Assembly: GCF_902153245.2 (NCBI RefSeq)
Contig: NZ_CABFWF030000018.1
Span: 327,343-391,342, forward strand
DNA: 64,000 nucleotides
Direction: 5' to 3'
Source of the DNA: Pseudorhizobium endolithicum
GTDB taxonomy: Bacteria > Pseudomonadota > Alphaproteobacteria > Rhizobiales > Rhizobiaceae
A program made the translations under genes and the position numbers. Numbering within the stretch: the first letter of the stretch is position 1; each line of letters opens with the position of its first letter. The notes under the pieces were generated by a model that was not told the DNA's origin, ran no database searches, and worked only from the letters and a program-made list of their open reading frames with translations. Positions 1 to 64,000 of the stretch are shown here, piece after piece.

Positions 1-75
1 ATAGATCTGATAGATGACTGCGCCGCGCCACCAGTCCTTGTCCGGTGCCGCGGGCGTTCCTGCGATAATGGTCAT
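1..75 (-). CDS. aglA: Alpha-glucosidase AglA, N-terminal fragment (cut by window edge)
   Basis: Only the first 25 codons are inside the window. The start ATG is the complement of 73-75 and the peptide begins MTIIAGTPAAPDKDWW, then RGAVIYQIY. The WWRGAVIYQIY stretch is the standard first strand of GH13 alpha-glucosidases that cleave sucrose, maltose and trehalose-type glucosides in the cytoplasm. An ATG at 93 in another frame stops after five codons, which supports the start at 75. The gene lies 32 bases downstream of the permease gene aglG, in the aglE-F-G-A order known from S. meliloti, so it is probably the last or next-to-last gene of that operon. Identification rests on the N-terminus and context. 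Confidence 0.8.
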   Translation of the reverse strand, partial: MTIIAGTPAAPDKDWWRGAVIYQIY

Positions 76-107
76 TCAATGTCCTGTTGTCATGCGAAGA
101 AGGTGCT

Positions 108-1271
108 TCAGCCGCCCTTCACCGATCCCGCCAAGAGGCCGCGGACCAGATATCTCTGGAGCGCGAAGAACACGAGGAGGGGCACAATGATGGTGATAAA
201 GGCCGAAGCAGTCAGAATTTCCCAGTTTCCTCCCCGCGAGCCGAGCAGCGCGTTCAGCGCGCCGGTGAGAACCAGTTGGTCGCGACTGGCGCCGAGGAAG
301 ACGATGGCCACGAGCAGGTCGTTCCAGACCCAGAGGAACTGGAAGATCGCAAAGGAGGCGAGCGCGGGGAAGGAGAGCGGGAGCACGATCTTCATGAAAA
401 TCTCGAAATCGCTGGCGCCATCGACACGGGCCGATTCGATGATCTCCTTGGGAAGGCCGGCGATGTAGTTGCGCAGCAGGTAGATAGCAAGCGGCATGCC
501 GAAGGCGGTGTGGGCGAGCCAGATCCCGGCATAGGTCTTGGAAGGAACGCCGAAGAGTATGCTGATCTCGTTGTACATCCGAAGAAGCGGAATCAGCGAC
601 ATCTGCAGCGGGACGACGATCAGGCCGATGACTGTCGCGATGATGACGGTTCGTCCGGGGAACTCCATCCAGGACAGCGCGTAGGCCGCAAAGGCTGCGA
701 TCAGGATCGGGATGATCGTCGCCGGGATCGTCACCGTCAGCGAATTGATGAAGGACTGCCCGAGCCCTTCCGCATTCACCACCGTGCGATAGTTCTCCAT
801 GGTAAACTCCGGCGGCGTCGCCACCGTCAGGTAGACGCGCTGGCCGCGGCTTCCCTCGAAGGGCGCCGTGCTTGAATGGACGTAGCTGCCGTCATCGTTC
901 ACCGTCAGCGTTTCGCCGTCCCCCAGATCCGCCGTTTCGCCTGCCTCGTAGGCTCCTGGTTCCTGAACCCTGACGCCGAAGGCCCTCACGGTGCCCGTGG
1001 CTCCCTCTTCGAAGACGCTGCCGGAAATTACGTAGTTCGCACCTTCCTGCCGCTGGGCGGAAGGTTCCGCCAGCCGGACGGCCGCCGTCTGGGCCGAGCT
1101 CGAAAATGCCGTCCACCACCCGGATGTGGTGATCTGGTCCCGGTCCCGGATGGAGGTAACCAATATGCCGAGGGTGGGTACCAGCCAGATGATGACGATC
1201 AGCAGGACCGAGAGGTGCACGAAGAGACGGGGAAGGCCGATCCGCCGGATACGGGCTGCGACTGCGGTCAT
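108..1271 (-). CDS. aglG: Alpha-glucoside ABC transporter permease AglG
   Basis: This is a MalG-type inner-membrane permease (387 aa) of a CUT1 sugar importer. A first membrane segment lies at about residues 17-38. A long extracytoplasmic insertion follows before the remaining five membrane spans, and this long loop is typical of AglG/ThuG-like permeases and absent from ordinary MalG. The EAA loop that docks on the ATPase is visible as ESARVDGASDFEIF. It forms the transmembrane pore with AglF, fed by AglE, and imports alpha-glucosides such as sucrose, maltose and trehalose. The start is two bases after the aglF stop, so translation is probably coupled. Confidence 0.9.
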   Translation of the reverse strand: MTAVAARIRRIGLPRLFVHLSVLLIVIIWLVPTLGILVTSIRDRDQITTSGWWTAFSSSAQTAAVRLAEPSAQRQEGANYVISGSVFEEGATGTVRAFGVRVQEPGAYEAGETADLGDGETLTVNDDGSYVHSSTAPFEGSRGQRVYLTVATPPEFTMENYRTVVNAEGLGQSFINSLTVTIPATIIPILIAAFAAYALSWMEFPGRTVIIATVIGLIVVPLQMSLIPLLRMYNEISILFGVPSKTYAGIWLAHTAFGMPLAIYLLRNYIAGLPKEIIESARVDGASDFEIFMKIVLPLSFPALASFAIFQFLWVWNDLLVAIVFLGASRDQLVLTGALNALLGSRGGNWEILTASAFITIIVPLLVFFALQRYLVRGLLAGSVKGG

Positions 1272-1272
1272 C

Positions 1273-2289
1273 TCAGTGTCCTCCCGTCTCGCGGTTCGCC
1301 TGGCGGATGTTCCAGATCATGATCGGCGTGACTGCGGCCATGATGATCAGCGCGATCACGGCGCTGCGGCCCGAGTCACCGCCGCCCCGGAACATCCACT
1401 CGAACATCAGGTTGGCGAGGACCATCGTGTTCCACTGGCCGTTGGTCATGGTCAGCACGATGTCGAAGACCTTCAGCACCAGGATGGTGATCGTCGTCCA
1501 GACGACGGCGATCGTGCCCCAGATCTGCGGCACCATGATTTTCCAGAAGATCTGCCAGCCATTCGCTCCGTCGATCACGGCCGCCTCGATGGTTTCCTCG
1601 GGGATGCCGCGCAGGGCGGCCGAAAGGATCACCATGGCAAATCCGGTCTGTATCCAGATGAGGATCACCATCAGGAAGAAGTTGTTCCAGAACGGCAGGG
1701 CGATCCAGACCTGCGGATCGCCGCCGAAGAACTGTACGACGGCATTCAGGAGGCCGATCTGGGTCTCACCGGCGCCGCGGTATTCGTAGATGAATTTCCA
1801 GATCACCGACGCGCCGACGAAAGAGATCGCCATCGGCATGAATACCAGGCTCTTGGCGATATTGCCCCACCAGATGCGGTCGGTCAGCACTGCAATGACG
1901 AGACCGAGGAAGGTGCAGGCGGCCGGCACGACCAGCAGCCACAGGAAGTTGTTGAAGATCGACTGCCGGAAAACGGCATCCGACAAGGCCCATCGGTAAT
2001 TCGCCAAGCCGACGAAGACGGTGCCCGTGCGGTCGTAGAAGGACAGGATGAACGTGGCGACGACCGGATAGACGAGATAGACCCCAAGAAGGATGAGGGC
2101 AGGTCCGAGAAAAAGCCAGGGCCGAACTACCGCGCGGCGGTTGAGATTGCGGGAAGCAAGCTGGACATTGTCGCGGGGTGTCGGGAAGAGAAGCTGGAGG
2201 ATCTTGTCCGAAAGCCAGTAGTAGAGCGCGCAGACGAAAACGCCGACGACCATGACGCCGACGGCCGATATGATCTGTGACGCCATCAC
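1273..2289 (-). CDS. aglF: Alpha-glucoside ABC transporter permease AglF
   Basis: This is a MalF-type inner-membrane permease (338 aa). The N-terminus carries one hydrophobic segment (about residues 5-27), a short basic linker, and a second segment at about 56-76. The core permease domain with the EAA loop (EAAVIDGANGWQIF) is in the C-terminal half. It pairs with AglG. It lies between aglE (97 bases upstream) and aglG in one operon. ATG codons at residues 1 and 2 are both possible starts. Confidence 0.9.
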   Translation of the reverse strand: MMASQIISAVGVMVVGVFVCALYYWLSDKILQLLFPTPRDNVQLASRNLNRRAVVRPWLFLGPALILLGVYLVYPVVATFILSFYDRTGTVFVGLANYRWALSDAVFRQSIFNNFLWLLVVPAACTFLGLVIAVLTDRIWWGNIAKSLVFMPMAISFVGASVIWKFIYEYRGAGETQIGLLNAVVQFFGGDPQVWIALPFWNNFFLMVILIWIQTGFAMVILSAALRGIPEETIEAAVIDGANGWQIFWKIMVPQIWGTIAVVWTTITILVLKVFDIVLTMTNGQWNTMVLANLMFEWMFRGGGDSGRSAVIALIIMAAVTPIMIWNIRQANRETGGH

Positions 2290-2386
2290 TCCCCTCCCCC
2301 ACCTTGTCCGGCAGTCGGCCGGCCTTTGTTCCGTTACCCGGTCAGCGGCCGTGCTGCGCCCTCACCCGGCGCAGCACGGATATGGC

Positions 2387-3751
2387 TTACTTCAGTCCGT
2401 CCCAGGCGTTCTGGATGTCCGTCGCGACCGCCTCCGCGTCCTTGCCGCCCACATAGTCGATCATCCCGGTCCAGAAGGCGCCGGCGCCGATCTTGCCCGG
2501 CATCAGGTCGGAAGCATCGAAGCGGAACGTCGTGGCGGAGGTGAGGATTTCGCCCTGCTTCTTCAGCGGATCGTTGGCATAGGCCTCGACGTTGACGCCC
2601 TTGTAGGGGGTCAGGAAGGCCGCCTGGGCCATCCAGACCTCGTGGGCGATCGGCGTCTTGAGGAACTCGATGAAAGCCTGGGCCGCCGGCGAATCCTTGG
2701 TGATCGCAACGAGCGTGCCCGCGCCGAGCACCGGCGTCCCCAGATCCGACTTTGCCCCGTAGGTAGGCATGTAGAAGAAATCGGCGTCCGTCCCGAGCTC
2801 CACTCCTTCCGGGAAGAAGGACGGGATGAACGAGGCCTGATGATGCAGGTAGCACTTCGGCGGAATGTCGAAGAGCCCCTTCGGGCTGTCGCGGAAGTCG
2901 GTCGAGGCGACCGCGGCAACGCCGCCGCTGACATACTTCTCGTTGCGCGCGATCTTGCCGAATTCCTCGATGGCGCCGACCACGGCCGGGTCGTTGAACT
3001 TGATCTCGTTGCTGACCCACTTGTCATAGGTTTCGGCGGGCTGGGTTCGCAGCATCATGTCCTCGACCCAGTCGGTCGCCGGCCAGCCCGTGGCGCCGCC
3101 CGAGCCCAGGCCGATGCACCACGGAACCCCGCCGTCCTCGACGATCTGGTCGCTCAAGGCCAAAAGGTCCTCCATGGTTTCCGGCACTTCATAGCCGGCC
3201 TCCTCGAAGTTCTCGGGCACGTACCATACGAGGGACTTCACGTCCGCCTTGTAGGGGAAGGCATAGAAAGCCTCGGCGCCGTCCTTGCCCTTGTAGGTGC
3301 CGTAACCGATCCAGCTCTCGCCGGCGCCGTAATTTTCCTTCACCCAGTTTGCCGTCTCATCGCCAAGGGGAACGAGGAAGCCCTTGGACGCGAGATCGGC
3401 CAGCAGGCCGGGCTGCGGCAGGATGGCGATGTTCGGCGGGGAGCCTGCCTGCGTATCGATGACGATCTGCTGCTCGTAGTTCTCCGAGGACGAATAGCGC
3501 GCATCGACGCCCGTGGCCTCGCGGAAATAGGCGAGCACGCTGTTGAACAGGATCTCGTCGTCACCGCGCCAAGGGCCGAACAGCGTCAGGCTCTGCCCCT
3601 TCAGGTCCGCATGTGCCGTCTTGAAGTCCTCGAAGCTTTGCCAGTTGAAGCGGGAATCCTCGCCGGGAGCGAACTTCATCTCCTGCGCCGCGGCACCGCC
3701 GGCCAGCAGCACAGTCAACGCGACACCCATCCACAGTGACTTTCTCATCAT
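2387..3751 (-). CDS. aglE: Alpha-glucoside periplasmic binding protein AglE
   Basis: This is an extracellular solute-binding protein of family 1 (about 454 aa). It begins with a signal peptide, MMRKSLWMGVALTVLLAGG followed by AAAQ, and delivers alpha-glucosides to AglF/AglG. The open frame extends further upstream, but the start is placed at 3751. A GGAGG ribosome-binding site sits six bases before that ATG, and the signal peptide starts there. ATG 3748 is an alternative. It is the first gene of the operon, divergent from the regulator aglR, with two AglR-type operators in the intergenic space. Confidence 0.9.
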   Translation of the reverse strand: MMRKSLWMGVALTVLLAGGAAAQEMKFAPGEDSRFNWQSFEDFKTAHADLKGQSLTLFGPWRGDDEILFNSVLAYFREATGVDARYSSSENYEQQIVIDTQAGSPPNIAILPQPGLLADLASKGFLVPLGDETANWVKENYGAGESWIGYGTYKGKDGAEAFYAFPYKADVKSLVWYVPENFEEAGYEVPETMEDLLALSDQIVEDGGVPWCIGLGSGGATGWPATDWVEDMMLRTQPAETYDKWVSNEIKFNDPAVVGAIEEFGKIARNEKYVSGGVAAVASTDFRDSPKGLFDIPPKCYLHHQASFIPSFFPEGVELGTDADFFYMPTYGAKSDLGTPVLGAGTLVAITKDSPAAQAFIEFLKTPIAHEVWMAQAAFLTPYKGVNVEAYANDPLKKQGEILTSATTFRFDASDLMPGKIGAGAFWTGMIDYVGGKDAEAVATDIQNAWDGLK

Positions 3752-3802
3752 CAGAATCCTCCCTGTTTCCTGAACGCGCCCCGTCGCACATCGCCGGTTG
3801 CC

Positions 3803-3814
3803 CAAAGCGCTTTG
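3803..3814. promoter_or_regulatory. LacI-family operator upstream of aglE
   Basis: The perfect 12-bp palindrome CAAAGCGCTTTG has the CG-centred form typical of LacI/GalR-family operators. It lies about 50 bases upstream of the aglE start. An identical copy stands next to aglR at 3946-3957. AglR, encoded divergently, is the obvious ligand. Binding at both copies could repress aglE and aglR together. The match is seen in the sequence; the assignment to AglR is inferred. Confidence 0.75.
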
Positions 3815-3945
3815 ATGCCTAGTCATGTGTTCTCCCAACTGCGGCTGTCAAGTCCTCCGCATGAGAACCCGCATCGCCTCCTGGATGGGATGGTTCAGTC
3901 CGCCCAGCTTTCGTTTGAGGTTGCAGTCGACGACTGATAGTAATC

Positions 3946-3957
3946 CAAAGCGCTTTG
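3946..3957. promoter_or_regulatory. LacI-family operator upstream of aglR
   Basis: This is a second exact copy of the palindrome CAAAGCGCTTTG, 22 bases upstream of the aglR start codon and 143 bp (centre to centre) from the copy near aglE. The position next to its own gene suggests autoregulation. The 143-bp spacing would allow looping between two bound dimers. Confidence 0.75.
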
Positions 3958-3978
3958 AAAGCTTGGTGGAGGAGAACG

Positions 3979-5001
3979 GTGAACCTGAAGCAGTTGGCAG
4001 AACTGCTGGGGCTGTCGCAAACCACGGTCAGCCGCGCGTTGAACGGGTATCCCGAGGTCGGGCAGGCTACGCGGGAGCGGATCCTGAAGGCTGCGGAAGA
4101 AACCGGATACCGACCCAATGCGGCCGCAAGGCGCCTGGCCACCGGGCGCGCCGGGTCGATCGGCCTGGTGATGCCTGCCGCCCCCGACTACTATGCCGAC
4201 ATCCATTTTGCGGAGTTCCTAAGCGGGCTCGGCGAGGAGGCCGCTCGCCAGGATTTCCACTTCGTTCTGATGCCCAAGAAACCCGGCGAGGAGGAGGACG
4301 CGCTACGGTGGCTCGCTGCCAGCGGCAGCGTGGACGGCGTCTACCTCGCCTATATGCAGGAAAACGATCCGAGGATACCCCTGATGCATTCCCTCGATAT
4401 GCCGTTCCTGATCCACGGCCGTTCGATCGGCGTCGCGGAGGACTATCCCTTTCTCGACGTCGACAACGAGGCGGCGTTCCGCGATGCCACCCATCTGCTT
4501 CTGGAACTCGGCCACCGGAGGCTCGCCCTGCTGAACGGGCCGGACGGTCTCGATTTCACCATCCGGCGCCGCAAAGGCGTGGAAGCCGCCCTGTCCGCCA
4601 AAGGGCTCGTGCTGGATCCGGCGCAGGTCCACCATACGGCGATGACCGACGAATTCGGCTTTCGCGGCATGCGTCAGCTTCTGGAGCAGGAGACACCGCC
4701 GACCGCCGTCCTCTGCGCCAGTACCGTGCTGGCGCTCGGGGCCATTCGCGCCGTGAACCAGGCCGGCCTTCGCCTCGGCCGCGACATCTCGCTGATCGCC
4801 CACGACGACGTGCTGCCGCTCCTCAAGCCGGAGGACTTCTCCGTTCCCCTGACGACCACCCGCTCCTCCCTCCGGGCAGCAGGCGTGCGCATCGGCCAAA
4901 GGCTGATCGACCGCATCAAGGGGGTGGAGACCGGGCCGGAGCAGGAGTTGTGGAAGGCGGAACTGATCGTACGCAGTTCCACGGGCGCAGCACCGCGCTG
5001 A
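3979..5001 (+). CDS. aglR: LacI-family regulator of the agl operon, AglR
   Basis: This is a transcriptional repressor of about 340 aa. The N-terminal helix-turn-helix is LKQLAELLGLSQTTVSRALN, followed by the hinge helix region AARRLATGR. A periplasmic-binding-protein-like sugar-sensing domain makes up the rest. The start is set at GTG 3979 because GGAGGAG lies a few bases upstream and the family begins at M-NLKQL. A TTG at 3955 would fall inside the operator. It is divergent from aglE. By family knowledge it represses agl genes in the absence of alpha-glucosides. Confidence 0.88.
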   Translation: MNLKQLAELLGLSQTTVSRALNGYPEVGQATRERILKAAEETGYRPNAAARRLATGRAGSIGLVMPAAPDYYADIHFAEFLSGLGEEAARQDFHFVLMPKKPGEEEDALRWLAASGSVDGVYLAYMQENDPRIPLMHSLDMPFLIHGRSIGVAEDYPFLDVDNEAAFRDATHLLLELGHRRLALLNGPDGLDFTIRRRKGVEAALSAKGLVLDPAQVHHTAMTDEFGFRGMRQLLEQETPPTAVLCASTVLALGAIRAVNQAGLRLGRDISLIAHDDVLPLLKPEDFSVPLTTTRSSLRAAGVRIGQRLIDRIKGVETGPEQELWKAELIVRSSTGAAPR

Positions 5002-5016
5002 AACGGCTTCTGCCGA

Positions 5017-5916
5017 TCAGAACTTCGGAACCGGCCGACCGAAGGACCTGCAGGCGGCGACGACCGTGTTCGCCATCAGCATGGCAATGGTCATAGGCCC
5101 AACGCCGCCCGGAACAGGCGTGATCGCCCCCGCCACCTCCGCGCATTCTGCGTATGCCACGTCGCCCGTGATCTTCGTCTTGCCTTCGCCCTTTTCCGGC
5201 GCCGGCACGCGATTGATTCCAACGTCGATGACGGTGGCGCCCGGCTTCACCCAGGCGGCCTTCACCATGTCGGGACGGCCGACGGCGGCGACCAGGATGT
5301 CGGCACCGCGGCAGATGCCGGGCAGGTCCTTGCTGCGGGAATGCGCCATGGTGACGGTCGCATTGGAGGACAGGAGCAGCATCGCCATCGGCTTGCCGAA
5401 CAGGTTCGACCGCCCGATAACCACGGCGTTGAGACCCGACAGATCGGTGCCATGGATCCGGTTGATCAGGATCAGCGCGCCGGCCGGCGTGCAGGAGATC
5501 AACCCGCTCGCGAGATCGCCCGTGGCGAGCTTGCCGGCATTCACGACATTGAGCCCGTCGACGTCCTTCTCCGGCGCGATCGACTGGATGACCGGCTCGG
5601 ATTTCAGATGCTTCGGCAAGGGCAGCTGGACGAGAATTCCGTGAATGGCGGGATCGGCATTCAGCTCGGCGACCAGCTTCTCCAACTCCTCCTGCGTCGT
5701 TCCCTCGGGCAGGCTGTGCTGGAAGGAGTTGAAGCCGCACTGCTTGGCCATCTTGCTTTTCGAGTTCACGTAGGTGTGGCTGGCGGGATCGTCACCGACG
5801 ATGACCACCGCCAGGCCCGGCTTCTCGCCCACCTCGCGCTCCAGCGCGGCTGCAGTGCTTGTCACGGTCTCTATCACGGATGCGGCGGCAACCTTGCCGT
5901 CGATGATCGTCGTCAT
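5017..5916 (-). CDS. folD: Bifunctional methylenetetrahydrofolate dehydrogenase/cyclohydrolase FolD
   Basis: This is a cytoplasmic one-carbon enzyme (299 aa). It oxidises 5,10-methylene-THF with NADP and hydrolyses 5,10-methenyl-THF to 10-formyl-THF. The catalytic Tyr48-x3-Lys52 pair is visible in [13 protein letters not shown]. The substrate motif QLPLPKHL, the cofactor motif GRSNLFGKP and the C-terminal signature [12 protein letters not shown] are all intact. The length is normal for the family. It is convergent with aglR (15 bases apart) and appears to be a stand-alone housekeeping gene. Confidence 0.95.
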
Positions 5917-6011
5917 GTGTCCCCCGAAGTGTCAGGCGGGTTGAGGTACAGGCTACCAGGCCCAAGCCTGGGTAATGCGTTCCCTACGAGACAAATGCAA
6001 CAAAAATGCCG

Positions 6012-7682
6012 TCAGCGACGCGCATGCGACCGTTGCCCGACCCTTTCCCGAAGGGCTGCCAGGTGGTCGCGGAGTTCCAGGATTTCCGGATCGAGCAGGT
6101 CCCTGTCGTTCGCCGGATCGGGGGCATGCCGCGAGGATTGGCCGCCGCCCGCCGACAACCTACCTTCCAGCACTGCTCCGACCAGGGGCGGCACAGGCCT
6201 TGCCGATGCAGCGGGAACGGCATTCCGATACAGGATATCCCGGATTCGTTCCGGGAGCGGCACCTCGTCATCCGGCTGAGTATCGACTTCCGAAAGGCCG
6301 TCCGGGATGGGCTCCGGCACATGGTCCGGGACCGGACGGTCCGCCACGAGCCCGTGCGCCTCCGCGAAACCGTGGTCGGGTTCCGGTACCTCGGCGTCGT
6401 CCGCCCCATTGCGGCGTCTCAGGGCCAGCGCGATGGTAACGGCAAGACCCGTGGCCCCGCCCAGCCCCATCGCCTCGGGCAGGGACCAACCGGTCACGGC
6501 GGCACGCTCGGGATGCGCCTCCACCTCCAGGGAAAGGAACGGTCCTTGGTCGGAATCATCGGCACGGGCCGCCCGGACCGCCTTCTCATACTCCTGCCGC
6601 GCCGCTTGCGAGGCAGCCTCGAGCGAAGCCAGTTTCGCGGCCAGGTCCCGGACATCCGGGGGCACTGCCCCATCCCGGCTCCGCAACGCGGCAAGCTTGT
6701 GCGAGGTCTCGGCCTTCTGCTGCCTCAGATTGGCAACAAGTCGTGCCAGTTCCTCATCGAGATCGTTTCTGGCGGTCTCGACCGCACCTGCCGCATTCTG
6801 CAGGCGAGGATGGCGCGGTCCGAGTCGCACGGAGAGCTGGTCGAAGGCCAGCTTCGCCTCGACATGGCGCTGGCGATGATATTCCAGGGCGGTGAATTCC
6901 AGACTGTCGGGCACTTGTCCTTCCAGCACATCGGCCACGGTCAGCGACGTCGCCTCCTCGATCTTCCTGTCGAGGTCCGCGATGCGGGCCTCGGTTGCCG
7001 CGGCTTCCTGGCTCGCCTCCTGCTTTTCGGCCTCGGCACGCCTTGCGGCCTCGAGCTTTTCTTCGTCGCTCCCGGCTTCGAATTGCCGAAGCTCGGTTTC
7101 GGCTCGGCGCGACGCCTCCTCCAGCCTGGCTAACCCGAAGTCACCAACCGGAAAGACGGGGTTCTCACGATCCACCAGTACGGCGGCGACGCCATTGGCG
7201 ATATCCGACGCGCGATCGGCGTCCGGCGCATTGGCCGTTATCACCAGCCTGGCTCCGCCATCTGCCGCCGCGAGTGTCACGGAACCGGACAGAAGGTCAC
7301 GAAGCGAGTCCGCGCGGCTAGGGGCAGTATCGGCGCGGCCAAGCAGGAGATCCAGAATGAATGCCGGGGCCGACATCGGCTGCGGATGACCAAAGCCGCG
7401 GCGTCCGAACTCCCCGGCAATCCGGTCGAGAGCGGTATCCGAGGTCAGAAGCCGGGAGAGATCGTCGACCTGGGAGGAGGAAAGCTCTCCCTGGGCAACC
7501 TTCAGCGTCGCCTCCGCCTGGGTCTCGCGGGGCAACCAGATGGCCAACGGCAGCGCGACAAGCGCGCCAGCCAGTATCGCGCCTGCGGACAAACCGAGGA
7601 CGCCTTTGAAGGTCCAGGACGTGGCCCGGCCTTCCAACTCCGGGAGTGCGGGCACTTCCTCGTCGTGTGGGTCGATGATCAT
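6012..7682 (-). CDS. Wzz/GumC-like polysaccharide co-polymerase without kinase domain
   Basis: This membrane protein is about 556 aa and looks like a chain-length determinant of polysaccharide export. Residue numbers here are from TTG 7715. There is a membrane segment near 37-60, a periplasmic part with coiled coil (about 195-255 and 300-385) and the family motif LGPRHPRLQ. A second membrane segment lies at about 410-433. The cytoplasmic tail of about 130 residues lacks the Walker motifs of ExoP-type tyrosine kinases. ATG 7682 is preferred because TTG 7715 has no ribosome-binding site, but neither start is strong. The next gene upstream is a WecG/TagA-like protein, suggesting a small surface-polysaccharide module. 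Its substrate is unknown. Confidence 0.6.
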   Translation of the reverse strand: MIIDPHDEEVPALPELEGRATSWTFKGVLGLSAGAILAGALVALPLAIWLPRETQAEATLKVAQGELSSSQVDDLSRLLTSDTALDRIAGEFGRRGFGHPQPMSAPAFILDLLLGRADTAPSRADSLRDLLSGSVTLAAADGGARLVITANAPDADRASDIANGVAAVLVDRENPVFPVGDFGLARLEEASRRAETELRQFEAGSDEEKLEAARRAEAEKQEASQEAAATEARIADLDRKIEEATSLTVADVLEGQVPDSLEFTALEYHRQRHVEAKLAFDQLSVRLGPRHPRLQNAAGAVETARNDLDEELARLVANLRQQKAETSHKLAALRSRDGAVPPDVRDLAAKLASLEAASQAARQEYEKAVRAARADDSDQGPFLSLEVEAHPERAAVTGWSLPEAMGLGGATGLAVTIALALRRRNGADDAEVPEPDHGFAEAHGLVADRPVPDHVPEPIPDGLSEVDTQPDDEVPLPERIRDILYRNAVPAASARPVPPLVGAVLEGRLSAGGGQSSRHAPDPANDRDLLDPEILELRDHLAALRERVGQRSHARR

Positions 7683-7771
7683 AACCGGGCTCAAGGTCGT
7701 TCCATGCGGAAGCAATCGATGAACGAACCCTAAACACTCACGGCAAACAAAGTTTTAACGCAGGGAACAGC

Positions 7772-8488
7772 TCACGCGGCCTTGCGGTCCGTCCTTCGCG
7801 AACGGTCTGCCGTCCCGGCAATCCCTCCGCCCGAACCCGGAACGACAGACAGTCTCAGGCTCCTGCCGCAGAATATCCGCAGGTTGGCAGGTATCGTCGC
7901 CAGCCGCAGACGATCCTGCAGGCCGACATCCGGCACGACGATCAGCACCAGGTCGAAGGGCGAAGGGCCAGGCAGTCGATCGATGGAAGCAGACAGGAAA
8001 CAATGCCACGGCGCATGCCGATGCAGACGATGGCAAAGCGCGTCCGCTTCCTGCTCCGCCCGCCCCAGCACCAAAACCCTCAGGGGGTGCTCGACAAAGG
8101 TCAGCAGCGCAGGGATGAAGGTTTCCGGCGCGTAATCGGCACAGGTCCTGCCCAGCCTCAGCCGGGCCGCCAGTCGCCCCGGCACGCCCCATGACGGCAG
8201 AAGCAGGTGAGACCGCAGCCATTCCCTATAGGTCTTGTCGATCAGCCCGCGCAAGGCGCTCCTGGCGTCGAGGAAGGAAATGCTGGCCGGCGCTCCGCCC
8301 CGCAGAGCCATCGCCTCCACGAGGGCATAGGTCGGGGCAGGATCGCGGTCGGTAGACCCGGAGCCGGAGGCATCCCGAGCGCCCGGACCTAGACCCGAAA
8401 AGCGCTCGCGCTCTCCGGCCTGCGGACGGATCGGGATCGAAATCGCCGTATCCGCCTGGTATCCTTGCCTGCCACTGGACATCCGCAT
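7772..8488 (-). CDS. Degenerate WecG/TagA/CpsF-like protein
   Basis: This 238-aa protein has a disordered N-terminus of about 60 residues. The following region resembles WecG/TagA/CpsF glycosyltransferases: an inactive-looking version of the DGxGV motif (PSWGVPGRLAARL, about 98-110), a helix FIPALLTF, and the Rossmann-like strand LRVLVLGRAEQEADAL. The last part, PDVGLQDRLRL, may correspond to the family GxPxQE motif. The usual Asp of DGxG is Ser here. The similarity is remote and read by eye only. It is followed by the Wzz-like gene 89 bases downstream. It may be a regulatory or decayed paralogue rather than an active enzyme. Confidence 0.4.
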   Translation of the reverse strand: MRMSSGRQGYQADTAISIPIRPQAGERERFSGLGPGARDASGSGSTDRDPAPTYALVEAMALRGGAPASISFLDARSALRGLIDKTYREWLRSHLLLPSWGVPGRLAARLRLGRTCADYAPETFIPALLTFVEHPLRVLVLGRAEQEADALCHRLHRHAPWHCFLSASIDRLPGPSPFDLVLIVVPDVGLQDRLRLATIPANLRIFCGRSLRLSVVPGSGGGIAGTADRSRRTDRKAA

Positions 8489-8588
8489 CGCTCATCCGTC
8501 TCCACCTGCGAAGGGTGTAGCAGGTGGCGGTGAACGGCTTGCCAAGCAGTTCAATCAAATTCGATCGATAAGACGCGAAGCCACCGGA

Positions 8589-9128
8589 TCAGTGCGTCGC
8601 GGGGGCGGGCTCTTCCACAACAGTGCCCTCGACGATCTTGGTGGGAGCAACGGGACGCTTGCCCTCACGCGCGATATTGGCGCGTATGTCATCCTTGGAC
8701 ATGAAGTCGAGCTGTTCCACGAGCACCTCCGAGACCAGTCCCTCGCCGAGCCTCGCGTTGAAATCGTCCTTGATGCGCGTGCGGAAGGTTTCTAGATCGA
8801 AGGTTCCCGGATTGCCGAGGTCGATCATCTTTTCCCCGACGAGCAGCGTGAAGAGCTGGTCCGTCGTCAGCTCAGTGATCGGCAGTTCCAGGCCCTTGAT
8901 CTTCTCCTTGTCCATCATGAAGGAGAAGCGGCCCAGGAAGTAGCCGGTGATCATGCCGTCGTTGATAACCGGGATGGTCAGGGATTCGCCTCTGACGAGC
9001 TGCAACGCCTCCTTCCTCGCGGCCTCTTCGTCGATCGGCGGCGGTGGAGCAGACGCCTTGACGGAGAAGTAGACAGCGCCGAGCGTGACGAGGCAAACCC
9101 ATAGACCGGTCAGAAGCAGCTTGAGCAT
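8589..9128 (-). CDS. Flagellar-cluster membrane-anchored protein, unknown function
   Basis: This protein is 179 aa with an N-terminal membrane anchor or uncleaved signal (MLKLLLTGLWVCLVTLGAVY). A soluble, probably periplasmic, domain of about 150 residues follows and shows no motif I recognise. The overall shape (short cytoplasmic end, one span, small periplasmic domain) recalls FliL, but fliL itself is elsewhere in the window. The start ATG at 9128 shares one base with the TGA of the preceding FlgN-like gene, so the two are translationally coupled. The frame is open further upstream, but that part overlaps the neighbour. It is the last gene of the fliR-side flagellar operon. Confidence 0.75.
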   Translation of the reverse strand: MLKLLLTGLWVCLVTLGAVYFSVKASAPPPPIDEEAARKEALQLVRGESLTIPVINDGMITGYFLGRFSFMMDKEKIKGLELPITELTTDQLFTLLVGEKMIDLGNPGTFDLETFRTRIKDDFNARLGEGLVSEVLVEQLDFMSKDDIRANIAREGKRPVAPTKIVEGTVVEEPAPATH

Positions 9129-9517
9129 CACATCTCGCTGTAGAGGAATTGTTCCTGGGTATAGGTCCCGTCCCCGTCCGCTTCGCGGGCGGCATTCTTC
9201 AGGAGATCGGCGACGGCGCGGACAGCGTGGAGGTGAGCCTCGACGCGGCGCGCGTTGATCGCCAGCTTTTCCTTGAGGTTGTGCATCTGGTCGATGTGGA
9301 CGACCGCCAGTTCCTTCGGATCCGTGCTCCGGAACAGCATGGTGAGCTCGTAGAGGCAACGGCTCTTGTGCGCGTTCGAAACCTTCAGATCGAACTCGGC
9401 ATCGTTGCCCAGCCGCTGGTTCTCGTTGTCGACGATCATCTCCAGCCGACCGAGCACCGTCTTGATCCGATGATCGTTAGAAACAACTTCCATATGTCCT
9501 GCCCCAGTATCGGTCAT
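9128..9517 (-). CDS. FlgN-like flagellar chaperone candidate
   Basis: This is a small protein of about 129 aa, mostly helical. The pattern fits FlgN: N-terminal helices with ENQRL, a central helix, then NARRVEAHLHAV near the C-terminus, where FlgN proteins carry a conserved Asn and a helix that binds hook-associated proteins. FlgN escorts FlgK and FlgL to the export gate, and both clients are encoded in this window. ATG 9517 is chosen because it follows the upstream stop by one base, giving coupled translation. The similarity is weak, so treat the name as a hypothesis. Confidence 0.55.
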   Translation of the reverse strand: MTDTGAGHMEVVSNDHRIKTVLGRLEMIVDNENQRLGNDAEFDLKVSNAHKSRCLYELTMLFRSTDPKELAVVHIDQMHNLKEKLAINARRVEAHLHAVRAVADLLKNAAREADGDGTYTQEQFLYSEM

Positions 9518-9518
9518 G

Positions 9519-10073
9519 TCAGGCCTCGTTCCTGTCCGTGGGGGCAAGACCCAGAACCTGACGTTCAAAATCCGTAATCATTCTCATCGCGCGATCGCGA
9601 TCGGTTTCATCGGTCGTGGCGTTGACCACCGCACCTTCCTGCCGCGCCAGCGCCTGCGAATACATCTGCTCGGCAATGCCGATGCCGCCGTTCTTCGACA
9701 TGCCGTCGGCAATCTGCTCGGCCATCATGCTCTTCCAGAACTCACCGGCAGAGCCCTTGCCATAGACCTCTTCGCTGTCGCTCGGCAGCATGGAGTTGAC
9801 GAAGTTCTGGAGGATGCCCGCTTCGAACTTGCGGTACTCCTCAGGCATCTTCGACAGGTTCTTCGCCGGCTCCGCATTGCCGAGACCCGCGTCGGTGGCA
9901 GGTGTCGAGATGACGTCGAGGGCGGCGCCGAAACCCGCTCCCGCCTCGGCAAGGCTGCTGGCCGCGAAGGCAGCCTTGCTCGCCTTCAGCTTGGCCTGCG
10001 CCGCCTGAACTTCGGCCGGGTCTGCGGCCCGTACCACGTCGAGAACAAGGTCGCTCGGGGGTGAGATCGCCAC
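9519..10073 (-). CDS. Rod-binding protein (FlgJ N-terminal domain only)
   Basis: This protein is about 184 aa. The central part, FEAGILQNFVNSMLP then GKGSAGEFWKSMMAEQIAD and a G-I-G-I-A turn, is the rod-binding domain of FlgJ, which caps the growing flagellar rod in the periplasm. The muramidase half of enterobacterial FlgJ is missing. That role is probably taken by the lytic transglycosylase at 20114-20689. GTG 10073 is preferred over GTG 10091 because AAAGGA sits six bases upstream. Confidence 0.8.
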   Translation of the reverse strand: MAISPPSDLVLDVVRAADPAEVQAAQAKLKASKAAFAASSLAEAGAGFGAALDVISTPATDAGLGNAEPAKNLSKMPEEYRKFEAGILQNFVNSMLPSDSEEVYGKGSAGEFWKSMMAEQIADGMSKNGGIGIAEQMYSQALARQEGAVVNATTDETDRDRAMRMITDFERQVLGLAPTDRNEA

Positions 10074-10178
10074 GTCAATTCCTTTCGCCACGGCTGCGCC
10101 ACCGGATCGAGACGGGACGGCAGCAACGGTTCGATGATCTGCAGGCGCTTCATGTCCCCTGCGCGTTCGTGGACAAGA

Positions 10179-10595
10179 CTATGACGGCTGAAGCTTGCTG
10201 GAGGCTGGCGAGGCAAGCGTGATTTCGAGAAGATCGTAGATCGCCTGATCGGCCGCCTGCCGGTCTTCGAGTTCGCGCGCCTTCTTCATGTGGTCTTCCA
10301 GACGATCGCCCTTGGTGCGCTCCTTGAGCACCTTCATCTCCTGGATCTGCTGGATATTCTGAAGCTGCCCTTCCTTGATGGTCAGGCGCCCGAAGCGTTC
10401 GGCGTAATTTTGCGAAAAGGTCCGGTGAATCGGGTCCATCGAACCGATCGCCTCGATCACCACCTCCATGGATTGAGCTACCTCCGCGCGATGCTGCGTC
10501 GTGACAGCCAGTTCCTGTTCGGCCATCTTCTCCATATGCCGCTGGACCGCGACGAGCCGCTTCAACTTCCTGGACCGATTCTGCTCGTCCGCCAT
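10179..10595 (-). CDS. FliJ-like coiled-coil flagellar protein candidate
   Basis: This 138-aa protein is highly charged and predicted to be almost entirely helical (for example RKLKRLVAVQRHMEKMAEQE). It lies directly downstream of fliR and has a GAGGGG ribosome-binding site. Its size, coiled-coil character and place in an export-apparatus operon are what one expects of FliJ, the central stalk of the FliI ATPase. No gene is otherwise recognisable as fliJ here. FliJ proteins diverge strongly, so only structure prediction or interaction with FliI and FlhA could confirm this. Confidence 0.5.
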   Translation of the reverse strand: MADEQNRSRKLKRLVAVQRHMEKMAEQELAVTTQHRAEVAQSMEVVIEAIGSMDPIHRTFSQNYAERFGRLTIKEGQLQNIQQIQEMKVLKERTKGDRLEDHMKKARELEDRQAADQAIYDLLEITLASPASSKLQPS

Positions 10596-10603
10596 CGAAC
10601 CCC

Positions 10604-11356
10604 TCAGAAGGAAAGAAAGACCATCGGGAACCCATCCGCGAACTGGCGGATGAGGGCGGCGATCGAGAGATAGAGAAGGAAAAGCCCGCCCGCGAGCAGG
10701 AACGGCGTCGAGATGAAGAAGACCGGAATCTGCGGGGCCAGCTTGTTGATGAGGCCAATACCGACGTTGAACATCAAGCCGTAGATCAGAAAAGGGCTTG
10801 CAAGGCGCAGCATCAGGTCGGTCGACGCGCGCAGGGTATCCGTCAGTGTGATCAACATCTTCTGGGGATCCACCAGATTGCCGACTGGCGTCGCCGCATA
10901 GGATTCGACCAGCGCCCTGAACACCACGTGGTGGAAATCGAGCATGAACAGCATGAGCAAGGCACTGAGGCTCAGAAGATTGGTCAGCTGGTTTTCCGAC
11001 GTGTCTTCCAGGACGTCCTGCCCTCCCGGCGCGGTAAAGCCGATCGACATGGTCAGGATTGCGCCCGCATATTGCATGCCGAGCGTATAGAGACGGGCAA
11101 TCAGGCCGTAGACCACGCCGATCATCGTTTCACTGACGATAAGTCCGACATAGGTCGCCCCTGGGGATGAGGCCCGTGGGTAGATGACGTCCCAGAGCAA
11201 GGGCAGGACAGCTACGGACACGGCGACCGCGAGGAAGAGCCTAATGTTCGCCGGCACGCGCGCGCTTCCGAAGCCGGGCAGCACCATGATGCATCCGCCC
11301 ATTCGACAGAACGCGAGAAAAAGCGCCAGAACTGTCCCTTGCGGGTCGGTTATCAT
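10604..11356 (-). CDS. fliR: Flagellar export gate protein FliR
   Basis: This is an integral membrane protein of 250 aa. Together with FliP and FliQ it forms the helical export gate of the flagellar type III secretion system. Typical FliR features are the N-terminal FCRMGGCIMVLPGFG and the segment TMSIGFTAPGG. The start is ATG 11356; the open frame continues into flhA, but that extension is not conserved. It lies just downstream of flhA in the same operon. Confidence 0.92.
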   Translation of the reverse strand: MITDPQGTVLALFLAFCRMGGCIMVLPGFGSARVPANIRLFLAVAVSVAVLPLLWDVIYPRASSPGATYVGLIVSETMIGVVYGLIARLYTLGMQYAGAILTMSIGFTAPGGQDVLEDTSENQLTNLLSLSALLMLFMLDFHHVVFRALVESYAATPVGNLVDPQKMLITLTDTLRASTDLMLRLASPFLIYGLMFNVGIGLINKLAPQIPVFFISTPFLLAGGLFLLYLSIAALIRQFADGFPMVFLSF

Positions 11357-11384
11357 CAGGACGATCCCTCTCCGGGCTCGGCCA

Positions 11385-13472
11385 TCAGGAGATGGCGCCC
11401 AGAATCTTGATCTCGAGTCCCTTGGCAAGTTCCACGTGGGAGAGAACCGGAAGCGTGGCGAACAGCCGCTCGATGATCATGCGGACATAGGACCGTGTTT
11501 CCGGCGAGGTGACAAGCACGAACGGCAGTCCGCGGTCCATGAATTCACGGATAACTTTCGTTGCCTGCTCGCTGAACTCCTCGAGGCTGCGCGGATCGAT
11601 GTCGAATTCGACGACCTCGCCCTTGGCATCACGTTTCAGCGCCTGGTGGAAGATCATGTCCCACTTGGTTCCGAGCCTGAGGACGCGCAGGACACCGTTG
11701 TCGGCGAGGTCGCCGCAAAGCTGCTGCGACATGCGCACGCGGACATGCTCGACGATCTGCTCCGTCTTGCGGACGTGAGGGGCGAGTTCGGCAACCGCTT
11801 CTAGAATCAGATGCAGGTTGCGGATCGAGACGCGTTCGGCGAGCAGGAGCTTCAGCACCGCCTGCAGGCCGGAATAGGACATATGTGAGGAGCATATCTC
11901 GTCGGCCAGTTTCTTGTACTCGGGGTCCAGGCGATCGATGAGGACCTTCACGTCCTTGTAGGACAAGAGCTGCGGCAGGTTGTTGCGGATGACCTCGGAC
12001 ATGTGGGTGAGCACGACCGAGACGTTGTCGATCGGATGGAAGCCCTCGCGCTTCAGGTCTTCGGCGAAGGTTTCGAGGATCGATACCGCAGGCATGCCGA
12101 ACGCGGGTTCCCTGATCTCGTCGCCGGGGATGCTCGGCTTGCGGCCGGAACCGGTCACCACCAGAACATCGCCGACGCGCAGCGTATTGGACGCGATTGT
12201 CGTGCCGTGGATGCGGATCTGGTAGGACTTCTCCGGGATCATGATGTCGTCGGAGACCTTGATCTCCGGAACCACGAATCCGTATTGCGTTGCGAATTTC
12301 TTGCGCATCTTGCCGACGCGGAATGCCAGTTCCTGATGCGCACCCAGAAGGCGCGTGGAGACCTGCTTGCCCAGCGCCAGCTCGATCTCGGCGGTCCTCA
12401 AGGCGCTCTTGACCGAATCCTTCTCGGCTTCCTTGTTCTGGACGACCTTCTTCTCCTCGTCCTCGCGGCGGGACCTGTTCTCCGCCTCTATGCGGCGCGG
12501 CACGAACCAAGCGCCGAAACCCATGATGCCGCCCAAGGCAATGAACGGCAGGAAAGGCAGGCCGGGGACGAATGCCAGGAGAGCCATCAGACCGCCGGCC
12601 ATGGAAAGAGCGCGCGGGTAGCCGCTCAACTGGTCCACCACGGCCTTGTCCGTCGAGCCGGACGTGCCGCCTCGCGACACCAGAAGACCTGCGGCGAGCG
12701 AGACGATCAGGGCCGGGACCTGGGAGACGATGCCATCGCCGACGGAGAGCTTGACGAAGACGTCGGCGGCCTCGCCGATTTCCATGCCGTGGCGGAAATA
12801 GCCGATAATGATGCCGCCGAAGATATTGATGGCCGTAATGATCAGGCCCGCGATCGCATCGCCGCGCACGAATTTCGAGGCACCGTCCATAGCCCCGAAG
12901 AAGGAGCTTTCCTGCTCGAGCTCGCCGCGCCTGCGCTGCGCCTCCTTCTCATCGATGATGCCAGCCGAGAGATCGGCGTCGATCGACATCTGCTTTCCGG
13001 GGATGGCATCCAGGGTGAAGCGCGCACCGACTTCGGCAATACGGGTGGCACCCTTGGTGATGACGATGAAGTTTACGGTGATCAGGATCATGAAGACGAT
13101 GATCCCGATCACGAAGTCGCCCGACATCACCAGGCTTGCGAAGCCGGCGATGACGCCGCCGGCGGCATCGTGCCCCTGGTGGCCGTGCGAAAGGATGACG
13201 CGGGTCGTCGCGATGTTGAGCGACAGGCGGATCATCGTCGCGATCAGGAGAATCGTCGGGAATGACGAGAAATCCAGGGGCCTCTGGATCCACAACGCCA
13301 CCATCAGGATCAGCACGGAGAAGGCGATCGAGAAGGCGAGGCCGATGTCGATCAGGAAGGTCGGGATCGGCAGGAACAGGATGCACAGGATCCCGATGAT
13401 GCCCAGCGCGAAGCCGATGTCGCGGCCGTTGGGTGCGACCTTCGGGATTGAGAGTGCAGGTGGTTGCGCCAT
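11385..13472 (-). CDS. flhA: Flagellar export gate protein FlhA
   Basis: This is the large export-gate subunit (695 aa). About eight membrane segments lie within residues 20-330, including the conserved cytoplasmic FHIPEP loop ([19 protein letters not shown]). A C-terminal cytoplasmic domain of about 350 residues forms the nonameric ring that docks chaperone-substrate complexes. The length is standard. A putative promoter element lies at 13530-13550 in the 98-bp gap to fliQ, so flhA can be transcribed separately from the upstream genes. Confidence 0.97.
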
Positions 13473-13529
13473 GATGCTTCCGTCTCTTCATGAGATGGCG
13501 GCAGAAATACTGCCAGTTCACCGCCTGCC

Positions 13530-13550
13530 TAAACGGCGAAGCTTGCGCGA
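13530..13550 (-). promoter_or_regulatory. Putative flagellar promoter element upstream of flhA
   Basis: Read on the minus strand, this is TCGCGCAAG, ten bases, then TA, the same arrangement as at five other flagellar operons in this window. It ends 58 bases before the flhA start. Which factor uses it (Rem, VisNR or a sigma factor) is not known from the sequence. Confidence 0.6.
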
Positions 13551-13570
13551 GGGTGTCATGGCGCTACCGG

Positions 13571-13837
13571 TCAGAAACCGGACTGCACCCGTGAGAAGAC
13601 GAGATTTGCGAAGAGATTGATCTGGGCGCCGATGAAGGGCGCCGACATGCCGATCGCCACCATGATCGCGACGATCTTGGGCACGAAGGTGAGTGTCATT
13701 TCCTGCACCTGGGTCAGGGCCTGCAGGATCGCGATGCCCACGCCCACGACCATGGCCGTCAAGACGGCGGGACCTGATGCCACGAGAATGGTCCAGATCG
13801 CCGCCTGCATGATATCCAGGGCATCGGCTTCGTTCAT
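13571..13837 (-). CDS. fliQ: Flagellar export gate protein FliQ
   Basis: This is a small inner-membrane protein of 88 aa with two hydrophobic helices, the normal FliQ size. The conserved middle ALTQVQEMTLTFVPK is intact. It assembles with FliP and FliR into the export gate. ATG 13837 gives MNEADAL and matches the family start. The in-frame extension to 13870 is unlikely. It follows flgD by about 40 bases. Confidence 0.93.
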   Translation of the reverse strand: MNEADALDIMQAAIWTILVASGPAVLTAMVVGVGIAILQALTQVQEMTLTFVPKIVAIMVAIGMSAPFIGAQINLFANLVFSRVQSGF

Positions 13838-13877
13838 GTCGCCCACTCCGGCCCGAATCATTCGGGCCATGCTTTTA

Positions 13878-14393
13878 TCAGCTCGTTGTACCGCCGTCGG
13901 AGTCGTCAGTCGAGCCGTCGCCGGCCGGACTATCGGCAGTCTCGTCCGAGGTCTCTCCCGGCGGCGTCTTGACGATGGGGTTGTCGGAGATCACGACGCC
14001 GGCCTGCAGCAGGACCTTTTCGTTGTCTTCAGTGATGACGATGACGCCGTCGGAATAGACTTCGACTTCCTTGACCTTGCCCATCACCGTGTCGTCCGCG
14101 CTCTGGACGTACTTGCCGACGAGGTCGCCCGCCCGGGTCAGCGCTTCCGCCTGCAGCATGCTGCGGAGGTGCGCGTTGGTCTGGATCGTCTGCTCGACCT
14201 GCGAGAACGAGGCGAGCTGAGACATCTGCTCGCTGGCATCCATCGGATCGGTCGGATCCTGGTTCTTCATCTGGGCGATGAGGAGTTGCAGGAAGCTGTC
14301 GTAGTTCAGGCTCGCCTTGTTGGCGTCCGTAGTGGTGGCGGCCGCGTTCGCCCAGGGGTTGGAAGCGGCCGTAGTTACCGGATCTACCGCCAT
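13878..14393 (-). CDS. flgD: Hook-cap protein FlgD
   Basis: This is the hook assembly scaffold, 171 aa. The conserved core is [20 protein letters not shown] then [12 protein letters not shown] near residues 32-70. It is short compared with enterobacterial FlgD (about 230 aa). It appears to lack most of the tudor/FnIII-like part and ends in an acidic Ser/Thr/Asp-rich tail. The start overlaps the end of flbT by ten bases, so the two are coupled. Confidence 0.92.
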
Positions 14394-14833
14394 GGAGCCA
14401 TCTCCTTGCGGATCTGTTCGACCGTCGCCGGCGTCATTTCCTGGCTGTTCAGGATGCGGTCCTCGATCGGGTAGAGGCCGCGGATCGCCTTCAGGGCATC
14501 GAAGGCCCGGCCGGAGGCGACCATGCCGTCGATCCGCTTCAGCTCGGCGAGGATTTCCTCGTTCTGGAAGCAGTTCAGCAGCATGCTCACCGACTTGCGG
14601 AAGAGCGCCACGGACTGATCCTTGCCTTCAGGGTTGATCAGCATCATCTGCGCGATGAAGTAGAGCTGCCGCAGCGGCGTCGTGGCGTCCTCCGGCTGAA
14701 GCACGTGGTTTTCCAGAAGGAATGTCACGTCGTTCAGAAACTCGAGGGCTACCTTTCGATCAACACGCAGCACTGCGCCGTTGATGAAGATGCGTTCACC
14801 GGATTTCAGCGAGATGCGCAGCGTACTTTTCAT
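14384..14833 (-). CDS. flbT: Flagellin synthesis regulator FlbT
   Basis: This is a 149-aa FlbT-family RNA-level regulator. In Caulobacter, FlbT binds the 5' leader of flagellin mRNA and links flagellin translation or decay to hook completion; in rhizobia its sign may differ. The N-terminus [19 protein letters not shown] and the central [12 protein letters not shown] are family signatures. The ATGA overlap with flaF upstream shows tight coupling with its partner. Structured flagellin leaders in this window (27892-30779) are candidate targets. Confidence 0.95.
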
Positions 14834-15177
14834 TTAAGTCCATCCTTGATGATGGTGGTCACGTCGATGATGCCCTGGTAGTTCGTCGACTGCCGTTTCC
14901 TGATCCGCTCGCATTCCTTCAGTATCCAGATAGCGATGGAAACCAGATTGGCGCGCAGTTCGGCACCCAGTTCGTTTTCCGGCTGCTTCAGGTCCTCGAT
15001 GAACGCGATCCAGACACGCCTGGTATAGTAGACCGCCTCGATGGTGTGCCGGGAGTATTCTCCTGCGTCACGAGCGGCTATGAGAAGTTCTATCGATCGT
15101 TCCAGCGCCTGCCGTTCACGGTCCTTGGCGTCGGCGACGCCATCCTCCATGATCTCGGCATATGAAAACTGGTACAT
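14830..15177 (-). CDS. flaF: Flagellin assembly regulator FlaF
   Basis: This is a 115-aa helical protein of the FlaF family, which acts with FlbT in controlling flagellin synthesis in alphaproteobacteria. It begins [13 protein letters not shown], followed by a run of helices containing [16 protein letters not shown]. The stop overlaps the start of flbT by four bases. It is 33 bases downstream of flgL. Confidence 0.95.
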
Positions 15178-15210
15178 TCATGTATCCTTCATTTTCACGT
15201 ACTTCCTCAA

Positions 15211-16332
15211 TCATCTGAGGAAGTTGACCAGACTTAGCTGCTGCAGGCGCGCGGTGAGGGTGTAGGCCGTCTCCACCAGCGCCTCGAGGCCTTTCATACG
15301 AGTGGAGGCTTCATAGGCATCCACCGCCTCGAGATCATTGAGATGCGTTTCGATGATCTTCTGCTGGGCCTGGAGGGTCTCGTCCGCCTTCTTCACCCGT
15401 TCGGCCGAGAGACCGAGGCGAGCCCGCTCGCCGGTGAGGCCCGACATTGCCTGGCCGATGTAGGCCTGAGCACGGCTGGTCACCACGCCACGGGCATCAT
15501 CGGAGATGTCGTTGGACAGGAACTCCATCGAGATCAGCGACGTCAGCACGAACTTCCTCATGCCTTCGGTGTTGGCATTGGTAGAGGTTTCGACGATCTC
15601 GCTCTGCGTGATGCGGCTCTTCATATTCTCGCCGGACGCATTCGAAACGAATGCACTCCAAAAATCCTGGCCCGTCACGGCCGGATCATGCGGCGGGGCC
15701 GTCAGAAGGTATGGAGCATCGGCGGGATCGGCGGGATCGGCGTTGAACATCCGCTCCATCCGGTCCAGGAAATCCGTCATGTCCTGCTCGGTCATGTCGC
15801 CTCTGGAAGCGATGCCGTTGTCCGACAGGAATTGCGTCAGCTCGGCGTCGAATGCCACCTGCGCGGCAGAACCCGCGGCCGCCACATTCTCGAACGGCTT
15901 CACATCCGAATTGATGCCGGCAAAAAGGTATTCGCCGTTCACCGAGGTATTGACGAAGCTGGAGAAGGTATCCAGCGCCGACTGGATGGACGTGCGCGCC
16001 ACCTTCAGGTTGGTCGCATCGCTGCTGCCGCCGATCCCGATCAGCGAGTCGAGGATCTTCTGCCCGAGGTCGGACATCTTGGACAGCGCCTCTTCCGACG
16101 ACTCCAGCCGCTGGGTGGCGAGCGAATTCGTCGTCAGCATCGACTTGATGCGCAGCACGTCGCGGGTGAGATCGAGGCTGCGCGAGGTTGTGGCGCCCAG
16201 GGCGACGCCGACGTCGGCGTGGCGACCGGTCGTCACCTCCTGCTGTGCCGCAACGATATCCTGCTGCGCCTTCGCCACGGCGTAGCGCATCGTGGTCTGA
16301 ATGCTGAGCGATGAGATGAACGAAGTCTTCAT
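15211..16332 (-). CDS. flgL: Hook-filament junction protein FlgL
   Basis: This is hook-associated protein 3, 373 aa, with a flagellin-like helical N-terminus (MKTSFISSLSIQTTMRYAVA) and C-terminus (ALVETAYTLTARLQQLSL). It connects FlgK to the first flagellin subunits after export. It starts two bases after the flgK stop. The middle domain (about residues 150-250) is variable, as usual. Confidence 0.92.
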   Translation of the reverse strand: MKTSFISSLSIQTTMRYAVAKAQQDIVAAQQEVTTGRHADVGVALGATTSRSLDLTRDVLRIKSMLTTNSLATQRLESSEEALSKMSDLGQKILDSLIGIGGSSDATNLKVARTSIQSALDTFSSFVNTSVNGEYLFAGINSDVKPFENVAAAGSAAQVAFDAELTQFLSDNGIASRGDMTEQDMTDFLDRMERMFNADPADPADAPYLLTAPPHDPAVTGQDFWSAFVSNASGENMKSRITQSEIVETSTNANTEGMRKFVLTSLISMEFLSNDISDDARGVVTSRAQAYIGQAMSGLTGERARLGLSAERVKKADETLQAQQKIIETHLNDLEAVDAYEASTRMKGLEALVETAYTLTARLQQLSLVNFLR

Positions 16333-16334
16333 GA

Positions 16335-17801
16335 TCAGCCCGCCGCCTCGAGCAGTGCCTGCATCATCGTGTCGACCGTCGACATCAGCTTCGCCGCCGC
16401 CTTGTAGGACTGCTCGATGTCGAGGAGGAGGGAAAGCTCTTCGTCGAGGCTCACCCCGGTCTCGCTGGAATAGGCGTCGGTTGCGCGGCTATACATGGCA
16501 AGCTTGTTTTCGGTCGCCGACGTCGCCGTGCTGCGAAGCATTTCGAGCCAGCCGATGGAGTCGGCTGCGAAGGACTGCAGGTCCAGCTTTCCGCCGACCT
16601 GCGTGCTTTCGGCAAAGTCGATCTTCACCTCGAATGCATCGTCGAACTTGTTGAGCAGGTCGGAGAAACCGGTCGACTTGCCGATGTTGACCACATAGTC
16701 CGGACCGTTGATGCCGCCGTCGCGAATGAGCATGGGATCACCCGAGGGCGGTATAACCGCCGGGTTGACCCTGATGCGATTGGCAAGCCCCGGCTCCACC
16801 GTCCCGTCAGCCGGTATCGTCCCGAGATCCCAGGTGAACAGGCCCGGCAAGGTGGGCAATGCGGGCGGGTTGGCGGGATCAGGATCCGTTTCGGCGAATG
16901 CCACGATCAGACCGCGAGCAACCTCGTCCAACTGGCTCTGATAGACCGGAACGATATCGTCGCGTAGCTGAAGAAGCGCCTGGAGCGAGCCTTTGGCACT
17001 TGTGTCCGGGCCTCTGCCAGGCTTCAGCGCGATCCCGTCTATATAGATTCCGTTGCCGGTCGTGGCCGCCCCATAGGCGGACGTCGGCACGAAGGTGACG
17101 GCGCGAGGAACGGTTTCAAAAAGGACCGTTCCGTCCGTGGTGTAGAGCGCAAGGTCATCGTTTTCACGACGAACCGTCGTCACGCCGACAACCTGGGAAA
17201 TCTGCTTGAGCAAGGTTTCCCGTTCGTCCAGGGCGTCGTTGGGATTGCCGCCGACGGCGACCTCCTGCTTCACCTTGTTGTTCGCAAGCTCGAACTTGGC
17301 GAGGAGCCCGTTCAGATCATCGACGCTTTGCTTGATATCCGCGTCCGCTCGCTGCCGGATTTCCTGCAGTTGCGCCGACGCGTTGTTGAGCGCATTCGCG
17401 AGGTCGCGCGCCGTCGAGACGGTCGTTGCACCCACAGTGGTTTCGCCCGGCTTGCTTGCCCAGGTCTGCAGCGTATTGCGCAGGTTGCCTATGAGTTGCG
17501 AAGGAGACAACTCGTAGTCGTTCCCGCCCATGAGCGACTTCACTTCCTCCAGCCCCGCCAGAAGAACCTGCTGGCCGGCGAAGAGGGAGGAGCTCTCGAT
17601 CGTCTGGCGGTAGAGCGCGAGGTTCTGCGACCGCTCGATGGCGACCACCAGAGCCCCGTTCCCACCGGTTGTCAGCACCGCCGACCGCCGCACGTAGTTG
17701 GCGTTCTGGGCGTTGGCAATATTCCTCGACGCGACACCGGACTGGGCACCGGTGTTGTTGAAGATCGATTGCGCGGTGGAAAGTGCGGACGAAAGTGACA
17801 T
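16335..17801 (-). CDS. flgK: Hook-associated protein FlgK
   Basis: This is hook-associated protein 1, 488 aa, close to the family length. The N-terminal rod-type motif is NIANAQNANYVRR, and the C-terminus EELSLLLDIEQSYKAAAKLM is the conserved D0 helix. It is secreted through the flagellar export gate, probably with the help of the FlgN-like chaperone at 9128-9517. It follows flgE by 27 bases, in an operon flgE-flgK-flgL-flaF-flbT-flgD-fliQ. Confidence 0.95.
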   Translation of the reverse strand: MSLSSALSTAQSIFNNTGAQSGVASRNIANAQNANYVRRSAVLTTGGNGALVVAIERSQNLALYRQTIESSSLFAGQQVLLAGLEEVKSLMGGNDYELSPSQLIGNLRNTLQTWASKPGETTVGATTVSTARDLANALNNASAQLQEIRQRADADIKQSVDDLNGLLAKFELANNKVKQEVAVGGNPNDALDERETLLKQISQVVGVTTVRRENDDLALYTTDGTVLFETVPRAVTFVPTSAYGAATTGNGIYIDGIALKPGRGPDTSAKGSLQALLQLRDDIVPVYQSQLDEVARGLIVAFAETDPDPANPPALPTLPGLFTWDLGTIPADGTVEPGLANRIRVNPAVIPPSGDPMLIRDGGINGPDYVVNIGKSTGFSDLLNKFDDAFEVKIDFAESTQVGGKLDLQSFAADSIGWLEMLRSTATSATENKLAMYSRATDAYSSETGVSLDEELSLLLDIEQSYKAAAKLMSTVDTMMQALLEAAG

Positions 17802-17828
17802 CTGGTGGCCTCTAGGAACGAATTCCCG

Positions 17829-19055
17829 TTATCTCTTCAGATTGACGAGAACTTCCAAAAGTTCTGAACCGGTCTGAAAGACCTTGGAATTTGCGGTATA
17901 GTTGCGCTGCGCTTCGATCATGCCGGTCAGCTCTTCGGCGATATCGACATTGGAATCCTCCAATGCGCCCGACAGGATGGAGCCATAGCTGCCATTGGCA
18001 GGATAACCGACCACCACGACACCGGAGTCCTGGCTTTGGGAGTAGACGTTGCCGGCCAAAGGATTCAGCTTGTCCGGGCTCTGGACGTCGGCGACGGCGA
18101 TCCGGTATGTCGGCACGAGTTCGCCGCTTTCGTACTTCAGCGAGACAATCCCATCCTCGCTGATCTCATAGCCGATGACCGAGCTTGCCCCGCTGCCGTT
18201 GATGTCTCCGGTGGACGAGAACGGCTTGCCGAGCTGCGTCATACCCGAGATATCGATGGTCAAGCCGCTCAGGTTGGCGCCACCAATGGGAAGCGGATTC
18301 GTGTTGAAGGTCCCACCCGCCGGCACGATCAGCTCGCCCACGGCGTTGAACTCCAGGGTGAGCGGCGATGTCGGCAGCATGTTGATGTCAACGGCGGGCG
18401 TCACCGAGGCGTCATGATAGGTGACCGTCAACTCCCATTCGTTGTCGGCCGTCTTGGTGTAGGTGTAGTCAAGCTTCCGGCTGTTTCCCTGGCTGTCATA
18501 GGCGATCAGCGAGGTCTTCTCCGTGTCGCCAACGGCGGCATTGGCCGGCAGGTTCGCCGTGGTGTAGCCTTCCGTCGAAGGCACAGCGTTCATACCACTC
18601 GCCTTGAGATTGATCTCACTCAAACCGTCAAAACCGTTGATGACGATGGTCGGGTCGACGCCGTTCTGATACGGATAACCCATCAGCTTGAACCCGGCCG
18701 CGTTGACGAGCGAGCCGTCGGAAAGCTGCTGAAACGAGCCGGCGCGCGTCAGGTACTCCACGCCGTCGGTGCCCTCAACGATGAAGAACCCGCGACCGTT
18801 GATGGCGAGGTCGGTATCGGACGTGGTATACGAGAAGGTGCCCTGGTCGGAGATCGAGTAGCGGATCGTGGTATTCACGCCGCCCGAATTGTAGGCCCCA
18901 CCCGCCGAGGGAAGGATCAGCGACGAGAACTGCGTTGATGCCTTCTTGTAACCGGCCGTCGAGGCGTTGGCGATGTTGTCGCCAACCGTACCCAGGCGGT
19001 TCGCCTGTGCGTTCATGCCGGACACACCGGTTCTCATGGTTCCGTAGAGGCTCAT
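17829..19055 (-). CDS. flgE: Flagellar hook protein FlgE
   Basis: This is the hook subunit, 408 aa. The axial-protein N-terminus MRTGVSGMNAQANRLGTVGD with NIANASTAGYK and the C-terminal VDIAEELTGMIEAQRNYTAN are complete. The middle domains D1-D2 are of normal size. It heads its operon. A putative promoter element stands at 19090-19110, only 35 bases upstream of the start codon, implying a short leader. Confidence 0.95.
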   Translation of the reverse strand: MSLYGTMRTGVSGMNAQANRLGTVGDNIANASTAGYKKASTQFSSLILPSAGGAYNSGGVNTTIRYSISDQGTFSYTTSDTDLAINGRGFFIVEGTDGVEYLTRAGSFQQLSDGSLVNAAGFKLMGYPYQNGVDPTIVINGFDGLSEINLKASGMNAVPSTEGYTTANLPANAAVGDTEKTSLIAYDSQGNSRKLDYTYTKTADNEWELTVTYHDASVTPAVDINMLPTSPLTLEFNAVGELIVPAGGTFNTNPLPIGGANLSGLTIDISGMTQLGKPFSSTGDINGSGASSVIGYEISEDGIVSLKYESGELVPTYRIAVADVQSPDKLNPLAGNVYSQSQDSGVVVVGYPANGSYGSILSGALEDSNVDIAEELTGMIEAQRNYTANSKVFQTGSELLEVLVNLKR

Positions 19056-19089
19056 ATCAAATCCTCGTTGTAGCTTTATGTCCGCAGAG

Positions 19090-19110
19090 TAGGGGGTGGG
19101 CCTTGCGTGA
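19090..19110 (-). promoter_or_regulatory. Putative flagellar promoter element upstream of flgE
   Basis: On the minus strand this reads TCACGCAAG, ten bases, TA (followed by CTCT, giving the hexamer TACTCT). It matches the element upstream of flhA, fliH, motA, fliF and the DUF1217 operon, in the right direction for flgE. Confidence 0.6.
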
Positions 19111-19158
19111 AGCTGTCTGAAATCCCGCTTCGTCGTCGGATGTGAAGAGTTTCAGGCT

Positions 19159-19830
19159 TCAATCCCAATCGATGCAGTAGCCAAGGAAGCGCTTCGAATC
19201 GATCGGGTCGACGCCGAGCTTCTTGCGCAGCTTCTTGCGCAGCTTGCTGATGTGGCTTTCCACCACGTTCTCCTCGACCTCGTCGTCGAAGATGCCGTAG
19301 ATCGCGTTGAAGATCTGCGTCTTGGAAACACGCCGGCCGCGGTTGGCAACCAGATATTCCAGGATGCGCCGTTCGCGGCGCGGCAGGGGGAAGACTTCGC
19401 CGGCGATCTCGGGATCGCGGCCGTCCGAGAAGACGCGGATCTGGCCGACGTCGGTGTAGTTGGCGATCGCCTTCAGGCGACGCCGGATAGCCGCTGCCCG
19501 CGCAAGAATCTCACGGGGATGGACCGGCTTGCGCACGACGTCGTCGACGCCGCTGTCGAAAAGCGCCAGGGTCGCGTCGAGGGAAGGCTGATCGCTGACT
19601 GCGATCACCGGCGCCTGGGAACGATCCCGGATCGTGCGGGGCAGTTCCAGCATGCAGTCGCCCTGCCCGATCAGGAAGGCCTCTACGGCGTTTATGTCGC
19701 CGTCTGCTGCGGTATTCACCCATTCGTTGAATTCCGCCGGGTCAAAACCGGTCGAGGGGATGCCCTCGCGCCCAAAAAGGGAAGTATAGCCGTCCTTAAC
19801 GAGCTCACGCTCATCAACCACTACGATCAT
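19159..19830 (-). CDS. rem: Motility transcriptional activator Rem (OmpR-type)
   Basis: This is a 223-aa orphan response-regulator-like activator. Residues 1-115 form a receiver-like domain. It keeps the conserved Lys ([11 protein letters not shown]) but has no Asp at the end of the third strand (AVEAFLIG), so it is probably not phosphorylated. Residues 125-223 form an OmpR-type winged helix ([33 protein letters not shown]). In S. meliloti, Rem is the class IB activator of flagellar operons, is induced in exponential growth under VisNR control and activates its own gene. It sits between flgE and the lytic transglycosylase gene. Confidence 0.93.
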
Positions 19831-20113
19831 TCGTCCGCCTCCGAATCAGTTGTGGTGTTTCGATGAGGCTATGGGTACGAATCAGGAGAATCGGGCACAA
19901 GCTGTGGGAAGTTAACCAAACAAATTAATAGTTGATTAACCACCCGCCCGCGATTTGCACTATATCTAGTATGTCAACGCTTGAAAGGCACAATTTTAGC
20001 GGTGGACAAATTAACACCTGGGCGAAGAAGGGCTTGCACTGCCCAATTTTGCCCAAAAGGCGCCACATATCGGGAAACGAGTCCGGAGGACGGCTCTCTG
20101 CAGCCTCAGGTTG
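19831..20113 (-). promoter_or_regulatory. rem upstream region
   Basis: This 283-bp stretch has no gene. It is AT-richer than its surroundings. Read toward rem it contains a TTGACA hexamer (complement of 19972-19977). On the plus strand it has two TTAACC elements (in 19911-19917 and 19935-19941). A near-repeat, TTTTGGGCAAAATTGGGCA, lies at the far end (minus strand, 20038-20058). I did not find the TCRCRCAAG-N10-TA element of the structural operons here, which fits a different input (VisNR) for rem. Confidence 0.4.
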
Positions 20114-20689
20114 TCATTCGTGACAGAACTGCTTGGCGTTCACAGTCCATTTTCCGTAGCCGGTGGCGACCAGGTTGCTGATCACACGACAGACATATTT
20201 CTTCTGGGCGGGGTCGTTGTTCGGACCGGCGTGGTATCGTGCTACCGCCATCGTCCAGGTCTCGTGCCGGTTGTGGAGGTTGCGGAGAAATTTCGCCGCA
20301 TATTCGACATTCCGCCGGGGCTCGAACATCTCTGCCGCGGAGGAGAAGTTCTCGCCGTGGAAGTGGTGGTTGATCTGCATGCATCCGACATCGATCAGCT
20401 TCCGGCCCTCGCGCCGCGCCGCTTCGAAGACCCCCAGCGCCTCCTGTCGCGACGCGGGGTAATAGGCCTTGCCCTCGACGTTCATCGCGTAGGCATAGAG
20501 GCTGCCCTTTCGGCCCGTCTCGGTCAGGCCGACTGAATAGAGGATGCCTTCGGGAACGCGGTATTTGGCTGCGGCCGCCTGGATTTCCTGCTCGCAGGCA
20601 CCTGCCGATGCCGATGCATCAGAGGTAAAGCTGGCCAGAGCGAGAGCCGACAGGATCGGCAACAGTCGCCTTGTCCGAACCCACGTCAT
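20114..20689 (-). CDS. Lytic transglycosylase (SLT family), probably flagellar
   Basis: This is a secreted muramidase-type enzyme of 191 aa. A signal peptide (about residues 1-30 ending DASASA) is followed by an SLT domain with the catalytic Glu in GLTETGRKGSLYAYAMN, then DVGCMQINHHFHG and ARYHAGPNN, all normal family signatures. It cleaves the glycan chain of peptidoglycan and could open the wall for the rod. The rod-binding protein of this cluster lacks its own enzyme domain. ATG 20689 is preferred because GGAGG stands five bases before it; this places the start inside the 3' end of fliK (71-base overlap). Confidence 0.85.
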   Translation of the reverse strand: MTWVRTRRLLPILSALALASFTSDASASAGACEQEIQAAAAKYRVPEGILYSVGLTETGRKGSLYAYAMNVEGKAYYPASRQEALGVFEAARREGRKLIDVGCMQINHHFHGENFSSAAEMFEPRRNVEYAAKFLRNLHNRHETWTMAVARYHAGPNNDPAQKKYVCRVISNLVATGYGKWTVNAKQFCHE

Positions 20690-21989
20690 CCGTTCCTCCA
20701 TTCAATTCCGCGCCGAAAGCGAAGCGCTGCTGTTCGCGGTTCTGGGCATTGCCGTTCCTCTCACCGTTGCCGGCCATATGCTGACCCGTCTGGGCGTTCT
20801 GCTGCCCTTTCTGCGGATCGGCTTCGGCAGCCGGCGAGATGCTGATGGTCACTTGATCCACCGAGAAGCCATGCGACTTCAACGCGTCGAGCATTCCCCT
20901 GCTGTCTTCGCTGAGCTGCTGGTGCGCCGCCCGGTTCTCCACGGTCAGATGGACGTGGAGCTCCTCTCCGATCAGGCGCAGCGTCGCCGTCACCGAGCCA
21001 AGGCTGTGCGGGTTCATCTGCAGCTTCAGCATGTGGACCGCGGACCCCGTCTGCCCGCCGGCGGCGAGATCCGATCCGAGTGCCCCTGCCTGCATGGCCG
21101 CGGACCAACCAGCGTCACCCGTCATGCCGGCAAGCAGCGATGCGCCGTTCGAGTTCGGGGCAAGGCCGAGGAAGCGCCGGGATTCCATGATGGAAACATT
21201 CTCGATGAGCGCCGGGCCGCTCCTGCCCTCTGATCCCTTGTCGCGTGCAGCGGCTTGGGTCAGTTCGCCGGCGACGGCTCCGCCTTTCGCGTCGGAAAAT
21301 CGGAAGACACGCTCCTGTCCTGCAGGGAGTTCCGGATCGGTCGGCATATCGACAAGCTCATCGGCGCTGACATCCCGCTGGCCTGCCGCCGAAGACCGGT
21401 CAATCCGGTTCGATGGTCCGGCGGTATCGCCCTTGCGGGTCTTGCCATCCGTCGTGTCCGCGCCGTTGGCGGCGGCTGCCCAGGGTTGCTGGCCATTAGT
21501 GAGAATGCTCAGGACCTCGGAGGCGCCGCCGGGGCCGGGTTGCTCCGCCTGGACCTCTCGGCTGGCTTCGCCCCCATCCAACTGATCCTCTTGAATTCCA
21601 TCCCCATTCGCAAGCTCCTGCTCGCGCGCCGGCATCTCACCTGCCCGGACCCTTCCCGCAACCAGAGAGGCCTGTGCTTCCTTGATGGAGGACGAGGCCT
21701 GCGTGATGGAGGTACGGACGGTGCGAGCCCGCGTCGTTTCCATACCATCGGCAAGGCTCATCCTGCCGGACCGAGCCCCAAGGGCATCCGCATCCACCAG
21801 CGGCTCAGTCGTGCCATCCACTCCGTCGGCGTTCTGCCCCGCCTTGGCGTTGCCGCTGCCGCCATCCTCTTTGCCCAATCGGGACAAGGCGCTGGAAAAG
21901 CCGTCTTCGCTGTCGGATTTGCCCGTTCGTCCGTTCCCCTTCAGCGCCGGCTCGGCGGGGTTTGCCTTGGACAGACCATCCAGCATCAT
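20619..21989 (-). CDS. fliK: Hook-length control protein FliK (formerly MotD)
   Basis: This is a 456-aa protein with a long low-complexity N-terminal half rich in Gly, Ala, Asp and Gln, and a conserved FliK C-terminal domain at about residues 310-400 (LKLQMNPHSLGSVTATLRL, LHVHLTVENRAAHQQL, LDALKSHGFSVDQVTISI). It measures hook length and switches export specificity through FlhB. In S. meliloti the orthologue between motC and the transglycosylase was first called MotD and later shown to be FliK. It overlaps the motC stop by four bases. Confidence 0.9.
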   Translation of the reverse strand: MMLDGLSKANPAEPALKGNGRTGKSDSEDGFSSALSRLGKEDGGSGNAKAGQNADGVDGTTEPLVDADALGARSGRMSLADGMETTRARTVRTSITQASSSIKEAQASLVAGRVRAGEMPAREQELANGDGIQEDQLDGGEASREVQAEQPGPGGASEVLSILTNGQQPWAAAANGADTTDGKTRKGDTAGPSNRIDRSSAAGQRDVSADELVDMPTDPELPAGQERVFRFSDAKGGAVAGELTQAAARDKGSEGRSGPALIENVSIMESRRFLGLAPNSNGASLLAGMTGDAGWSAAMQAGALGSDLAAGGQTGSAVHMLKLQMNPHSLGSVTATLRLIGEELHVHLTVENRAAHQQLSEDSRGMLDALKSHGFSVDQVTISISPAAEADPQKGQQNAQTGQHMAGNGERNGNAQNREQQRFAFGAELNGGTDDVGSDKATVADPVGSRSGQLYL

Positions 21990-23275
21990 TGAGGAACGCC
22001 TTCTTCCTTCAGCAGTTCATCGATCTCGCTCAGCCTGGAACGGCCGGATTCGACGAAATTCTGGATTTCGGAATCAAACTTGACTGTACTGCCCGCGGGC
22101 AAGGGGCGCCCGGTGTCGGCAGGCCCGGATGGGTCATCTCCGGGTGACGCCTTTGCGGCAACGGCGTCTGGTGTCGAGGGAAGTGTGACGACGGCATCTT
22201 GTGCGAGGCTTTCGGGCCGCGGCTTGCGGAGCACTTCCTCGGCTATGGCCTGCGCCGCTGCCCGCAGCGCGCGATCCCGGGGCGAGAGTTCGTCTTCCGG
22301 GATGGCTGCCAGATCACGCACCGCCGAAGTCACGTCGGAGGTGGGGATGTTCGCCACGCCTCCGTAAAGCCGTGCCAGCGCCTCCGGAGGCTCACCCTCA
22401 AGACCGGAGAGGGCGGCAGCCCGTCCCGATGCAAGCCGCGCCAGCTCATTCTTGCCCTCGAGCGTCGATCTTCTGGCGATGCGAAGGAAGACCTCCCGCC
22501 GCCGATCCACATCCATGAACTCCACGGTGCCGTCGATGTCATGCTCCGCAACGCTCGGATAATGCTCCACGACCAGTTGGACGAAGAAGTCCACGAACTG
22601 GCTCGCATAGGGAGAGTGGACGAAGCGGCGCGCATACTTCCGGGAATAGGCAAGACCCTCGCCGACCATGTCCGCATCGACGGCAATCGCCACCGACCGT
22701 CGCAAGGCTGCCTCTTCGACGATGGTGCCCGGAGCACCCAGCCGCGCCAAGTCGTAGAAAACCAATGCTTCCTTCGGATCGACAGGAAGCGTGACGTTTC
22801 CGCTGACGAGAGCGATATAGGGGCCGATCGCTTCGTCACGATATTCCTTGGCCATCTCGCCTAGGCTTTTCGCCACCAGCGTCCCCTGGCCGCCGACATA
22901 TTTGCGCAGAAGGTCCGCTACCCGGCTGTCGAAATTGCCGGAGACATCCCTCTCGACCAGGTATTCCAGGGTCTCGGGATTGCCGCCGCTCATCGCGTAG
23001 ATAAGGGCGGCGTCGACATTGCGCGGATCGTCGTAGGTCGAAGGATGTGCCGACCGCAAGGCCCGGTCGATCTTGCCGAGCATGAAACGCTGCATCTCGC
23101 CGGCAGAATGGTCACCGAGCGCGACCGTGTCCTGCACGAACTGGAGCGAGCGGAGCATGACGTAGGGAGCAAGTTCCGGCGCGTTCTCGGCCGCAGCGGG
23201 CCGCGCCAGTGCCGCCCCCGTCAGGAGGACCCCCACCAGTGCGACCGGACGAAGAACCGCAAGCGGCATGCTCAT
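21986..23275 (-). CDS. motC: Periplasmic motor protein MotC
   Basis: This is a rhizobial-specific periplasmic motility protein, 429 aa, with a signal peptide (MSMPLAVLRPVALVGVLLTG then AALARPAAA). The helical body has repeated TPR-like segments. In S. meliloti MotC binds the periplasmic part of MotB and is needed for motor rotation. Its stability depends on MotE, encoded here at 33032-33568. It is translationally coupled to motB (four-base overlap) and fliK. Confidence 0.92.
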   Translation of the reverse strand: MSMPLAVLRPVALVGVLLTGAALARPAAAENAPELAPYVMLRSLQFVQDTVALGDHSAGEMQRFMLGKIDRALRSAHPSTYDDPRNVDAALIYAMSGGNPETLEYLVERDVSGNFDSRVADLLRKYVGGQGTLVAKSLGEMAKEYRDEAIGPYIALVSGNVTLPVDPKEALVFYDLARLGAPGTIVEEAALRRSVAIAVDADMVGEGLAYSRKYARRFVHSPYASQFVDFFVQLVVEHYPSVAEHDIDGTVEFMDVDRRREVFLRIARRSTLEGKNELARLASGRAAALSGLEGEPPEALARLYGGVANIPTSDVTSAVRDLAAIPEDELSPRDRALRAAAQAIAEEVLRKPRPESLAQDAVVTLPSTPDAVAAKASPGDDPSGPADTGRPLPAGSTVKFDSEIQNFVESGRSRLSEIDELLKEEGVPQ

Positions 23276-24555
23276 CCCTCGTCAGCCTGCAAGAGGATCT
23301 CGATACGCCGGTTCGCCGCCGCCAGCGGGTCGTCGGGCACCTGCAGTCTGCGATCCGCGAAACCAGAGACCTGCTGCACCCGCCCCTCTTCCAGCCCGCC
23401 ACGGACCAGCATGTAATAGGCGCTGTGGGCGCGCGCCATGGAAAGGCGCCAGTTGTCGTTGTCGTCACCCTTGAACTGGCGGCCGTCGGTGTGTCCGCGC
23501 ACGAGGATAGCTCCCTTGCGCTGCTGGAGTATCTTGCCGATCTTCTCCATCGCCAGCACCATTTCGCGCCGCGGCACCGCGGAGCCGACATTGAACATGG
23601 GGTCCGCCGCCTGGTCGGAGATCGTCACGAGCAAGCCGCCCTCGGAAGAGGTCACGACCAATCCTTCGGCAAGTTTGCCCGCCAGCCCGCCGATCTGCTT
23701 CTCGATCTCGCGGCGGAGCGTTTCGGCTTCGACCTGGCCCTTGCCGCCGGCCGGCGCCTCCGCGTCGGACGCGCCTGCCTCAGCATGGTCATGCTGCTTG
23801 TCCGCCGCATCCTCTTCCGCTTTGTCCGCTTCGGCGGCTTTCTTGTCTGTTACCTCTGCTTCTGGCAGGGCCGTATCGGCTCGCGGCTGCGGCATGGCGA
23901 GAGCGACCTCGTCCTCGGCCGGGGCCTCCACTTCCTGCGATGCGGAGAGCTGCGCCTCCTGCTGCTTCTCGCTGCTCGTAACCTGAACCTGCTGCGTCCA
24001 GAAATCGGGATCGAAGGGGTCGCGGTATGCCTCACCACCGTCCGCGCCCGTCGCGGGGCCGGAATCGGCGGCGCCCCCCTCTCCCTTGGCGCTGATATTC
24101 GCCTGCTGGCCGACCTCCTGGGCGATCTCCGCCAGAACGGAATAGGGATTTTCAAAGAAATCGGCTTCCGAATAATTGGTCTCGTCCCCGGAGGTCGAGG
24201 TCATATCCTCGCCGGTAGCCGCTGCCGATCCGACCGTATTTTCCTCGGCCTTGACCTTGGAGCGCTCCTGCTGCTCCTGCCCTTCCGACTTGTCCACCGG
24301 CTTTTCCAGCCCCTTCTCCGCCGGCGTCTCGTCCGAAAGCTTGATGGGGTTGAAGTAGCTTGCCATCGAGGCTTTGGTTTCCTCGTTGGCGGCGTTGACG
24401 AGCCACATCACCAGGAAGAAGGCCATCATCGCGGTCATGAAGTCGGCATAGGCGATCTTCCACGCACCGCCATGGGCGCCGTCATGGTCACCGCGGTGCT
24501 TCTTGACGATGATGATCTCGTTCTTGCCGTGGTGGTGGTTCTCGGCTTCGCTCAT
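23272..24555 (-). CDS. motB: Flagellar stator protein MotB
   Basis: This is a 427-aa stator subunit. A single membrane span at about residues 39-57 is preceded by the proton-binding Asp38 (AYADFMTAMMAFFLVMWL). A very long acidic, low-complexity linker of about 200 residues follows. The C-terminal OmpA-like peptidoglycan-binding domain reads ILVRGHTDGRQ and LSMARAHSAYYML. The linker is much longer than in E. coli MotB (308 aa) and may be where MotC binds. motA lies far away at 40850. It overlaps the fliH-like gene by four bases. Confidence 0.95.
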   Translation of the reverse strand: MSEAENHHHGKNEIIIVKKHRGDHDGAHGGAWKIAYADFMTAMMAFFLVMWLVNAANEETKASMASYFNPIKLSDETPAEKGLEKPVDKSEGQEQQERSKVKAEENTVGSAAATGEDMTSTSGDETNYSEADFFENPYSVLAEIAQEVGQQANISAKGEGGAADSGPATGADGGEAYRDPFDPDFWTQQVQVTSSEKQQEAQLSASQEVEAPAEDEVALAMPQPRADTALPEAEVTDKKAAEADKAEEDAADKQHDHAEAGASDAEAPAGGKGQVEAETLRREIEKQIGGLAGKLAEGLVVTSSEGGLLVTISDQAADPMFNVGSAVPRREMVLAMEKIGKILQQRKGAILVRGHTDGRQFKGDDNDNWRLSMARAHSAYYMLVRGGLEEGRVQQVSGFADRRLQVPDDPLAAANRRIEILLQADEG

Positions 24556-25190
24556 GCGAGCAGCTCCCTCACACGAGCCGACCAGGCGGACAGGCGCGTC
24601 ACCAGTGCAGCGTCCCCGAGATCTGCCGAGATATCCAGATCCGCCGCGTCGACATAGCGGATGGTCACTGCAGGCTCCTCACCCAGCGCGGCGGCGAGGC
24701 GATCGCGCAGAGCTTGCGGCCCCCGGATCGTGATCGTCGCCACTTCGCCGTCCAGGATGGCGGCACGGATCAGATCCGCCATATCGGCAACGGCCTTCCC
24801 CGCCAGGGCTTCCTCCACCAGGGGCGCAAGAACGCGCGTGGTCTGATTGCTGACGGCTTCGGCGACCAGAAGCGCCATCTCCCCGAGCTTTGCGCGGACA
24901 TGCGCGGCCAGTTCCGTCTCGTAGTGCTCCCGAAGGGCGGCGAGCTCAGCCGCATGGGCGGCCTTCATCGCTTCGCGATCCTCGGCCCACTTCGACTGCA
25001 ATTCCTCGGTGGCCGCTTCGTAGCCCAGACGGTGCGCATCGGAACGCTCCGCCTCCAGATCGATCGTCGGCTCCGCCTCCGCGCCGGCGAAATCAGCGAA
25101 ATCGAAGGCGTCGTCCTGCTCCAGCAACACGGGCGGAGCCGGTGGAAGCTCGCTGAAATCCTTCAGATACCGCGCTATAGAGGCTGTCAT
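24552..25190 (-). CDS. FliH-like negative regulator of the export ATPase
   Basis: This 212-aa protein has an acidic N-terminus, a long Ala/Glu-rich helical centre (AEDREAMKAAHAAELAALRE) and a compact C-terminal domain (ITIRGPQALRDRLAAALG). The order matches FliH/YscL/V-ATPase subunit E proteins, which dimerise and hold FliI at the C ring. No other fliH candidate is visible in the window. It is the first gene of the operon with motB, motC and fliK, with a putative promoter element at 25314-25334. Confidence 0.7.
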   Translation of the reverse strand: MTASIARYLKDFSELPPAPPVLLEQDDAFDFADFAGAEAEPTIDLEAERSDAHRLGYEAATEELQSKWAEDREAMKAAHAAELAALREHYETELAAHVRAKLGEMALLVAEAVSNQTTRVLAPLVEEALAGKAVADMADLIRAAILDGEVATITIRGPQALRDRLAAALGEEPAVTIRYVDAADLDISADLGDAALVTRLSAWSARVRELLA

Positions 25191-25313
25191 TGCTGGAACC
25201 TGTTTTTCCTGTCTCGCCCAAGCCTAACGTACCGGACGGAACAAAGAGTTACCGTCGGCACCAGCTGATGTGCCGTCCCACCCACGGGCGATGCCGGGCA
25301 TCTGACCGCAGGC

Positions 25314-25334
25314 TAGAATTCCAAGCTTGTGCGA
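25314..25334 (-). promoter_or_regulatory. Putative flagellar promoter element upstream of the fliH-motB operon
   Basis: The minus-strand reading is TCGCACAAG, ten bases, TA. It lies 124 bases from the start codon, so the transcript would have a longer leader than at the other sites. It stands immediately after the flaC terminator hairpin. Confidence 0.55.
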
Positions 25335-25344
25335 GGATGAAGGT

Positions 25345-25375
25345 AGCACGGCGGGCGGTTCGACGAGCCGCGTGC
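25345..25375 (-). terminator. Hairpin after flaC
   Basis: This imperfect inverted repeat (AGCAC, one bulged base, GCGG paired with CCGCGTGCT) begins a few bases after the flaC stop codon. There is no clear U run, so it may act as a weak or Rho-assisted terminator or protect the 3' end of the mRNA. Confidence 0.45.
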
Positions 25376-25379
25376 TTCC

Positions 25380-26372
25380 TTACTGCCGGAACAGCGTCAG
25401 GATGTTTTCGGCGTTGGTATTGGCGATGGACAGCGACTGGATGCCGAGCTGCTGCTGCGTCTGCAGGGCCTTCAGCCTTGTCGATTCCTCGTTCATGTCC
25501 GCATCCACCAGACGGCCGATGCCCTTGTCGATCACGTCGATGAGGGAGGCGACGAAATCCTCCTGCAGATCGATGCGGCTCTGGATGGAGCCAAGGCTGG
25601 AAGCCGCGCTGGTCATCGCCTCCAGCTGACTGCTGACGAACTGCACCATCGTATCCAGCGCATCCTCTTCGGTGTGCGGCCCAGGTGGAACCAGCGTGTC
25701 GAGCTGCGTCGCTATCCCCGTCAGATTTTTGAGATCGATCGTTGATACCGAGAAGCCGAGAGAGTCCGCAGGCGACCCTGCCGTCGCCTCTTTATCCAGT
25801 ATGCCGAACTTGCCGCCATTCAGGTCGAACAGGACGGTTTTCTCGTCGAGGACATAATCGACCGTTGTCACGGCGACACCGCCCTCTGCATCCCGGGTGA
25901 AGGAAGCAACCACGTTTTTCACAACCTCTTTCGGAGTAGAGGGTGCGGCTCCAACGCTGATGCTCTCCTGCAGCCAATTCTCGCCGGAGAAGCTGGCAGA
26001 TTCGGCAATGCTTCTGAGTTGCTCCTGGAGCTGGTCGATCTCCTCCTGGATCTTCGCACGATCCACTCCGACGCCATAAGCGGCGACCAGCTTGGTCCTG
26101 ATTTCCTGGACCGTGGCGATCGCGCTTTCCATGGCCTCATAAGCCGTGTCCACCTTCGCAGCACCCAGGCCAAGGGCATCCTGGACCGTCTCCAGCGTGG
26201 AGCCGTCCGATCGCATGGTCGTCGCGATCGACCAGTACGCGGCATTATCCTCCGCCGTCTGGACCCGGAGACCGGAGGCCACCCGCGCCTGCGTATCTTC
26301 CATGTTCCGGTCAATCGAGCGGAGCGTCTGGAGCGCCGCCATGGCGGCGATGTTGGTGAGGATGCTGGTCAT
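25380..26372 (-). CDS. flaC: Flagellin (FlaC position)
   Basis: This is a secondary flagellin, 330 aa. The conserved N-terminal helices MTSILTNIAAMAALQTLRSI and C-terminal LQTQQQLGIQSLSIANTNAE bracket a short variable middle. It is exported and assembled into the filament, and in S. meliloti FlaA must combine with at least one secondary flagellin for a functional complex filament. ATG 26372 is the start, as in its paralogues; the upstream extension is not conserved. The name follows the order flaA-flaB-flaD-flaC downstream of fliP in S. meliloti. Its leader lacks the clear hairpin-AUGUCCC element of the other three. Confidence 0.88.
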   Translation of the reverse strand: MTSILTNIAAMAALQTLRSIDRNMEDTQARVASGLRVQTAEDNAAYWSIATTMRSDGSTLETVQDALGLGAAKVDTAYEAMESAIATVQEIRTKLVAAYGVGVDRAKIQEEIDQLQEQLRSIAESASFSGENWLQESISVGAAPSTPKEVVKNVVASFTRDAEGGVAVTTVDYVLDEKTVLFDLNGGKFGILDKEATAGSPADSLGFSVSTIDLKNLTGIATQLDTLVPPGPHTEEDALDTMVQFVSSQLEAMTSAASSLGSIQSRIDLQEDFVASLIDVIDKGIGRLVDADMNEESTRLKALQTQQQLGIQSLSIANTNAENILTLFRQ

Positions 26373-26537
26373 GGCCCTTGCCTCTGTCTTGAATGCCGGT
26401 ACGCATCGGGAGGACGACAAAAGGGCTTCATGCTCGGCCGCCCCTTGCCTCTCATGGGCGGGCGGTCTGTCGTACGTTAACAAATCGCTAACGACGACAG
26501 TTAACAGGCGAGGCTTGCTCGTGGCAAGCGATGAAAT

Positions 26538-26572
26538 GCTTGCGCGAAGGCGGTGTCAGGCTTCGCGCAAGC
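26538..26572. repeat. Perfect 12-bp inverted repeat between flaD and flaC
   Basis: GCTTGCGCGAAG at 26538-26549 and CTTCGCGCAAGC at 26561-26572 are exact inverted copies with an 11-base loop. Each arm contains the TCGCGCAAG core of the flagellar promoter element, but neither has TA at the correct distance. It lies upstream of flaC and just past the flaD terminator. It could be a regulator binding site or a second hairpin. Confidence 0.7.
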
Positions 26573-26584
26573 TACGGAAACGCG

Positions 26585-26613
26585 AAAACCGCGCCCCTCT
26601 CGAGGCGCGGCTT
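26585..26613 (-). terminator. Terminator after flaD
   Basis: The stem CCGCGCC (26589-26595) pairs with GGCGCGG (26604-26610). On the minus strand it is followed by TTTTC. It lies 57 bases past the flaD stop. It is a standard Rho-independent form. Confidence 0.75.
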
Positions 26614-26669
26614 CCATCTTGACTTTCAATCCGCAGGGCGGGACGAAGATGCCCCTAGCCGGGCTCCGC

Positions 26670-27863
26670 TTACTGGCGGAAGAGAGTCAGGATATTTTCG
26701 GATGCGGTGTTGGCGATGGAGAGCGACTGGATACCAAGTTGCTGCTGGGTCTGCAGGGCCTTCAGGCGCGTCGACTCTTCGTTCATGTCGGCATCGACCA
26801 GGCGGCCGATGCCGGAGTCAATGGAGTCCGTGAGCTTCGAGACGAAATCTTCTTGCAGCTCGATACGCATCGACACAGAACCTAGCGCGGCAGTTGCACT
26901 GGTCATAGCTTCTAGCTGAGTGTCAACGAACTGTATCAAGTAATCGAGGACATCCTCCTCGCTCGCCAGCTGCATGTCCGTCGCGTAGGTTGAGAGCTTA
27001 GTGATATCCAGTTCGGAAACCGAGACGTCAGTAGCGTAGCTAACGTCTGCCGCGGCGGCATCTGCAGTGAAGTCTATTGCGCCGGAAGCGCCGGTGGCTT
27101 TCACGTACGCACCGGCTACTTTCACGGCATATGTTGTCGGCGTGGTGATATCGTCAACCCAAACGCCGTTAACCTCGGTCCAAGTGTCATCAACTGTTGT
27201 CAATGTGATCAGGTATTCATCAAGGCCGGTCGATTCATTCCTGACCTTACGCGCTCCGATCATCGCCTCGGCATCAAGTATGCCCGCGTTTCCGCCACTC
27301 GTATCAAACAGCACGGTCGAGGCATCTAACGGAATCTCGATCGTCTTCACCGAGACGTTGCCGTTCGAATCTCGGATGAAAGAACCTACCACTTGCTTTA
27401 CAATTGTATCAGAGTCGATAAGGCCGGTGGTTACGTTGACAGTCCCATTGATACCAGCTTTGAGCCAGTTCTCGCCAGAAAATGAGGCCGACTCCGCGAT
27501 GCTTTTCAGCTGGTCCTGAAGCTGAACAATTTCCTCCTGGATTTTAGCTCTGTCCACGCCCGCTTCGCGAGCCGCCACGAGCTTATTCTTGATCTCCGTC
27601 ACAACGTCCACGGTGCTTTCCATGGCTGCGTAGGCGGTGTCAACTTTGGCAGCGCCTAATCCGAGAGCATCCTGAACCGCGGAGAGTGCGCCGTTATCCG
27701 AGCGCATGGTCGTTGCGATCGACCAATAGGCCGCATTGTCGGATGCGGTACCCACCCGTAGCCCGGAGGAAACACGCGCTTGAGTGTCCTCCATCTTAGC
27801 GTCGACAGAACGGAGGGTCTGCAGAGCAGCCATAGCTGCAATGTTGGTGAGAATGCTAGTCAT
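26670..27863 (-). CDS. flaD: Flagellin (FlaD position)
   Basis: This is a secondary flagellin, 397 aa. It has the shared N-terminus MTSILTNIAAMAALQTLRS and the C-terminus LGIQSLSIANTASENILTLF. The middle is longer than in FlaA or FlaC and includes an aromatic insert (TWTEVNGVWVDD). The codons of that middle part (about 26980-27440) look more AT-rich and less biased than the conserved ends, a usual sign of diversifying filament surface. It has its own leader hairpin and terminator, so it is transcribed alone. Confidence 0.88.
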   Translation of the reverse strand: MTSILTNIAAMAALQTLRSVDAKMEDTQARVSSGLRVGTASDNAAYWSIATTMRSDNGALSAVQDALGLGAAKVDTAYAAMESTVDVVTEIKNKLVAAREAGVDRAKIQEEIVQLQDQLKSIAESASFSGENWLKAGINGTVNVTTGLIDSDTIVKQVVGSFIRDSNGNVSVKTIEIPLDASTVLFDTSGGNAGILDAEAMIGARKVRNESTGLDEYLITLTTVDDTWTEVNGVWVDDITTPTTYAVKVAGAYVKATGASGAIDFTADAAAADVSYATDVSVSELDITKLSTYATDMQLASEEDVLDYLIQFVDTQLEAMTSATAALGSVSMRIELQEDFVSKLTDSIDSGIGRLVDADMNEESTRLKALQTQQQLGIQSLSIANTASENILTLFRQ

Positions 27864-27891
27864 TGATGTTGCCCCTGTATTGGCTAGATGA

Positions 27892-27913
27892 GGGACATCC
27901 CGGATGCGCCGGG
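27892..27913 (-). promoter_or_regulatory. flaD leader hairpin with AUGUCCC element
   Basis: In the transcript CCCGG-CGCAU-CCGGG (27899-27913) is followed directly by AUGUCCC, which ends 28 bases before the start codon. The same layout, with unrelated loop sequences, occurs at flaA and flaB. It is a candidate target for FlbT or another post-transcriptional regulator. Confidence 0.55.
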
Positions 27914-27960
27914 AACGATGGCATGGCCTGATGCCGTTAACCGCTTCTTCGTCTTGGTTA

Positions 27961-27979
27961 ACCCATCGTTGCGATGGGT
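27961..27979. repeat. Perfect inverted repeat in the flaD upstream region
   Basis: ACCCATCG-TTG-CGATGGGT is an 8-bp stem with a 3-base loop (or a palindromic operator). It is about 100 bp upstream of flaD and is flanked by GTTAA elements on both sides. It may be a dyad for a transcription factor. Confidence 0.6.
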
Positions 27980-28054
27980 GCAGTTAAGGTGAGAATGGTT
28001 AACAGATCTTAAACACAATCTACCGAGTTAAGGAAATCGCGCCACCCACGGCGC

Positions 28055-28084
28055 AAAAAAGGCCGCCCTAAGGGAGCGGCCTTT
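28055..28084 (-). terminator. Rho-independent terminator after flaB
   Basis: The 9-bp stem AAAGGCCGC / GCGGCCUUU is followed on the minus strand by a run of U's (six A's on the plus strand at 28055-28060). It lies 26 bases past the flaB stop and is textbook in form. Confidence 0.9.
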
Positions 28085-28109
28085 CCGATAATTCCAACGG
28101 ATGATCCGG

Positions 28110-29300
28110 TCAGCGGAAGAGTTGCAGGATGTTTTCCGAAGACGTGTTGGCAATCGACAGCGACTGGATACCAAGTTGCTGCTGCGTCTGCAGGGCCTTC
28201 AGGCGCGTCGATTCCTCGTTCATGTCGGCATCGACGAGACGGCCGATACCGCTATCGATCGAATCGGAGAGCTTGGCGACAAAGTCTTCCTGCAAGTCGA
28301 GGCGCATTGCAACAGAGCCGAGGTCTGCAGCGGCGCTGATAGCCGCCTCAAGTTGAGCATCTACGTGCGAGATCAGCTTGTCGAGAACCGCTTCATCCGA
28401 GGCGGCGGCGGGCAGATCGAAAGCGGTTCTTGCATCACCCAGCTTGGTGATATCCAAGTCGAGGATCGACGTGCCGGTGGCATACACGGCTGCCGTCGTT
28501 GCCAACGCAGCGGGAACACTGCCGTCCAAGGTTGTAGCCGCCGCGTTAGTGACTCGAAGCCACTTTCCATCGGCAATCTGCTTGTAAAAGTCTGTTCCAT
28601 TGGACCAAACACCGTTAGCCCCTTCGGAGAAACCCGCAGCCAAGGTTGTGGTGGCTGTACGGAAGGTGCCATCAGTCCATTGAGCAACGTTAGCCTTTAG
28701 AGCCGCAGCATCAAGGATGCCTTTACCGTTGCCGCTCGAATCGATTAATACATTCGAGTTATTCAGGGCAATATTTATCGTCTGGACCTTGACGTTCCCT
28801 GCGCTGTCGCGCGTGAATGAGCCGACGATCTGCTTGTTCACGGTCACGTCGGTAGCGAGGGCGCCTGGGGTCGCAGAGGCCTGGCCGATCGCGCCCTTCA
28901 GCCAATTCTCACCGGAGAAAGAGGCCGAGTCCGTGATAGATTTCAATTGGTCCTGAAGCTGATCGATTTCTTCCTGGATCTTGGCCCGATCAACCCCGGC
29001 TTCGCGGGCAGCAACGAGCTTGTTCTTGATTTCCTTGATAACGTCGATGGAGGATTCCATACCGGCGTAAGCCGTATCCACCTTTGCTGCGCCAAGCCCT
29101 AGAGCGTCCTGAACGGCGGAAAGAGCGCCATTGTCGGACCGCATGGTTGTTGCAATCGACCAGTAAGCGGCGTTATCCGAAGCGGAGCCAACGCGCAGGC
29201 CGGAGGAAACGCGCGCTTGGGTTTCTTCCATGCCGGAGTTAATGGAGCGCAGCGTCTGGAGGGCCGACATGGCTGCGATGTTGGTGAGAATGCTCGTCAT
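28110..29300 (-). CDS. flaB: Flagellin (FlaB position)
   Basis: This is a secondary flagellin, 396 aa, starting MTSILTNIAAMSALQTLRSI at ATG 29300 after GGGGCAAC. The conserved coiled-coil ends are intact and end SIANTSSENILQLFR. The variable middle (about residues 180-310) is Ala/Thr-rich with several Trp and Tyr, for example GVWSNGTDFYKQIADGKWLR. It is flanked by its own leader hairpin (29331-29351) and terminator (28055-28084), hence monocistronic. Confidence 0.88.
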   Translation of the reverse strand: MTSILTNIAAMSALQTLRSINSGMEETQARVSSGLRVGSASDNAAYWSIATTMRSDNGALSAVQDALGLGAAKVDTAYAGMESSIDVIKEIKNKLVAAREAGVDRAKIQEEIDQLQDQLKSITDSASFSGENWLKGAIGQASATPGALATDVTVNKQIVGSFTRDSAGNVKVQTINIALNNSNVLIDSSGNGKGILDAAALKANVAQWTDGTFRTATTTLAAGFSEGANGVWSNGTDFYKQIADGKWLRVTNAAATTLDGSVPAALATTAAVYATGTSILDLDITKLGDARTAFDLPAAASDEAVLDKLISHVDAQLEAAISAAADLGSVAMRLDLQEDFVAKLSDSIDSGIGRLVDADMNEESTRLKALQTQQQLGIQSLSIANTSSENILQLFR

Positions 29301-29330
29301 AAGTGTTGCCCCTTGAATGGCTGATAAGAA

Positions 29331-29351
29331 GGGACATTCCGGTTTCACCGG
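29331..29351 (-). promoter_or_regulatory. flaB leader hairpin with AUGUCCC element
   Basis: In the transcript CCGGU-GAA-ACCGG (29347-29351 paired with 29339-29343) is followed by AAUGUCCC; the AUGUCCC ends 30 bases before the start codon, exactly the distance seen at flaA. The rest of the 399-bp gap to flaA holds AT-rich GGTTAA/GTTAA elements near 29395-29445 and the flaA terminator. Confidence 0.55.
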
Positions 29352-29540
29352 GAGCGGCGCGCAGCATCATGCTTGCAAACCGGCTGAATTCAAATGGTTA
29401 GCCGCCGCTTCGATGAGAGCTTGATAACTCTGTTAAGGTTAATGAAGAGCTAAAGACAGACCGACGCGTGACCTTTTCCAGAAAATACCGCAACCGCGGC
29501 GCGTGCGCGCGCGTAACAGATCATCATTAATAAAGCGGAA

Positions 29541-29569
29541 AAGCCGCGCCTGTTTCACAGACGCGGCTT
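29541..29569 (-). terminator. Terminator hairpin downstream of flaA
   Basis: AAGCCGCG (29541-29548) pairs with CGCGGCTT (29562-29569). On the minus strand the stem is followed by TTCC and an AT-rich stretch. It lies about 130 bases past the flaA stop. Confidence 0.65.
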
Positions 29570-29699
29570 CCTTGAGCATTTGACCGGTTCAGCCTCCGGT
29601 GAATGGCTCTTCCTCCCGCTTACCTCCCCGGTCAGCCCCCGGGGTACACTTCGCGTTAGGAATTCAGTTCCGGCTAGGTGAGCCGGTCTTCGCTCCTGC

Positions 29700-30719
29700 T
29701 TAGCGGAAGAGCGACAGGATGCTCTGCGAGTCGCTGTTTGCGATCGAGAGCGCCTGGATGGCCAGTTGCTGCTGGGTCTGCAGGGCCTTGAGGCGGGTCG
29801 ACTCTTCGTTCATGTCGGCATCGACAAGACGACCGATGCCGCGATCGAGTGAATCGGACAGCTTCGAGACGAATTCCTGCTGCATATCGATCCGCATAGA
29901 GGTCGAGCCGAGATCGGCAGCGGCGCTGTTCAGGGCTTCAAGCTGCGTGTCAACATGACTGATGAGCGCTTGCAGCACATCGTTGTCCGTCGCATCTGCA
30001 TCTACAAGACCAGTGGTGTCGTTCTTGTACGTGGCAAGCTTGGTGATATCCAAAGTGGAGACAGACGTAAATGCAACCGCAGCCTGATTGCCTCCCGCTT
30101 CAATGTCCAAGATACCACGTTTCAATGCGCCAGTCGTACCGGTGGCAGCCACGCCGCCCACATCGAAGAGAACATTTGTGCCGCTCAACTCGATGTCGAT
30201 CGTCTGAACTTTGACTGTGGTCCCCTCGCGAGTGAAAGAACCAACGACCTGTTTCGTCAGGGCAGCGAGATCCGCACCGCTAACAGCCGCACCGGCTGCA
30301 TCGCTGAGCTCGGCCTTCAGCCAGTTTTCGCCAGAGAAGGATGCAGAGTCCGCAATCGAAGTCAGCTGTTCCTGAAGCTGCGAGATTTCCTTCTGGATCT
30401 TGGCCTTGTCGGCCGTCGGCTCCATCGCGGTAATCAGTTTGTTCTTGATTTCCTTGACTACTTCGATAACCGACTCCATGCCGGCGTAAGCGGTGTCAAC
30501 CTTGGCTGCGCCGAGGCCCATCGCATCTTGGACAGCACCAAGAGCAGCATTATCCGAACGCATGGTCGTCGCGATCGACCAATAGGCTGCGTTGTCCGAT
30601 GCGCCGCCGACGCGCATACCGGAGGAAATGCGGTCCTGCGTCGTCGCCATGTTGTTGGAGATCGAACGGAGCGTCTGAAGAGCCGCCATCGAGGCAGCGT
30701 TGGTAAGAATGCTCGACAT
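29700..30719 (-). CDS. flaA: Principal flagellin FlaA
   Basis: This is a flagellin of 339 aa starting MSSILTNAASMAALQTLRSI, with C-terminus LQTQQQLAIQALSIANSDSQ. It differs from the three other copies in the same places at both ends (MSS instead of MTS, LAIQAL instead of LGIQSL). It is the first flagellin downstream of fliP, the position of flaA, the indispensable filament protein in S. meliloti. The ribosome-binding site is AAAGGGAC. It has the longest leader hairpin of the group at 30757-30779. Confidence 0.9.
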   Translation of the reverse strand: MSSILTNAASMAALQTLRSISNNMATTQDRISSGMRVGGASDNAAYWSIATTMRSDNAALGAVQDAMGLGAAKVDTAYAGMESVIEVVKEIKNKLITAMEPTADKAKIQKEISQLQEQLTSIADSASFSGENWLKAELSDAAGAAVSGADLAALTKQVVGSFTREGTTVKVQTIDIELSGTNVLFDVGGVAATGTTGALKRGILDIEAGGNQAAVAFTSVSTLDITKLATYKNDTTGLVDADATDNDVLQALISHVDTQLEALNSAAADLGSTSMRIDMQQEFVSKLSDSLDRGIGRLVDADMNEESTRLKALQTQQQLAIQALSIANSDSQSILSLFR

Positions 30720-30749
30720 AATGTTTGTCCCTTTGACAAAATACGAATG

Positions 30750-30779
30750 GGGACATACCGGGCGGGTTTCCCTTCCGGT
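30750..30779 (-). promoter_or_regulatory. flaA leader hairpin with AUGUCCC element
   Basis: In the transcript a two-part stem, ACCGG-AA-GGG-AAA-CCC-GC-CCGGU (30757-30779), is immediately followed by AUGUCCC (30750-30756), 30 bases before the start codon. The outer stem, the following heptamer and the distance match flaB exactly, although the loop and spacer sequences differ. Confidence 0.6.
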
Positions 30780-30945
30780 CACGACAGCCCGGCGTCATGC
30801 CACTCGGTGCCGCATCTTTGGCTACCAAACCCGTCGTGTGAGGGAAAATTCGCACGCCAATTCTTGCCAACGTCTTAAATCCGAACCGCCCTCGGAGGGG
30901 CAGTACGGGCATGGTAAACAGGCGGTTAGAAAGCTTGGTTAACGG

Positions 30946-31683
30946 TCAGCCGAACGATCGTACGAGGCTGCCGACGAGCAGGTTCCAGCCGTCGATCAGG
31001 ACGAAGAACAGGATCTTGAACGGCAACGAGATCGAGGTCGGCGGCAGCATCATCATGCCCATGGCCATGGTGATGGCGGCGACGATCATGTCGATGACGA
31101 GGAAAGGCAGGATGATCAGGAAGCCGATCTCGAAGCCGCGCCTGATCTCGGAGAGCATGAAGGCCGGGATCAGCACCCGATAATCCACCTGCTCCGGCGT
31201 TCCGACGCTCTGGCCGCGCTCGCGTGCCAGATCGACGAACAGGGCGAGATCCTTGTCGCGCGTGTTGACGCTCATGAAGGCGCGGAAGGGCTCGGCGATA
31301 CGCTGCACGGCCTCGGCCTCCTGGATCTGGTTTTCGAGCAGCGGCTGCACCCCCTCGTTCCAGGCGCGGTCGAAGGTCGGCGCCATGACATAGAAGGTCA
31401 TGAACAGCGCCATGGAGATCAGCACCAGGTTGGAAGGAGCGGTGGCGAGCCCCATTCCCGAACGAAGGATCGAGAAGGCGATGACGAAGCGGGGGAAGCT
31501 CGTCACCATGATGAGGATGCCGGGGGCGACGGAAAGGACCGTCAGCAGTCCGAAGGTGCGGATGATCCAGGCTGCCGCCGAGCCGTCGACGGGCAGGTTC
31601 AGAAGGTCCGCCGGCGATTGCTGCGCCATTGCGAGACCGGGCGCCGCCATCATGGCCGCCAGCAGGACGATCAGCCGAATCAT
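30946..31683 (-). CDS. fliP: Flagellar export gate protein FliP
   Basis: This is a 245-aa export-gate protein with a cleavable signal peptide (MIRLIVLLAAMMAAPGLAMA), four membrane helices and the family motifs MVTSFPRFVIAFSILRSG and AFMLSEIRRGFEIGF. It builds the gate with FliQ and FliR, encoded 17-20 kb away. It is the last gene of the long flgF-fliI-flgB operon, 109 bases downstream of fliL. Confidence 0.95.
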   Translation of the reverse strand: MIRLIVLLAAMMAAPGLAMAQQSPADLLNLPVDGSAAAWIIRTFGLLTVLSVAPGILIMVTSFPRFVIAFSILRSGMGLATAPSNLVLISMALFMTFYVMAPTFDRAWNEGVQPLLENQIQEAEAVQRIAEPFRAFMSVNTRDKDLALFVDLARERGQSVGTPEQVDYRVLIPAFMLSEIRRGFEIGFLIILPFLVIDMIVAAITMAMGMMMLPPTSISLPFKILFFVLIDGWNLLVGSLVRSFG

Positions 31684-31792
31684 GCGATCACGAGGGTTCT
31701 GGACATCGGACTTCGATAGCCATCGCAGGCAATGGAGGTCAACCGGCGCCGCGGGTCATCCCCTGTTATCGCCGCGACGGCAGATCTGCGGC

Positions 31793-32290
31793 CTATTCGA
31801 TGACCATGGTCCTGAACATCACCTTCGACACCTTGCCCTGGGAGCGGAGCGCCACTCTCTCCTGGATATCGTCGCGCAGGTACTGGAAGCCGCGCGGCCC
31901 CTCGATCTGCTGGAGGGAAACGGTCCGGACATAGGCCAGGATATCCTGGTGGATGTCTTCCGCCAGCGGCAGCTCCGGCGGCCCATTGAACGCAAGCGCG
32001 ATCTCCAGCCGGATCCAGCTGTCGGAGGGATAGGCAAGATTGGTCGTCACCGGGTCGAGCAGGACGACGCCGTTCGCTTCCGTGGCGATCTTCGGGATGC
32101 CCTCTTCCTTGGCGTCGTGCTCGCCGCCTTTCGCCGCAGGCTTTTCAGGCTCCGGAACCGCCGGCGCGATCATGCCGCCGAGGACCCAGCCACCGCCACC
32201 GCCCAGGATGGTGAGGCCGGCAATGCCGGCGATCAGCAACAGAAGCGATTTCTTCCTGTTGGCGCCATCTGCGCCCTGTGCTTCATCCAT
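31793..32290 (-). CDS. fliL: Flagellar basal body protein FliL
   Basis: This is a 165-aa single-span inner-membrane protein (span at about 12-35, KKSLLLLIAGIAGLTILGG) with a periplasmic FliL domain that associates with the stator around the motor. The C-terminal RDDIQERVALRSQGKVSKV is typical of the family. It lies between flgH and fliP. Confidence 0.9.
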   Translation of the reverse strand: MDEAQGADGANRKKSLLLLIAGIAGLTILGGGGGWVLGGMIAPAVPEPEKPAAKGGEHDAKEEGIPKIATEANGVVLLDPVTTNLAYPSDSWIRLEIALAFNGPPELPLAEDIHQDILAYVRTVSLQQIEGPRGFQYLRDDIQERVALRSQGKVSKVMFRTMVIE

Positions 32291-32318
32291 CGTCCAGTCC
32301 CCTGCTCCAAACGCCTTC

Positions 32319-33035
32319 TCAGAAGGGCGAGAAGAGATCCACCACCTGCTGGCCCACCGGTGGCTGCTGGACCTCCGTCAGGCGGCCCCGTCCGCCGTAG
32401 GAAATACGGGCTTCGGCAATGCGTTCGTAGGAAATCGTGTTGTCGGCATCCACGTCCTGCGGACGAACGATGCCGGCGACGTTCAGGATACGGATCTCAT
32501 GGTTCACCCTCACCTCCTGCGAGCCGCTGATCAGCAGATTGCCGTTCTCGAGGATACCGGTCACCACCGCGGCAACCAGGAGCTTCAGCTTCTCGGACCG
32601 TTCGGTGGAGCCCTTGCCCTGGGTGTCGGTGCTGGAGCTGGAACTCAGGTCGCCCGACATCGGATCCGGGGTCCAGCCTAAGAGATTGTCTATCCCGGTC
32701 TGCCAGGACAGGCCGCCGGCATTGGTGCGGCTGCGCTCCGTCTCATTGTCGAAGGAGGCGCGGTCGTTGATCTGGATGTCGACGGTGAGGATATCGCCGA
32801 CGTTGAGAGCGCGGGCGTCCTTGAAGAGCGCCGCCTGGGAATCGCTCCAAAGGGAGTAACCGTTCGAAAGCTGCCGCGGCTGCTTCGGGTAGGATGCCAT
32901 CTGCGGCGCCGAGGCGTATTGCAGGCCGCTGCCGATCGGGCTCATCGAGGGGGCGTTGCCGATCTCCCGCACCGTCTGGCTTTGGCAGCCGGCGAGGAGA
33001 AGGAGAGCCACGACAGCTGAAATGCGCTTCGTCAT
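32319..33035 (-). CDS. flgH: L-ring lipoprotein FlgH
   Basis: This is the outer-membrane L-ring subunit, 238 aa. The lipobox LAGC with Cys17 is clear (VVALLLLAGCQSQT). The FlgH domain follows, with SLWSDSQAALFKDARALNVG and ILTVDIQIND. It overlaps the motE stop by four bases. It completes the outer ring together with FlgI. Confidence 0.95.
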   Translation of the reverse strand: MTKRISAVVALLLLAGCQSQTVREIGNAPSMSPIGSGLQYASAPQMASYPKQPRQLSNGYSLWSDSQAALFKDARALNVGDILTVDIQINDRASFDNETERSRTNAGGLSWQTGIDNLLGWTPDPMSGDLSSSSSTDTQGKGSTERSEKLKLLVAAVVTGILENGNLLISGSQEVRVNHEIRILNVAGIVRPQDVDADNTISYERIAEARISYGGRGRLTEVQQPPVGQQVVDLFSPF

Positions 33036-33568
33036 GAGGGTTCTTTCGAGGTGTTGGGATCGGAAGCGCTGGCGATGATCGTGGCGATCATGCCGGCCTT
33101 CTGCGGGTCCATTTCACTGAGCACGAGGCCCGACTGACGCGCCGGCAGCTTCATGATGATGGCCGCTGCCACTTCGAGGTTCATCTCCTCGAGCTGAGGT
33201 GCGGCTGCATCGGCCTTCATCGTCTTGAATATCTCGACGAGCCCGGCTTCCGCACGCACGAGGAAGTCGTTCCGCCGCTTCAGCCAGTCCTCGTATTCAG
33301 CCTTGCGATCTTCCAGGACTGCGATTCGTTCGTCCACGTCGGACTGCAGCTTTTCGAGCTCCTGCTTCTGCAGCAGATACCGCTGATCTTTCGCGGCGTC
33401 GGCAATGTTCGTGCAGAACTGCCTGATTTCGTCCTGCGTCGATGTGGACGACACCGTGACGGGCTCCTGCGCGTTGACCTGGGGCACCACGAGCAGAATC
33501 GTACCGAGGAGCAGGAGCCTCTGGACCGCGGGCCGTGAGATCGTAAGGAAGGGCTTGTTCGCAGTCAT
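33032..33568 (-). CDS. motE: MotE, periplasmic chaperone of MotC
   Basis: This 178-aa exported protein has a signal peptide, a central coiled coil (about residues 60-100, QKQELEKLQSDVDERIAVLE) and a C-terminal MgtE-N-like motif (AAIIMKLPARQSGLVLSEMD, DPQKAGMIATII). In S. meliloti the gene between flgI and flgH encodes MotE, which dimerises and stabilises MotC in the periplasm. It overlaps both neighbours by four bases. Confidence 0.85.
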   Translation of the reverse strand: MTANKPFLTISRPAVQRLLLLGTILLVVPQVNAQEPVTVSSTSTQDEIRQFCTNIADAAKDQRYLLQKQELEKLQSDVDERIAVLEDRKAEYEDWLKRRNDFLVRAEAGLVEIFKTMKADAAAPQLEEMNLEVAAAIIMKLPARQSGLVLSEMDPQKAGMIATIIASASDPNTSKEPS

Positions 33569-34686
33569 TGCAGGACGAGCTCCGCTTGAAGGGCGCCGGC
33601 GGACTTGATGCCCTGAAGGATGGCGATGATTCCGTCCGGCTTGACGCCGATATTGTTGAGGCCGGCAACGAGGGTTCGCAGATCGGGCCCGTCCAGGATC
33701 GCCACCGGCCCGCCTTCCTTCATCGCCATGATGTCAGTTTCCGGCTGCACCGCCGTGACCCCGCGGGAGAAGGGCTCCGGCTGGATGATCTGCGGCGTTT
33801 CCGTGACCTGCACCGTCAAGGTGCCGTAGCTGACGGCGACGCGCGACACCCGGACATCGGCGCCGATCACGATGGTGCCGGTGCGTTCGTTGATGACCAC
33901 CTTGGCGGGCGTATCGGTCTCGACCACGAGGTTCTCGATCTCCGCCATCAGCCGCGTCAGGTCGGCGACCTTCGGCTTCTGAATGATGACCTCCTGCGAA
34001 TCCCGTGCTTCCGCGATCGGCCCGCCATAGCGGCGACCTGCGAAGCCGTTCACGGCATCCGCCATGCGGACGGCGGTGGAGAAATCGGGATTGCGCAGTT
34101 GAAGGACCAGGTTCACGGAGTCCTTGAAGCGCGACGGCAGCTCCCGTTCGATGATGGCGCCGTTCGGCACGCGACCGGCCGTGGTGACGCCTTCATTCAG
34201 CGTCGCCGCCTCGCCCTGTGCAGAAAATCCGGACACGATCACCGCGCCTTGGGCTACGGCGTAGATCTGGCCGTCCGCGCCGGAAAGGGACGTCATCACC
34301 AGGGTGCCGCCTCGCAGCGACGTGGCGTCGCCGAGCGAACTGACGTTGACGTCGAGCCGGCTGCCGGGGCTTGCGAAAGGCGGCAGGTTGGCGGTGACCA
34401 TGACAGCCGCAATGTTCTTGGCGTTCGACTGGCCGCCCTGGGTCGAAATCCCCAGGTTCTGCAGCATCGCCCGCATCGACTGGTCCGTGAACGGCGAACT
34501 GCGGAGGCTGTCCCCCGAGCCTTGCAGGCCGACGACCAGACCGTAGCCGATCAGTTGGTTGTCGCGACCCGACTGAAGCGAAGCGATGTCCTTGATCCGG
34601 GCGGCATCGGCGCTTGCCGGCGCGGCTCCCGACAAGGATGCGGCAACTGCCAGAACCACCGCGGCAATCCAACGAATGCTTTTCAT
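33565..34686 (-). CDS. flgI: P-ring protein FlgI
   Basis: This is the periplasmic P-ring subunit, 373 aa, normal length. A signal peptide ending ASADAARI is followed by the conserved ASLQSGRDNQLIGYGLVVGL. The C-terminal LVAGLNNIGVKPDGIIAIL is also typical. It overlaps flgA by four bases. Confidence 0.96.
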   Translation of the reverse strand: MKSIRWIAAVVLAVAASLSGAAPASADAARIKDIASLQSGRDNQLIGYGLVVGLQGSGDSLRSSPFTDQSMRAMLQNLGISTQGGQSNAKNIAAVMVTANLPPFASPGSRLDVNVSSLGDATSLRGGTLVMTSLSGADGQIYAVAQGAVIVSGFSAQGEAATLNEGVTTAGRVPNGAIIERELPSRFKDSVNLVLQLRNPDFSTAVRMADAVNGFAGRRYGGPIAEARDSQEVIIQKPKVADLTRLMAEIENLVVETDTPAKVVINERTGTIVIGADVRVSRVAVSYGTLTVQVTETPQIIQPEPFSRGVTAVQPETDIMAMKEGGPVAILDGPDLRTLVAGLNNIGVKPDGIIAILQGIKSAGALQAELVLQ

Positions 34687-35165
34687 CGCGCCATCACCTG
34701 TACCGTGCCGTCCGCCATCACCGTACCGTTCACGGTAACGCCCGAATCGGTGTTCCGGACCCGGATGAGGTCTCCGACGGAGGCGTCCTGAAGCGGCGTG
34801 CCCCCGGCCGAGATCGTCATATTCCCGATGCTGAACGTCAGACGGACAGAGGAGCCGCGGCGGACCGCATAGGGCTCCCGCAGGCCCGAAAGGGCGATGG
34901 TGCGGCCGGGCAGCAGGGTCCTGGTGCTCACCATCCCACTGACCTCCTCGACCGTGCGCGCGTATCCGCCTGCGAGGTTCGGATTGGTCACGTCGACCTC
35001 CTCTACCGCGGCCACCGAGATCTCCTCGCCGGGATAGATGATCTGCTTCGGCACCACCGCGGTTCCCATGCCGGCAGCTGCGGCGGCGGGCATCGCGAGG
35101 AGCAATGCGACGACGGACGGGAGGAGCTTCCCGTTGACGATCCTCATTCTGCGGCGAAACATCAT
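34683..35165 (-). CDS. flgA: P-ring assembly chaperone FlgA (short form)
   Basis: This is a 160-aa periplasmic chaperone for FlgI with an N-terminal signal. Only the SAF-like and C-terminal domains are present (RTLLPGRTIALSGLREPYAV, DASVGDLIRVRNTDSGVTVN). It is shorter than E. coli FlgA (219 aa), as is usual in rhizobia. Confidence 0.9.
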   Translation of the reverse strand: MMFRRRMRIVNGKLLPSVVALLLAMPAAAAAGMGTAVVPKQIIYPGEEISVAAVEEVDVTNPNLAGGYARTVEEVSGMVSTRTLLPGRTIALSGLREPYAVRRGSSVRLTFSIGNMTISAGGTPLQDASVGDLIRVRNTDSGVTVNGTVMADGTVQVMAR

Positions 35166-35183
35166 GTCTGCCCGTCCCCCTGG

Positions 35184-35972
35184 TTACTTCAGGTTCTTGC
35201 TGACGATGGAAGCCATCTCATCTGCCGTGGTGATCACCTTGGAGTTCATCTCATAGGCACGCTGCGCCGAGATGAGGTCGGTGATTTCCTTCACCGCGTC
35301 CACGTTGGAGGCTTCCAGATAACCCTGCTTGATGTAGCCGAAGCCCGGGTCCTCCGGGACGGCAACGATCGGCTCGCCCGAGGCTGGCGTCTGGGCGAAG
35401 AGATTGTCGCCCAGCGGCTGAAGGCCGGCTTCGTTGACGAAGTTGGCGAGCGTCAGCTGGCCGATCTCCTGGAACTCGTTCGCATTGCCGACGCGGACGC
35501 TCACCTGTCCGGTGCGGCTGATGACGGTCTCGCTGACGTCGGGCGGGAATACGATATTCGGAACGACCGTGTAGCCGTCGATGGTGACGAGCTGCCCTTC
35601 CGCGTTGGTATTGAACGAGCCCGCGCGCGTGTACATCGTCGTGCCGTCGGGCGCCTCGATCTGGAACCAGCCGCGGCCGACCAGAGAGAGGTCGAGGCTG
35701 TTTTCCGTATGCGTCAGCTGACCCTGGGTATGGATGTTGCGCACGGCCGCCGTCTGCACGCCGAGACCGATATTGGCGCCTTCCGGCACGATCGCTTGGT
35801 TCGCGCGGTTCGGAACACCCTGCGCCCGCTCCGTCTGGTAGAGCAGGTCGGAGAATTCCGCGCGGGCACGCTTGTAGCCCGTCGTATTGATGTTGGCGAT
35901 GTTGTTGGCGATGACCTCGAGATTGGTCTGCTGGGCATCCATGCCCGTCGCTGCGACGGCAAGCGCTCTCAT
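35184..35972 (-). CDS. flgG: Distal rod protein FlgG
   Basis: This is a 262-aa distal rod subunit. The N-terminus [20 protein letters not shown] with [14 protein letters not shown] and the C-terminal [19 protein letters not shown] are diagnostic. The length equals that of other FlgG proteins. It lies between fliE and flgA. Confidence 0.96.
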
Positions 35973-35990
35973 GTCCTGGTCTCCGGTCCG

Positions 35991-36320
35991 TTAAATCGAC
36001 ATCTTGGTGATTTCGAGATAGGCGTTCACGATCTTGTCGCGCAGCGCGATCGCGGTGTTCAGCGATTGCTGCGCCTGCAGGACCGCATCCACCACTTCGC
36101 GGGTATTCGCCTTGCCCTGGATGCCCTCGAAGGACTTCGCCTCGGCGAACTTAAGGCTGTCCATCGTGTCCGTCGCCATGCTGCCGAGGACGCTGGCGAA
36201 GTTCATGCCGGCGTTTTCGCCAGGGGCCAACGTGCCGTTGAGGGAGGAGCTGGTTTCGACCAGTTCCTTCACGTTACGCGTCGGCGACAGCGAGCTTATC
36301 TGGGTGATGTTGTCGATCAT
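35991..36320 (-). CDS. fliE: Hook-basal body adapter FliE
   Basis: This is a 109-aa protein joining the MS ring to the rod. The C-terminal helices [20 protein letters not shown] and [15 protein letters not shown] are the conserved FliE core. It overlaps flgC by four bases. Confidence 0.93.
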
Positions 36321-36736
36321 TGTCCGCTCTTCAGGAGGTCTATCGTCGCGGCGATGAGTTCCCGCGTCTGTTTGATGGTCTGCAGGTTGGCATCATAGGT
36401 CCGGTTGGCCTCGCGCATGTCCGCCATCTCGATCAGCATGTTGACGTTCGGCAGCTTCACCATGCCGCGCTCATCCGCCGCCGGGTGGTTGGGGTCGTAT
36501 TCCTCGATGAAATCGGAGGCATCCGTGCCAAGCTTCTTGACCCGCACGAGTTCGACCTCCGAGGCCCGGTCGAGCTCCGCGCCAAACGTGATCGTCTTGC
36601 GGCGGTATGGGTCGGCGCCCGGCGTGTCCCCGGTGGAGCGCGCATTGGCGATATTCTCGGAAACGATGCGCAGGCGCGTTGCCTGAACCTCGAGGCCCGA
36701 TCCTGCGATCTTGGAAGCGGCTGAAAGCGGATCCAT
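36317..36736 (-). CDS. flgC: Proximal rod protein FlgC
   Basis: This is a 139-aa rod subunit. The N-terminus [20 protein letters not shown] and the C-terminal [20 protein letters not shown] are typical. It is four bases downstream of flgB. Confidence 0.95.
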
Positions 36737-36740
36737 CTGC

Positions 36741-37127
36741 TTACCTTCTTACCGTCATGAGCATCATGCTATGAAAAGACTTCACGAGACTGGTGCTGAG
36801 TTCGTACTGGCGCTTGATCTCGCCCGTCTTGGAGAGTTCCTCGGCAAGGGCCACAGTGTTGCCGGACTCCTGGATGCCGATCTCGTTGTTCAGCTCATTC
36901 TCGTTGACACCGATATCCTGGCTGTACTGGCTTTCGGCGAGATGGCCCGCGTGGGTCCGCACCATACGGACCTGCGTCTCGTCCAGAACAGCGTTGAACG
37001 GCGTGATGTCCTTGGCCCGGAACTCGGGGGTATTGGCGTTGGCGATATTGGTGGCCACGACTTCCTGGCGGACCGAAAGCCATTCAGCCTGCCGGGATGC
37101 GAGCGCGAATAGTTGGATCGGTTGCAT
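36741..37127 (-). CDS. flgB: Proximal rod protein FlgB
   Basis: This is a rod subunit of about 128 aa with the motif [18 protein letters not shown] and the C-terminal [17 protein letters not shown]. The start is set at the second ATG (37127, MQPIQLF) because GGAG sits six bases upstream and the family starts there. ATG 37139 with GGAAAG is an alternative that adds four residues. Confidence 0.93.
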
Positions 37128-37179
37128 AGGCTTCTCCATCGTTCTTTCCGGAGCCTATGCAGGTAATCTTGCGTGGGAC

Positions 37180-37752
37180 TTACGGACGTTCCGTCGTCCC
37201 GTCCTGATAAACCTCGCCGGACGAGGTGACGATGACCCACGCCCCTTCGCGCTGCTCGATGCGCGCAAGCTTGCTGTTGTCCGGCAGGATCGATCCCACG
37301 CGCACCATGTACATGCCCGAGCCGTCCTGGATGAGGGCGCGGCCATTGGTGACATGCAGTAGCTTGAAGGAACCCTTTCCTGGAAAGGGCTGCAGCTCCT
37401 GCAACTGGCCCCGCTGCTCGTCTTCGCCGAGTGCGGACACGGTCGCCGTGGTAAGCGAATCCGTCGGCTCCGGAGCCACGGGCTGCTCGTCTTCCTGCGA
37501 GTTGTCGGTCATCGCCAGCGGCGAGACGCTCATGACGTTACGCGGCTGTCCCGGCGGCAGGTCCCGGGTATGTTCGAAACTTTCCGTCCGGATGCCGAAC
37601 TTCTCCTCGTTGAAGAAGACGTACCACGGGAAGAAGGCGGAAGCCGCCGCAAGTGCGATCCCCGTGGCCGCAAGCAGCCGGTCACCGAGCCGCGGCGCGT
37701 CCTTCGTCGAGTGATGAAGGTCCCCCGCCTCCTGCATATCGGCCTCGGACAT
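37180..37752 (-). CDS. Conserved rhizobial flagellar-operon membrane protein, unknown
   Basis: This 190-aa protein has a cytoplasmic N-terminus of about 25 residues and one membrane span (about 27-46, LLAATGIALAAASAFFPWYV). An acidic, disordered linker follows. The C-terminal domain (about 130-188) has the pattern LLHVTNGRALIQDGSGMYMV then RVGSILPDNSKLARIEQREG. This domain recalls the small beta-domain of PilP/GspC-type pilotins, which bind ring-forming secretins, but the similarity is by eye. It sits between fliI and flgB, as an unnamed gene does in S. meliloti, so a structural or assembly role in the basal body is plausible. Confidence 0.8.
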   Translation of the reverse strand: MSEADMQEAGDLHHSTKDAPRLGDRLLAATGIALAAASAFFPWYVFFNEEKFGIRTESFEHTRDLPPGQPRNVMSVSPLAMTDNSQEDEQPVAPEPTDSLTTATVSALGEDEQRGQLQELQPFPGKGSFKLLHVTNGRALIQDGSGMYMVRVGSILPDNSKLARIEQREGAWVIVTSSGEVYQDGTTERP

Positions 37753-37755
37753 CCC

Positions 37756-39165
37756 TTATCCCCTCTGTCTGTTGACCGGCGCTGCCGGTGCCTGCGCCGC
37801 GGCGCTTCGCAGGGCAACCGCAAGATCGCCGTAGGCGTCGGCGGCCGGCGGCTCGCCGGGCGTCTGTTTCAGTACCTCGTAGATCACCGGCACCTGCTTG
37901 ATCGCCATGTCCAGATCAGGGTCGCTACCGGGGCGATATCCTCCGATCAGCCGCAGATCCCGTGTCTCTTCAAAACGGTGGATCAGAGCCTTCAGGCGCG
38001 AGACGAGTTTCTCCTGATCCGCAGTCCAGGCCTTTCGGGCCAGTCGAGAGATGGACGCCAGCGGATTGATCGGGGGATAACGTCCCTCCTCCGCCAGGCT
38101 GCGGTCCAGCACGAGATGCCCGTCGAGAATGCCGCGCGTCGAATCCGCGATCGGATCGTTGTGGTTGTCGCCATCCACGAGGATGGAAATGATCGCCGTG
38201 ATCGTGCCGGCGCCCTCCGCGCCCGGGCCTGCCCGCTCCAGGAGCCTCGGCAGCTCGGTGAACACCGAGGCCGGATAGCCGCGTGCGATAGGCGGTTCGC
38301 CGGATGCGACGGCGACTTCGCGAATGGCATGGGCGAAGCGTGTGACGCTGTCGACGATGAAGAGGACGTTGTCTCCCTGATCGCGGAAATGCTCGGCAAT
38401 GGTTACGGCCGCAAGGGGCGCCATCTTGCGCAGCATCGGGCTCTCGTCGCTGGTGGCAACCACCGCGATCGCCTTGGCCATATGCGGGCCCATCGTGTCT
38501 TCGATGAATTCCCGAACCTCGCGGCCGCGTTCGCCGACGAGAGCAATGACGACCTTGTCGAAGGCATCGGCCCGCGCGAGCATGGATAGGAGGGTCGACT
38601 TGCCCACGCCGGAGCCTGCAAACACGCCGAGACGCTGGCCAAGACACAGCGGCGAGAAGATATCCACGGCCCGGACGCCCGTCATGAAGCCTTGTTCGAC
38701 GCGGCTACGGGTCATCGATGGCGGCGCGGTGTTGGAGATCGACCGGCGGACCCTGCCCTTGGTCAACGGCCCGCATCCGTCGATGGGCTCGCCGAGTGCG
38801 TTAATGGTGCGCCCGCACCAGCTGTCGTCCGGCGCCACGCGGAAAGCGCCCTTGCGGATCACCGTGTCGCCGATGCCGATGGGTTCGCCCGGTTCAATGG
38901 GGCACACATAGACGACATCCGGCTCGACGCGGACGACCTCGCCCAGATGAATTCCCGTCGAACTGCGATGAGCGACGAATTCTCCGAGCCGGACATGGCG
39001 GGAGAGACCGGCGACCGTGTAGTGGCCCGCGGCAATGGTGCGCACATGCCCCCCGCGCGCAACGGAAAAGGCCGGATCGGCGTAGCGTTCCGAAATGTCG
39101 GCTAGCTGCGCGAGCTTGCCGCCGGTAATCGTCTGGAGGATGGCCGCCTGGTCAAACATGGGCAT
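37756..39165 (-). CDS. fliI: Flagellar export ATPase FliI
   Basis: This is the cytoplasmic export ATPase, 469 aa. Walker A is GSGVGKST at residues 184-191, Walker B is in DNVLFIVDSVTRFAHA, and the Glu of VGERGREVREF is present. It powers unloading of export substrates with FliH and FliJ at the FlhA ring. ATG 39165 is used (AGGA five bases upstream); ATG 39159 is possible. It follows flgF by seven bases. Confidence 0.97.
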   Translation of the reverse strand: MPMFDQAAILQTITGGKLAQLADISERYADPAFSVARGGHVRTIAAGHYTVAGLSRHVRLGEFVAHRSSTGIHLGEVVRVEPDVVYVCPIEPGEPIGIGDTVIRKGAFRVAPDDSWCGRTINALGEPIDGCGPLTKGRVRRSISNTAPPSMTRSRVEQGFMTGVRAVDIFSPLCLGQRLGVFAGSGVGKSTLLSMLARADAFDKVVIALVGERGREVREFIEDTMGPHMAKAIAVVATSDESPMLRKMAPLAAVTIAEHFRDQGDNVLFIVDSVTRFAHAIREVAVASGEPPIARGYPASVFTELPRLLERAGPGAEGAGTITAIISILVDGDNHNDPIADSTRGILDGHLVLDRSLAEEGRYPPINPLASISRLARKAWTADQEKLVSRLKALIHRFEETRDLRLIGGYRPGSDPDLDMAIKQVPVIYEVLKQTPGEPPAADAYGDLAVALRSAAAQAPAAPVNRQRG

Positions 39166-39172
39166 TCAGGTC

Positions 39173-39907
39173 CTATCGGCTGCCGCCCAGGGTCTTGATG
39201 GCCTCGTCAAAGGTCGCTTCCGTATCCCGCATCAGGGCAGAGATCCCTTCAAAGGCGCGGTTGACCTGGATCAGCTGCGTCATTTCGCTGATGCCGTTCA
39301 CATTCGAGCCCTCGATGTAGCCCTGCACCACGGCGAACTGGAAATTGTCGACGACCGGCTGCGGCTCATCCACCGGGATGATCCCGCTGTTGTCGGCTCT
39401 CAGGAAGCCTTGCGAGATGTCTGCCGAGAACAGCCCCAAGGTCGCGACCGGCTGCCCGTCCTGCATGATGCGGCCGTCGGCACCCACGGTGGGAGGACCG
39501 CCGTTGCGGTTGAGCTGGATGGGAGCACCACCGGCATCGAGCACCGGATGGCCCATCAGCGAGACGAGCTCGCCGGTCTCGCGCATCGTGAACCGGCCAT
39601 CCCGCGTCAGCACCTGCCCGGCCGGGGTATCGATCGCGAACCAGGCATCACCCTTGATCGCGAAATCCAGCGCGTTACCCGTCTGCTGCAACTGCCCTAG
39701 GCGCGTGGAAAGGTAGTCGTTGCCCTGGGTGACGAAGGCCACCTTGGCATTGAGTTCGTTGCGGGTGCTGCTGAGGACCTCGTCGAATTTCACCTCCGTC
39801 GCACGAAAGCCGACGGTGTTCATGTTGGCCATGTTGTCGGCGATCGTGTTCAGGCGACGCTCCAGCGCGATCTGGGACGAGATACCGACATAGAGTCCGG
39901 ATTGCAT
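39173..39907 (-). CDS. flgF: Proximal rod protein FlgF
   Basis: This is a 244-aa rod protein with the N-terminus ISSQIALERRLNTIADNMAN and NTVGFRATEVKF, and C-terminal GSNVNGISEMTQLIQVNRAF. It starts two bases before the stop of the DUF1217-type gene upstream and is co-transcribed with it. Confidence 0.94.
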   Translation of the reverse strand: MQSGLYVGISSQIALERRLNTIADNMANMNTVGFRATEVKFDEVLSSTRNELNAKVAFVTQGNDYLSTRLGQLQQTGNALDFAIKGDAWFAIDTPAGQVLTRDGRFTMRETGELVSLMGHPVLDAGGAPIQLNRNGGPPTVGADGRIMQDGQPVATLGLFSADISQGFLRADNSGIIPVDEPQPVVDNFQFAVVQGYIEGSNVNGISEMTQLIQVNRAFEGISALMRDTEATFDEAIKTLGGSR

Positions 39908-39908
39908 A

Positions 39909-40685
39909 TCATTTGCCTCCGAGTTTCAGTGCATTGATCGAGATGAGAAGATCGGCCGAGATGCCTTGCGTGGACGGAGAGAACAGCGAGACAGCCGACA
40001 CGGGCTCGACCCTGTTCTCCATTTCCCAGAGCGCGGAGAAGCGCTCGAGGAATTTGGAAACCTTTGCGGGATCCTGGAAATCGGCGATATCAACCGCCTC
40101 TTCGATGAACTCCACCTGACGATCGAGGTCGAGCGCGGCGATCTCGTCCGGCAACTGGAGGACGGTGCGCACGACCTCGACCAGGGCGTCGTCCGCCAGT
40201 ATCTCCATCCCCGACTTGATCGAAGGCGCCATGCGTTCGAAGTAGAGCGCCAAACGGACGCCGGGGTTCTCCGCTCCGGCCTCTTCTTCCAGCGTCTGCC
40301 GCTGGAACCGCTCCACGACCCCCTTCTGGGCCTTCTCGAACGAGGTCGCGGAGGAACCGAACGCCTCGAAGTTGAAGGTCTCCGCAAGGGAGGCATAGCG
40401 GCTGTCGGCAAGCTTGCGGGCAAAGGCGTTGTCGTCGGCGACCCCTTCTGTCAGCACCTTGCGGATGAAGGCCTTGGCATAGGCCATGTCCTCCAGCCCA
40501 TGCGCCTTGAGCGCATAGTTGTAGATGCGGCTGTCGGCCATGAAATCATCGACGGATTTTATCCTCCCGATATTGGCCAGGTAGTACTCGGTCTCGCGGG
40601 CGACGTCGGGCTTTTCCGCAACCCGCGCCAGCGAGCCGGGCAGGTCCCTGCTGATCATCGAGTAGCTCGCATAGGTGGTGATCAC
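39909..40685 (-). CDS. DUF1217-type flagellar protein, unknown function
   Basis: This 258-aa, mostly helical, cytoplasmic-looking protein belongs to the DUF1217 group found next to flgF and motA in rhizobia. Visible features are the N-terminal TTYASYSMISRDLPGSLARV and the repeated helical pattern with SRIYNYALKAHGLEDMAYA. The C-terminal FSPSTQGISADLLISINALK resembles the end of flagellar axial proteins. GTG 40685 (GGAG upstream) is preferred; the extension to 40796 crosses the promoter element. It is the first gene of the long rod/ring operon. Confidence 0.8.
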   Translation of the reverse strand: MITTYASYSMISRDLPGSLARVAEKPDVARETEYYLANIGRIKSVDDFMADSRIYNYALKAHGLEDMAYAKAFIRKVLTEGVADDNAFARKLADSRYASLAETFNFEAFGSSATSFEKAQKGVVERFQRQTLEEEAGAENPGVRLALYFERMAPSIKSGMEILADDALVEVVRTVLQLPDEIAALDLDRQVEFIEEAVDIADFQDPAKVSKFLERFSALWEMENRVEPVSAVSLFSPSTQGISADLLISINALKLGGK

Positions 40686-40735
40686 GTTCCGCTCCTCAGG
40701 TCCCGGACGGGCACTGTGCCAATTGGAGCCACCAG

Positions 40736-40756
40736 TAGGGGCAAAGACTTGTGCGA
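40736..40756 (-). promoter_or_regulatory. Putative flagellar promoter element for the DUF1217-flgF operon
   Basis: On the minus strand this reads TCGCACAAG, ten bases, TA. It ends 51 bases before the GTG start at 40685. It forms a divergent pair with the motA element at 40789-40809, the two 5' ends being 33 bp apart. Confidence 0.65.
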
Positions 40757-40788
40757 AGCTGTACCCCGCCCCGCCTCCCCAATCAGCC

Positions 40789-40809
40789 TCACGCAAGCCA
40801 GAGGCCGTA
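40789..40809 (+). promoter_or_regulatory. Putative flagellar promoter element for the motA operon
   Basis: On the plus strand this reads TCACGCAAG, ten bases, TA (TATTTC). It lies 41 bases before the motA ATG. It is the only plus-strand copy and precedes the only plus-strand flagellar operon, so orientation follows gene direction. Confidence 0.65.
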
Positions 40810-40849
40810 TTTCCCGATGGACAAGCTTAATTTCGATGCAGGTACGCGG

Positions 40850-41722
40850 ATGAATATTCTAATCGGAATGGTGATCACGTTCGGCTGTGTTATCGGTGGC
40901 TACATGGCCATGGGCGGGCACGTGGACGTTCTGTTCCAGCCGTTCGAACTGATGATCATCGGCGGCGCCGGCCTCGGCGGCTTCATCGTCGCGAACCCGA
41001 TGAAGGTCGTGAAGGATTCCGGCAAGGCGCTCGGCGAAGTCTTCAAGAACGCCGTGCCGAAGGAGCGGAACTATCTCGACGTCCTCGGCGTGCTCTATTC
41101 CCTGATGCGCGACCTGCGGACGAAATCGCGCAACGAGATCGAAGCACACATCGACAATCCGGAAGAATCCTCGATCTTCCAGACGGCGCCGAACCTCCTG
41201 AAGAACAAGGAACTCACCTCGTTCATCTGCGACTACGTCCGGCTGATCATCATCGGCAACGCCCGCTCGCACGAGATCGAGGCGCTGATGGACGAAGAGC
41301 TGGAGACGCTGCTCCACGACAAGATGAAGCCGTATAACGCGATCTCGCAAATGGGCGACAGCTTCCCGGCCATCGGCATCGTGGCCGCCGTCCTCGGCGT
41401 CATCAAGGCTCTCGGCAAGATCAACGAGTCGCCAGAGGTCCTGGGCGGCCTGATCGGCGCGGCGCTCGTCGGCACCATGCTCGGTATCGTTCTTTCCTAT
41501 TCCGTCTGCACACCGCTCGCCTCGCAGGTGAAAGTGGTGCGCTCCAAGCAGCATCGCCTCTTCATCATCGTGAAGCAGACGCTGCTCGCCTACATGAACG
41601 GCTCCGTGCCCCAAGTGGCCCTGGAATACGGCCGCAAGACCATCTCCAACTACGAGCGCCCCTCGATCGACGCGGTCGAGCAGGAAATGATGAATCCAGG
41701 CGGTGACCACAAGGCGGCATGA
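40850..41722 (+). CDS. motA: Flagellar stator protein MotA
   Basis: This is a 290-aa stator subunit with four membrane helices: two near the N-terminus ([20 protein letters not shown]) and two at about 165-220 ([38 protein letters not shown]). The large cytoplasmic loop carries the rotor-facing charged residues. ATG 40850 matches the family start; upstream in-frame codons overlap the promoter element. It overlaps fliM by four bases. Confidence 0.95.
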
Positions 41723-42675
41723 TGACGACGACTGAAGCCAGGCAGAGCTCCCCGGCTCCCATGGACTACGCCCTTCTCGCAAAGCTGACGGGGGGGCTGG
41801 GCGACCGGAAAACGGTCGAACGGATCGCCGGCGATTTCGGGCGGCTCTATGCCGATTTTCTCCCGGACGTCTTCAACAGCGAGACCGGCATCCCGATCGA
41901 GGTGACCTATACCGGCTGCACCTCCGGGCTCATGACGGACCTGATTACCGATCTCGGCGATACCTTCGCCCTGGCAGATGGCTCACTTCGCAACTGGTGC
42001 GCCAATTTCGTGCTCGCCTGCGGCAACAGCTTCGTCATCGGCCTGATGGAACGCATGCTCGGGGCGCTGCCGGAAACGGTCGAGCAGCCTTTCGAACGGC
42101 CATTGTCCGACATCGAACTCGACCTTGCCCAGATGGTCGTGGGCAAGATGGGCGATGTGCTGAGGTCGGGTGTGAATGCACCGGGCGGCTTCGAGGCGCT
42201 GCTGGAGCGCGCGCACAACGCGGAGGACCGGCCGCAACCCGACGAGGGGATTCCGGCCGAGTTCGGCGTGACCATCCGCATGACGATCGAGCTCGGCAAG
42301 GTCACCTCGGAGCTTGCCCTGGTCATTCCGCAGCGCGCCTTCCTGAAGACGAAGGTCGTGATGCCGAAGGCGAAAGGCCAATCCTCCAAGAGCAAGGAGG
42401 AGTGGCACGAACGGATCAAGGAACAGGTCCGGCGCTCCCATGTGACGCTCCAGGCACGTATCCGCCTGCAACCGCTGACGCTCGGCACGATTTCGCGGCT
42501 CGCGGTCGGCGACGTCATCACCTTCCAGGACAAGAAGGATGTCTCGGTGCAGGTAAGCGCAAACGGCAAGGACATGTATTCCTGCGAACTGGGGCGCTCC
42601 GGCGAGCGCTACACCGTTCGCGTAAAGGACAACATCAGTACGGACGACGAGATCCTCAATCACTTGATGGGCTGA
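41719..42675 (+). CDS. fliM: Flagellar switch protein FliM
   Basis: This is a C-ring switch protein, 318 aa. The middle CheC-like domain (about 45-215) is followed by the C-terminal SpoA domain with [20 protein letters not shown]. It binds CheY~P and contacts FliG. The N-terminus lacks a clear match to the canonical CheY-binding peptide LSQxEIDALL. It is coupled to motA by a four-base overlap. Confidence 0.93.
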
Positions 42676-42739
42676 AGCGGCGAACGGTGATCCGTTCGCA
42701 AGGCAGGTTGACGCAAGTTTCAACGGGAATAATGAGCGC

Positions 42740-43351
42740 ATGGCTACGAAGAAAACACCAGTGACCGAAGATGACGCGGTGCTGTCGGACCTGGCAGGCG
42801 GCGAGCTTGATCAGGCGATCGACGACCTGCGCGGCGTACTGAAGGCCGACAGCGGCGGCGTTCCGGGATTCGATGCCGACTTCGGCAACGTCGGAGGTGA
42901 TCCGGTAGCGGGCGAGATGCCTTCGTTCGGCGCTGAATTCGGCTCGGACCTTGCGGGAACGGGCAACTCCGACTTCGGCAGCGAGTTCGGCGGCGGCGAG
43001 TTCGGTTCATCGGACCTCGGCGGATCGAGCTTCGGCGGATCGAGCTTCGACGAACCCTCCTTCGCCACCAGCGATCAGGAGCCGGGAAGCGCATTGACCG
43101 CCAATCTCGACCTTATCATGGACATCCCGATCGATGTCGAGATCGTCCTCGGCTCCAGCAGGATGCAGGTTTCCGGTCTGATGGACCTGGAGGAGGGCGC
43201 CACGATCGCTCTCGACAAGAAGATCGGCGAGCCGGTCGAGATCATGGTCAACGGTCGTCGAATTGGTAAAGGTGAAATCACCGTCCTGGAGAATGACGAC
43301 ACGCGGTTCGGCGTGAAGGTGACTGAAGTCCTCAGTACGAAAAAAGCCTGA
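42740..43351 (+). CDS. fliN: Flagellar switch protein FliN, N-terminally extended
   Basis: This is a 203-aa C-ring protein. The SpoA domain lies at about 120-200 ([38 protein letters not shown]). The first 115 residues are a low-complexity Gly/Phe/Ser/Glu-rich extension with repeated GGSSF and EFG blocks. E. coli FliN has only 137 aa. A 15-bp tandem duplication encodes two GGSSF units (43018-43047). It lies 64 bases after fliM. Confidence 0.93.
43018..43047 (+). repeat. 15-bp in-frame tandem duplication in fliN
   Basis: CGGCGGATCGAGCTT occurs twice in a row with no mismatch (43018-43032, 43033-43047). It keeps the reading frame and encodes the repeated GGSSF block of the FliN N-terminal extension. 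Such perfect short duplications tend to vary in copy number between strains. Confidence 0.85.
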
Positions 43352-43379
43352 TCCCGGTTAGGGACAGAGAGGGAAGACC

Positions 43380-44423
43380 ATGATGGACTTTGACGATTTC
43401 GGTGGCGCTGTTGCCGAGAAGCCGTTGTCCCAAGCCGAAAAGGCAGCCGCCGTGCTCCTGGCGATGGGCAAAGGCGTGGCCGGCAAGCTCTTGAAGTACT
43501 TTACGCAGGCCGAACTGCAGACCATCATCGCGTCGGCCCAGCGCCTGCGCGCCATCCCTCCGGACGAGCTTCTCCTGCTCGTCAACGAATTCGAGGACTT
43601 GTTCACGGAAGGAACGGGCCTCATGGACAATGCCGCAGCGATCGAGGCCATCCTCGAAGAAGGTCTCACGCCGGAGGAAGTCGACGGGCTGCTCGGCCGG
43701 CGTACCGCCTTCCAGGCCTATGAATCGTCCATATGGGACCGGCTGCAGGATGCCGAGCCTGCCTTCATCGGCAAGTTCCTGTCGCGCGAACATCCGCAGA
43801 CAATGGCCTATATCCTGTCGATGCTGCCGTCTTCCTTCGGCGCAAAAGTCTTGCTGCAGCTGCCCGAGAGCCGGCGCGCCGACATCATGAACCGTACCGT
43901 CAACATGAAGGACGTCAGTCCCAAGGCCGCCCAGATCATCGAGAACCGCGTCGTCGAGCTGATCAATGCAATCGAAGCCGAGCGCAACTCGAATGGTACG
44001 GCGAAGGTGGCGGACCTCATGAACGAGTTGGAGAAGCCGCAGGTCGACACGCTGCTCACGTCGCTGGGTACGATCAGCAAGGAAGCCGTCAACAAGGTTC
44101 GTCCGAAGATCTTCCTGTTCGAGGACCTGCTCTACATGCCGCAGCGCAGTCGCGTGCTGCTCCTCAACGACGTCGCGGCCGACATCCTGACGATGGCGCT
44201 GCGCGGGGCCAGCAACGAGATCAAGGAATGCGTGCTGTCCGCCATCAGTCCGCGCCAGCGCCGCATGATCGAATCCGATCTCGCCGTACCGGCTGCTGCA
44301 CTCAATCCGCGTGAAGTGGCGATCGCCCGACGGGCCGTGGCACAGGAAGCCATCCGGCTGGCCAATTCGGGCCAGATCCTCCTCAAGGAGCCCGAAGAAG
44401 GCAGCGACGTCCAGGCGGCGTAG
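43380..44423 (+). CDS. fliG: Flagellar motor switch protein FliG
   Basis: This is a C-ring rotor protein, 347 aa. Armadillo-type domains are present with the EHPQTMAYILSMLPSSF motif (the FliM-binding EHPQ). The C-terminal torque helix DLLYMPQRSRVLLLNDVAAD carries the charged residues that face MotA. The ribosome-binding site is GAGAGGGAAG. It lies 28 bases after fliN. About 150 bases separate it from flhB; I see no gene or clear terminator there. Confidence 0.96.
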   Translation: MMDFDDFGGAVAEKPLSQAEKAAAVLLAMGKGVAGKLLKYFTQAELQTIIASAQRLRAIPPDELLLLVNEFEDLFTEGTGLMDNAAAIEAILEEGLTPEEVDGLLGRRTAFQAYESSIWDRLQDAEPAFIGKFLSREHPQTMAYILSMLPSSFGAKVLLQLPESRRADIMNRTVNMKDVSPKAAQIIENRVVELINAIEAERNSNGTAKVADLMNELEKPQVDTLLTSLGTISKEAVNKVRPKIFLFEDLLYMPQRSRVLLLNDVAADILTMALRGASNEIKECVLSAISPRQRRMIESDLAVPAAALNPREVAIARRAVAQEAIRLANSGQILLKEPEEGSDVQAA

Positions 44424-44575
44424 CCCGGCGGTCAACCTCGGAGGCCGCAGTCGTCTCGCCTGGCGCCGATGTTCGGCGGCAGCAACCCACAGTCTTTTTG
44501 TGGACTCGATTCTCGTCTAGCGCAGCCATGCTGTAGCGTGCTTCCAGCATGATCGATTCGTCGGGATGAGACGTC

Positions 44576-45652
44576 TTGTCAGAAGATAAAGACAGTAAAA
44601 CAGAAAACCCGACCGCCAAGAAACTGACGGATGCGGCGGCCAAGGGCAATGTCCCCTTCTCCCGCGAAGTGCCGATATTCGCGTCGGCGCTGGCCTTCTA
44701 CATCTTTCTCATCTTCTTTCTGCCGTCGGGCGTTGCCGACCTTACGGAAACGCTGAAGGACCTGTTCTCCCAACCGGATCAGTGGCGGCTTGAAAATACG
44801 CCCGACGTCGTTTCGCTGGGCGTGCATCTTGCGTGGGCGGTGGCAGGCTTCCTGGTTCCCGTCATGCTGCTCTTCGTTCTGTTCGGGCTCGGATCCTCCC
44901 TCGCCCAGAACATGCCGTCGATGGTGCTGGAGCGGATTCGACCCCAGGCTTCGCGCATCTCCCCCAAAAAGGGCTTTGAGCGGATCTACAGCCTTCCCGG
45001 ACTGGTGGAATTCCTCAAATCGTTCTTCAAGATCCTGATCGTGTCCGCGATCATGTATTTTGCGTTGCGCGGCGAGTTCTTCGCCACGTTGAATGCAATG
45101 TTCTCCGACCCGCAGGTCATCCTGGTGAAGCTCGACGCCATCGTGCGGAAGATGATGGTGATCATCCTGCTGGCGACGGCGCTTCTGGCAGCTGCGGACG
45201 TGGCCTGGTCCCGTCACCACTGGTTCACCCAACTCAAGATGACCAAGCAGGAAGTGAAGGACGAATACAAGCAGGCCCAGGGCGATCCGCTCGTGAAGTC
45301 CCGCCAGCGCTCTCTGGCGCGCGACCGCGCCCGCCGCCGCATGATGGACAGCGTGCCCCGCGCCACCCTCGTCATCGCCAATCCGACCCATTTCGCCGTG
45401 GCGCTGCGTTATGCCCGGGAAGAGAACGACGCGCCGGTGGTCGTGGCCAAGGGGCAGGACCTGATCGCCCTCAAGATCCGAGAGATCGCCGAGGCAAACG
45501 GCATACCCGTGTTCGAGGATCCCCCACTCGCCCGCTCCATGTTTGCGCAAGTCTCGGTTGATAGCGTCATTCCGCCAGCCTTCTACAAGGCGGTGGCGGA
45601 ACTCGTGCACCGGGTCTATGCCTCCCGGTCGCTCAAGCAACGGACACATTGA
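44576..45652 (+). CDS. flhB: Flagellar export switch protein FlhB
   Basis: This 358-aa membrane protein controls export specificity together with FliK. The N-terminus [19 protein letters not shown] is followed by four membrane helices. The autocleavage site NPTH is at residues 269-272, exactly as in enterobacterial FlhB. The start appears to be TTG at 44576; the nearby ATG at 44566 is in another frame and stops quickly. The rare start may keep expression low. Confidence 0.93.
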
Positions 45653-45657
45653 GCGCG

Positions 45658-46098
45658 ATGAAAAAATGCGACCACTCTGCGGAACGGGAAAAAATACTGG
45701 CCGAGGCGATCAGTCCGGTGGCAACGGAGCTACGCCTGCTCGATGCCGGTGACCTGATCGCCCTGCTCCGCCTGGAGTGCTACGGGAACCTGGCCGATCT
45801 GGTGTCGTCGGCTGCAGAGCTCTATTTCCATCCGGGCACCGTGAACTTCGGCGCCGGCGGCGAATACGTTCTCGAATGGAGCGGTCAGCCGCAGGTCGTT
45901 CTTGACCTGGAAATCAAGCCGAAGGGCGTCTCTGTGTATGCCCGTCTCACGCTTGCCGACACCCAAGCCGGCATCGAGATCGACCACATCGCGTTCCAGA
46001 GCCCGGCCGAGGATCCGGCGGACAACACCGCCTTCCTCGAACGCAGCTTGCAGGAAGCGCGCTTCGTCCGCACGCCGCCCATGGCGCTCGCCAGCTAA
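45658..46098 (+). CDS. Conserved hypothetical protein after flhB
   Basis: This 146-aa soluble protein has no recognisable domain. The N-terminal half is helical (CDHSAEREKILAEAISPVAT, LIALLRLECYGNLADLVSSA). The C-terminal half looks like a beta-sheet (YVLEWSGQPQVVLDLEIKPK, VYARLTLADTQAGIEIDHIA). It starts six bases after the flhB stop (TTG 45649 would overlap it). The gene occupies the place of an unnamed gene between visR and flhB in S. meliloti. Conservation of place suggests a motility role, but none can be assigned. Confidence 0.75.
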   Translation: MKKCDHSAEREKILAEAISPVATELRLLDAGDLIALLRLECYGNLADLVSSAAELYFHPGTVNFGAGGEYVLEWSGQPQVVLDLEIKPKGVSVYARLTLADTQAGIEIDHIAFQSPAEDPADNTAFLERSLQEARFVRTPPMALAS

Positions 46099-46115
46099 GG
46101 CCGGCGCCCCCTCCC

Positions 46116-46862
46116 TCAGTTGATATGACCGAGGCGAATGGCCTTGGCGATGGCCTGAATCCTGTTGACGGCATCGAGCTTCATCGTGGCCGAGCCCAGG
46201 TAGGCGTTCACGGTATGGACGGAGAGGCCCAGATTTTCGGCGATTTCCTCGCTGATCCGTCCATCGCCGGCCAGTTGCAGGCAGGCGATCTCCCGCTCGC
46301 TCAGGGTTTGGGCCGGCGCGCTCCGCCGCTCGTCGAGCGCGAGCAGGTCCGTCATGATCTGGCAACTGCGCAGATGCTGCTCCACGATCAGGTCGCTCGT
46401 GAGGCTGAGGGAGCTTGCGGTGAAGAGGACGTAGCCATTCCCCATGGCGCCGAGCCGGATGGGAAAGCCCAGTCCGGAGAACGGCAGCACGTCCGCCGGC
46501 AGATGATGGAGAAGAGGATTGAACTCCTGAGCCTCGATGAAGCTCATGTGATCCGACCCGGTCCAGGCCACCGGAAACAGCGAGGTCTCGATGTGGTCGA
46601 GCATCAGTTCGCCGTAGCTGCGAATCAGCATCTCGAGCTGTCCGCCGTCCTCCTGCCCCCAGTTTTCTATTTCGCAGACCAGCTTGCGGTTGCCCGGCAA
46701 CCCGCCACCGGAAATGCGCAGGAGCGCGAAGTTCCGCGCCCGCAACTGCTTCTGCATGGCCACCAACCTGGGAAAGATGTCGGCGCGGCTCGACGCTCTC
46801 TGAAGACGCAGATACTGGGCTGACGTCGAAGCCTCCGAGGACATGCCGCGCGTGGATCCCAT
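46116..46862 (-). CDS. visR: LuxR-family master motility regulator VisR
   Basis: This 248-aa regulator has an N-terminal effector-like domain and a C-terminal LuxR helix-turn-helix (LSEREIACLQLAGDGRISEE, NLGLSVHTVNAYLG). In S. meliloti VisN and VisR form a heterodimer at the top of the motility hierarchy and activate rem. ATG 46862 is used because it lies just after the visN stop; ATG 46910 would overlap visN. It ends 17 bases from the convergent gene at 45658. Confidence 0.92.
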   Translation of the reverse strand: MGSTRGMSSEASTSAQYLRLQRASSRADIFPRLVAMQKQLRARNFALLRISGGGLPGNRKLVCEIENWGQEDGGQLEMLIRSYGELMLDHIETSLFPVAWTGSDHMSFIEAQEFNPLLHHLPADVLPFSGLGFPIRLGAMGNGYVLFTASSLSLTSDLIVEQHLRSCQIMTDLLALDERRSAPAQTLSEREIACLQLAGDGRISEEIAENLGLSVHTVNAYLGSATMKLDAVNRIQAIAKAIRLGHIN

Positions 46863-46878
46863 GGATGCAGTGATTTCC

Positions 46879-47616
46879 CTAGACAAGATTGTTGCGCACC
46901 GCGTAGGCAATCGCCTCCGACCGGGTTTTCGTCCCCGTCTTCCGCATCACGCTTGTTATGTAGTTGTTGATCGTATTGCGGGATATCCCGAGGATCATGG
47001 CGATCTCATCGCTGGTCTTGCCTTCGGCGATCCAGAACAGGCATTCGAGCTCGCGTTCCGTCAGTTCGAAATCGCGCTCCGCCTTGTTGGACATCTGCTC
47101 GGACGAACTCGCCGCATAGGCGGCCAGGAGGCCGAGCTCCCGAAGACGTTCCTGCGACAGGATCAGGCCTTCGGTGAACAGCAACAGAAGCATGTAGCGC
47201 GTCCGGCCGACACACAGGCCGAGGGAACAGTATTGCCGGCTGATACTGCCCGGCACGATCACGTCATCGGGCAGGAGAGAGAAGCCGGGGGTGAACAGGG
47301 AGAGGCATTTCTCCAACTCGCTCGACTTCGCATAGTTGCTGGCAATTTCCGGCGCCACGCGCCGGACGAGATCGAATGGCCAGTCGGAGGATACGATGTA
47401 GTCAAGCCCCTGCTCCTGGATGAGATCGCAACGGGCCAGAAGGAAGTGGGCAGCGCCGACATAGTCCGAAAGAAGGTGCAGGGTTGCCGGAACATCATGC
47501 GACTGGACCGCTAGTGCGAGTTTTCGGACCAGTTGTTCTCGGGAGGGAGGTTCGGGCAACGCGTCGCCCTCGATCCGGGATGAGTCTGCAACTGCCCTCA
47601 TTCCAGAGAACTCCAT
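46879..47616 (-). CDS. visN: LuxR-family master motility regulator VisN
   Basis: This 245-aa partner of VisR has an N-terminal regulatory domain and a C-terminal helix-turn-helix (LTERELECLFWIAEGKTSDE, GISRNTINNYITSVMRKTG). ATG 47616 is preferred because GAAGG stands five bases upstream; a GTG at 47628 is possible. The 273-bp gap to fliF holds the fliF terminator and the visN promoter region. The TCRCRCAAG-N10-TA element seen at structural operons is absent there, which fits its place above them in the hierarchy. Confidence 0.93.
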   Translation of the reverse strand: MEFSGMRAVADSSRIEGDALPEPPSREQLVRKLALAVQSHDVPATLHLLSDYVGAAHFLLARCDLIQEQGLDYIVSSDWPFDLVRRVAPEIASNYAKSSELEKCLSLFTPGFSLLPDDVIVPGSISRQYCSLGLCVGRTRYMLLLLFTEGLILSQERLRELGLLAAYAASSSEQMSNKAERDFELTERELECLFWIAEGKTSDEIAMILGISRNTINNYITSVMRKTGTKTRSEAIAYAVRNNLV

Positions 47617-47831
47617 GTGCGCCTTCACCCCTCAGCAATCATGGCTGGCAAACCACATGAACGGTTTCGTCTCCAATTCTGCAGCGGTTTACTCCCATCG
47701 TCCGACGAATCACAGTCATTCTAGAAAAGACGGATCGAATTTCCACGCCCCAGGCGCGTCCCGATAGTGAGGCAGTCCGCAACTGTATGCAAGCCGGGCC
47801 ACGGTTTCCGCCAACCCTCGGGGATGCCTGA

Positions 47832-47862
47832 ATAAAAAAGGGCCGGCTCGAGAGCCGGCCCC
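47832..47862 (-). terminator. Rho-independent terminator after fliF
   Basis: GGGCCGGCTC / GAGCCGGCCC forms a 10-bp stem (47840-47860). On the minus strand it is followed by a T run (A's at 47834-47839). It lies 27 bases past the fliF stop and separates the che-fliF genes from visN. Confidence 0.9.
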
Positions 47863-47889
47863 AGCAGTAACAATGTCGTGAGAGCGGGA

Positions 47890-49569
47890 TCAGGCGGCCT
47901 GATCGACTGCCCATTTGCGGAGGATCTTGGCGGCGCGCTCTTCGCTGATCTCCACCATCCGCGCAAGACGCCGCTCCGGTCCTTCCTTGACCCGGCGGTT
48001 AAAGCCGCCATCGTCGTCGCCCATTCCCAACAGGTCGTCGGTGCTGTCGAAGCCGAAGTCCGCCCCGAAGCCCTCCATGAGCGACCCTCCGCCGGAGGCC
48101 GGCGAGAAGTCCGGCAGCTCAAGCCCGGCACTGTCGGCGGACAGTTCCGTCGAGGCCGTCGCGGCGCCGCCGACGGTGCGGACGAGCGGCCGAAGTCCGA
48201 GCCAGACCACCAGGAAGGCGACCACGACGAAGGCGAGCGAGTTGATGATGCCGCCCAGGTTGCGGCTGAGCACTTCGGTAACGCCGGGACCGGACGCGGC
48301 CTCTTCGAGAAGTTGCGACTCCAGGAAGTCCATCGCCGTCAGGGTAACCAGATCGCCGCGCTCCGGATTGAGGCCTGCAGCGGAGGTGACGATCTTCTGC
48401 ATTTCGGCCAGGTAGGCATCGATCTTCGCCTGATCGACGGGCTCGCCGACCATCTGCGCTATGCGCCCCCTGTTGACCACCACCGCGACCGACAGCTTCT
48501 CGATCTTGTAGCTGTTGCGTACGGTGGCGACCGTCTTGCTGTTGATCTCGTAGTTGGTCTGTTCTTCCTTCTTGTCGGACTGATCCGACGACTGCGGCCC
48601 ACCTGCCGCACCGGCCTCGGGTGCCGCCTGCGGCACGTTCTGCTCGACGGTGGCGGCAGAATCGTTCTGGCTCTGCTGCGAGCGCTGCTCTTCCTTGGTA
48701 ATGCGTACCGAGCGCTCCACGCGGGATTCAGGATCGTAGATCGTCTCCTGGATCTGCTGGCTGTCGGTGTTGAGGTTCGCGGTGACGCTGGAGCGGAAGT
48801 TGTCCATCCCGAGGAACGGGGCCAGCGCCTTGTCGATGTTGGTTTCGAGCTCCTGCTGGACCGACTGGACGATGTTGAGGGAGCGGTTGAGCTCGCTGTT
48901 TCCGTATTCGTCGCCGGCGGCGAGGAGCTGTCCGGTGGAATCGAGAACCGTCACGTCGTCGACTTCGAGACCGGGAACGGCCGAGGCGACGAGATGACGA
49001 ATGGACGAAGCGGCCTTGCGGCCGGTGCTTGTGCTGGCACGGATCATCACCGACGCCGTGGGCTTCTGCTCGCCGCGCCGGAAGTTGCCGACATCGGGCA
49101 TGACGATGTGCACCCTCGCCGCCGCCACGCCACTGATCTGCTGGATGGAACGGCCGATCTCGCCTTCCAGCGCACGTACGCGCGTGACTTCCTGCATGAA
49201 GGAGGTGAGCCCGAGGGAACCGACGTTGTCGAACAGTTCATAACCCGCATTGGCGCTGTTCGGCAGGCCGCGCTCGGCCAACAGAAGGCGCGCCTTGCCC
49301 GTCATCCCGACAGGTACCTGGATGCTTGTACCGTCCGTTCCGACGGCGAAATCCAGGCCCGCCTCGGCGAGAGCGATGCTAACCTGATTGAGATCGGTCG
49401 TCTCGAGCCCGACGTAGAGCGTCTCGTATGCGGGCTTGTTGACGTAGAAGGCTGCGGCAAGAACCAGAGCGACGGAAACGGCACCCACTCCCGCAAGGGC
49501 AATAAGCTTGGTCTGGCCCAGCTTGGCCAGATTATTGAAAACTTGAGAGAATTGAGCCAACAGATTCAT
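47890..49569 (-). CDS. fliF: MS-ring protein FliF
   Basis: This is the MS-ring subunit, 559 aa. It has two membrane spans, at about 25-47 (LIALAGVGAVSVALVLAAAF) and about 430-455 (INSLAFVVVAFLVVWLGLRP), with ring-building domains between. The C-terminal FliG-binding tail (PERRLARMVEISEERAAKIL) is intact. ATG 49569 matches the family start. It has its own putative promoter element (49619-49639) downstream of cheT and its own terminator. Confidence 0.96.
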   Translation of the reverse strand: MNLLAQFSQVFNNLAKLGQTKLIALAGVGAVSVALVLAAAFYVNKPAYETLYVGLETTDLNQVSIALAEAGLDFAVGTDGTSIQVPVGMTGKARLLLAERGLPNSANAGYELFDNVGSLGLTSFMQEVTRVRALEGEIGRSIQQISGVAAARVHIVMPDVGNFRRGEQKPTASVMIRASTSTGRKAASSIRHLVASAVPGLEVDDVTVLDSTGQLLAAGDEYGNSELNRSLNIVQSVQQELETNIDKALAPFLGMDNFRSSVTANLNTDSQQIQETIYDPESRVERSVRITKEEQRSQQSQNDSAATVEQNVPQAAPEAGAAGGPQSSDQSDKKEEQTNYEINSKTVATVRNSYKIEKLSVAVVVNRGRIAQMVGEPVDQAKIDAYLAEMQKIVTSAAGLNPERGDLVTLTAMDFLESQLLEEAASGPGVTEVLSRNLGGIINSLAFVVVAFLVVWLGLRPLVRTVGGAATASTELSADSAGLELPDFSPASGGGSLMEGFGADFGFDSTDDLLGMGDDDGGFNRRVKEGPERRLARMVEISEERAAKILRKWAVDQAA

Positions 49570-49618
49570 TCTGTTCCCACATCGCAAACTCGGATCAGGC
49601 TTATGCCCATGCCCACCC

Positions 49619-49639
49619 TATGCAACGAAGCTTGTGCGA
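49619..49639 (-). promoter_or_regulatory. Putative flagellar promoter element upstream of fliF
   Basis: On the minus strand this reads TCGCACAAG, ten bases, TA, with the hexamer TAGGGT. It lies 50 bases before the fliF start, in the 134-bp gap after cheT. Confidence 0.65.
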
Positions 49640-49703
49640 GCGTTTCCGGATTGTGATGTATGGCTGCCGGCTGGCGGTCAGAATCCCGTGGGAACGTACC
49701 GAC

Positions 49704-50093
49704 TCAGAAGAAGTCGAAGTCGCCCGCCGCCTTGCTCAAGGGTTGGCTGTGGCCATGGCGGACGCCGGTGGCAAGGGCCTTGTGCATATCTGCGAGCTTG
49801 ACGAGGCTGAGGGCGGTCGAGACGTCGACCATCCAGTCTTCGGGTATCGTGCCCGTGATCGTATCGACGAACTCCGCCAGTCCGCGCGTCTTCTGCACGG
49901 CCAGGTCTATGCCCTGCAGTACCTTGATGCTGTCGGGATGCTCCATGATGTTGGCACCGCCGAGTTCCAGCAACTGCGGCTCTACGCGCTCGATCAGATA
50001 GGCGACATCGTGCAGTTCCGAGACGAGGCGCATCAGGACCTCCGGAAGAGACTGTTCGAGGGAAGCGTCCAGCGGCTTCAAAGTGTCGGTCAT
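49704..50093 (-). CDS. cheT: Chemotaxis protein CheT
   Basis: This is a small helical protein of 129 aa encoded after cheD. It contains the DxxxQ motif DLAVQ at residues 63-67, the catalytic signature of CheZ-type CheY phosphatases. In S. meliloti, CheT has been reported to act in signal termination and adaptation. ATG 50093 is used; the longer frame overlaps the end of cheD. The C-terminal DFDFF could be a docking peptide, as in CheZ tails (inference). Confidence 0.85.
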   Translation of the reverse strand: MTDTLKPLDASLEQSLPEVLMRLVSELHDVAYLIERVEPQLLELGGANIMEHPDSIKVLQGIDLAVQKTRGLAEFVDTITGTIPEDWMVDVSTALSLVKLADMHKALATGVRHGHSQPLSKAAGDFDFF

Positions 50094-50121
50094 GGCTTTC
50101 CTCACGTCCCGGAGGGACTGA

Positions 50122-50673
50122 TCAAAAGAATTCAATAGAGCTCTCGACTGGCTTCGGCGTCCGAACCGGACGCTGCTCGAGAGCAACGGTCTTCTGCGTT
50201 TCGGCACCGGTGAGCGGGTATTGGCGAGCCCTTCCGCTTACCGGCCAGTATTCAAGTTTCCGCCCATGCTCTCCGCCCGTCGACGAACCGACAATCGGGA
50301 TTCCTTCGTCCTTCAGGAACTGTGCGGCGAAGGCAGCATTCTGCTCGCCGACATTGGAGAAGCTCGCAATGGTCTTGGCGCCCCCGAATATTTTCGCCTC
50401 CAATCGGTCACGGCGCGCACCGCGCTTCAACAGGCCGTTGATCAGCAGTTCCATCAGGTGGACGCCGTACCGCGTGGCATCGCCACCGGAGGACATCGCG
50501 TCGCTGGATCCGGGAAGGAGAAAATGATTCATGCCGCCGACACCGGCAACGGGGTCACGAAGGCAGGCAGCCACGCAGGAACCCAGGATCGTCGACAGGA
50601 CAACCTCCGGATCGTCGACGACCTTGTATTCGCCCTGGATGATGTGGACCCGCTTGGCGGCGGCCTCACTCAT
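50122..50673 (-). CDS. cheD: Chemoreceptor glutamine deamidase CheD
   Basis: This is a 183-aa enzyme that converts receptor glutamines to glutamates. The catalytic Cys33 is in [14 protein letters not shown] and the catalytic His is in [10 protein letters not shown]; both are intact. It overlaps cheY2 by four bases. Confidence 0.94.
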
Positions 50674-51059
50674 TTAAGCGCTCCGAACACTGCCTCGATC
50701 GCAGCCTTCATCTTCTCGATCGTGAACGGCTTCGCGAGAACGTTGTTGGCGCCAAGTTGCGCCGCCTTCTGAACCAGCGCGCGGTCACCCTGCGCGGTGA
50801 GGATGATAAAGGCGGCCTTCTTGGTGTTGGGGTTGCTTCGGACCGCCTGCAGCAGTCCGAGACCGTCCATCTTCGGCATGTTGAAGTCCGAGATCACCAG
50901 GTGATGCGGCTGCTCGTACATGATCTTCATGCCCTGCTCGCCATCGCCGGCGGCAGTGATCTGCTTGAAGCCCAGCTGTGTCAGGGCATCGCTGAGCAGC
51001 AGGCGGCTGGTAACCTGATCGTCGACGATCAGAACTTTGATCTTTTCAGCGAGTGACAT
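50670..51059 (-). CDS. cheY2: Response regulator CheY2 (motor control)
   Basis: This is a single receiver domain, 129 aa. The acidic pair Asp13-Asp14 (LIVDDQ), the phosphorylation site Asp58 ([12 protein letters not shown]), the Thr in ILTAQGD and the Lys in [10 protein letters not shown] are all present. In S. meliloti CheY2~P slows the motor at FliM, while CheY1 acts as a phosphate sink. Assignment as CheY2 follows its position between cheB and cheD. It abuts cheB, overlapping its start codon by one base. Confidence 0.92.
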
Positions 51060-52099
51060 TATTCGGTACCTTCTTTCCGGGCAGCAGTTAGTTTCAGAAT
51101 TTCCTCGCCGATGGAGCCGAGCGGCAGTTGCTGCTCGACGGCGCCAATCTCCTGGGCGACACGCGGCATTCCGTAGACCACGCAGGTCTTCTCGTTCTGG
51201 CCGATGGTCCGGGCGCCTGCCTTGCGCATCCTGAGCAGGCCTGATGCACCGTCTCGGCCCATCCCGGTGAGAATGACGCCGACGGCGTTGCGCCCTGCCA
51301 GAGACGCCACCGAGTCGAACAGTACGTCCACGGAAGGCCTGTGGCCGTTGACGGGCTCGCGCTCCATCAGGCGGCAGGAGGGCGCGGAGGGGTTGACGAC
51401 CTCGAGATGCCTTTCGCCGCCGGGGGCGAGATAGATCTTGCCGATCTCCAGCCGCGCCCCGTCGGTTGCCTCCTCCACGACCGGCGCACAGAGGCGGTTG
51501 AGCCGTTCTGCAAAGCTCTTCGTGAAGGTCGGGGGCATGTGCTGGGTGATCACCGTCGGCGGACAGTTTTTCGGAAACTTCTGCAGCACCGCGATCAGCG
51601 CCTCGACGCCACCGGTGGACGAGCCGATCGCGACGACCTTGCGGCCCACGCGATATTCGGCGGCAGGGGTGATGGCCGGGGCCGGCGGCGAAACGTGCCG
51701 GCGCAAGCCTGAACGAGCTGCCGCCTTGACCTTCTCGGCCAGATCCATGAACGGGCGGATGTCACCGGGCGCCGGCTTGCCGACGCAATCGAAGGCGCCG
51801 ATCTCCAGCGCCGCCAGGGTCGCATTCGCGCCGTGGTGGGTCATCGTCGAGACCATGATGACCGGCATCGGTCTGAGCCGCATGATCTTCTCGAGGAATT
51901 CGAGGCCGTTCATGTTCGGCATTTCGATGTCGAGCGTCACGACATCCGGATTGAGTTCCTTGATCGCCGCACGGGCCTCCAGGGCGTCGCCCGCCTGGCC
52001 GACGACGTTGACCTCCGGATCGGAGTTCAGGACGGCCGTGATGAGGCCCCGCATGGTGGGCGAATCGTCAACGACGAGAACACGTGCCGGTGCGCTCAT
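51059..52099 (-). CDS. cheB: Chemoreceptor methylesterase CheB
   Basis: This is a 346-aa adaptation enzyme with a receiver domain (Asp57 in [10 protein letters not shown]) and a C-terminal methylesterase domain. The catalytic Ser is in [11 protein letters not shown], the His in ITQHMPPTF and the Asp in [10 protein letters not shown]. It overlaps cheR by four bases. Confidence 0.96.
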
Positions 52100-53004
52100 G
52101 TCCGCCTCCCCGTGCCCGCGCCCGTATACCGGTAGGTGGTGATGCCGATGTTGTCGAAGTGGTTCTTGGCGTCACCGGAAACCCGTTCGGAATGGCCGAT
52201 GTAGAGGTGGCCCCCTTCGGGAAGCAGGGCGGCGAAGCGCGACCAGATCTTCATCTGGGTCGGCTCGTCGAAGTAGATCACGACGTTGCGGCAGAAGATC
52301 ACGTCGAACTTGCCCTTGAATGGCCATTGGGCCATCAGGTTGAGTTCGTTGAACGTGATGAGCTTCTTCAGCCTTTCATCGACCTGGAACTTGCGGCGCC
52401 CGGCGACGTCCACCTCACGGAAATACTGCTTTCGCACCTGGGGCGATACGGTTTCGAGAGCGTTCTCGTCGTAGACCCCGGCCCGTGCCTGCGCGAGGAT
52501 CTTGGGATCGATGTCGGTCGCGAGGATCTTGAAGTCGTAGTCCGCCGCGTTCGGCAGCAGGGAGAGGACGGTGAGCGCGATCGAATAGGGTTCCTGCCCG
52601 TCGGAGCAGGCGGCAGACCAGATGCGCACGCGCCCGCCTGACTTCGCCCGGGCGATCAGGCCCGGAAGGACCTCGTCCCTCAGGTGCTCGAAATGGTGGT
52701 TTTCCCGGAAGAAACGGGTGAAATTCGTCGTCAGGTGCGACAGCATCTCCCGGCGCGCGGCTGCGCCTTCCGGCGAACCGACGAGGGCGCAGTATTCGCG
52801 AAATCCCTTCAGCCCCAGGGCGCGGATGTGCTTGGAGAGCCTCGAATAAACGAGCGAGGCCTTGGAATCGTTCAGATAGATTCCGGCATCCGAATAGATC
52901 ATTGCGGCAATTTCCGACAGATCACGGCGGGTCAGCGGATATTCGCCGCTTGCCATGATCTCGTCCGGTGACTGCCGGGCATCGACTGCGCCCATAGGCA
53001 TCAT
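52096..53004 (-). CDS. cheR: Chemoreceptor methyltransferase CheR
   Basis: This 302-aa SAM-dependent enzyme methylates receptor glutamates. The N-terminal helical domain includes [18 protein letters not shown], and the SAM site includes [18 protein letters not shown] and [14 protein letters not shown]. There is no C-terminal pentapeptide-tether TPR. ATG 53004 is used and the third codon is an alternative. Confidence 0.96.
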
Positions 53005-53468
53005 GCAGCTTCACTTTCCGTTTCGGGGAAGAGACTGTCGAGTTCGATCATGCAGATCATCCGCTTGTCGATCGCGAGTATCCCTCGGGCATACTGTTTC
53101 TCCAGGTCCGAAGACACCTCCGGCACCGGCTGGATATTATCCTCGGTAATCGTAAGGATATCGGAAACGGCCTCGACCAGAAGGCCGACGACGCGGCTCT
53201 TCACCTGCGCCACGATGATGACGTGACGGGCCGAGGGCTCGGCCTCTTTCATTCCCAGCCTTGCCGAAAGATCGACGATCGGAAGCACGGCGCCGCGGAG
53301 GTTGATGACGCCCATCACGTAAGGCGGCGCATGCGGCAACGGAGTGGCCTGCGTCCAGCCCCGTATTTCCCGCACCGACATGATGTTCACACAGAACTCC
53401 TGATCGCCAATGCGAAACGCGATCAGTTCACGACTTCCTTGGAGCGTGTTTTTCACGGCATACGACAT
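53001..53468 (-). CDS. cheW: Chemotaxis coupling protein CheW
   Basis: This is a 155-aa CheW domain protein linking receptors to CheA. The family motifs LIAFRIGDQEFCVNIMSVRE and VMGVINLRGAVLPIVDLSAR are intact. It lies four bases after cheA and overlaps cheR. Confidence 0.96.
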   Translation of the reverse strand: MSYAVKNTLQGSRELIAFRIGDQEFCVNIMSVREIRGWTQATPLPHAPPYVMGVINLRGAVLPIVDLSARLGMKEAEPSARHVIIVAQVKSRVVGLLVEAVSDILTITEDNIQPVPEVSSDLEKQYARGILAIDKRMICMIELDSLFPETESEAA

Positions 53469-53472
53469 ACAA

Positions 53473-55719
53473 TCAACCCGTGGCGGCTAGTGACATTTCC
53501 GGTTTGAGGGACTGGCCGCGCGACGCCGCCACCACGGCATCGACGTCCAGGATGAGAGCGACGCGGCCATCGCCCAGAATGGTTGCCGCAGCGATGCCGG
53601 GTACGTGCGTGTAGTTGGCCTCGAGCGACTTGATGACCACCTGGCGCTGTCCCTGGATCGCGTCGACCATGAGCGCCCGCTGCCCGCCACCTTCCGACTC
53701 GACGAGAAGGGCCACACCTTCGACCGGGTTGGCCTGGCTGGACCGGAAGTTGAGGATGCGGCCGACATCGACCAGCGGGCAGAAGGAGTTGCGGATCGAG
53801 ATCAGGCGCTGGTTCGCGCCGAAGGAATGAATGGAGGATGCCTCCGGCTGCAGCGTCTCGACGATCGCCGTCAGCGGTACGACAAGGGTTTGTCCGGCAA
53901 CCGTCACCACCATGCCGTCGAGGACTGCGAGCGTCAGCGGCAGGCTCATCGTGAAGGTCGAGCCGTGGCCCGGCCGGGACGAGATCGAGATGCGGCCGCC
54001 CAGCGCCTGAATGGAGCGCTTGACCACGTCCATGCCGACGCCGCGGCCGGAGATGTCGGAGATCTTGTCAGCCGTCGAGAAACCCGGAGCGAAGATCAGG
54101 TTGTCGATCTCCTCGTCGGTCAGGTTGGCGTCGGCCGCGATCAGATCATTGTCGATCGCCTTCTGGCGAACGCGCTCGCGATTGATGCCGGCGCCGTCGT
54201 CCACCAGTTCGATGACGATGCGGCCCGAGCGATGCTTTGCGGTCAGCTTGATCGTGCCTTCCGGATCCTTGCCGGCAGCCTCACGCTTTTCGGGCGTCTC
54301 GATGCCGTGGTCGACGGCGTTGCGGATCATGTGCGTGAGCGGCTCGGCCAGCTTGTCGATGACCGTCTTGTCGACTTCCGTGTTCTCGCCTTCCGTCACG
54401 AGGCGGATCGACTTTCCGACCATGTCGGCGACTTCGCGGACGATGCGCGACATGCGCTGGAAGACCGGCTTAACCGGCTGCGCGCGGATCGCCATGACCG
54501 AATCCTGGATCTCGCGGGTGAGCTGCTGGAGCTCTTCGAGGCCCATGTTGATGGAGGAGGTCCCGGTCGTGTCGTTCTCGATGACGCTCTGGGAGAGCAT
54601 CGCCTGGTTGATGACGAGCTCGCCGACGAGGTTGATCAGGCGGTCGACGCGGTCGAGATCGACGCGGATCGTCTGGCCGGCAGCAGCGGCGGCGGCGGCA
54701 TTTTGGGCTGCGGCGGTAGCCGAGGCGGAGGCAGCGGCCGCTTCCTTCTTTTCCACGCGAGCGGCAGCGGCGGCCATCTTGGAGACGGAGGTGGCGGTTT
54801 CGGCCGCGGCCACGACTTCGGAGGCCGCCGCATTGGCGGGAGGAGCCGCCTCCGAAGCTGCATCTCCCTCATCCAGCGCCGCGAGGTCGAACGGCACGGG
54901 GATCATCGGCAGCTCATCGTCGGTGGCAGATGCTTCCTGCGCCTTGATCTCAAGATCGCAATCCCACTCGGCGAACTCGAACACGGCGCGGATATCGTCC
55001 TCCGACTTGGCCGTGGTGAGCTGAATGGTCCAGCCGAAATAGGCCTCCTCCGGGTCCATCTTGTCGAATTCGGGAAGGGAACCGGCATCACAGTTGATGC
55101 TCATTTCGCCGATACGGGACAGGTCGCGCAGCAGAAGAGCCGCCTCGTTGCCCTTCGTATACAGCTCGCGGCGCGGGCGGAAGGAGATCTCGTATGTCTG
55201 GCCATCCTCGGCAGCCTCGCCCTCGTCGAAGGAATCGAAGGAGAAGGGGATGGGCTGGAAACCACCGTCATCGGTGGGTGCGGGCGCTGCCGGGGCCAAA
55301 ACCGGGTCGGACGCCTTCGCAGCCGGGGCGGGCACTTCGCCATTCGCCAGTGCCTCGAGTTCCTTTACGAGGGACCGGCTGCGGGCCTCGTCCACATAGC
55401 CGCCGTCACGCGCCGCATTGGTCAGGTCTGCCAGAACATCGGCCGACTTCAGCATGACCTTCAGGACGTCCTGCGTCGGCTCCAGCCTGTTGGAGCGGAC
55501 GCAATCCAGCGTCGTCTCGAACACGTGCGCGAATGCCACGAGATCATCCAGGCCGAATGCACCGGCACCGCCCTTGATGGAATGAACGGCGCGGAAGACG
55601 GCATTCACCGTCTCGGGATCGCGATCTCCGTCGTTGAGCTTCAGAAGCCCCGATTCCAGTTCCGCGAGCTGCTCCTCGCACTCCTGGAAGAAGATCTCTT
55701 TAATTTCGTTCATGTCCAT
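53473..55719 (-). CDS. cheA: Chemotaxis histidine kinase CheA
   Basis: This is a 748-aa kinase. P1 has the phosphorylated His46 (AVHSIKGGAGAFGLD). A P2-like region lies at about 170-280, then an Ala-rich linker. P3 is the dimerisation domain (DRVDRLINLVGELVINQAML). P4 carries the N box HMIRNAVDHGIETPEKR and the G boxes DDGAGINRERV and GRGVGMDVVKRSI. P5 is the CheW-like domain. It phosphorylates CheY1, CheY2 and CheB. The long Ala/Val/Glu linker before P3 (about residues 280-335) is unusual only in composition. Confidence 0.97.
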   Translation of the reverse strand: MDMNEIKEIFFQECEEQLAELESGLLKLNDGDRDPETVNAVFRAVHSIKGGAGAFGLDDLVAFAHVFETTLDCVRSNRLEPTQDVLKVMLKSADVLADLTNAARDGGYVDEARSRSLVKELEALANGEVPAPAAKASDPVLAPAAPAPTDDGGFQPIPFSFDSFDEGEAAEDGQTYEISFRPRRELYTKGNEAALLLRDLSRIGEMSINCDAGSLPEFDKMDPEEAYFGWTIQLTTAKSEDDIRAVFEFAEWDCDLEIKAQEASATDDELPMIPVPFDLAALDEGDAASEAAPPANAAASEVVAAAETATSVSKMAAAAARVEKKEAAAASASATAAAQNAAAAAAAGQTIRVDLDRVDRLINLVGELVINQAMLSQSVIENDTTGTSSINMGLEELQQLTREIQDSVMAIRAQPVKPVFQRMSRIVREVADMVGKSIRLVTEGENTEVDKTVIDKLAEPLTHMIRNAVDHGIETPEKREAAGKDPEGTIKLTAKHRSGRIVIELVDDGAGINRERVRQKAIDNDLIAADANLTDEEIDNLIFAPGFSTADKISDISGRGVGMDVVKRSIQALGGRISISSRPGHGSTFTMSLPLTLAVLDGMVVTVAGQTLVVPLTAIVETLQPEASSIHSFGANQRLISIRNSFCPLVDVGRILNFRSSQANPVEGVALLVESEGGGQRALMVDAIQGQRQVVIKSLEANYTHVPGIAAATILGDGRVALILDVDAVVAASRGQSLKPEMSLAATG

Positions 55720-55747
55720 CGGAGGAAATCCTGATCAGGCTGTTGTT

Positions 55748-56113
55748 TCAGGCTGTGACGCGCTCGATCGCATCGATGAGCTTGGCCGGGTCGAACGGCT
55801 TTACGATCCAACCCGTGGCGCCGGCCTGGCGGGCACGGTTCTTCTTGTCCGCGTCGCTCTCGGTCGTCAGAACGAGGATCGGAACGGCACGGTACTTCTC
55901 GTTGCGGCGCACACCCTCGATGAAGCCAAAACCGTCGAGGCGCGGCATGTTGATGTCGGTGACGATGACATCCGGGTTTGCATCTTCCAGGACTTCCAGC
56001 CCCTCGACCCCGTCCTCGGCCTGGACCGTTTCGAAGCCGGCATTGTTGAGCGTTACAAGGAGCATGTTCCGGATCGTCCGGGAATCATCCACCGTCAGCA
56101 CTTTCTTCTTCAT
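55748..56113 (-). CDS. cheY1: Response regulator CheY1 (phosphate sink)
   Basis: This is a 121-aa receiver domain with Asp9-Asp10 (LTVDDS), Asp53 (VIVTDINMPRLDG), Thr in VLTTESD and Lys in VKPFDPAKL. By S. meliloti precedent it drains phosphate from CheY2~P through CheA, with help from CheS. It lies four bases after cheS. Confidence 0.92.
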   Translation of the reverse strand: MKKKVLTVDDSRTIRNMLLVTLNNAGFETVQAEDGVEGLEVLEDANPDVIVTDINMPRLDGFGFIEGVRRNEKYRAVPILVLTTESDADKKNRARQAGATGWIVKPFDPAKLIDAIERVTA

Positions 56114-56117
56114 GATT

Positions 56118-56411
56118 TCAGTTCTCCTTGGCCGTCAGTTGGTTGGGGTCGAGGCCGATGAGTTGCAGGGTCTTTTCAAATGCGTCCGATGACTTCTCCA
56201 CGACGAACGCCTTCTTGTCGGCCTGCCAGGCACGGGCAGCCGCGACGATGATCTGGACGCATTGAGCGCCCAGGCGTTCGACTTGCGAAGCATCAATCTT
56301 CAGGTTGCGGCCGCGAAGCTCCGTCAGCTTGCCATGCAGGACAGAGGCCTCGTTCAGGTCCAGGACCGAGGATAGTGTCAAACTCTCCTGGGCAGCCTTC
56401 TTGCTCGCCAT
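56118..56411 (-). CDS. cheS: STAS-domain chemotaxis protein CheS
   Basis: This 97-aa protein has the STAS/anti-anti-sigma fold pattern (LTLSSVLDLNEASVLHGKL, KIDASQVERLGAQCVQIIV). In S. meliloti CheS binds CheA and speeds dephosphorylation of CheY1, and the orthologue is also 97 aa at the same place. The site where SpoIIAA-type STAS proteins are phosphorylated does not carry the usual DSS/DST motif, so it probably works by binding only. It overlaps icpA by one base. Confidence 0.9.
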   Translation of the reverse strand: MASKKAAQESLTLSSVLDLNEASVLHGKLTELRGRNLKIDASQVERLGAQCVQIIVAAARAWQADKKAFVVEKSSDAFEKTLQLIGLDPNQLTAKEN

Positions 56412-58048
56412 CAGTTCATTCCTTGTCTCTTGGAAAATAGAAGCTCTTCTTGTCCTTCGCGGGCGTCCTCGATTCCGAGCGGCAGTGCCGCCACGGGACG
56501 CAGAAGCTGCGGCGGATTGGCTTTCGGCCGGTCGGCATGGTAGCGGACCTGTCGTTCGATGCGGAATTCGCGAACCGTGCGCCCGAGTTCGAGGATGACC
56601 GTGTGGAGGTCATCGGCCCCGGATCCGACCGCCTGCGCGCGCCCGGCCGTCGCACCGATCTCGCTGCCCACCTGGGTGAGCCCCGCAGAGACGCTTTCCA
56701 GGGCGCCGACATTCTCGTCCGCGCGGGTGGCGATGCTTGCGATCGCATCGTTGATCTCGGAGACCTGCCGGACGATTCCACCGATCGCATCCTGTGTGCG
56801 GTGCACCATCTCCACCCCGGCGTCCACCTGCGTCTTCGTGGTGCCGACCAGCGACTTGATCTCACGGGCAGCATCCGCCGAACGCTGCGCAAGGGCGCGC
56901 ACTTCCTGTGCCACGACCGCAAAGCCCCGCCCGGTCTCACCGGCCCGCGCAGCCTCGATCCCGGCGTTGAGGGCCAGAAGGTTGGTCTGGAAGGCGATCT
57001 CGTCGATGACCCCGATGATCTGGCCGATCTTTTCAGCGGAGTTCTCGATATCGGCCATGGCATTGATGGCCCGACCGACCGCTTCACCGCTTTCCTCGAC
57101 GGTGCTGCGCGTCGTGGCGGCGACCTTTGCCGCCTCAGCGGTTTCGGCCGCGCCGGCCCGCAGCCGGCCGGCCAGTTCTTCGAGCTCCTGTGCCGCGCCA
57201 CGGACGCGGGTCGACTGATCGTCCGCCTCTTCGGCCAGGATCATGGCCTGAGCCGCCAGCGCGGCGGAGGCTTGCTCTGCGCGGCCTGTGTGTTCGCTTG
57301 CGGAAGCGAGAGAGCCGCGCATGCTTTCGATTGCCTGGCTCAGGATGGAGGCCATTTCGGCATAGGCCTCGGGAACGTTCTCGGGCAGAGAGGCCGTCAG
57401 GTCCCGCTCGGCGAGCGAACGCACGACGTCGGAGAGCAACTGAACCACCTCATCGCGGTCATCCCGGCGCTGTTCTTCGAGGGCGCGATGATGTTTCTGG
57501 CGAAGTTCGTTGAAGCGCAGCGATACGGCAATCTCCACGTCGACCATCACGAGCCGCACGAGCGCAGCGACGATGTCCGAGACCTCCGGGGAGCCGCGAC
57601 GGCCCAGTTTCAGAAACCTGCCGCGCCCCTCCTCCGCCATCAGCCCCTTGAGCAGATGTTCCAGGATGACGGCATGGCCGGCGATGTGCCATCTCGGATC
57701 GAGGCCCATGCGGCTTTCGCTGTCGGAAAGGACTTTCACGCGTTCGGCATAGAGGGCGTCGAACCGGGCGTCGGTGAGAACGCTCCAATGGGATGCCTGG
57801 AGATCGTGCAGGCGCTCGATCTGCTGTTCGCTGGCGAAGACGCGGGCCGAATCGGGATAGGACTGATAGCGATGGAAGAGGTCGCGCAGGCCCGCCTTGA
57901 CGGCCGGCTCCAGTTGCGACCGATGGCGGCGCAGCAGATCGCAAGAGGTCTCGTCAAGACCGGCAAACGCCAGCCTTTCCCCCAGGCTTCCCGCCTGTCC
58001 TCTTCGCGATTGATCGGATCGCGTCTCGTGCCCCAACTGCGTCCCCAA
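56411..58048 (-). CDS. icpA: Soluble globin-like chemoreceptor IcpA
   Basis: This is a cytoplasmic methyl-accepting protein, 545 aa, without membrane segments. Residues about 25-180 form a globin-coupled-sensor domain ([20 protein letters not shown], then [10 protein letters not shown]). The signalling domain ends in the canonical tip [20 protein letters not shown]. At the position of the proximal haem His (HxxIGL in HemAT) this protein has Glu111 (ESRMGL), so haem binding is doubtful. It heads the che operon. In S. meliloti the first che gene is icpA, an internal chemotaxis protein. Confidence 0.9.
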
Positions 58049-58378
58049 AACCTGTTACACCCCGATAAGGGTCGAGTGCGAAATCGCTCGCGATGACAAA
58101 CGCACCTGCCGAGACCCGCAGAACAAGCGCCAGCCCGTTACCCGGCGGCGCAGACAACACGGTCACCGCAGTCGTTGTGGTTGTGATCATGAGCAGATAC
58201 CGGGTCGAGACCGGTACGGCAGTGCGGCGTCATGCCAGTTGGGAATGCCGGTTACCCATTTTGCCGTGGTGTCTAATATGTATGGTTAATTCCTTGCCTG
58301 AAGGTTAAGAATGCCCCGAAACTGTCCCGGTTGCGCACTGCGTCGCCGCATGGACGGATGGAGGCCGACCGCGGGCTC
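58049..58378 (-). promoter_or_regulatory. che operon upstream region
   Basis: This 330-bp gap lies between icpA and the DNA glycosylase gene. No convincing gene is present; a 78-codon frame near icpA starting at 58190 is Thr-rich and has no support. An AT-rich part at 58270-58310 holds the near-match promoter element and two TTAACC elements read toward icpA (58284-58290 and 58303-58309). If it is the promoter, the leader is about 230 bases long. Confidence 0.4.
58281..58301 (-). promoter_or_regulatory. Near-match flagellar promoter element upstream of the che operon
   Basis: On the minus strand this reads TCAGGCAAG, ten bases, TA. It differs from the TCRCRCAAG form at one position but keeps CAAG and the exact spacing. 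It is followed by CATAT, an AT-rich -10-like segment. It lies 233 bases from the icpA start. Confidence 0.45.
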
Positions 58379-58972
58379 TCAGATACCGTCATCGGGGCTC
58401 GGTAGACCGGTCGGGAAGCGCCGGCTGAGGTGGACAGACCCCTTCAGCCCGAATCTCCAGGGCATGTCGACCGCCCTTGTTATGCCGATCCGTTTGCCCG
58501 TAAGGATGCTGCCTGGGCTCTGCTGCGCAAGTGTCAGGCGGAAGGGCAGGTGGAGCAGGCTCAGGCCGTCGTGTTCTCCAGTGATGCCGAGCGCCTGGCA
58601 CACGCGTCCAGGCCCCGAGCACAGCAGATGCAGTTCTTGCCGCCCGCGGCGCGCCTGCATGTCCGCTATCCCCTCCACCGGCTCCAGTGCCCTGATGAGC
58701 ACCGCGCTACCCGCCTGGCAGACGACATTGAGACACCAGTGGATGCCATAGGACCGGTAGACATAGGCGTGGCCGGAGGGGCCGAACATGGAGCGGTTGC
58801 GGGAGGTCCGGCCGCGATAGCTGTGGGAGGCCGGATCGTCCGGCATATAGGCCTCGGCCTCCACCACGATCCCGCCCGCACCGCCGAAGAGGAGTTCCGC
58901 GCCGATCAGGTCGCTTGCCACCTCGACCGCCGGACGATCGAAAGCACTGTGCTGGACGTCCGCCTCCTTCAT
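58379..58972 (-). CDS. 3-methyladenine DNA glycosylase (AAG/MPG family)
   Basis: This 197-aa base-excision repair enzyme removes alkylated purines from DNA. The catalytic Glu is in IVVEAEAYMPDDPASHS, and the base-flipping and DNA-contact motif YVYRSYGIHWCLNVV and the C-terminal LCSGPGRVCQALGI are present. The length is normal for bacterial members. It is a stand-alone gene upstream of the che operon. A gene of this family is found at the same place in S. meliloti. Confidence 0.92.
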   Translation of the reverse strand: MKEADVQHSAFDRPAVEVASDLIGAELLFGGAGGIVVEAEAYMPDDPASHSYRGRTSRNRSMFGPSGHAYVYRSYGIHWCLNVVCQAGSAVLIRALEPVEGIADMQARRGRQELHLLCSGPGRVCQALGITGEHDGLSLLHLPFRLTLAQQSPGSILTGKRIGITRAVDMPWRFGLKGSVHLSRRFPTGLPSPDDGI

Positions 58973-59095
58973 AAGACGCTACCACCGCTGCCAAGCAAGG
59001 GAATTGTTAGGAGACCCTCCGCTGAAACCCGCCATCAAAGAACCCGTCTCCATCATGAGTTCCAGTAATCCGTTTCTGCGGAACCATTCCGGACA

Positions 59096-60559
59096 TCAAA
59101 GCTGTACAGCCTGGCGCCCTCCGCACTCACGCTCCGCATAGTGAGCCTTCTTCTGCTCATACATGGCGCAGTCGGCGCGCCTGACTACCGCTTCCATGGT
59201 CTCCCCGTCCTGGCTGGTGGCGCTGCCAAGGGAAACGCTCAGAGGAGCCAGCGAATAGAACTGATTGTTGATCCTCAGCAGTTCATAGATCGTCTCGATC
59301 ATGGCGGCCGCCGCCTGCTGGTCGCTCCCCGGCATAAGCAAGGCGAATTCATCCCCGCCGATGCGGGCGGCGGTATTGGGCGCCGTCACGACGCCATTGA
59401 GGACTTCCCCCATCCTGCGAAGGAGCCCGTCGCCGGCATCGTGGCCGAGTTGGTCGTTGGCCTCCTTGAGCCCGTTGAGATCAAGGATGATTGCCGAGAC
59501 GGGCCGAAGCGACTTGCGCTCCAGCCGATTCAGTTCCTCCATGTAGAAGGCCCGGTTGTGGAGACGTGTCAGGACGTCGTGCTTCCCGAGATATTCGAGA
59601 TAGGCCTCCGCTTTCTTGCGGGCGGTGATATCGGTAAGCGCGACCTGCACCAGCGACCAGTCATCCTCGTGGCCGGGAAAGACAGAGAACTGCAGCAGGA
59701 GATGCCGCTCCGAGCCATCCAACGCGTAGTTGACGACCTCCCGATGATGGAACAACCGGCCGTGCCACAGGTCCATGAGCTGCTCGCGGAACGGCTTCTC
59801 CATCGCATCCCTGAAGATATCGTCCAGATGACGCAGGAGCGTGTTCCGGTCCGGGGCGACGAAGAGGTCGAGCGTCGCCTGATTGACATCGATGACGCGA
59901 ATTTCACTCATGCATTGCCGGACGAATTCGGGATGAACGTCCATGAAGATCCGAAGGTCTTCGATCCCGCAGGCGCGGACATCGTCCATCAACGCCTTGA
60001 TCGTGCTGAAATCCTCCATCCAGAGCGAAACCGGAGAATGCTCGAACATCGCCTGCGCGTAGGCCCGGCGCTCCTGCTCCTGACGCCTTGCATCCTCCCG
60101 CTCCGTCACGTCCTCCGTCGTCAGAAGGACACGCTCCAGCGTTTGCTCGCAACCGGGAAGAACCGCGCCCCGGAGCTGGATATCCAGACGCTCGCCCCTC
60201 AAGGTGTAGTTGACCGTGTTGCTGGCGAACTCCGTTTCGCCGCTCCACAGGGCGGTGAGTTCGTTGACGTGACTTTCCAGCATGTCGTCGCGGAAGATCC
60301 TGGAGAGATTTTCCACCAGTTCCACATGATCGGCGGCCTGGAATACGTCGAGCGTCTTCGGATTGACCTTCAAGACGCGAATGCGCCGGGAGCACATCTC
60401 GACCCGGTTCAGGTCGGCCAGCAAATAGGAACGCAGATCCTCGACGCCCTGCCGGCGCCACTCCGAAAACAGCGCCTGTACCTCACTGAAGTCCTCAAGC
60501 CACATGGCGATAGGGGCAAGCTCGAAGATGCTATCGGTGTCGGTCTCGGCGCTCATCAT
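59096..60559 (-). CDS. Diguanylate cyclase with two duplicated PAS-like domains
   Basis: This is a soluble 487-aa protein. Two homologous PAS-like units of about 150 residues stand in tandem (about 10-160 and 165-315). Each starts with a W-x-E-D-F-S motif (AMWLEDFSEVQALF; SLWMEDFSTIKALM) and shares IRVxxVN-x-x-TLDxF and IFRDxM. The C-terminal cyclase domain has GGDEF at residues 401-405 in RIGGDEFALLMP. The RxxD inhibitory site expected five residues upstream is absent (TAPN). It makes c-di-GMP and could influence motility, but nothing directly ties it to the flagellar genes except position. Confidence 0.88.
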   Translation of the reverse strand: MMSAETDTDSIFELAPIAMWLEDFSEVQALFSEWRRQGVEDLRSYLLADLNRVEMCSRRIRVLKVNPKTLDVFQAADHVELVENLSRIFRDDMLESHVNELTALWSGETEFASNTVNYTLRGERLDIQLRGAVLPGCEQTLERVLLTTEDVTEREDARRQEQERRAYAQAMFEHSPVSLWMEDFSTIKALMDDVRACGIEDLRIFMDVHPEFVRQCMSEIRVIDVNQATLDLFVAPDRNTLLRHLDDIFRDAMEKPFREQLMDLWHGRLFHHREVVNYALDGSERHLLLQFSVFPGHEDDWSLVQVALTDITARKKAEAYLEYLGKHDVLTRLHNRAFYMEELNRLERKSLRPVSAIILDLNGLKEANDQLGHDAGDGLLRRMGEVLNGVVTAPNTAARIGGDEFALLMPGSDQQAAAAMIETIYELLRINNQFYSLAPLSVSLGSATSQDGETMEAVVRRADCAMYEQKKAHYAERECGGRQAVQL

Positions 60560-60666
60560 GCCATCCGTATGTCAATCGAAGTATCGTAACGCGTTATGCT
60601 CGATCAGAAAATATTAGCCATGATTCGTAAACCGTTGATGTGCGCCGCAATCCACAGTAGGGCCGA

Positions 60667-61605
60667 TCACAGCTCCTGATATATTCCCGTTGATCGCGAT
60701 GTCTGCGCAAGCTTTTGCTGCTGTTCCGGTTCGTCAAACCCCAGCAAGCCACCGTGGCGGCTTACCCGGACGCGATGAAGGTGGCCCCGGGGGCTGATAC
60801 CCAGCATTCGCTTGAACATGCGCGAGAAGTAATAGGTATCCGTATAGCCGATTTCGGCGGCCGTCGCCGCCACGGACATACCGGCTTCCAGGAAGAGCAT
60901 CGCCCGCTCCATTCGCTTGAATTCCTGATACTTGCGCGGTGTCTGGCCGACCCGTTTCTTGAACTCGCGAAGGAAGTAGTCCCTGTTGTAGGCCGACCCC
61001 GCTACGGCTCTTGTTGCGATGTCGGGATCCAGCGGATTGGCCGAAATCGTCGTGGCTGCCTTCATGACGGCAAGATCCAGGGCATCGGCACCCTCCGGCT
61101 GGTAAGGGGCCCGCTCACGCCAGCCCATGAAGGCATCCTCCACGTATGAAATCAGCAGATACATGAAGAGGTGATGTTGCCCCAGCGTCACCGAGGATGG
61201 TGGTGCGCTCTGGCGATACTGGCGGACCAGCGGCTCGAGAAGCGGCCAGCGGGTCAGCCTTATCTTGGGACGCAGCTTCATCTGTGCGATGAGGTCGTGA
61301 CGCCCGTAGATGTCCAGCGTGAAGTGCTGCGCAATTCCGATATAGGGTGCCTGACTGCGGTTCCTGCCGATGAACCGCTGCCCCCGCCTGATCAGCATGG
61401 CATCTCCCGGCTCCATCACGCGCGCATCGCCATCGACGAGGTAATGACCGCTTCCCTCCAGACAGACCACGAGATCATCGACCGGATTGATCTTGTCGAT
61501 GCTCCAGGTCTGAGAATGCTCCATGCGGATTGCCGCACGCGTCAGTTCCAGCGTCAGCGCGGCGGCAGGAATGCTGGAAAGAATGCCGCCTTCGATTTCG
61601 TCCAT
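60667..61605 (-). CDS. AraC-family regulator of the adjacent sugar ABC operon
   Basis: This 312-aa regulator has an N-terminal cupin-like sugar-binding domain (DDLVVCLEGSGHYLVDGDAR, VMEPGDAMLIRRGQRF) and a C-terminal pair of helix-turn-helices (YNRDYFLREFKKRVGQTPRK, AATAAEIGYTDTYYFSRMFK). It is divergent from the sugar importer genes starting at 61818, so it is probably their activator. The inducer is unknown. Confidence 0.9.
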   Translation of the reverse strand: MDEIEGGILSSIPAAALTLELTRAAIRMEHSQTWSIDKINPVDDLVVCLEGSGHYLVDGDARVMEPGDAMLIRRGQRFIGRNRSQAPYIGIAQHFTLDIYGRHDLIAQMKLRPKIRLTRWPLLEPLVRQYRQSAPPSSVTLGQHHLFMYLLISYVEDAFMGWRERAPYQPEGADALDLAVMKAATTISANPLDPDIATRAVAGSAYNRDYFLREFKKRVGQTPRKYQEFKRMERAMLFLEAGMSVAATAAEIGYTDTYYFSRMFKRMLGISPRGHLHRVRVSRHGGLLGFDEPEQQQKLAQTSRSTGIYQEL

Positions 61606-61817
61606 CTTTTTCCCCGTCTTTGTTTATTCATTCTTAGGCGCAAATAACATTAAGTCACGAGCAGATAGTGCGAAGGCACCGATTCACTGGGAGGAGATCG
61701 GCGGCAAGGACCTGAACGGGGGCAATCCCTCAAATGTCCTGCCGCCGACCAGGAGCGTATTTTGTACGAAAACGTAATCGGATTTCATGCCGCGCCCCCA
61801 CCTGCCGGTGCTGCGAC
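61606..61817. promoter_or_regulatory. Divergent region between AraC regulator and sugar ABC operon
   Basis: This 212-bp spacer presumably holds the promoters of both transcription units. An AT-rich part beside the regulator (61620-61665) and an imperfect dyad TTTTGTACGAAAA near 61760 are the only candidates I see. No binding-protein gene fits in this space. Confidence 0.35.
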
Positions 61818-62699
61818 ATGAAGGGCCAGCGTTTTCTGGGCCTCGGCTATCTCGCGCCCTATATCCTGGGATTGCTGGTATTCACGGCCGTGCCGTTTCT
61901 GACTTCGCTCTATCTGAGCTTCACCAGCTATGACCTGATGAGCAGTCCGAGATGGTCGGGATTCGCCAATTACGAGCGTCTCTTCACGCGCGACCGGACC
62001 TTCGTCAAATCGTTGAACGTGACCCTGCTCTACGTGTTCATTACGGTGCCGCTGAAGCTCGCCTTCGCGCTCTTCATTGCCGCCATCCTGAATTACAAGC
62101 TGCAGTTCATCAACTTCTTCCGCACGGCCTTTTACGTGCCCTCGATCCTGGGCGGCTCGATCGCGATCGCCGTGTTGTGGCGATACATGTTTGCGAGCGA
62201 AGGACTCGTCAACATGGGGCTGTCGGTCATTGGCCTCGGACCGGTCGACTGGTTTGGCGACCCCACCAATGCTCTTATCACCATCACCCTTCTTCGCTGC
62301 TGGCAGTTCGGATCGGCGATGGTGATCTTCCTCGCGGCCCTGCAGTCGATCGACAAATCTCTCTATGAAGCGGCCTCGATCGACGGCGCCGGGAAGATCA
62401 CGACCTTCATCTTCATAACCCTGCCGCTGCTGACGCCCGTCATCTTCTTCAATCTGATCATGCAGATGGTCCAGGCGTTCCAGGAGTTCAACGGTCCCTA
62501 CATCATCACCCAGGGCGGCCCCCTGAAGTCCACCTACCTCCTGCCGCTCTACATCTACGAAGAGGCCTTCAAGAAGTTCAACATGGGCTATGCCTCGGCG
62601 ATCGCCTGGATACTGTTCGTCATCATCATGGCCCTGACCCTCGTTGCCTTCTGGTCATCGAAGAAATGGGTCTACTACGCCGGCGACAAGAGGAACTGA
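61818..62699 (+). CDS. Sugar ABC transporter permease (MalF type)
   Basis: This is a 293-aa CUT1 permease with six membrane segments, the first at about 8-30 (LGYLAPYILGLLVFTAVPFL). The ATPase-docking EAA loop is EAASIDGAGKITTF. The start at 61818 gives the usual short N-terminus, but no strong ribosome-binding site is visible. It is the first gene of the operon; a solute-binding protein gene does not precede it. The substrate is unknown. Confidence 0.9.
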   Translation: MKGQRFLGLGYLAPYILGLLVFTAVPFLTSLYLSFTSYDLMSSPRWSGFANYERLFTRDRTFVKSLNVTLLYVFITVPLKLAFALFIAAILNYKLQFINFFRTAFYVPSILGGSIAIAVLWRYMFASEGLVNMGLSVIGLGPVDWFGDPTNALITITLLRCWQFGSAMVIFLAALQSIDKSLYEAASIDGAGKITTFIFITLPLLTPVIFFNLIMQMVQAFQEFNGPYIITQGGPLKSTYLLPLYIYEEAFKKFNMGYASAIAWILFVIIMALTLVAFWSSKKWVYYAGDKRN

Positions 62700-62701
62700 C
62701 G

Positions 62702-63607
62702 ATGACGCCGATTCCTCTCTCCTCACCCGATCTGGCACGTGCGAATGCGAGCGCCGCCCGTCGTCGCGCCCGGCTTGATCTTGTCTCCACCACGGTTCGC
62801 TATGTCCTGCTGTTTGCGGTGGGCTTCGTCATGCTCTACCCGCTGATCTGGCTGGTGGGCGCGAGCTTCAAGACGAATTCCGAAATCTTCGCAGGAGCCG
62901 GCTTCATGCCGGAGGCCCCGACGCTTGACGGATATATAAAGGGTTGGCAGACCTCCACGCCCTACACGTTCGGCCGCTTCTTCTGGAATTCGTTCCTGAT
63001 CATCCTGCCGAAGGTTATCGGCACCGCGATTTCATGCACCATGGCTGCCTATGCCTTCGCGCGCTTCGATTTCCCCCTCAAGAAGATCCTGTTCAGCTCG
63101 GTGATCGCCGTCCTGTTGCTGCCCAATGTGGTGACCCGCATTCCGCAATACATCCTGTTTCGGGACCTGGGCTGGCTCGACAGCTTCCTGCCGCTCTGGG
63201 TGCCGTCGGCGCTCGCCGGAGACGCGTTCTTCGTGTTCATGCTGGTGCAGTTCCTGCGTGCGCTGCCGCGCGACATGGAAGAGGCGGCTCGTGTCGATGG
63301 CGCCAATAGCCTGCAGACGCTTGTCTTCATCGTCGTTCCCATGCTGGCGCCGGCGCTGATATCGGTGTGCCTGTTCCAGTTCATGTGGACGATGAACGAC
63401 TTCCTCGGCCCGCTCATCTACATCTCGTCTGTCGACAAATATCCGGTCAGCCTGGCGCTCAAGCTGTCGATCGACACGACCGAAGCCTTCGAATGGAACC
63501 GTATCCTTGCAATGTCGGTGCTGACCATCGCGCCTGCGCTCGTCGTGTTCTTCGCCGCGCAGCGGTACTTCATCGAGGGCATATCCGCCGGAAGCAGGAA
63601 GGGCTGA
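62702..63607 (+). CDS. Sugar ABC transporter permease (MalG type)
   Basis: This is a 301-aa CUT1 permease with six membrane segments and the EAA loop [20 protein letters not shown] 62702 is used because GAGGAA stands six bases upstream, two bases after the stop of the preceding permease. It pairs with the MalF-type permease at 61818. Confidence 0.92.
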
Positions 63608-63608
63608 C

Positions 63609-64000
63609 ATGGCACGCGTCCAACTGAGAAACCTGGAAAAGATCTACGGCGGCGCCTTCAAGGCCGTCCACGGAATCAATCTCGATATCCGAGATGGCGA
63701 GTTCATGGTTCTCGTGGGCCCCTCGGGCTGCGCCAAATCCACGACCTTGCGGATGATTGCCGGCCTTGAGCAGGTAACGAGCGGCGAGATCATCATCGGT
63801 GACCGTCTGGTGAACGACCTGACGCCCAGCCAGCGCTCGATTGCCATGGTGTTCCAGAACTACGCCCTCTATCCGCATATGAAAGTGCGCGGCAACCTGG
63901 CCTTCGGCCTGCGCATTGCCGGCGTTCCCAAGGCCGAGCGAGACGCAGCCGTCGATCAGGTCGCGAAGATCCTCGAGATCGAGCCGCTGCTCGATCGACT
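63609..64000 (+). CDS. Sugar ABC transporter ATP-binding protein, N-terminal part (cut by window edge)
   Basis: The first 130 residues of a UgpC/MsmK/MalK-type ATPase are present. Walker A is GPSGCAKST and the Q-loop is [11 protein letters not shown]. The ABC signature and Walker B lie beyond the window. It starts one base after the permease stop. A solute-binding protein or catabolic genes may follow downstream. Confidence 0.95.

Follow-up and report, generated by a model that had tools for sequence, protein, structure and literature searches.

The closest described system is the VisNR–Rem cascade, whose regulator Rem has FtcR and LafR as relatives. In the sections of the review that were covered, VisNR is the head of the flagellar cascade and Rem is placed above the class II flagellar genes (PMC8429497). 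The cascade itself is already known, and the present locus shares its gene set, its regulator and the class II role as given in the covered parts of two texts (PMC8429497, PMC9812332); these parts contain no multi-species recognition box with a fixed spacing to the −10. A literature search, which did not cover Rotter et al. 2006, found no published consensus of the Rem site, and the matches listed for the motif letters included no title on flagellar regulation. For Brucella FtcR, a Rem-family regulator, the portion of the report covered gives the ChIP-seq motif TGTGGGCA and states that FtcR binds upstream of fliF; this 8-mer fits the box described below poorly (PMC9456535). The PhoB pho box replaces the −35 according to the excerpt covered (PMC3616915). 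It is an 11-bp direct repeat about ten bases before the −10, an arrangement that the present module may share, and in the E. coli phoA sequence the 11-bp repeats are followed by ten bases and then TATAGT. The letters of the two boxes differ, however, and Rem has a degenerate receiver and is said to act without phosphorylation. CtrA is an OmpR-type regulator of flagellar promoters and is in this respect similar to Rem. Its site, given as TAA-N7-TTAAC in the same excerpt (PMC3616915), is absent from the Rem-type boxes, and a CtrA site was rejected for the six sequences presented here.

The window, which is the whole 64-kb stretch of DNA analysed, contained six exact copies of TCRCRCAAG-N10-TA, where 0.05 were expected and where none of 100 shuffles reached six. 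They were the sole exact matches of the window. On the minus strand, copies with their −10-like hexamers preceded flhA (13526–13556), flgE (19086–19116), orf212-motB-motC-fliK (25310–25340) and fliF (49615–49645), and a further copy preceded DUF1217-flgF (40732–40762). The sixth copy, on the plus strand and with a −10, preceded motA (40783–40813), which is divergent from DUF1217. The element was separated from the start codon by 57 bases at flhA, 34 at flgE, 50 at DUF1217 (GTG at 40685), 40 at motA (ATG at 40850), 49 at fliF (ATG at 49569) and 123 at orf212-motB. The exact pattern scan thus bore out the coordinates and strands of all six copies reported in the sequence-only reading. Its statement that the orientation follows the downstream gene was true in 6/6 cases, and the 35–58 bases that it gave between element and start codon for five of the six held to within one base (34–57 counted). 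It had found no copy before visN, rem and the flagellins, and our profile scan of the window agreed, with nothing above noise before these genes or at the window ends. Upstream of rem, none of 80 relatives carried an exact box within 220 bp.

Comparison of relatives showed a rigid promoter module, roughly MCANYY-TCRCR-CAAGYTTCG-N5-TANNNT. The TA was located at a constant distance from the box, a T was favoured at +24, and TANNNT resembled the −10 of sigma-70 promoters. The T at +24 was absent at flhA, and the TA was mostly absent at the DUF1217 box of relatives, where the 9-mer was present in 12/12 and the TA in 3/12 of the regions in which this gene was found. The weight profile (PWM) used for scoring was built from sites picked by the exact pattern, and its fixed columns are inflated for that reason. 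Its motA group comprised 23 sequences picked by a letter rule, with some DUF1217 sites among them, and 19 exact matches outside the three main places, most of them at a clade-specific motC site, were excluded from the profiles.

The conservation formed an island at orthologous promoters, the place where the sequence-only reading had staked its claim on the pattern being kept. The exact box was retained before flgE in 79/79 relatives and before flhA in 77/78, and the module before fliF in 29/29 genomes of one set and before motA in 18/18. The 20 fetched regions of relatives yielded motA in 18 cases, DUF1217 in 12, flgB in 18 and mcp in 20. A family check of fliF gave 30/30 Rhizobiaceae loci, this window included; these are the best 30 of 50 matches, at least three of which have the same coordinates as members of the 29-genome set. 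For orf212-motB, an exact site was located 5.0–6.7 kb upstream of rem in 79 relatives and lay no more than 220 bp from the aligned orf212 start in 45/78. The position before orthologues of flhA, flgE, the motB operon, motA, fliF and flgB fits class II operons, for which the dependence on Rem is taken from the review (PMC8429497), and supports the earlier view that the element marks operons of this type.

The initial list of six boxes was real and incomplete, as it had overlooked a box before flgB and another inside flhB. With one mismatch allowed, the window contained 11 matches compared to 2.2 expected, including 37156–37176 (flgB) and 58281–58301 (che). The flgB variant, with its −10 (37152–37182, minus strand), is situated inside the DUF1217-flgF operon, and CAAG-N10-TA was retained in 18/18 relatives; the flgB start is probably the ATG at 37127, with GGAG in front of it. 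The other box lies in the 3′ part of flhB (45537–45567, plus strand, PWM 24.6) and is aimed at the next gene (ORF 45658–46098). All 19 aligned relatives scored above 12 at this place, and the codon choice was frozen over the box. Two further candidates were weak. Before fliN (42703–42733, plus strand), with AATAAT in the −10 register, the score of 8.1 compared with a maximum of 8.2 in the reversed sequence; 0/15 aligned relatives scored above 12, yet CAAG and an AAT-like stretch recurred, and these letters may be partly due to the ribosome-binding region. Before a gene with a weak FlgJ match, a candidate overlapping the end of ORF 10179–10595 (10178–10208, minus strand, PWM 8.9) had recurring letters, with 0/22 aligned relatives above 12.

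The situation was different for the mcp/che operon. The sequence-only reading had noted a near match at 58281–58301, and the letters are indeed present, but they do not belong to the box. They form part of an element at 58281–58308 (minus strand) that is conserved as TTAACC-TTCRRGCAAGGAA-TTAACCATA in 13/20 relatives, and che was for that reason rejected as a seventh member and placed outside the box family. The conserved TTAACC...TTAACCAT element, to which it belongs, precedes the flagellins as well as che and is more CtrA-like than the Rem-type boxes.

The 4.19 Mb genome contained 13 exact matches of TCRCRCAAG-N10-TA, six of them inside the window, and four of the reversed pattern. Around the seven other matches (L001–L007), ten neighbouring ORFs at five loci showed nothing flagellar by Pfam. 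At one of them (L007, also L284), the full module fits upstream of an ORF of 151 aa for which neither Pfam nor NCBIfam gave a match. Across 20 Rhizobiaceae genomes, the strict form of the box had 66 matches, of which 62 were within flagellar regions (reversed control, three), and the enrichment at motility genes that the earlier reading had proposed to look for was observed. A coincidence of letters, by chance or driven by coding, has a negligible probability. The clade-specific site inside motC (2/4 aligned relatives above 12) and some of the copies elsewhere in the genome do look incidental and were not retained as regulon members, but the shuffle and reversed-pattern controls and the conservation at orthologous non-coding sites already refute this explanation for the main sites.

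The proposed binder, rem (19159–19830, minus strand), encodes an OmpR/PhoB-type regulator with a Trans_reg_C domain above its cut-off (59.7 bits) and a receiver domain at 26.2 bits, below the cut-off of 30.2; its PDB matches were RegX3, PrrA and PhoP. Of the flagellated genomes in the order, those with Rem had the strict box in 20/29 cases, leaving nine in which it was absent, versus 3/83 of those without Rem. Outside Rhizobiaceae, the same sample gave 15/24 versus 3/83; these tests count related genomes as independent. In Rhizobiaceae, the strict box was found in 44/51 genomes with a strong Rem match and 0/10 without, a contrast confounded with the loss of flagella since 9/10 of the Rem-less genomes also had no FliF match. 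The signal before flhA outside Rhizobiaceae was weak (medians of −9.8 and −14.0, p 0.001; 2/20 versus 0/20 above 15), and we think that flhA is often not the operon head there. For 20 Rem-bearing box regions outside Rhizobiaceae, no flagellar protein of the window was found nearby in ten.

This distribution bears on the identity of the factor reading the element. The sequence-only reading had left room for a sigma-factor promoter. If an alternative sigma factor recognised the element as a two-part core promoter to which no activator binds, the fixed N10 spacing to TA and the strict orientation would be accounted for. This is an unlikely explanation, as the element tracks Rem in the order sample, its downstream part resembles the sigma-70 −10 (TANNNT) and its letters are unlike the sigma-54 and FliA consensus sequences. 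Sigma-54 promoters have GG-N10-GC at −24/−12, and such a promoter was rejected for the six sites, whose letters do not contain it. Slightly less likely still is the binding of another regulator to the box, either VisNR or a further OmpR-type paralogue. VisNR heads the cascade in the covered sections of the review (PMC8429497), and related tandem CAAGCTTCG boxes occur away from flagellar genes in some genomes, one of them (L276) adjoining an OmpR-like gene in a genome with no Rem match. However, VisN was found in 5/150 genomes of the order, all Rhizobiaceae, and 17 genomes outside this family that carry both Rem and the box showed no match to VisN at an E-value of 1e-15, so that VisNR was rejected as the binder on the distribution of VisN. 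In addition, rem, which is said to be activated by VisNR, has no box.

We infer that the element is most likely the operator–promoter module of the Rem regulon, in which a predicted Rem box would replace the −35 upstream of a weak −10; the grounds are its sequence and conservation, the fixed spacing, the specificity in genomes and the fact that it co-occurs with Rem. The earlier suggestion of a Rem site overlapping a promoter is in this sense the best explanation, the box being followed by the −10-like TANNNT. Rem, an OmpR/PhoB-family activator with a degenerate receiver, would bind a box of about 20 bp, probably composed of two 9-base half-sites recognised head to tail with an 11-bp pitch, about MCAGCYTCG and CAAGYTTCG. 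Among direct offsets, 11 was the best in 5/5 promoter groups of the profile, and the 10-bp repeat of a first reading by eye was dropped. At single window sites, the half-sites agreed at only 3–6 of nine positions, and in two of the five groups (motB and motA) an inverted symmetry around column 3.5 scored above the direct repeat. If TANNNT is the −10, which would also set the predicted transcription starts, the box spans about −37 to −18 and the upstream half-site falls at the usual place of the −35 hexamer. Rem bound to the box would then recruit the sigma-70 RNA polymerase, presumably by contact with sigma-70, to a poor −10.

We give an even chance to a broader proposal. In this model, a rigid 30-bp, pho-box-like module, recognised by an OmpR-type activator with a degenerate receiver, would be the ancestral flagellar switch of the order, and VisNR would have been added on top at a later stage in Rhizobiaceae. 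The module would also work in coding DNA, the flhB box freezing codon choice while acting from within flhB as a promoter of the following gene, and a second box driving flgB in the middle of its operon. Rem and its relatives control the flagella of many symbionts and of further alphaproteobacteria, and with a sharp consensus the regulon can be read from genome sequences. This consensus predicts the internal promoters at flgB and flhB, separates class II genes (Rem-type box) from class III genes (TTAACCAT) and offers an exact test of the recruitment of RNA polymerase by an activator with a degenerate receiver.

The TCRCRCAAG-N10-TA element (hereafter the box), a proposed Rem-binding promoter module, was found six times in the window against 0.05 expected. 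The six copies put forward by the sequence-only reading were all recovered, at 13530–13550 (flhA), 19090–19110 (flgE), 25314–25334 (the orf212-motB-motC-fliK operon), 40736–40756 (DUF1217-flgF), 40789–40809 (the divergent motA) and 49619–49639 (fliF), each on the strand of its downstream gene. Gene identities were based on Pfam (flhA, flgE, rem, DUF1217, motA, fliF, motB, fliK, fliG, flagellins, mcp) or NCBIfam (fliN, flhB); VisN and VisR, two neighbouring LuxR-type genes, were named from position and literature. The whole genome held 13 exact matches, compared to 4 for the reversed pattern. A full-module match off the cluster (C13:382304–382324, locus L284) was located upstream of a 151-aa ORF without known family.

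Enrichment near motility genes, suggested as a check in that reading, was seen in 20 named genomes, where MANNYTCRCRCAAG-N10-TANNNT matched 66 times (reversed control, 3) and 62 of these strict matches lay within 60 kb of fliF or in the motB-flgE pair. In the Rhizobiaceae sample, a strict form gave 101 matches (summed from the table) across 44 of 61 genomes; the control gave 11, of which 8 came from one genome.

The Rem query retrieved 80 named loci, Rhizobiaceae for the most part judging by title, in which 254 pattern matches were observed over 1.62 Mb, every one on the plus strand of the oriented loci, with three places carrying the pattern in nearly all of them. In the alignment the flanking DNA was near-random between species and the element formed a conserved island: counting from the first T as 0, C at −5, A at −4, TCRCRCAAG at 0–8, approximately YTTCG at 9–13, TA at 19–20 and often T at 24 (79, 79 and 76 sites; 19 further matches left out). 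Conservation in orthologous promoters, on which the earlier proposal depended, was confirmed by gene-anchored counts at flgE (79/79), flhA (77/78), fliF (29/29 named genomes) and motA (18/18). A thirtieth fliF locus, a weak partial match, had no box, and in the family sample all 30 fliF loci checked, the window's own included, carried it. A variant box preceded flgB in 18/18 relatives; at DUF1217 the 9-mer was present in 12/12 and the TA in 3/12 only. For orf212-motB, 45 of 78 loci had a box no more than 220 bp from the aligned start and the other 33, chiefly Sinorhizobium/Ensifer, had none in that interval, although 79 loci carried an exact site 5.0–6.7 kb upstream of rem. Within 220 bp upstream of rem itself (19159–19830, minus strand) the gene-anchored search found an exact box in 0/80 relatives.

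A box-like sequence at 45537–45567 (plus strand), within the flhB coding sequence, points at an unnamed gene (45658–46098) and scored above 12 in 19/19 aligned relatives. Codon-homozygosity excess averaged 0.39 over its ten codons versus 0.11 over the other 200; the top three of 201 sliding windows started at flhB codons 320–322, on the box, whose codons TTT, CAA, GTC and GAT were each conserved in 20/20. Weak candidates upstream of fliN and of a flgJ-like gene exceeded 12 in no aligned relative. Three loci (L042, L043, L046) showed a second flgE-type box about 1.6 kb past the first, which we suspect marks a tandem flgE copy. Tandem CAAGCTTCG-CG-CAAG boxes were seen apart from the window's flagellar genes in L283 (own genome, C6:125819), L271–L274 and L276, adjoining an OmpR-like gene in the last; they are perhaps the related site of a paralogous regulator.

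Of the 61 family genomes, 51 matched Rem strongly (E ≤ 3e-62), and the strict box was present in 44 of these 51 versus 0 of the 10 others. Because 9 of those 10 also lacked a FliF match, the order sample (150 Rhizobiales genomes, of which 28 have the box, 32 Rem and 112 FlhA) is the better test. Among its FlhA-bearing genomes the box occurred in 20/29 with Rem versus 3/83 without, and outside the family in 15/24 versus 3/83. The FlhA matches split by score into a high group (28 genomes, Rem in all) and a lower one. VisN was detected in 5/150, all in the family. Twenty box regions were retrieved from genomes outside the family that carry Rem. Ten contained a match to Rem or to a flagellar or chemotaxis protein of the window, and in these the boxes preceded flgE, motA, DUF1217 or flgF, a flagellin and a CheY-like gene; the remaining 10 had no such match. 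One divergent motA/flgF pair of boxes also occurred among these regions, in L258.

When five promoter groups were averaged into one profile, self-similarity peaked at a direct offset of 11 bp, which also ranked first among direct offsets in every single group; the half-sites are close to MCAGCYTCG and CAAGYTTCG. A direct repeat of two half-sites is therefore favoured but not proven, since the motB and motA groups give a higher score to inverted symmetry around column 3.5. With TANNNT taken as the −10 (−12 to −7), the box would extend from about −37 to −18. In the E. coli K-12 record, phoA carries ctgtcataaag-ttgtcac, which we take to be the pho box, then ten bases and tatagt, a spacing like the N10 to TA here. 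Aligned with RegX3, Rem has Glu at the presumed phospho-acceptor Asp position, in line with passages of PMC9812332 in which Rem is said to act without phosphorylation. Passages of PMC8429497 place VisNR above rem, and Rem above class II genes, fliM and orf38 among them. We propose that Rem, its action set by its amount, would bind the box, which stands in for a −35, and recruit RNA polymerase to a poor −10. The literature searched (titles, abstract starts and passages, Rotter et al. 2006 not among them) yielded no Rem recognition consensus; the novelty of the box would be lower if that paper or two further ones already give the site. The ChIP motif reported for Brucella FtcR (PMC9456535) fits the box poorly.

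The near match before che, previously noted alongside the six boxes, is not a member: its letters belong to TTAACC-TTCRRGCAAGGAA-TTAACCATA, found in 13/20 relatives. The TTAACCAT element lies on the minus strand before the mcp/che operon (58281–58308), whose first gene (56411–58048, minus strand) encodes a chemoreceptor with a protoglobin domain, and before a flagellin (28002). In the 80 loci, 129 of 141 forward copies preceded a flagellin start by no more than 500 bp, mostly by 20–50 bp; reverse-strand copies numbered 33 and the reversed string 18. The element is similar to Motif 2 (TTTGTTAACCAT) and to the CtrA-type sites described for S. meliloti fla genes in PMC3616915, and is likely a class III element. 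With TTAACCAT at che and the flagellins and the box at class II operons, class II and class III genes therefore seem to be served by separate elements.
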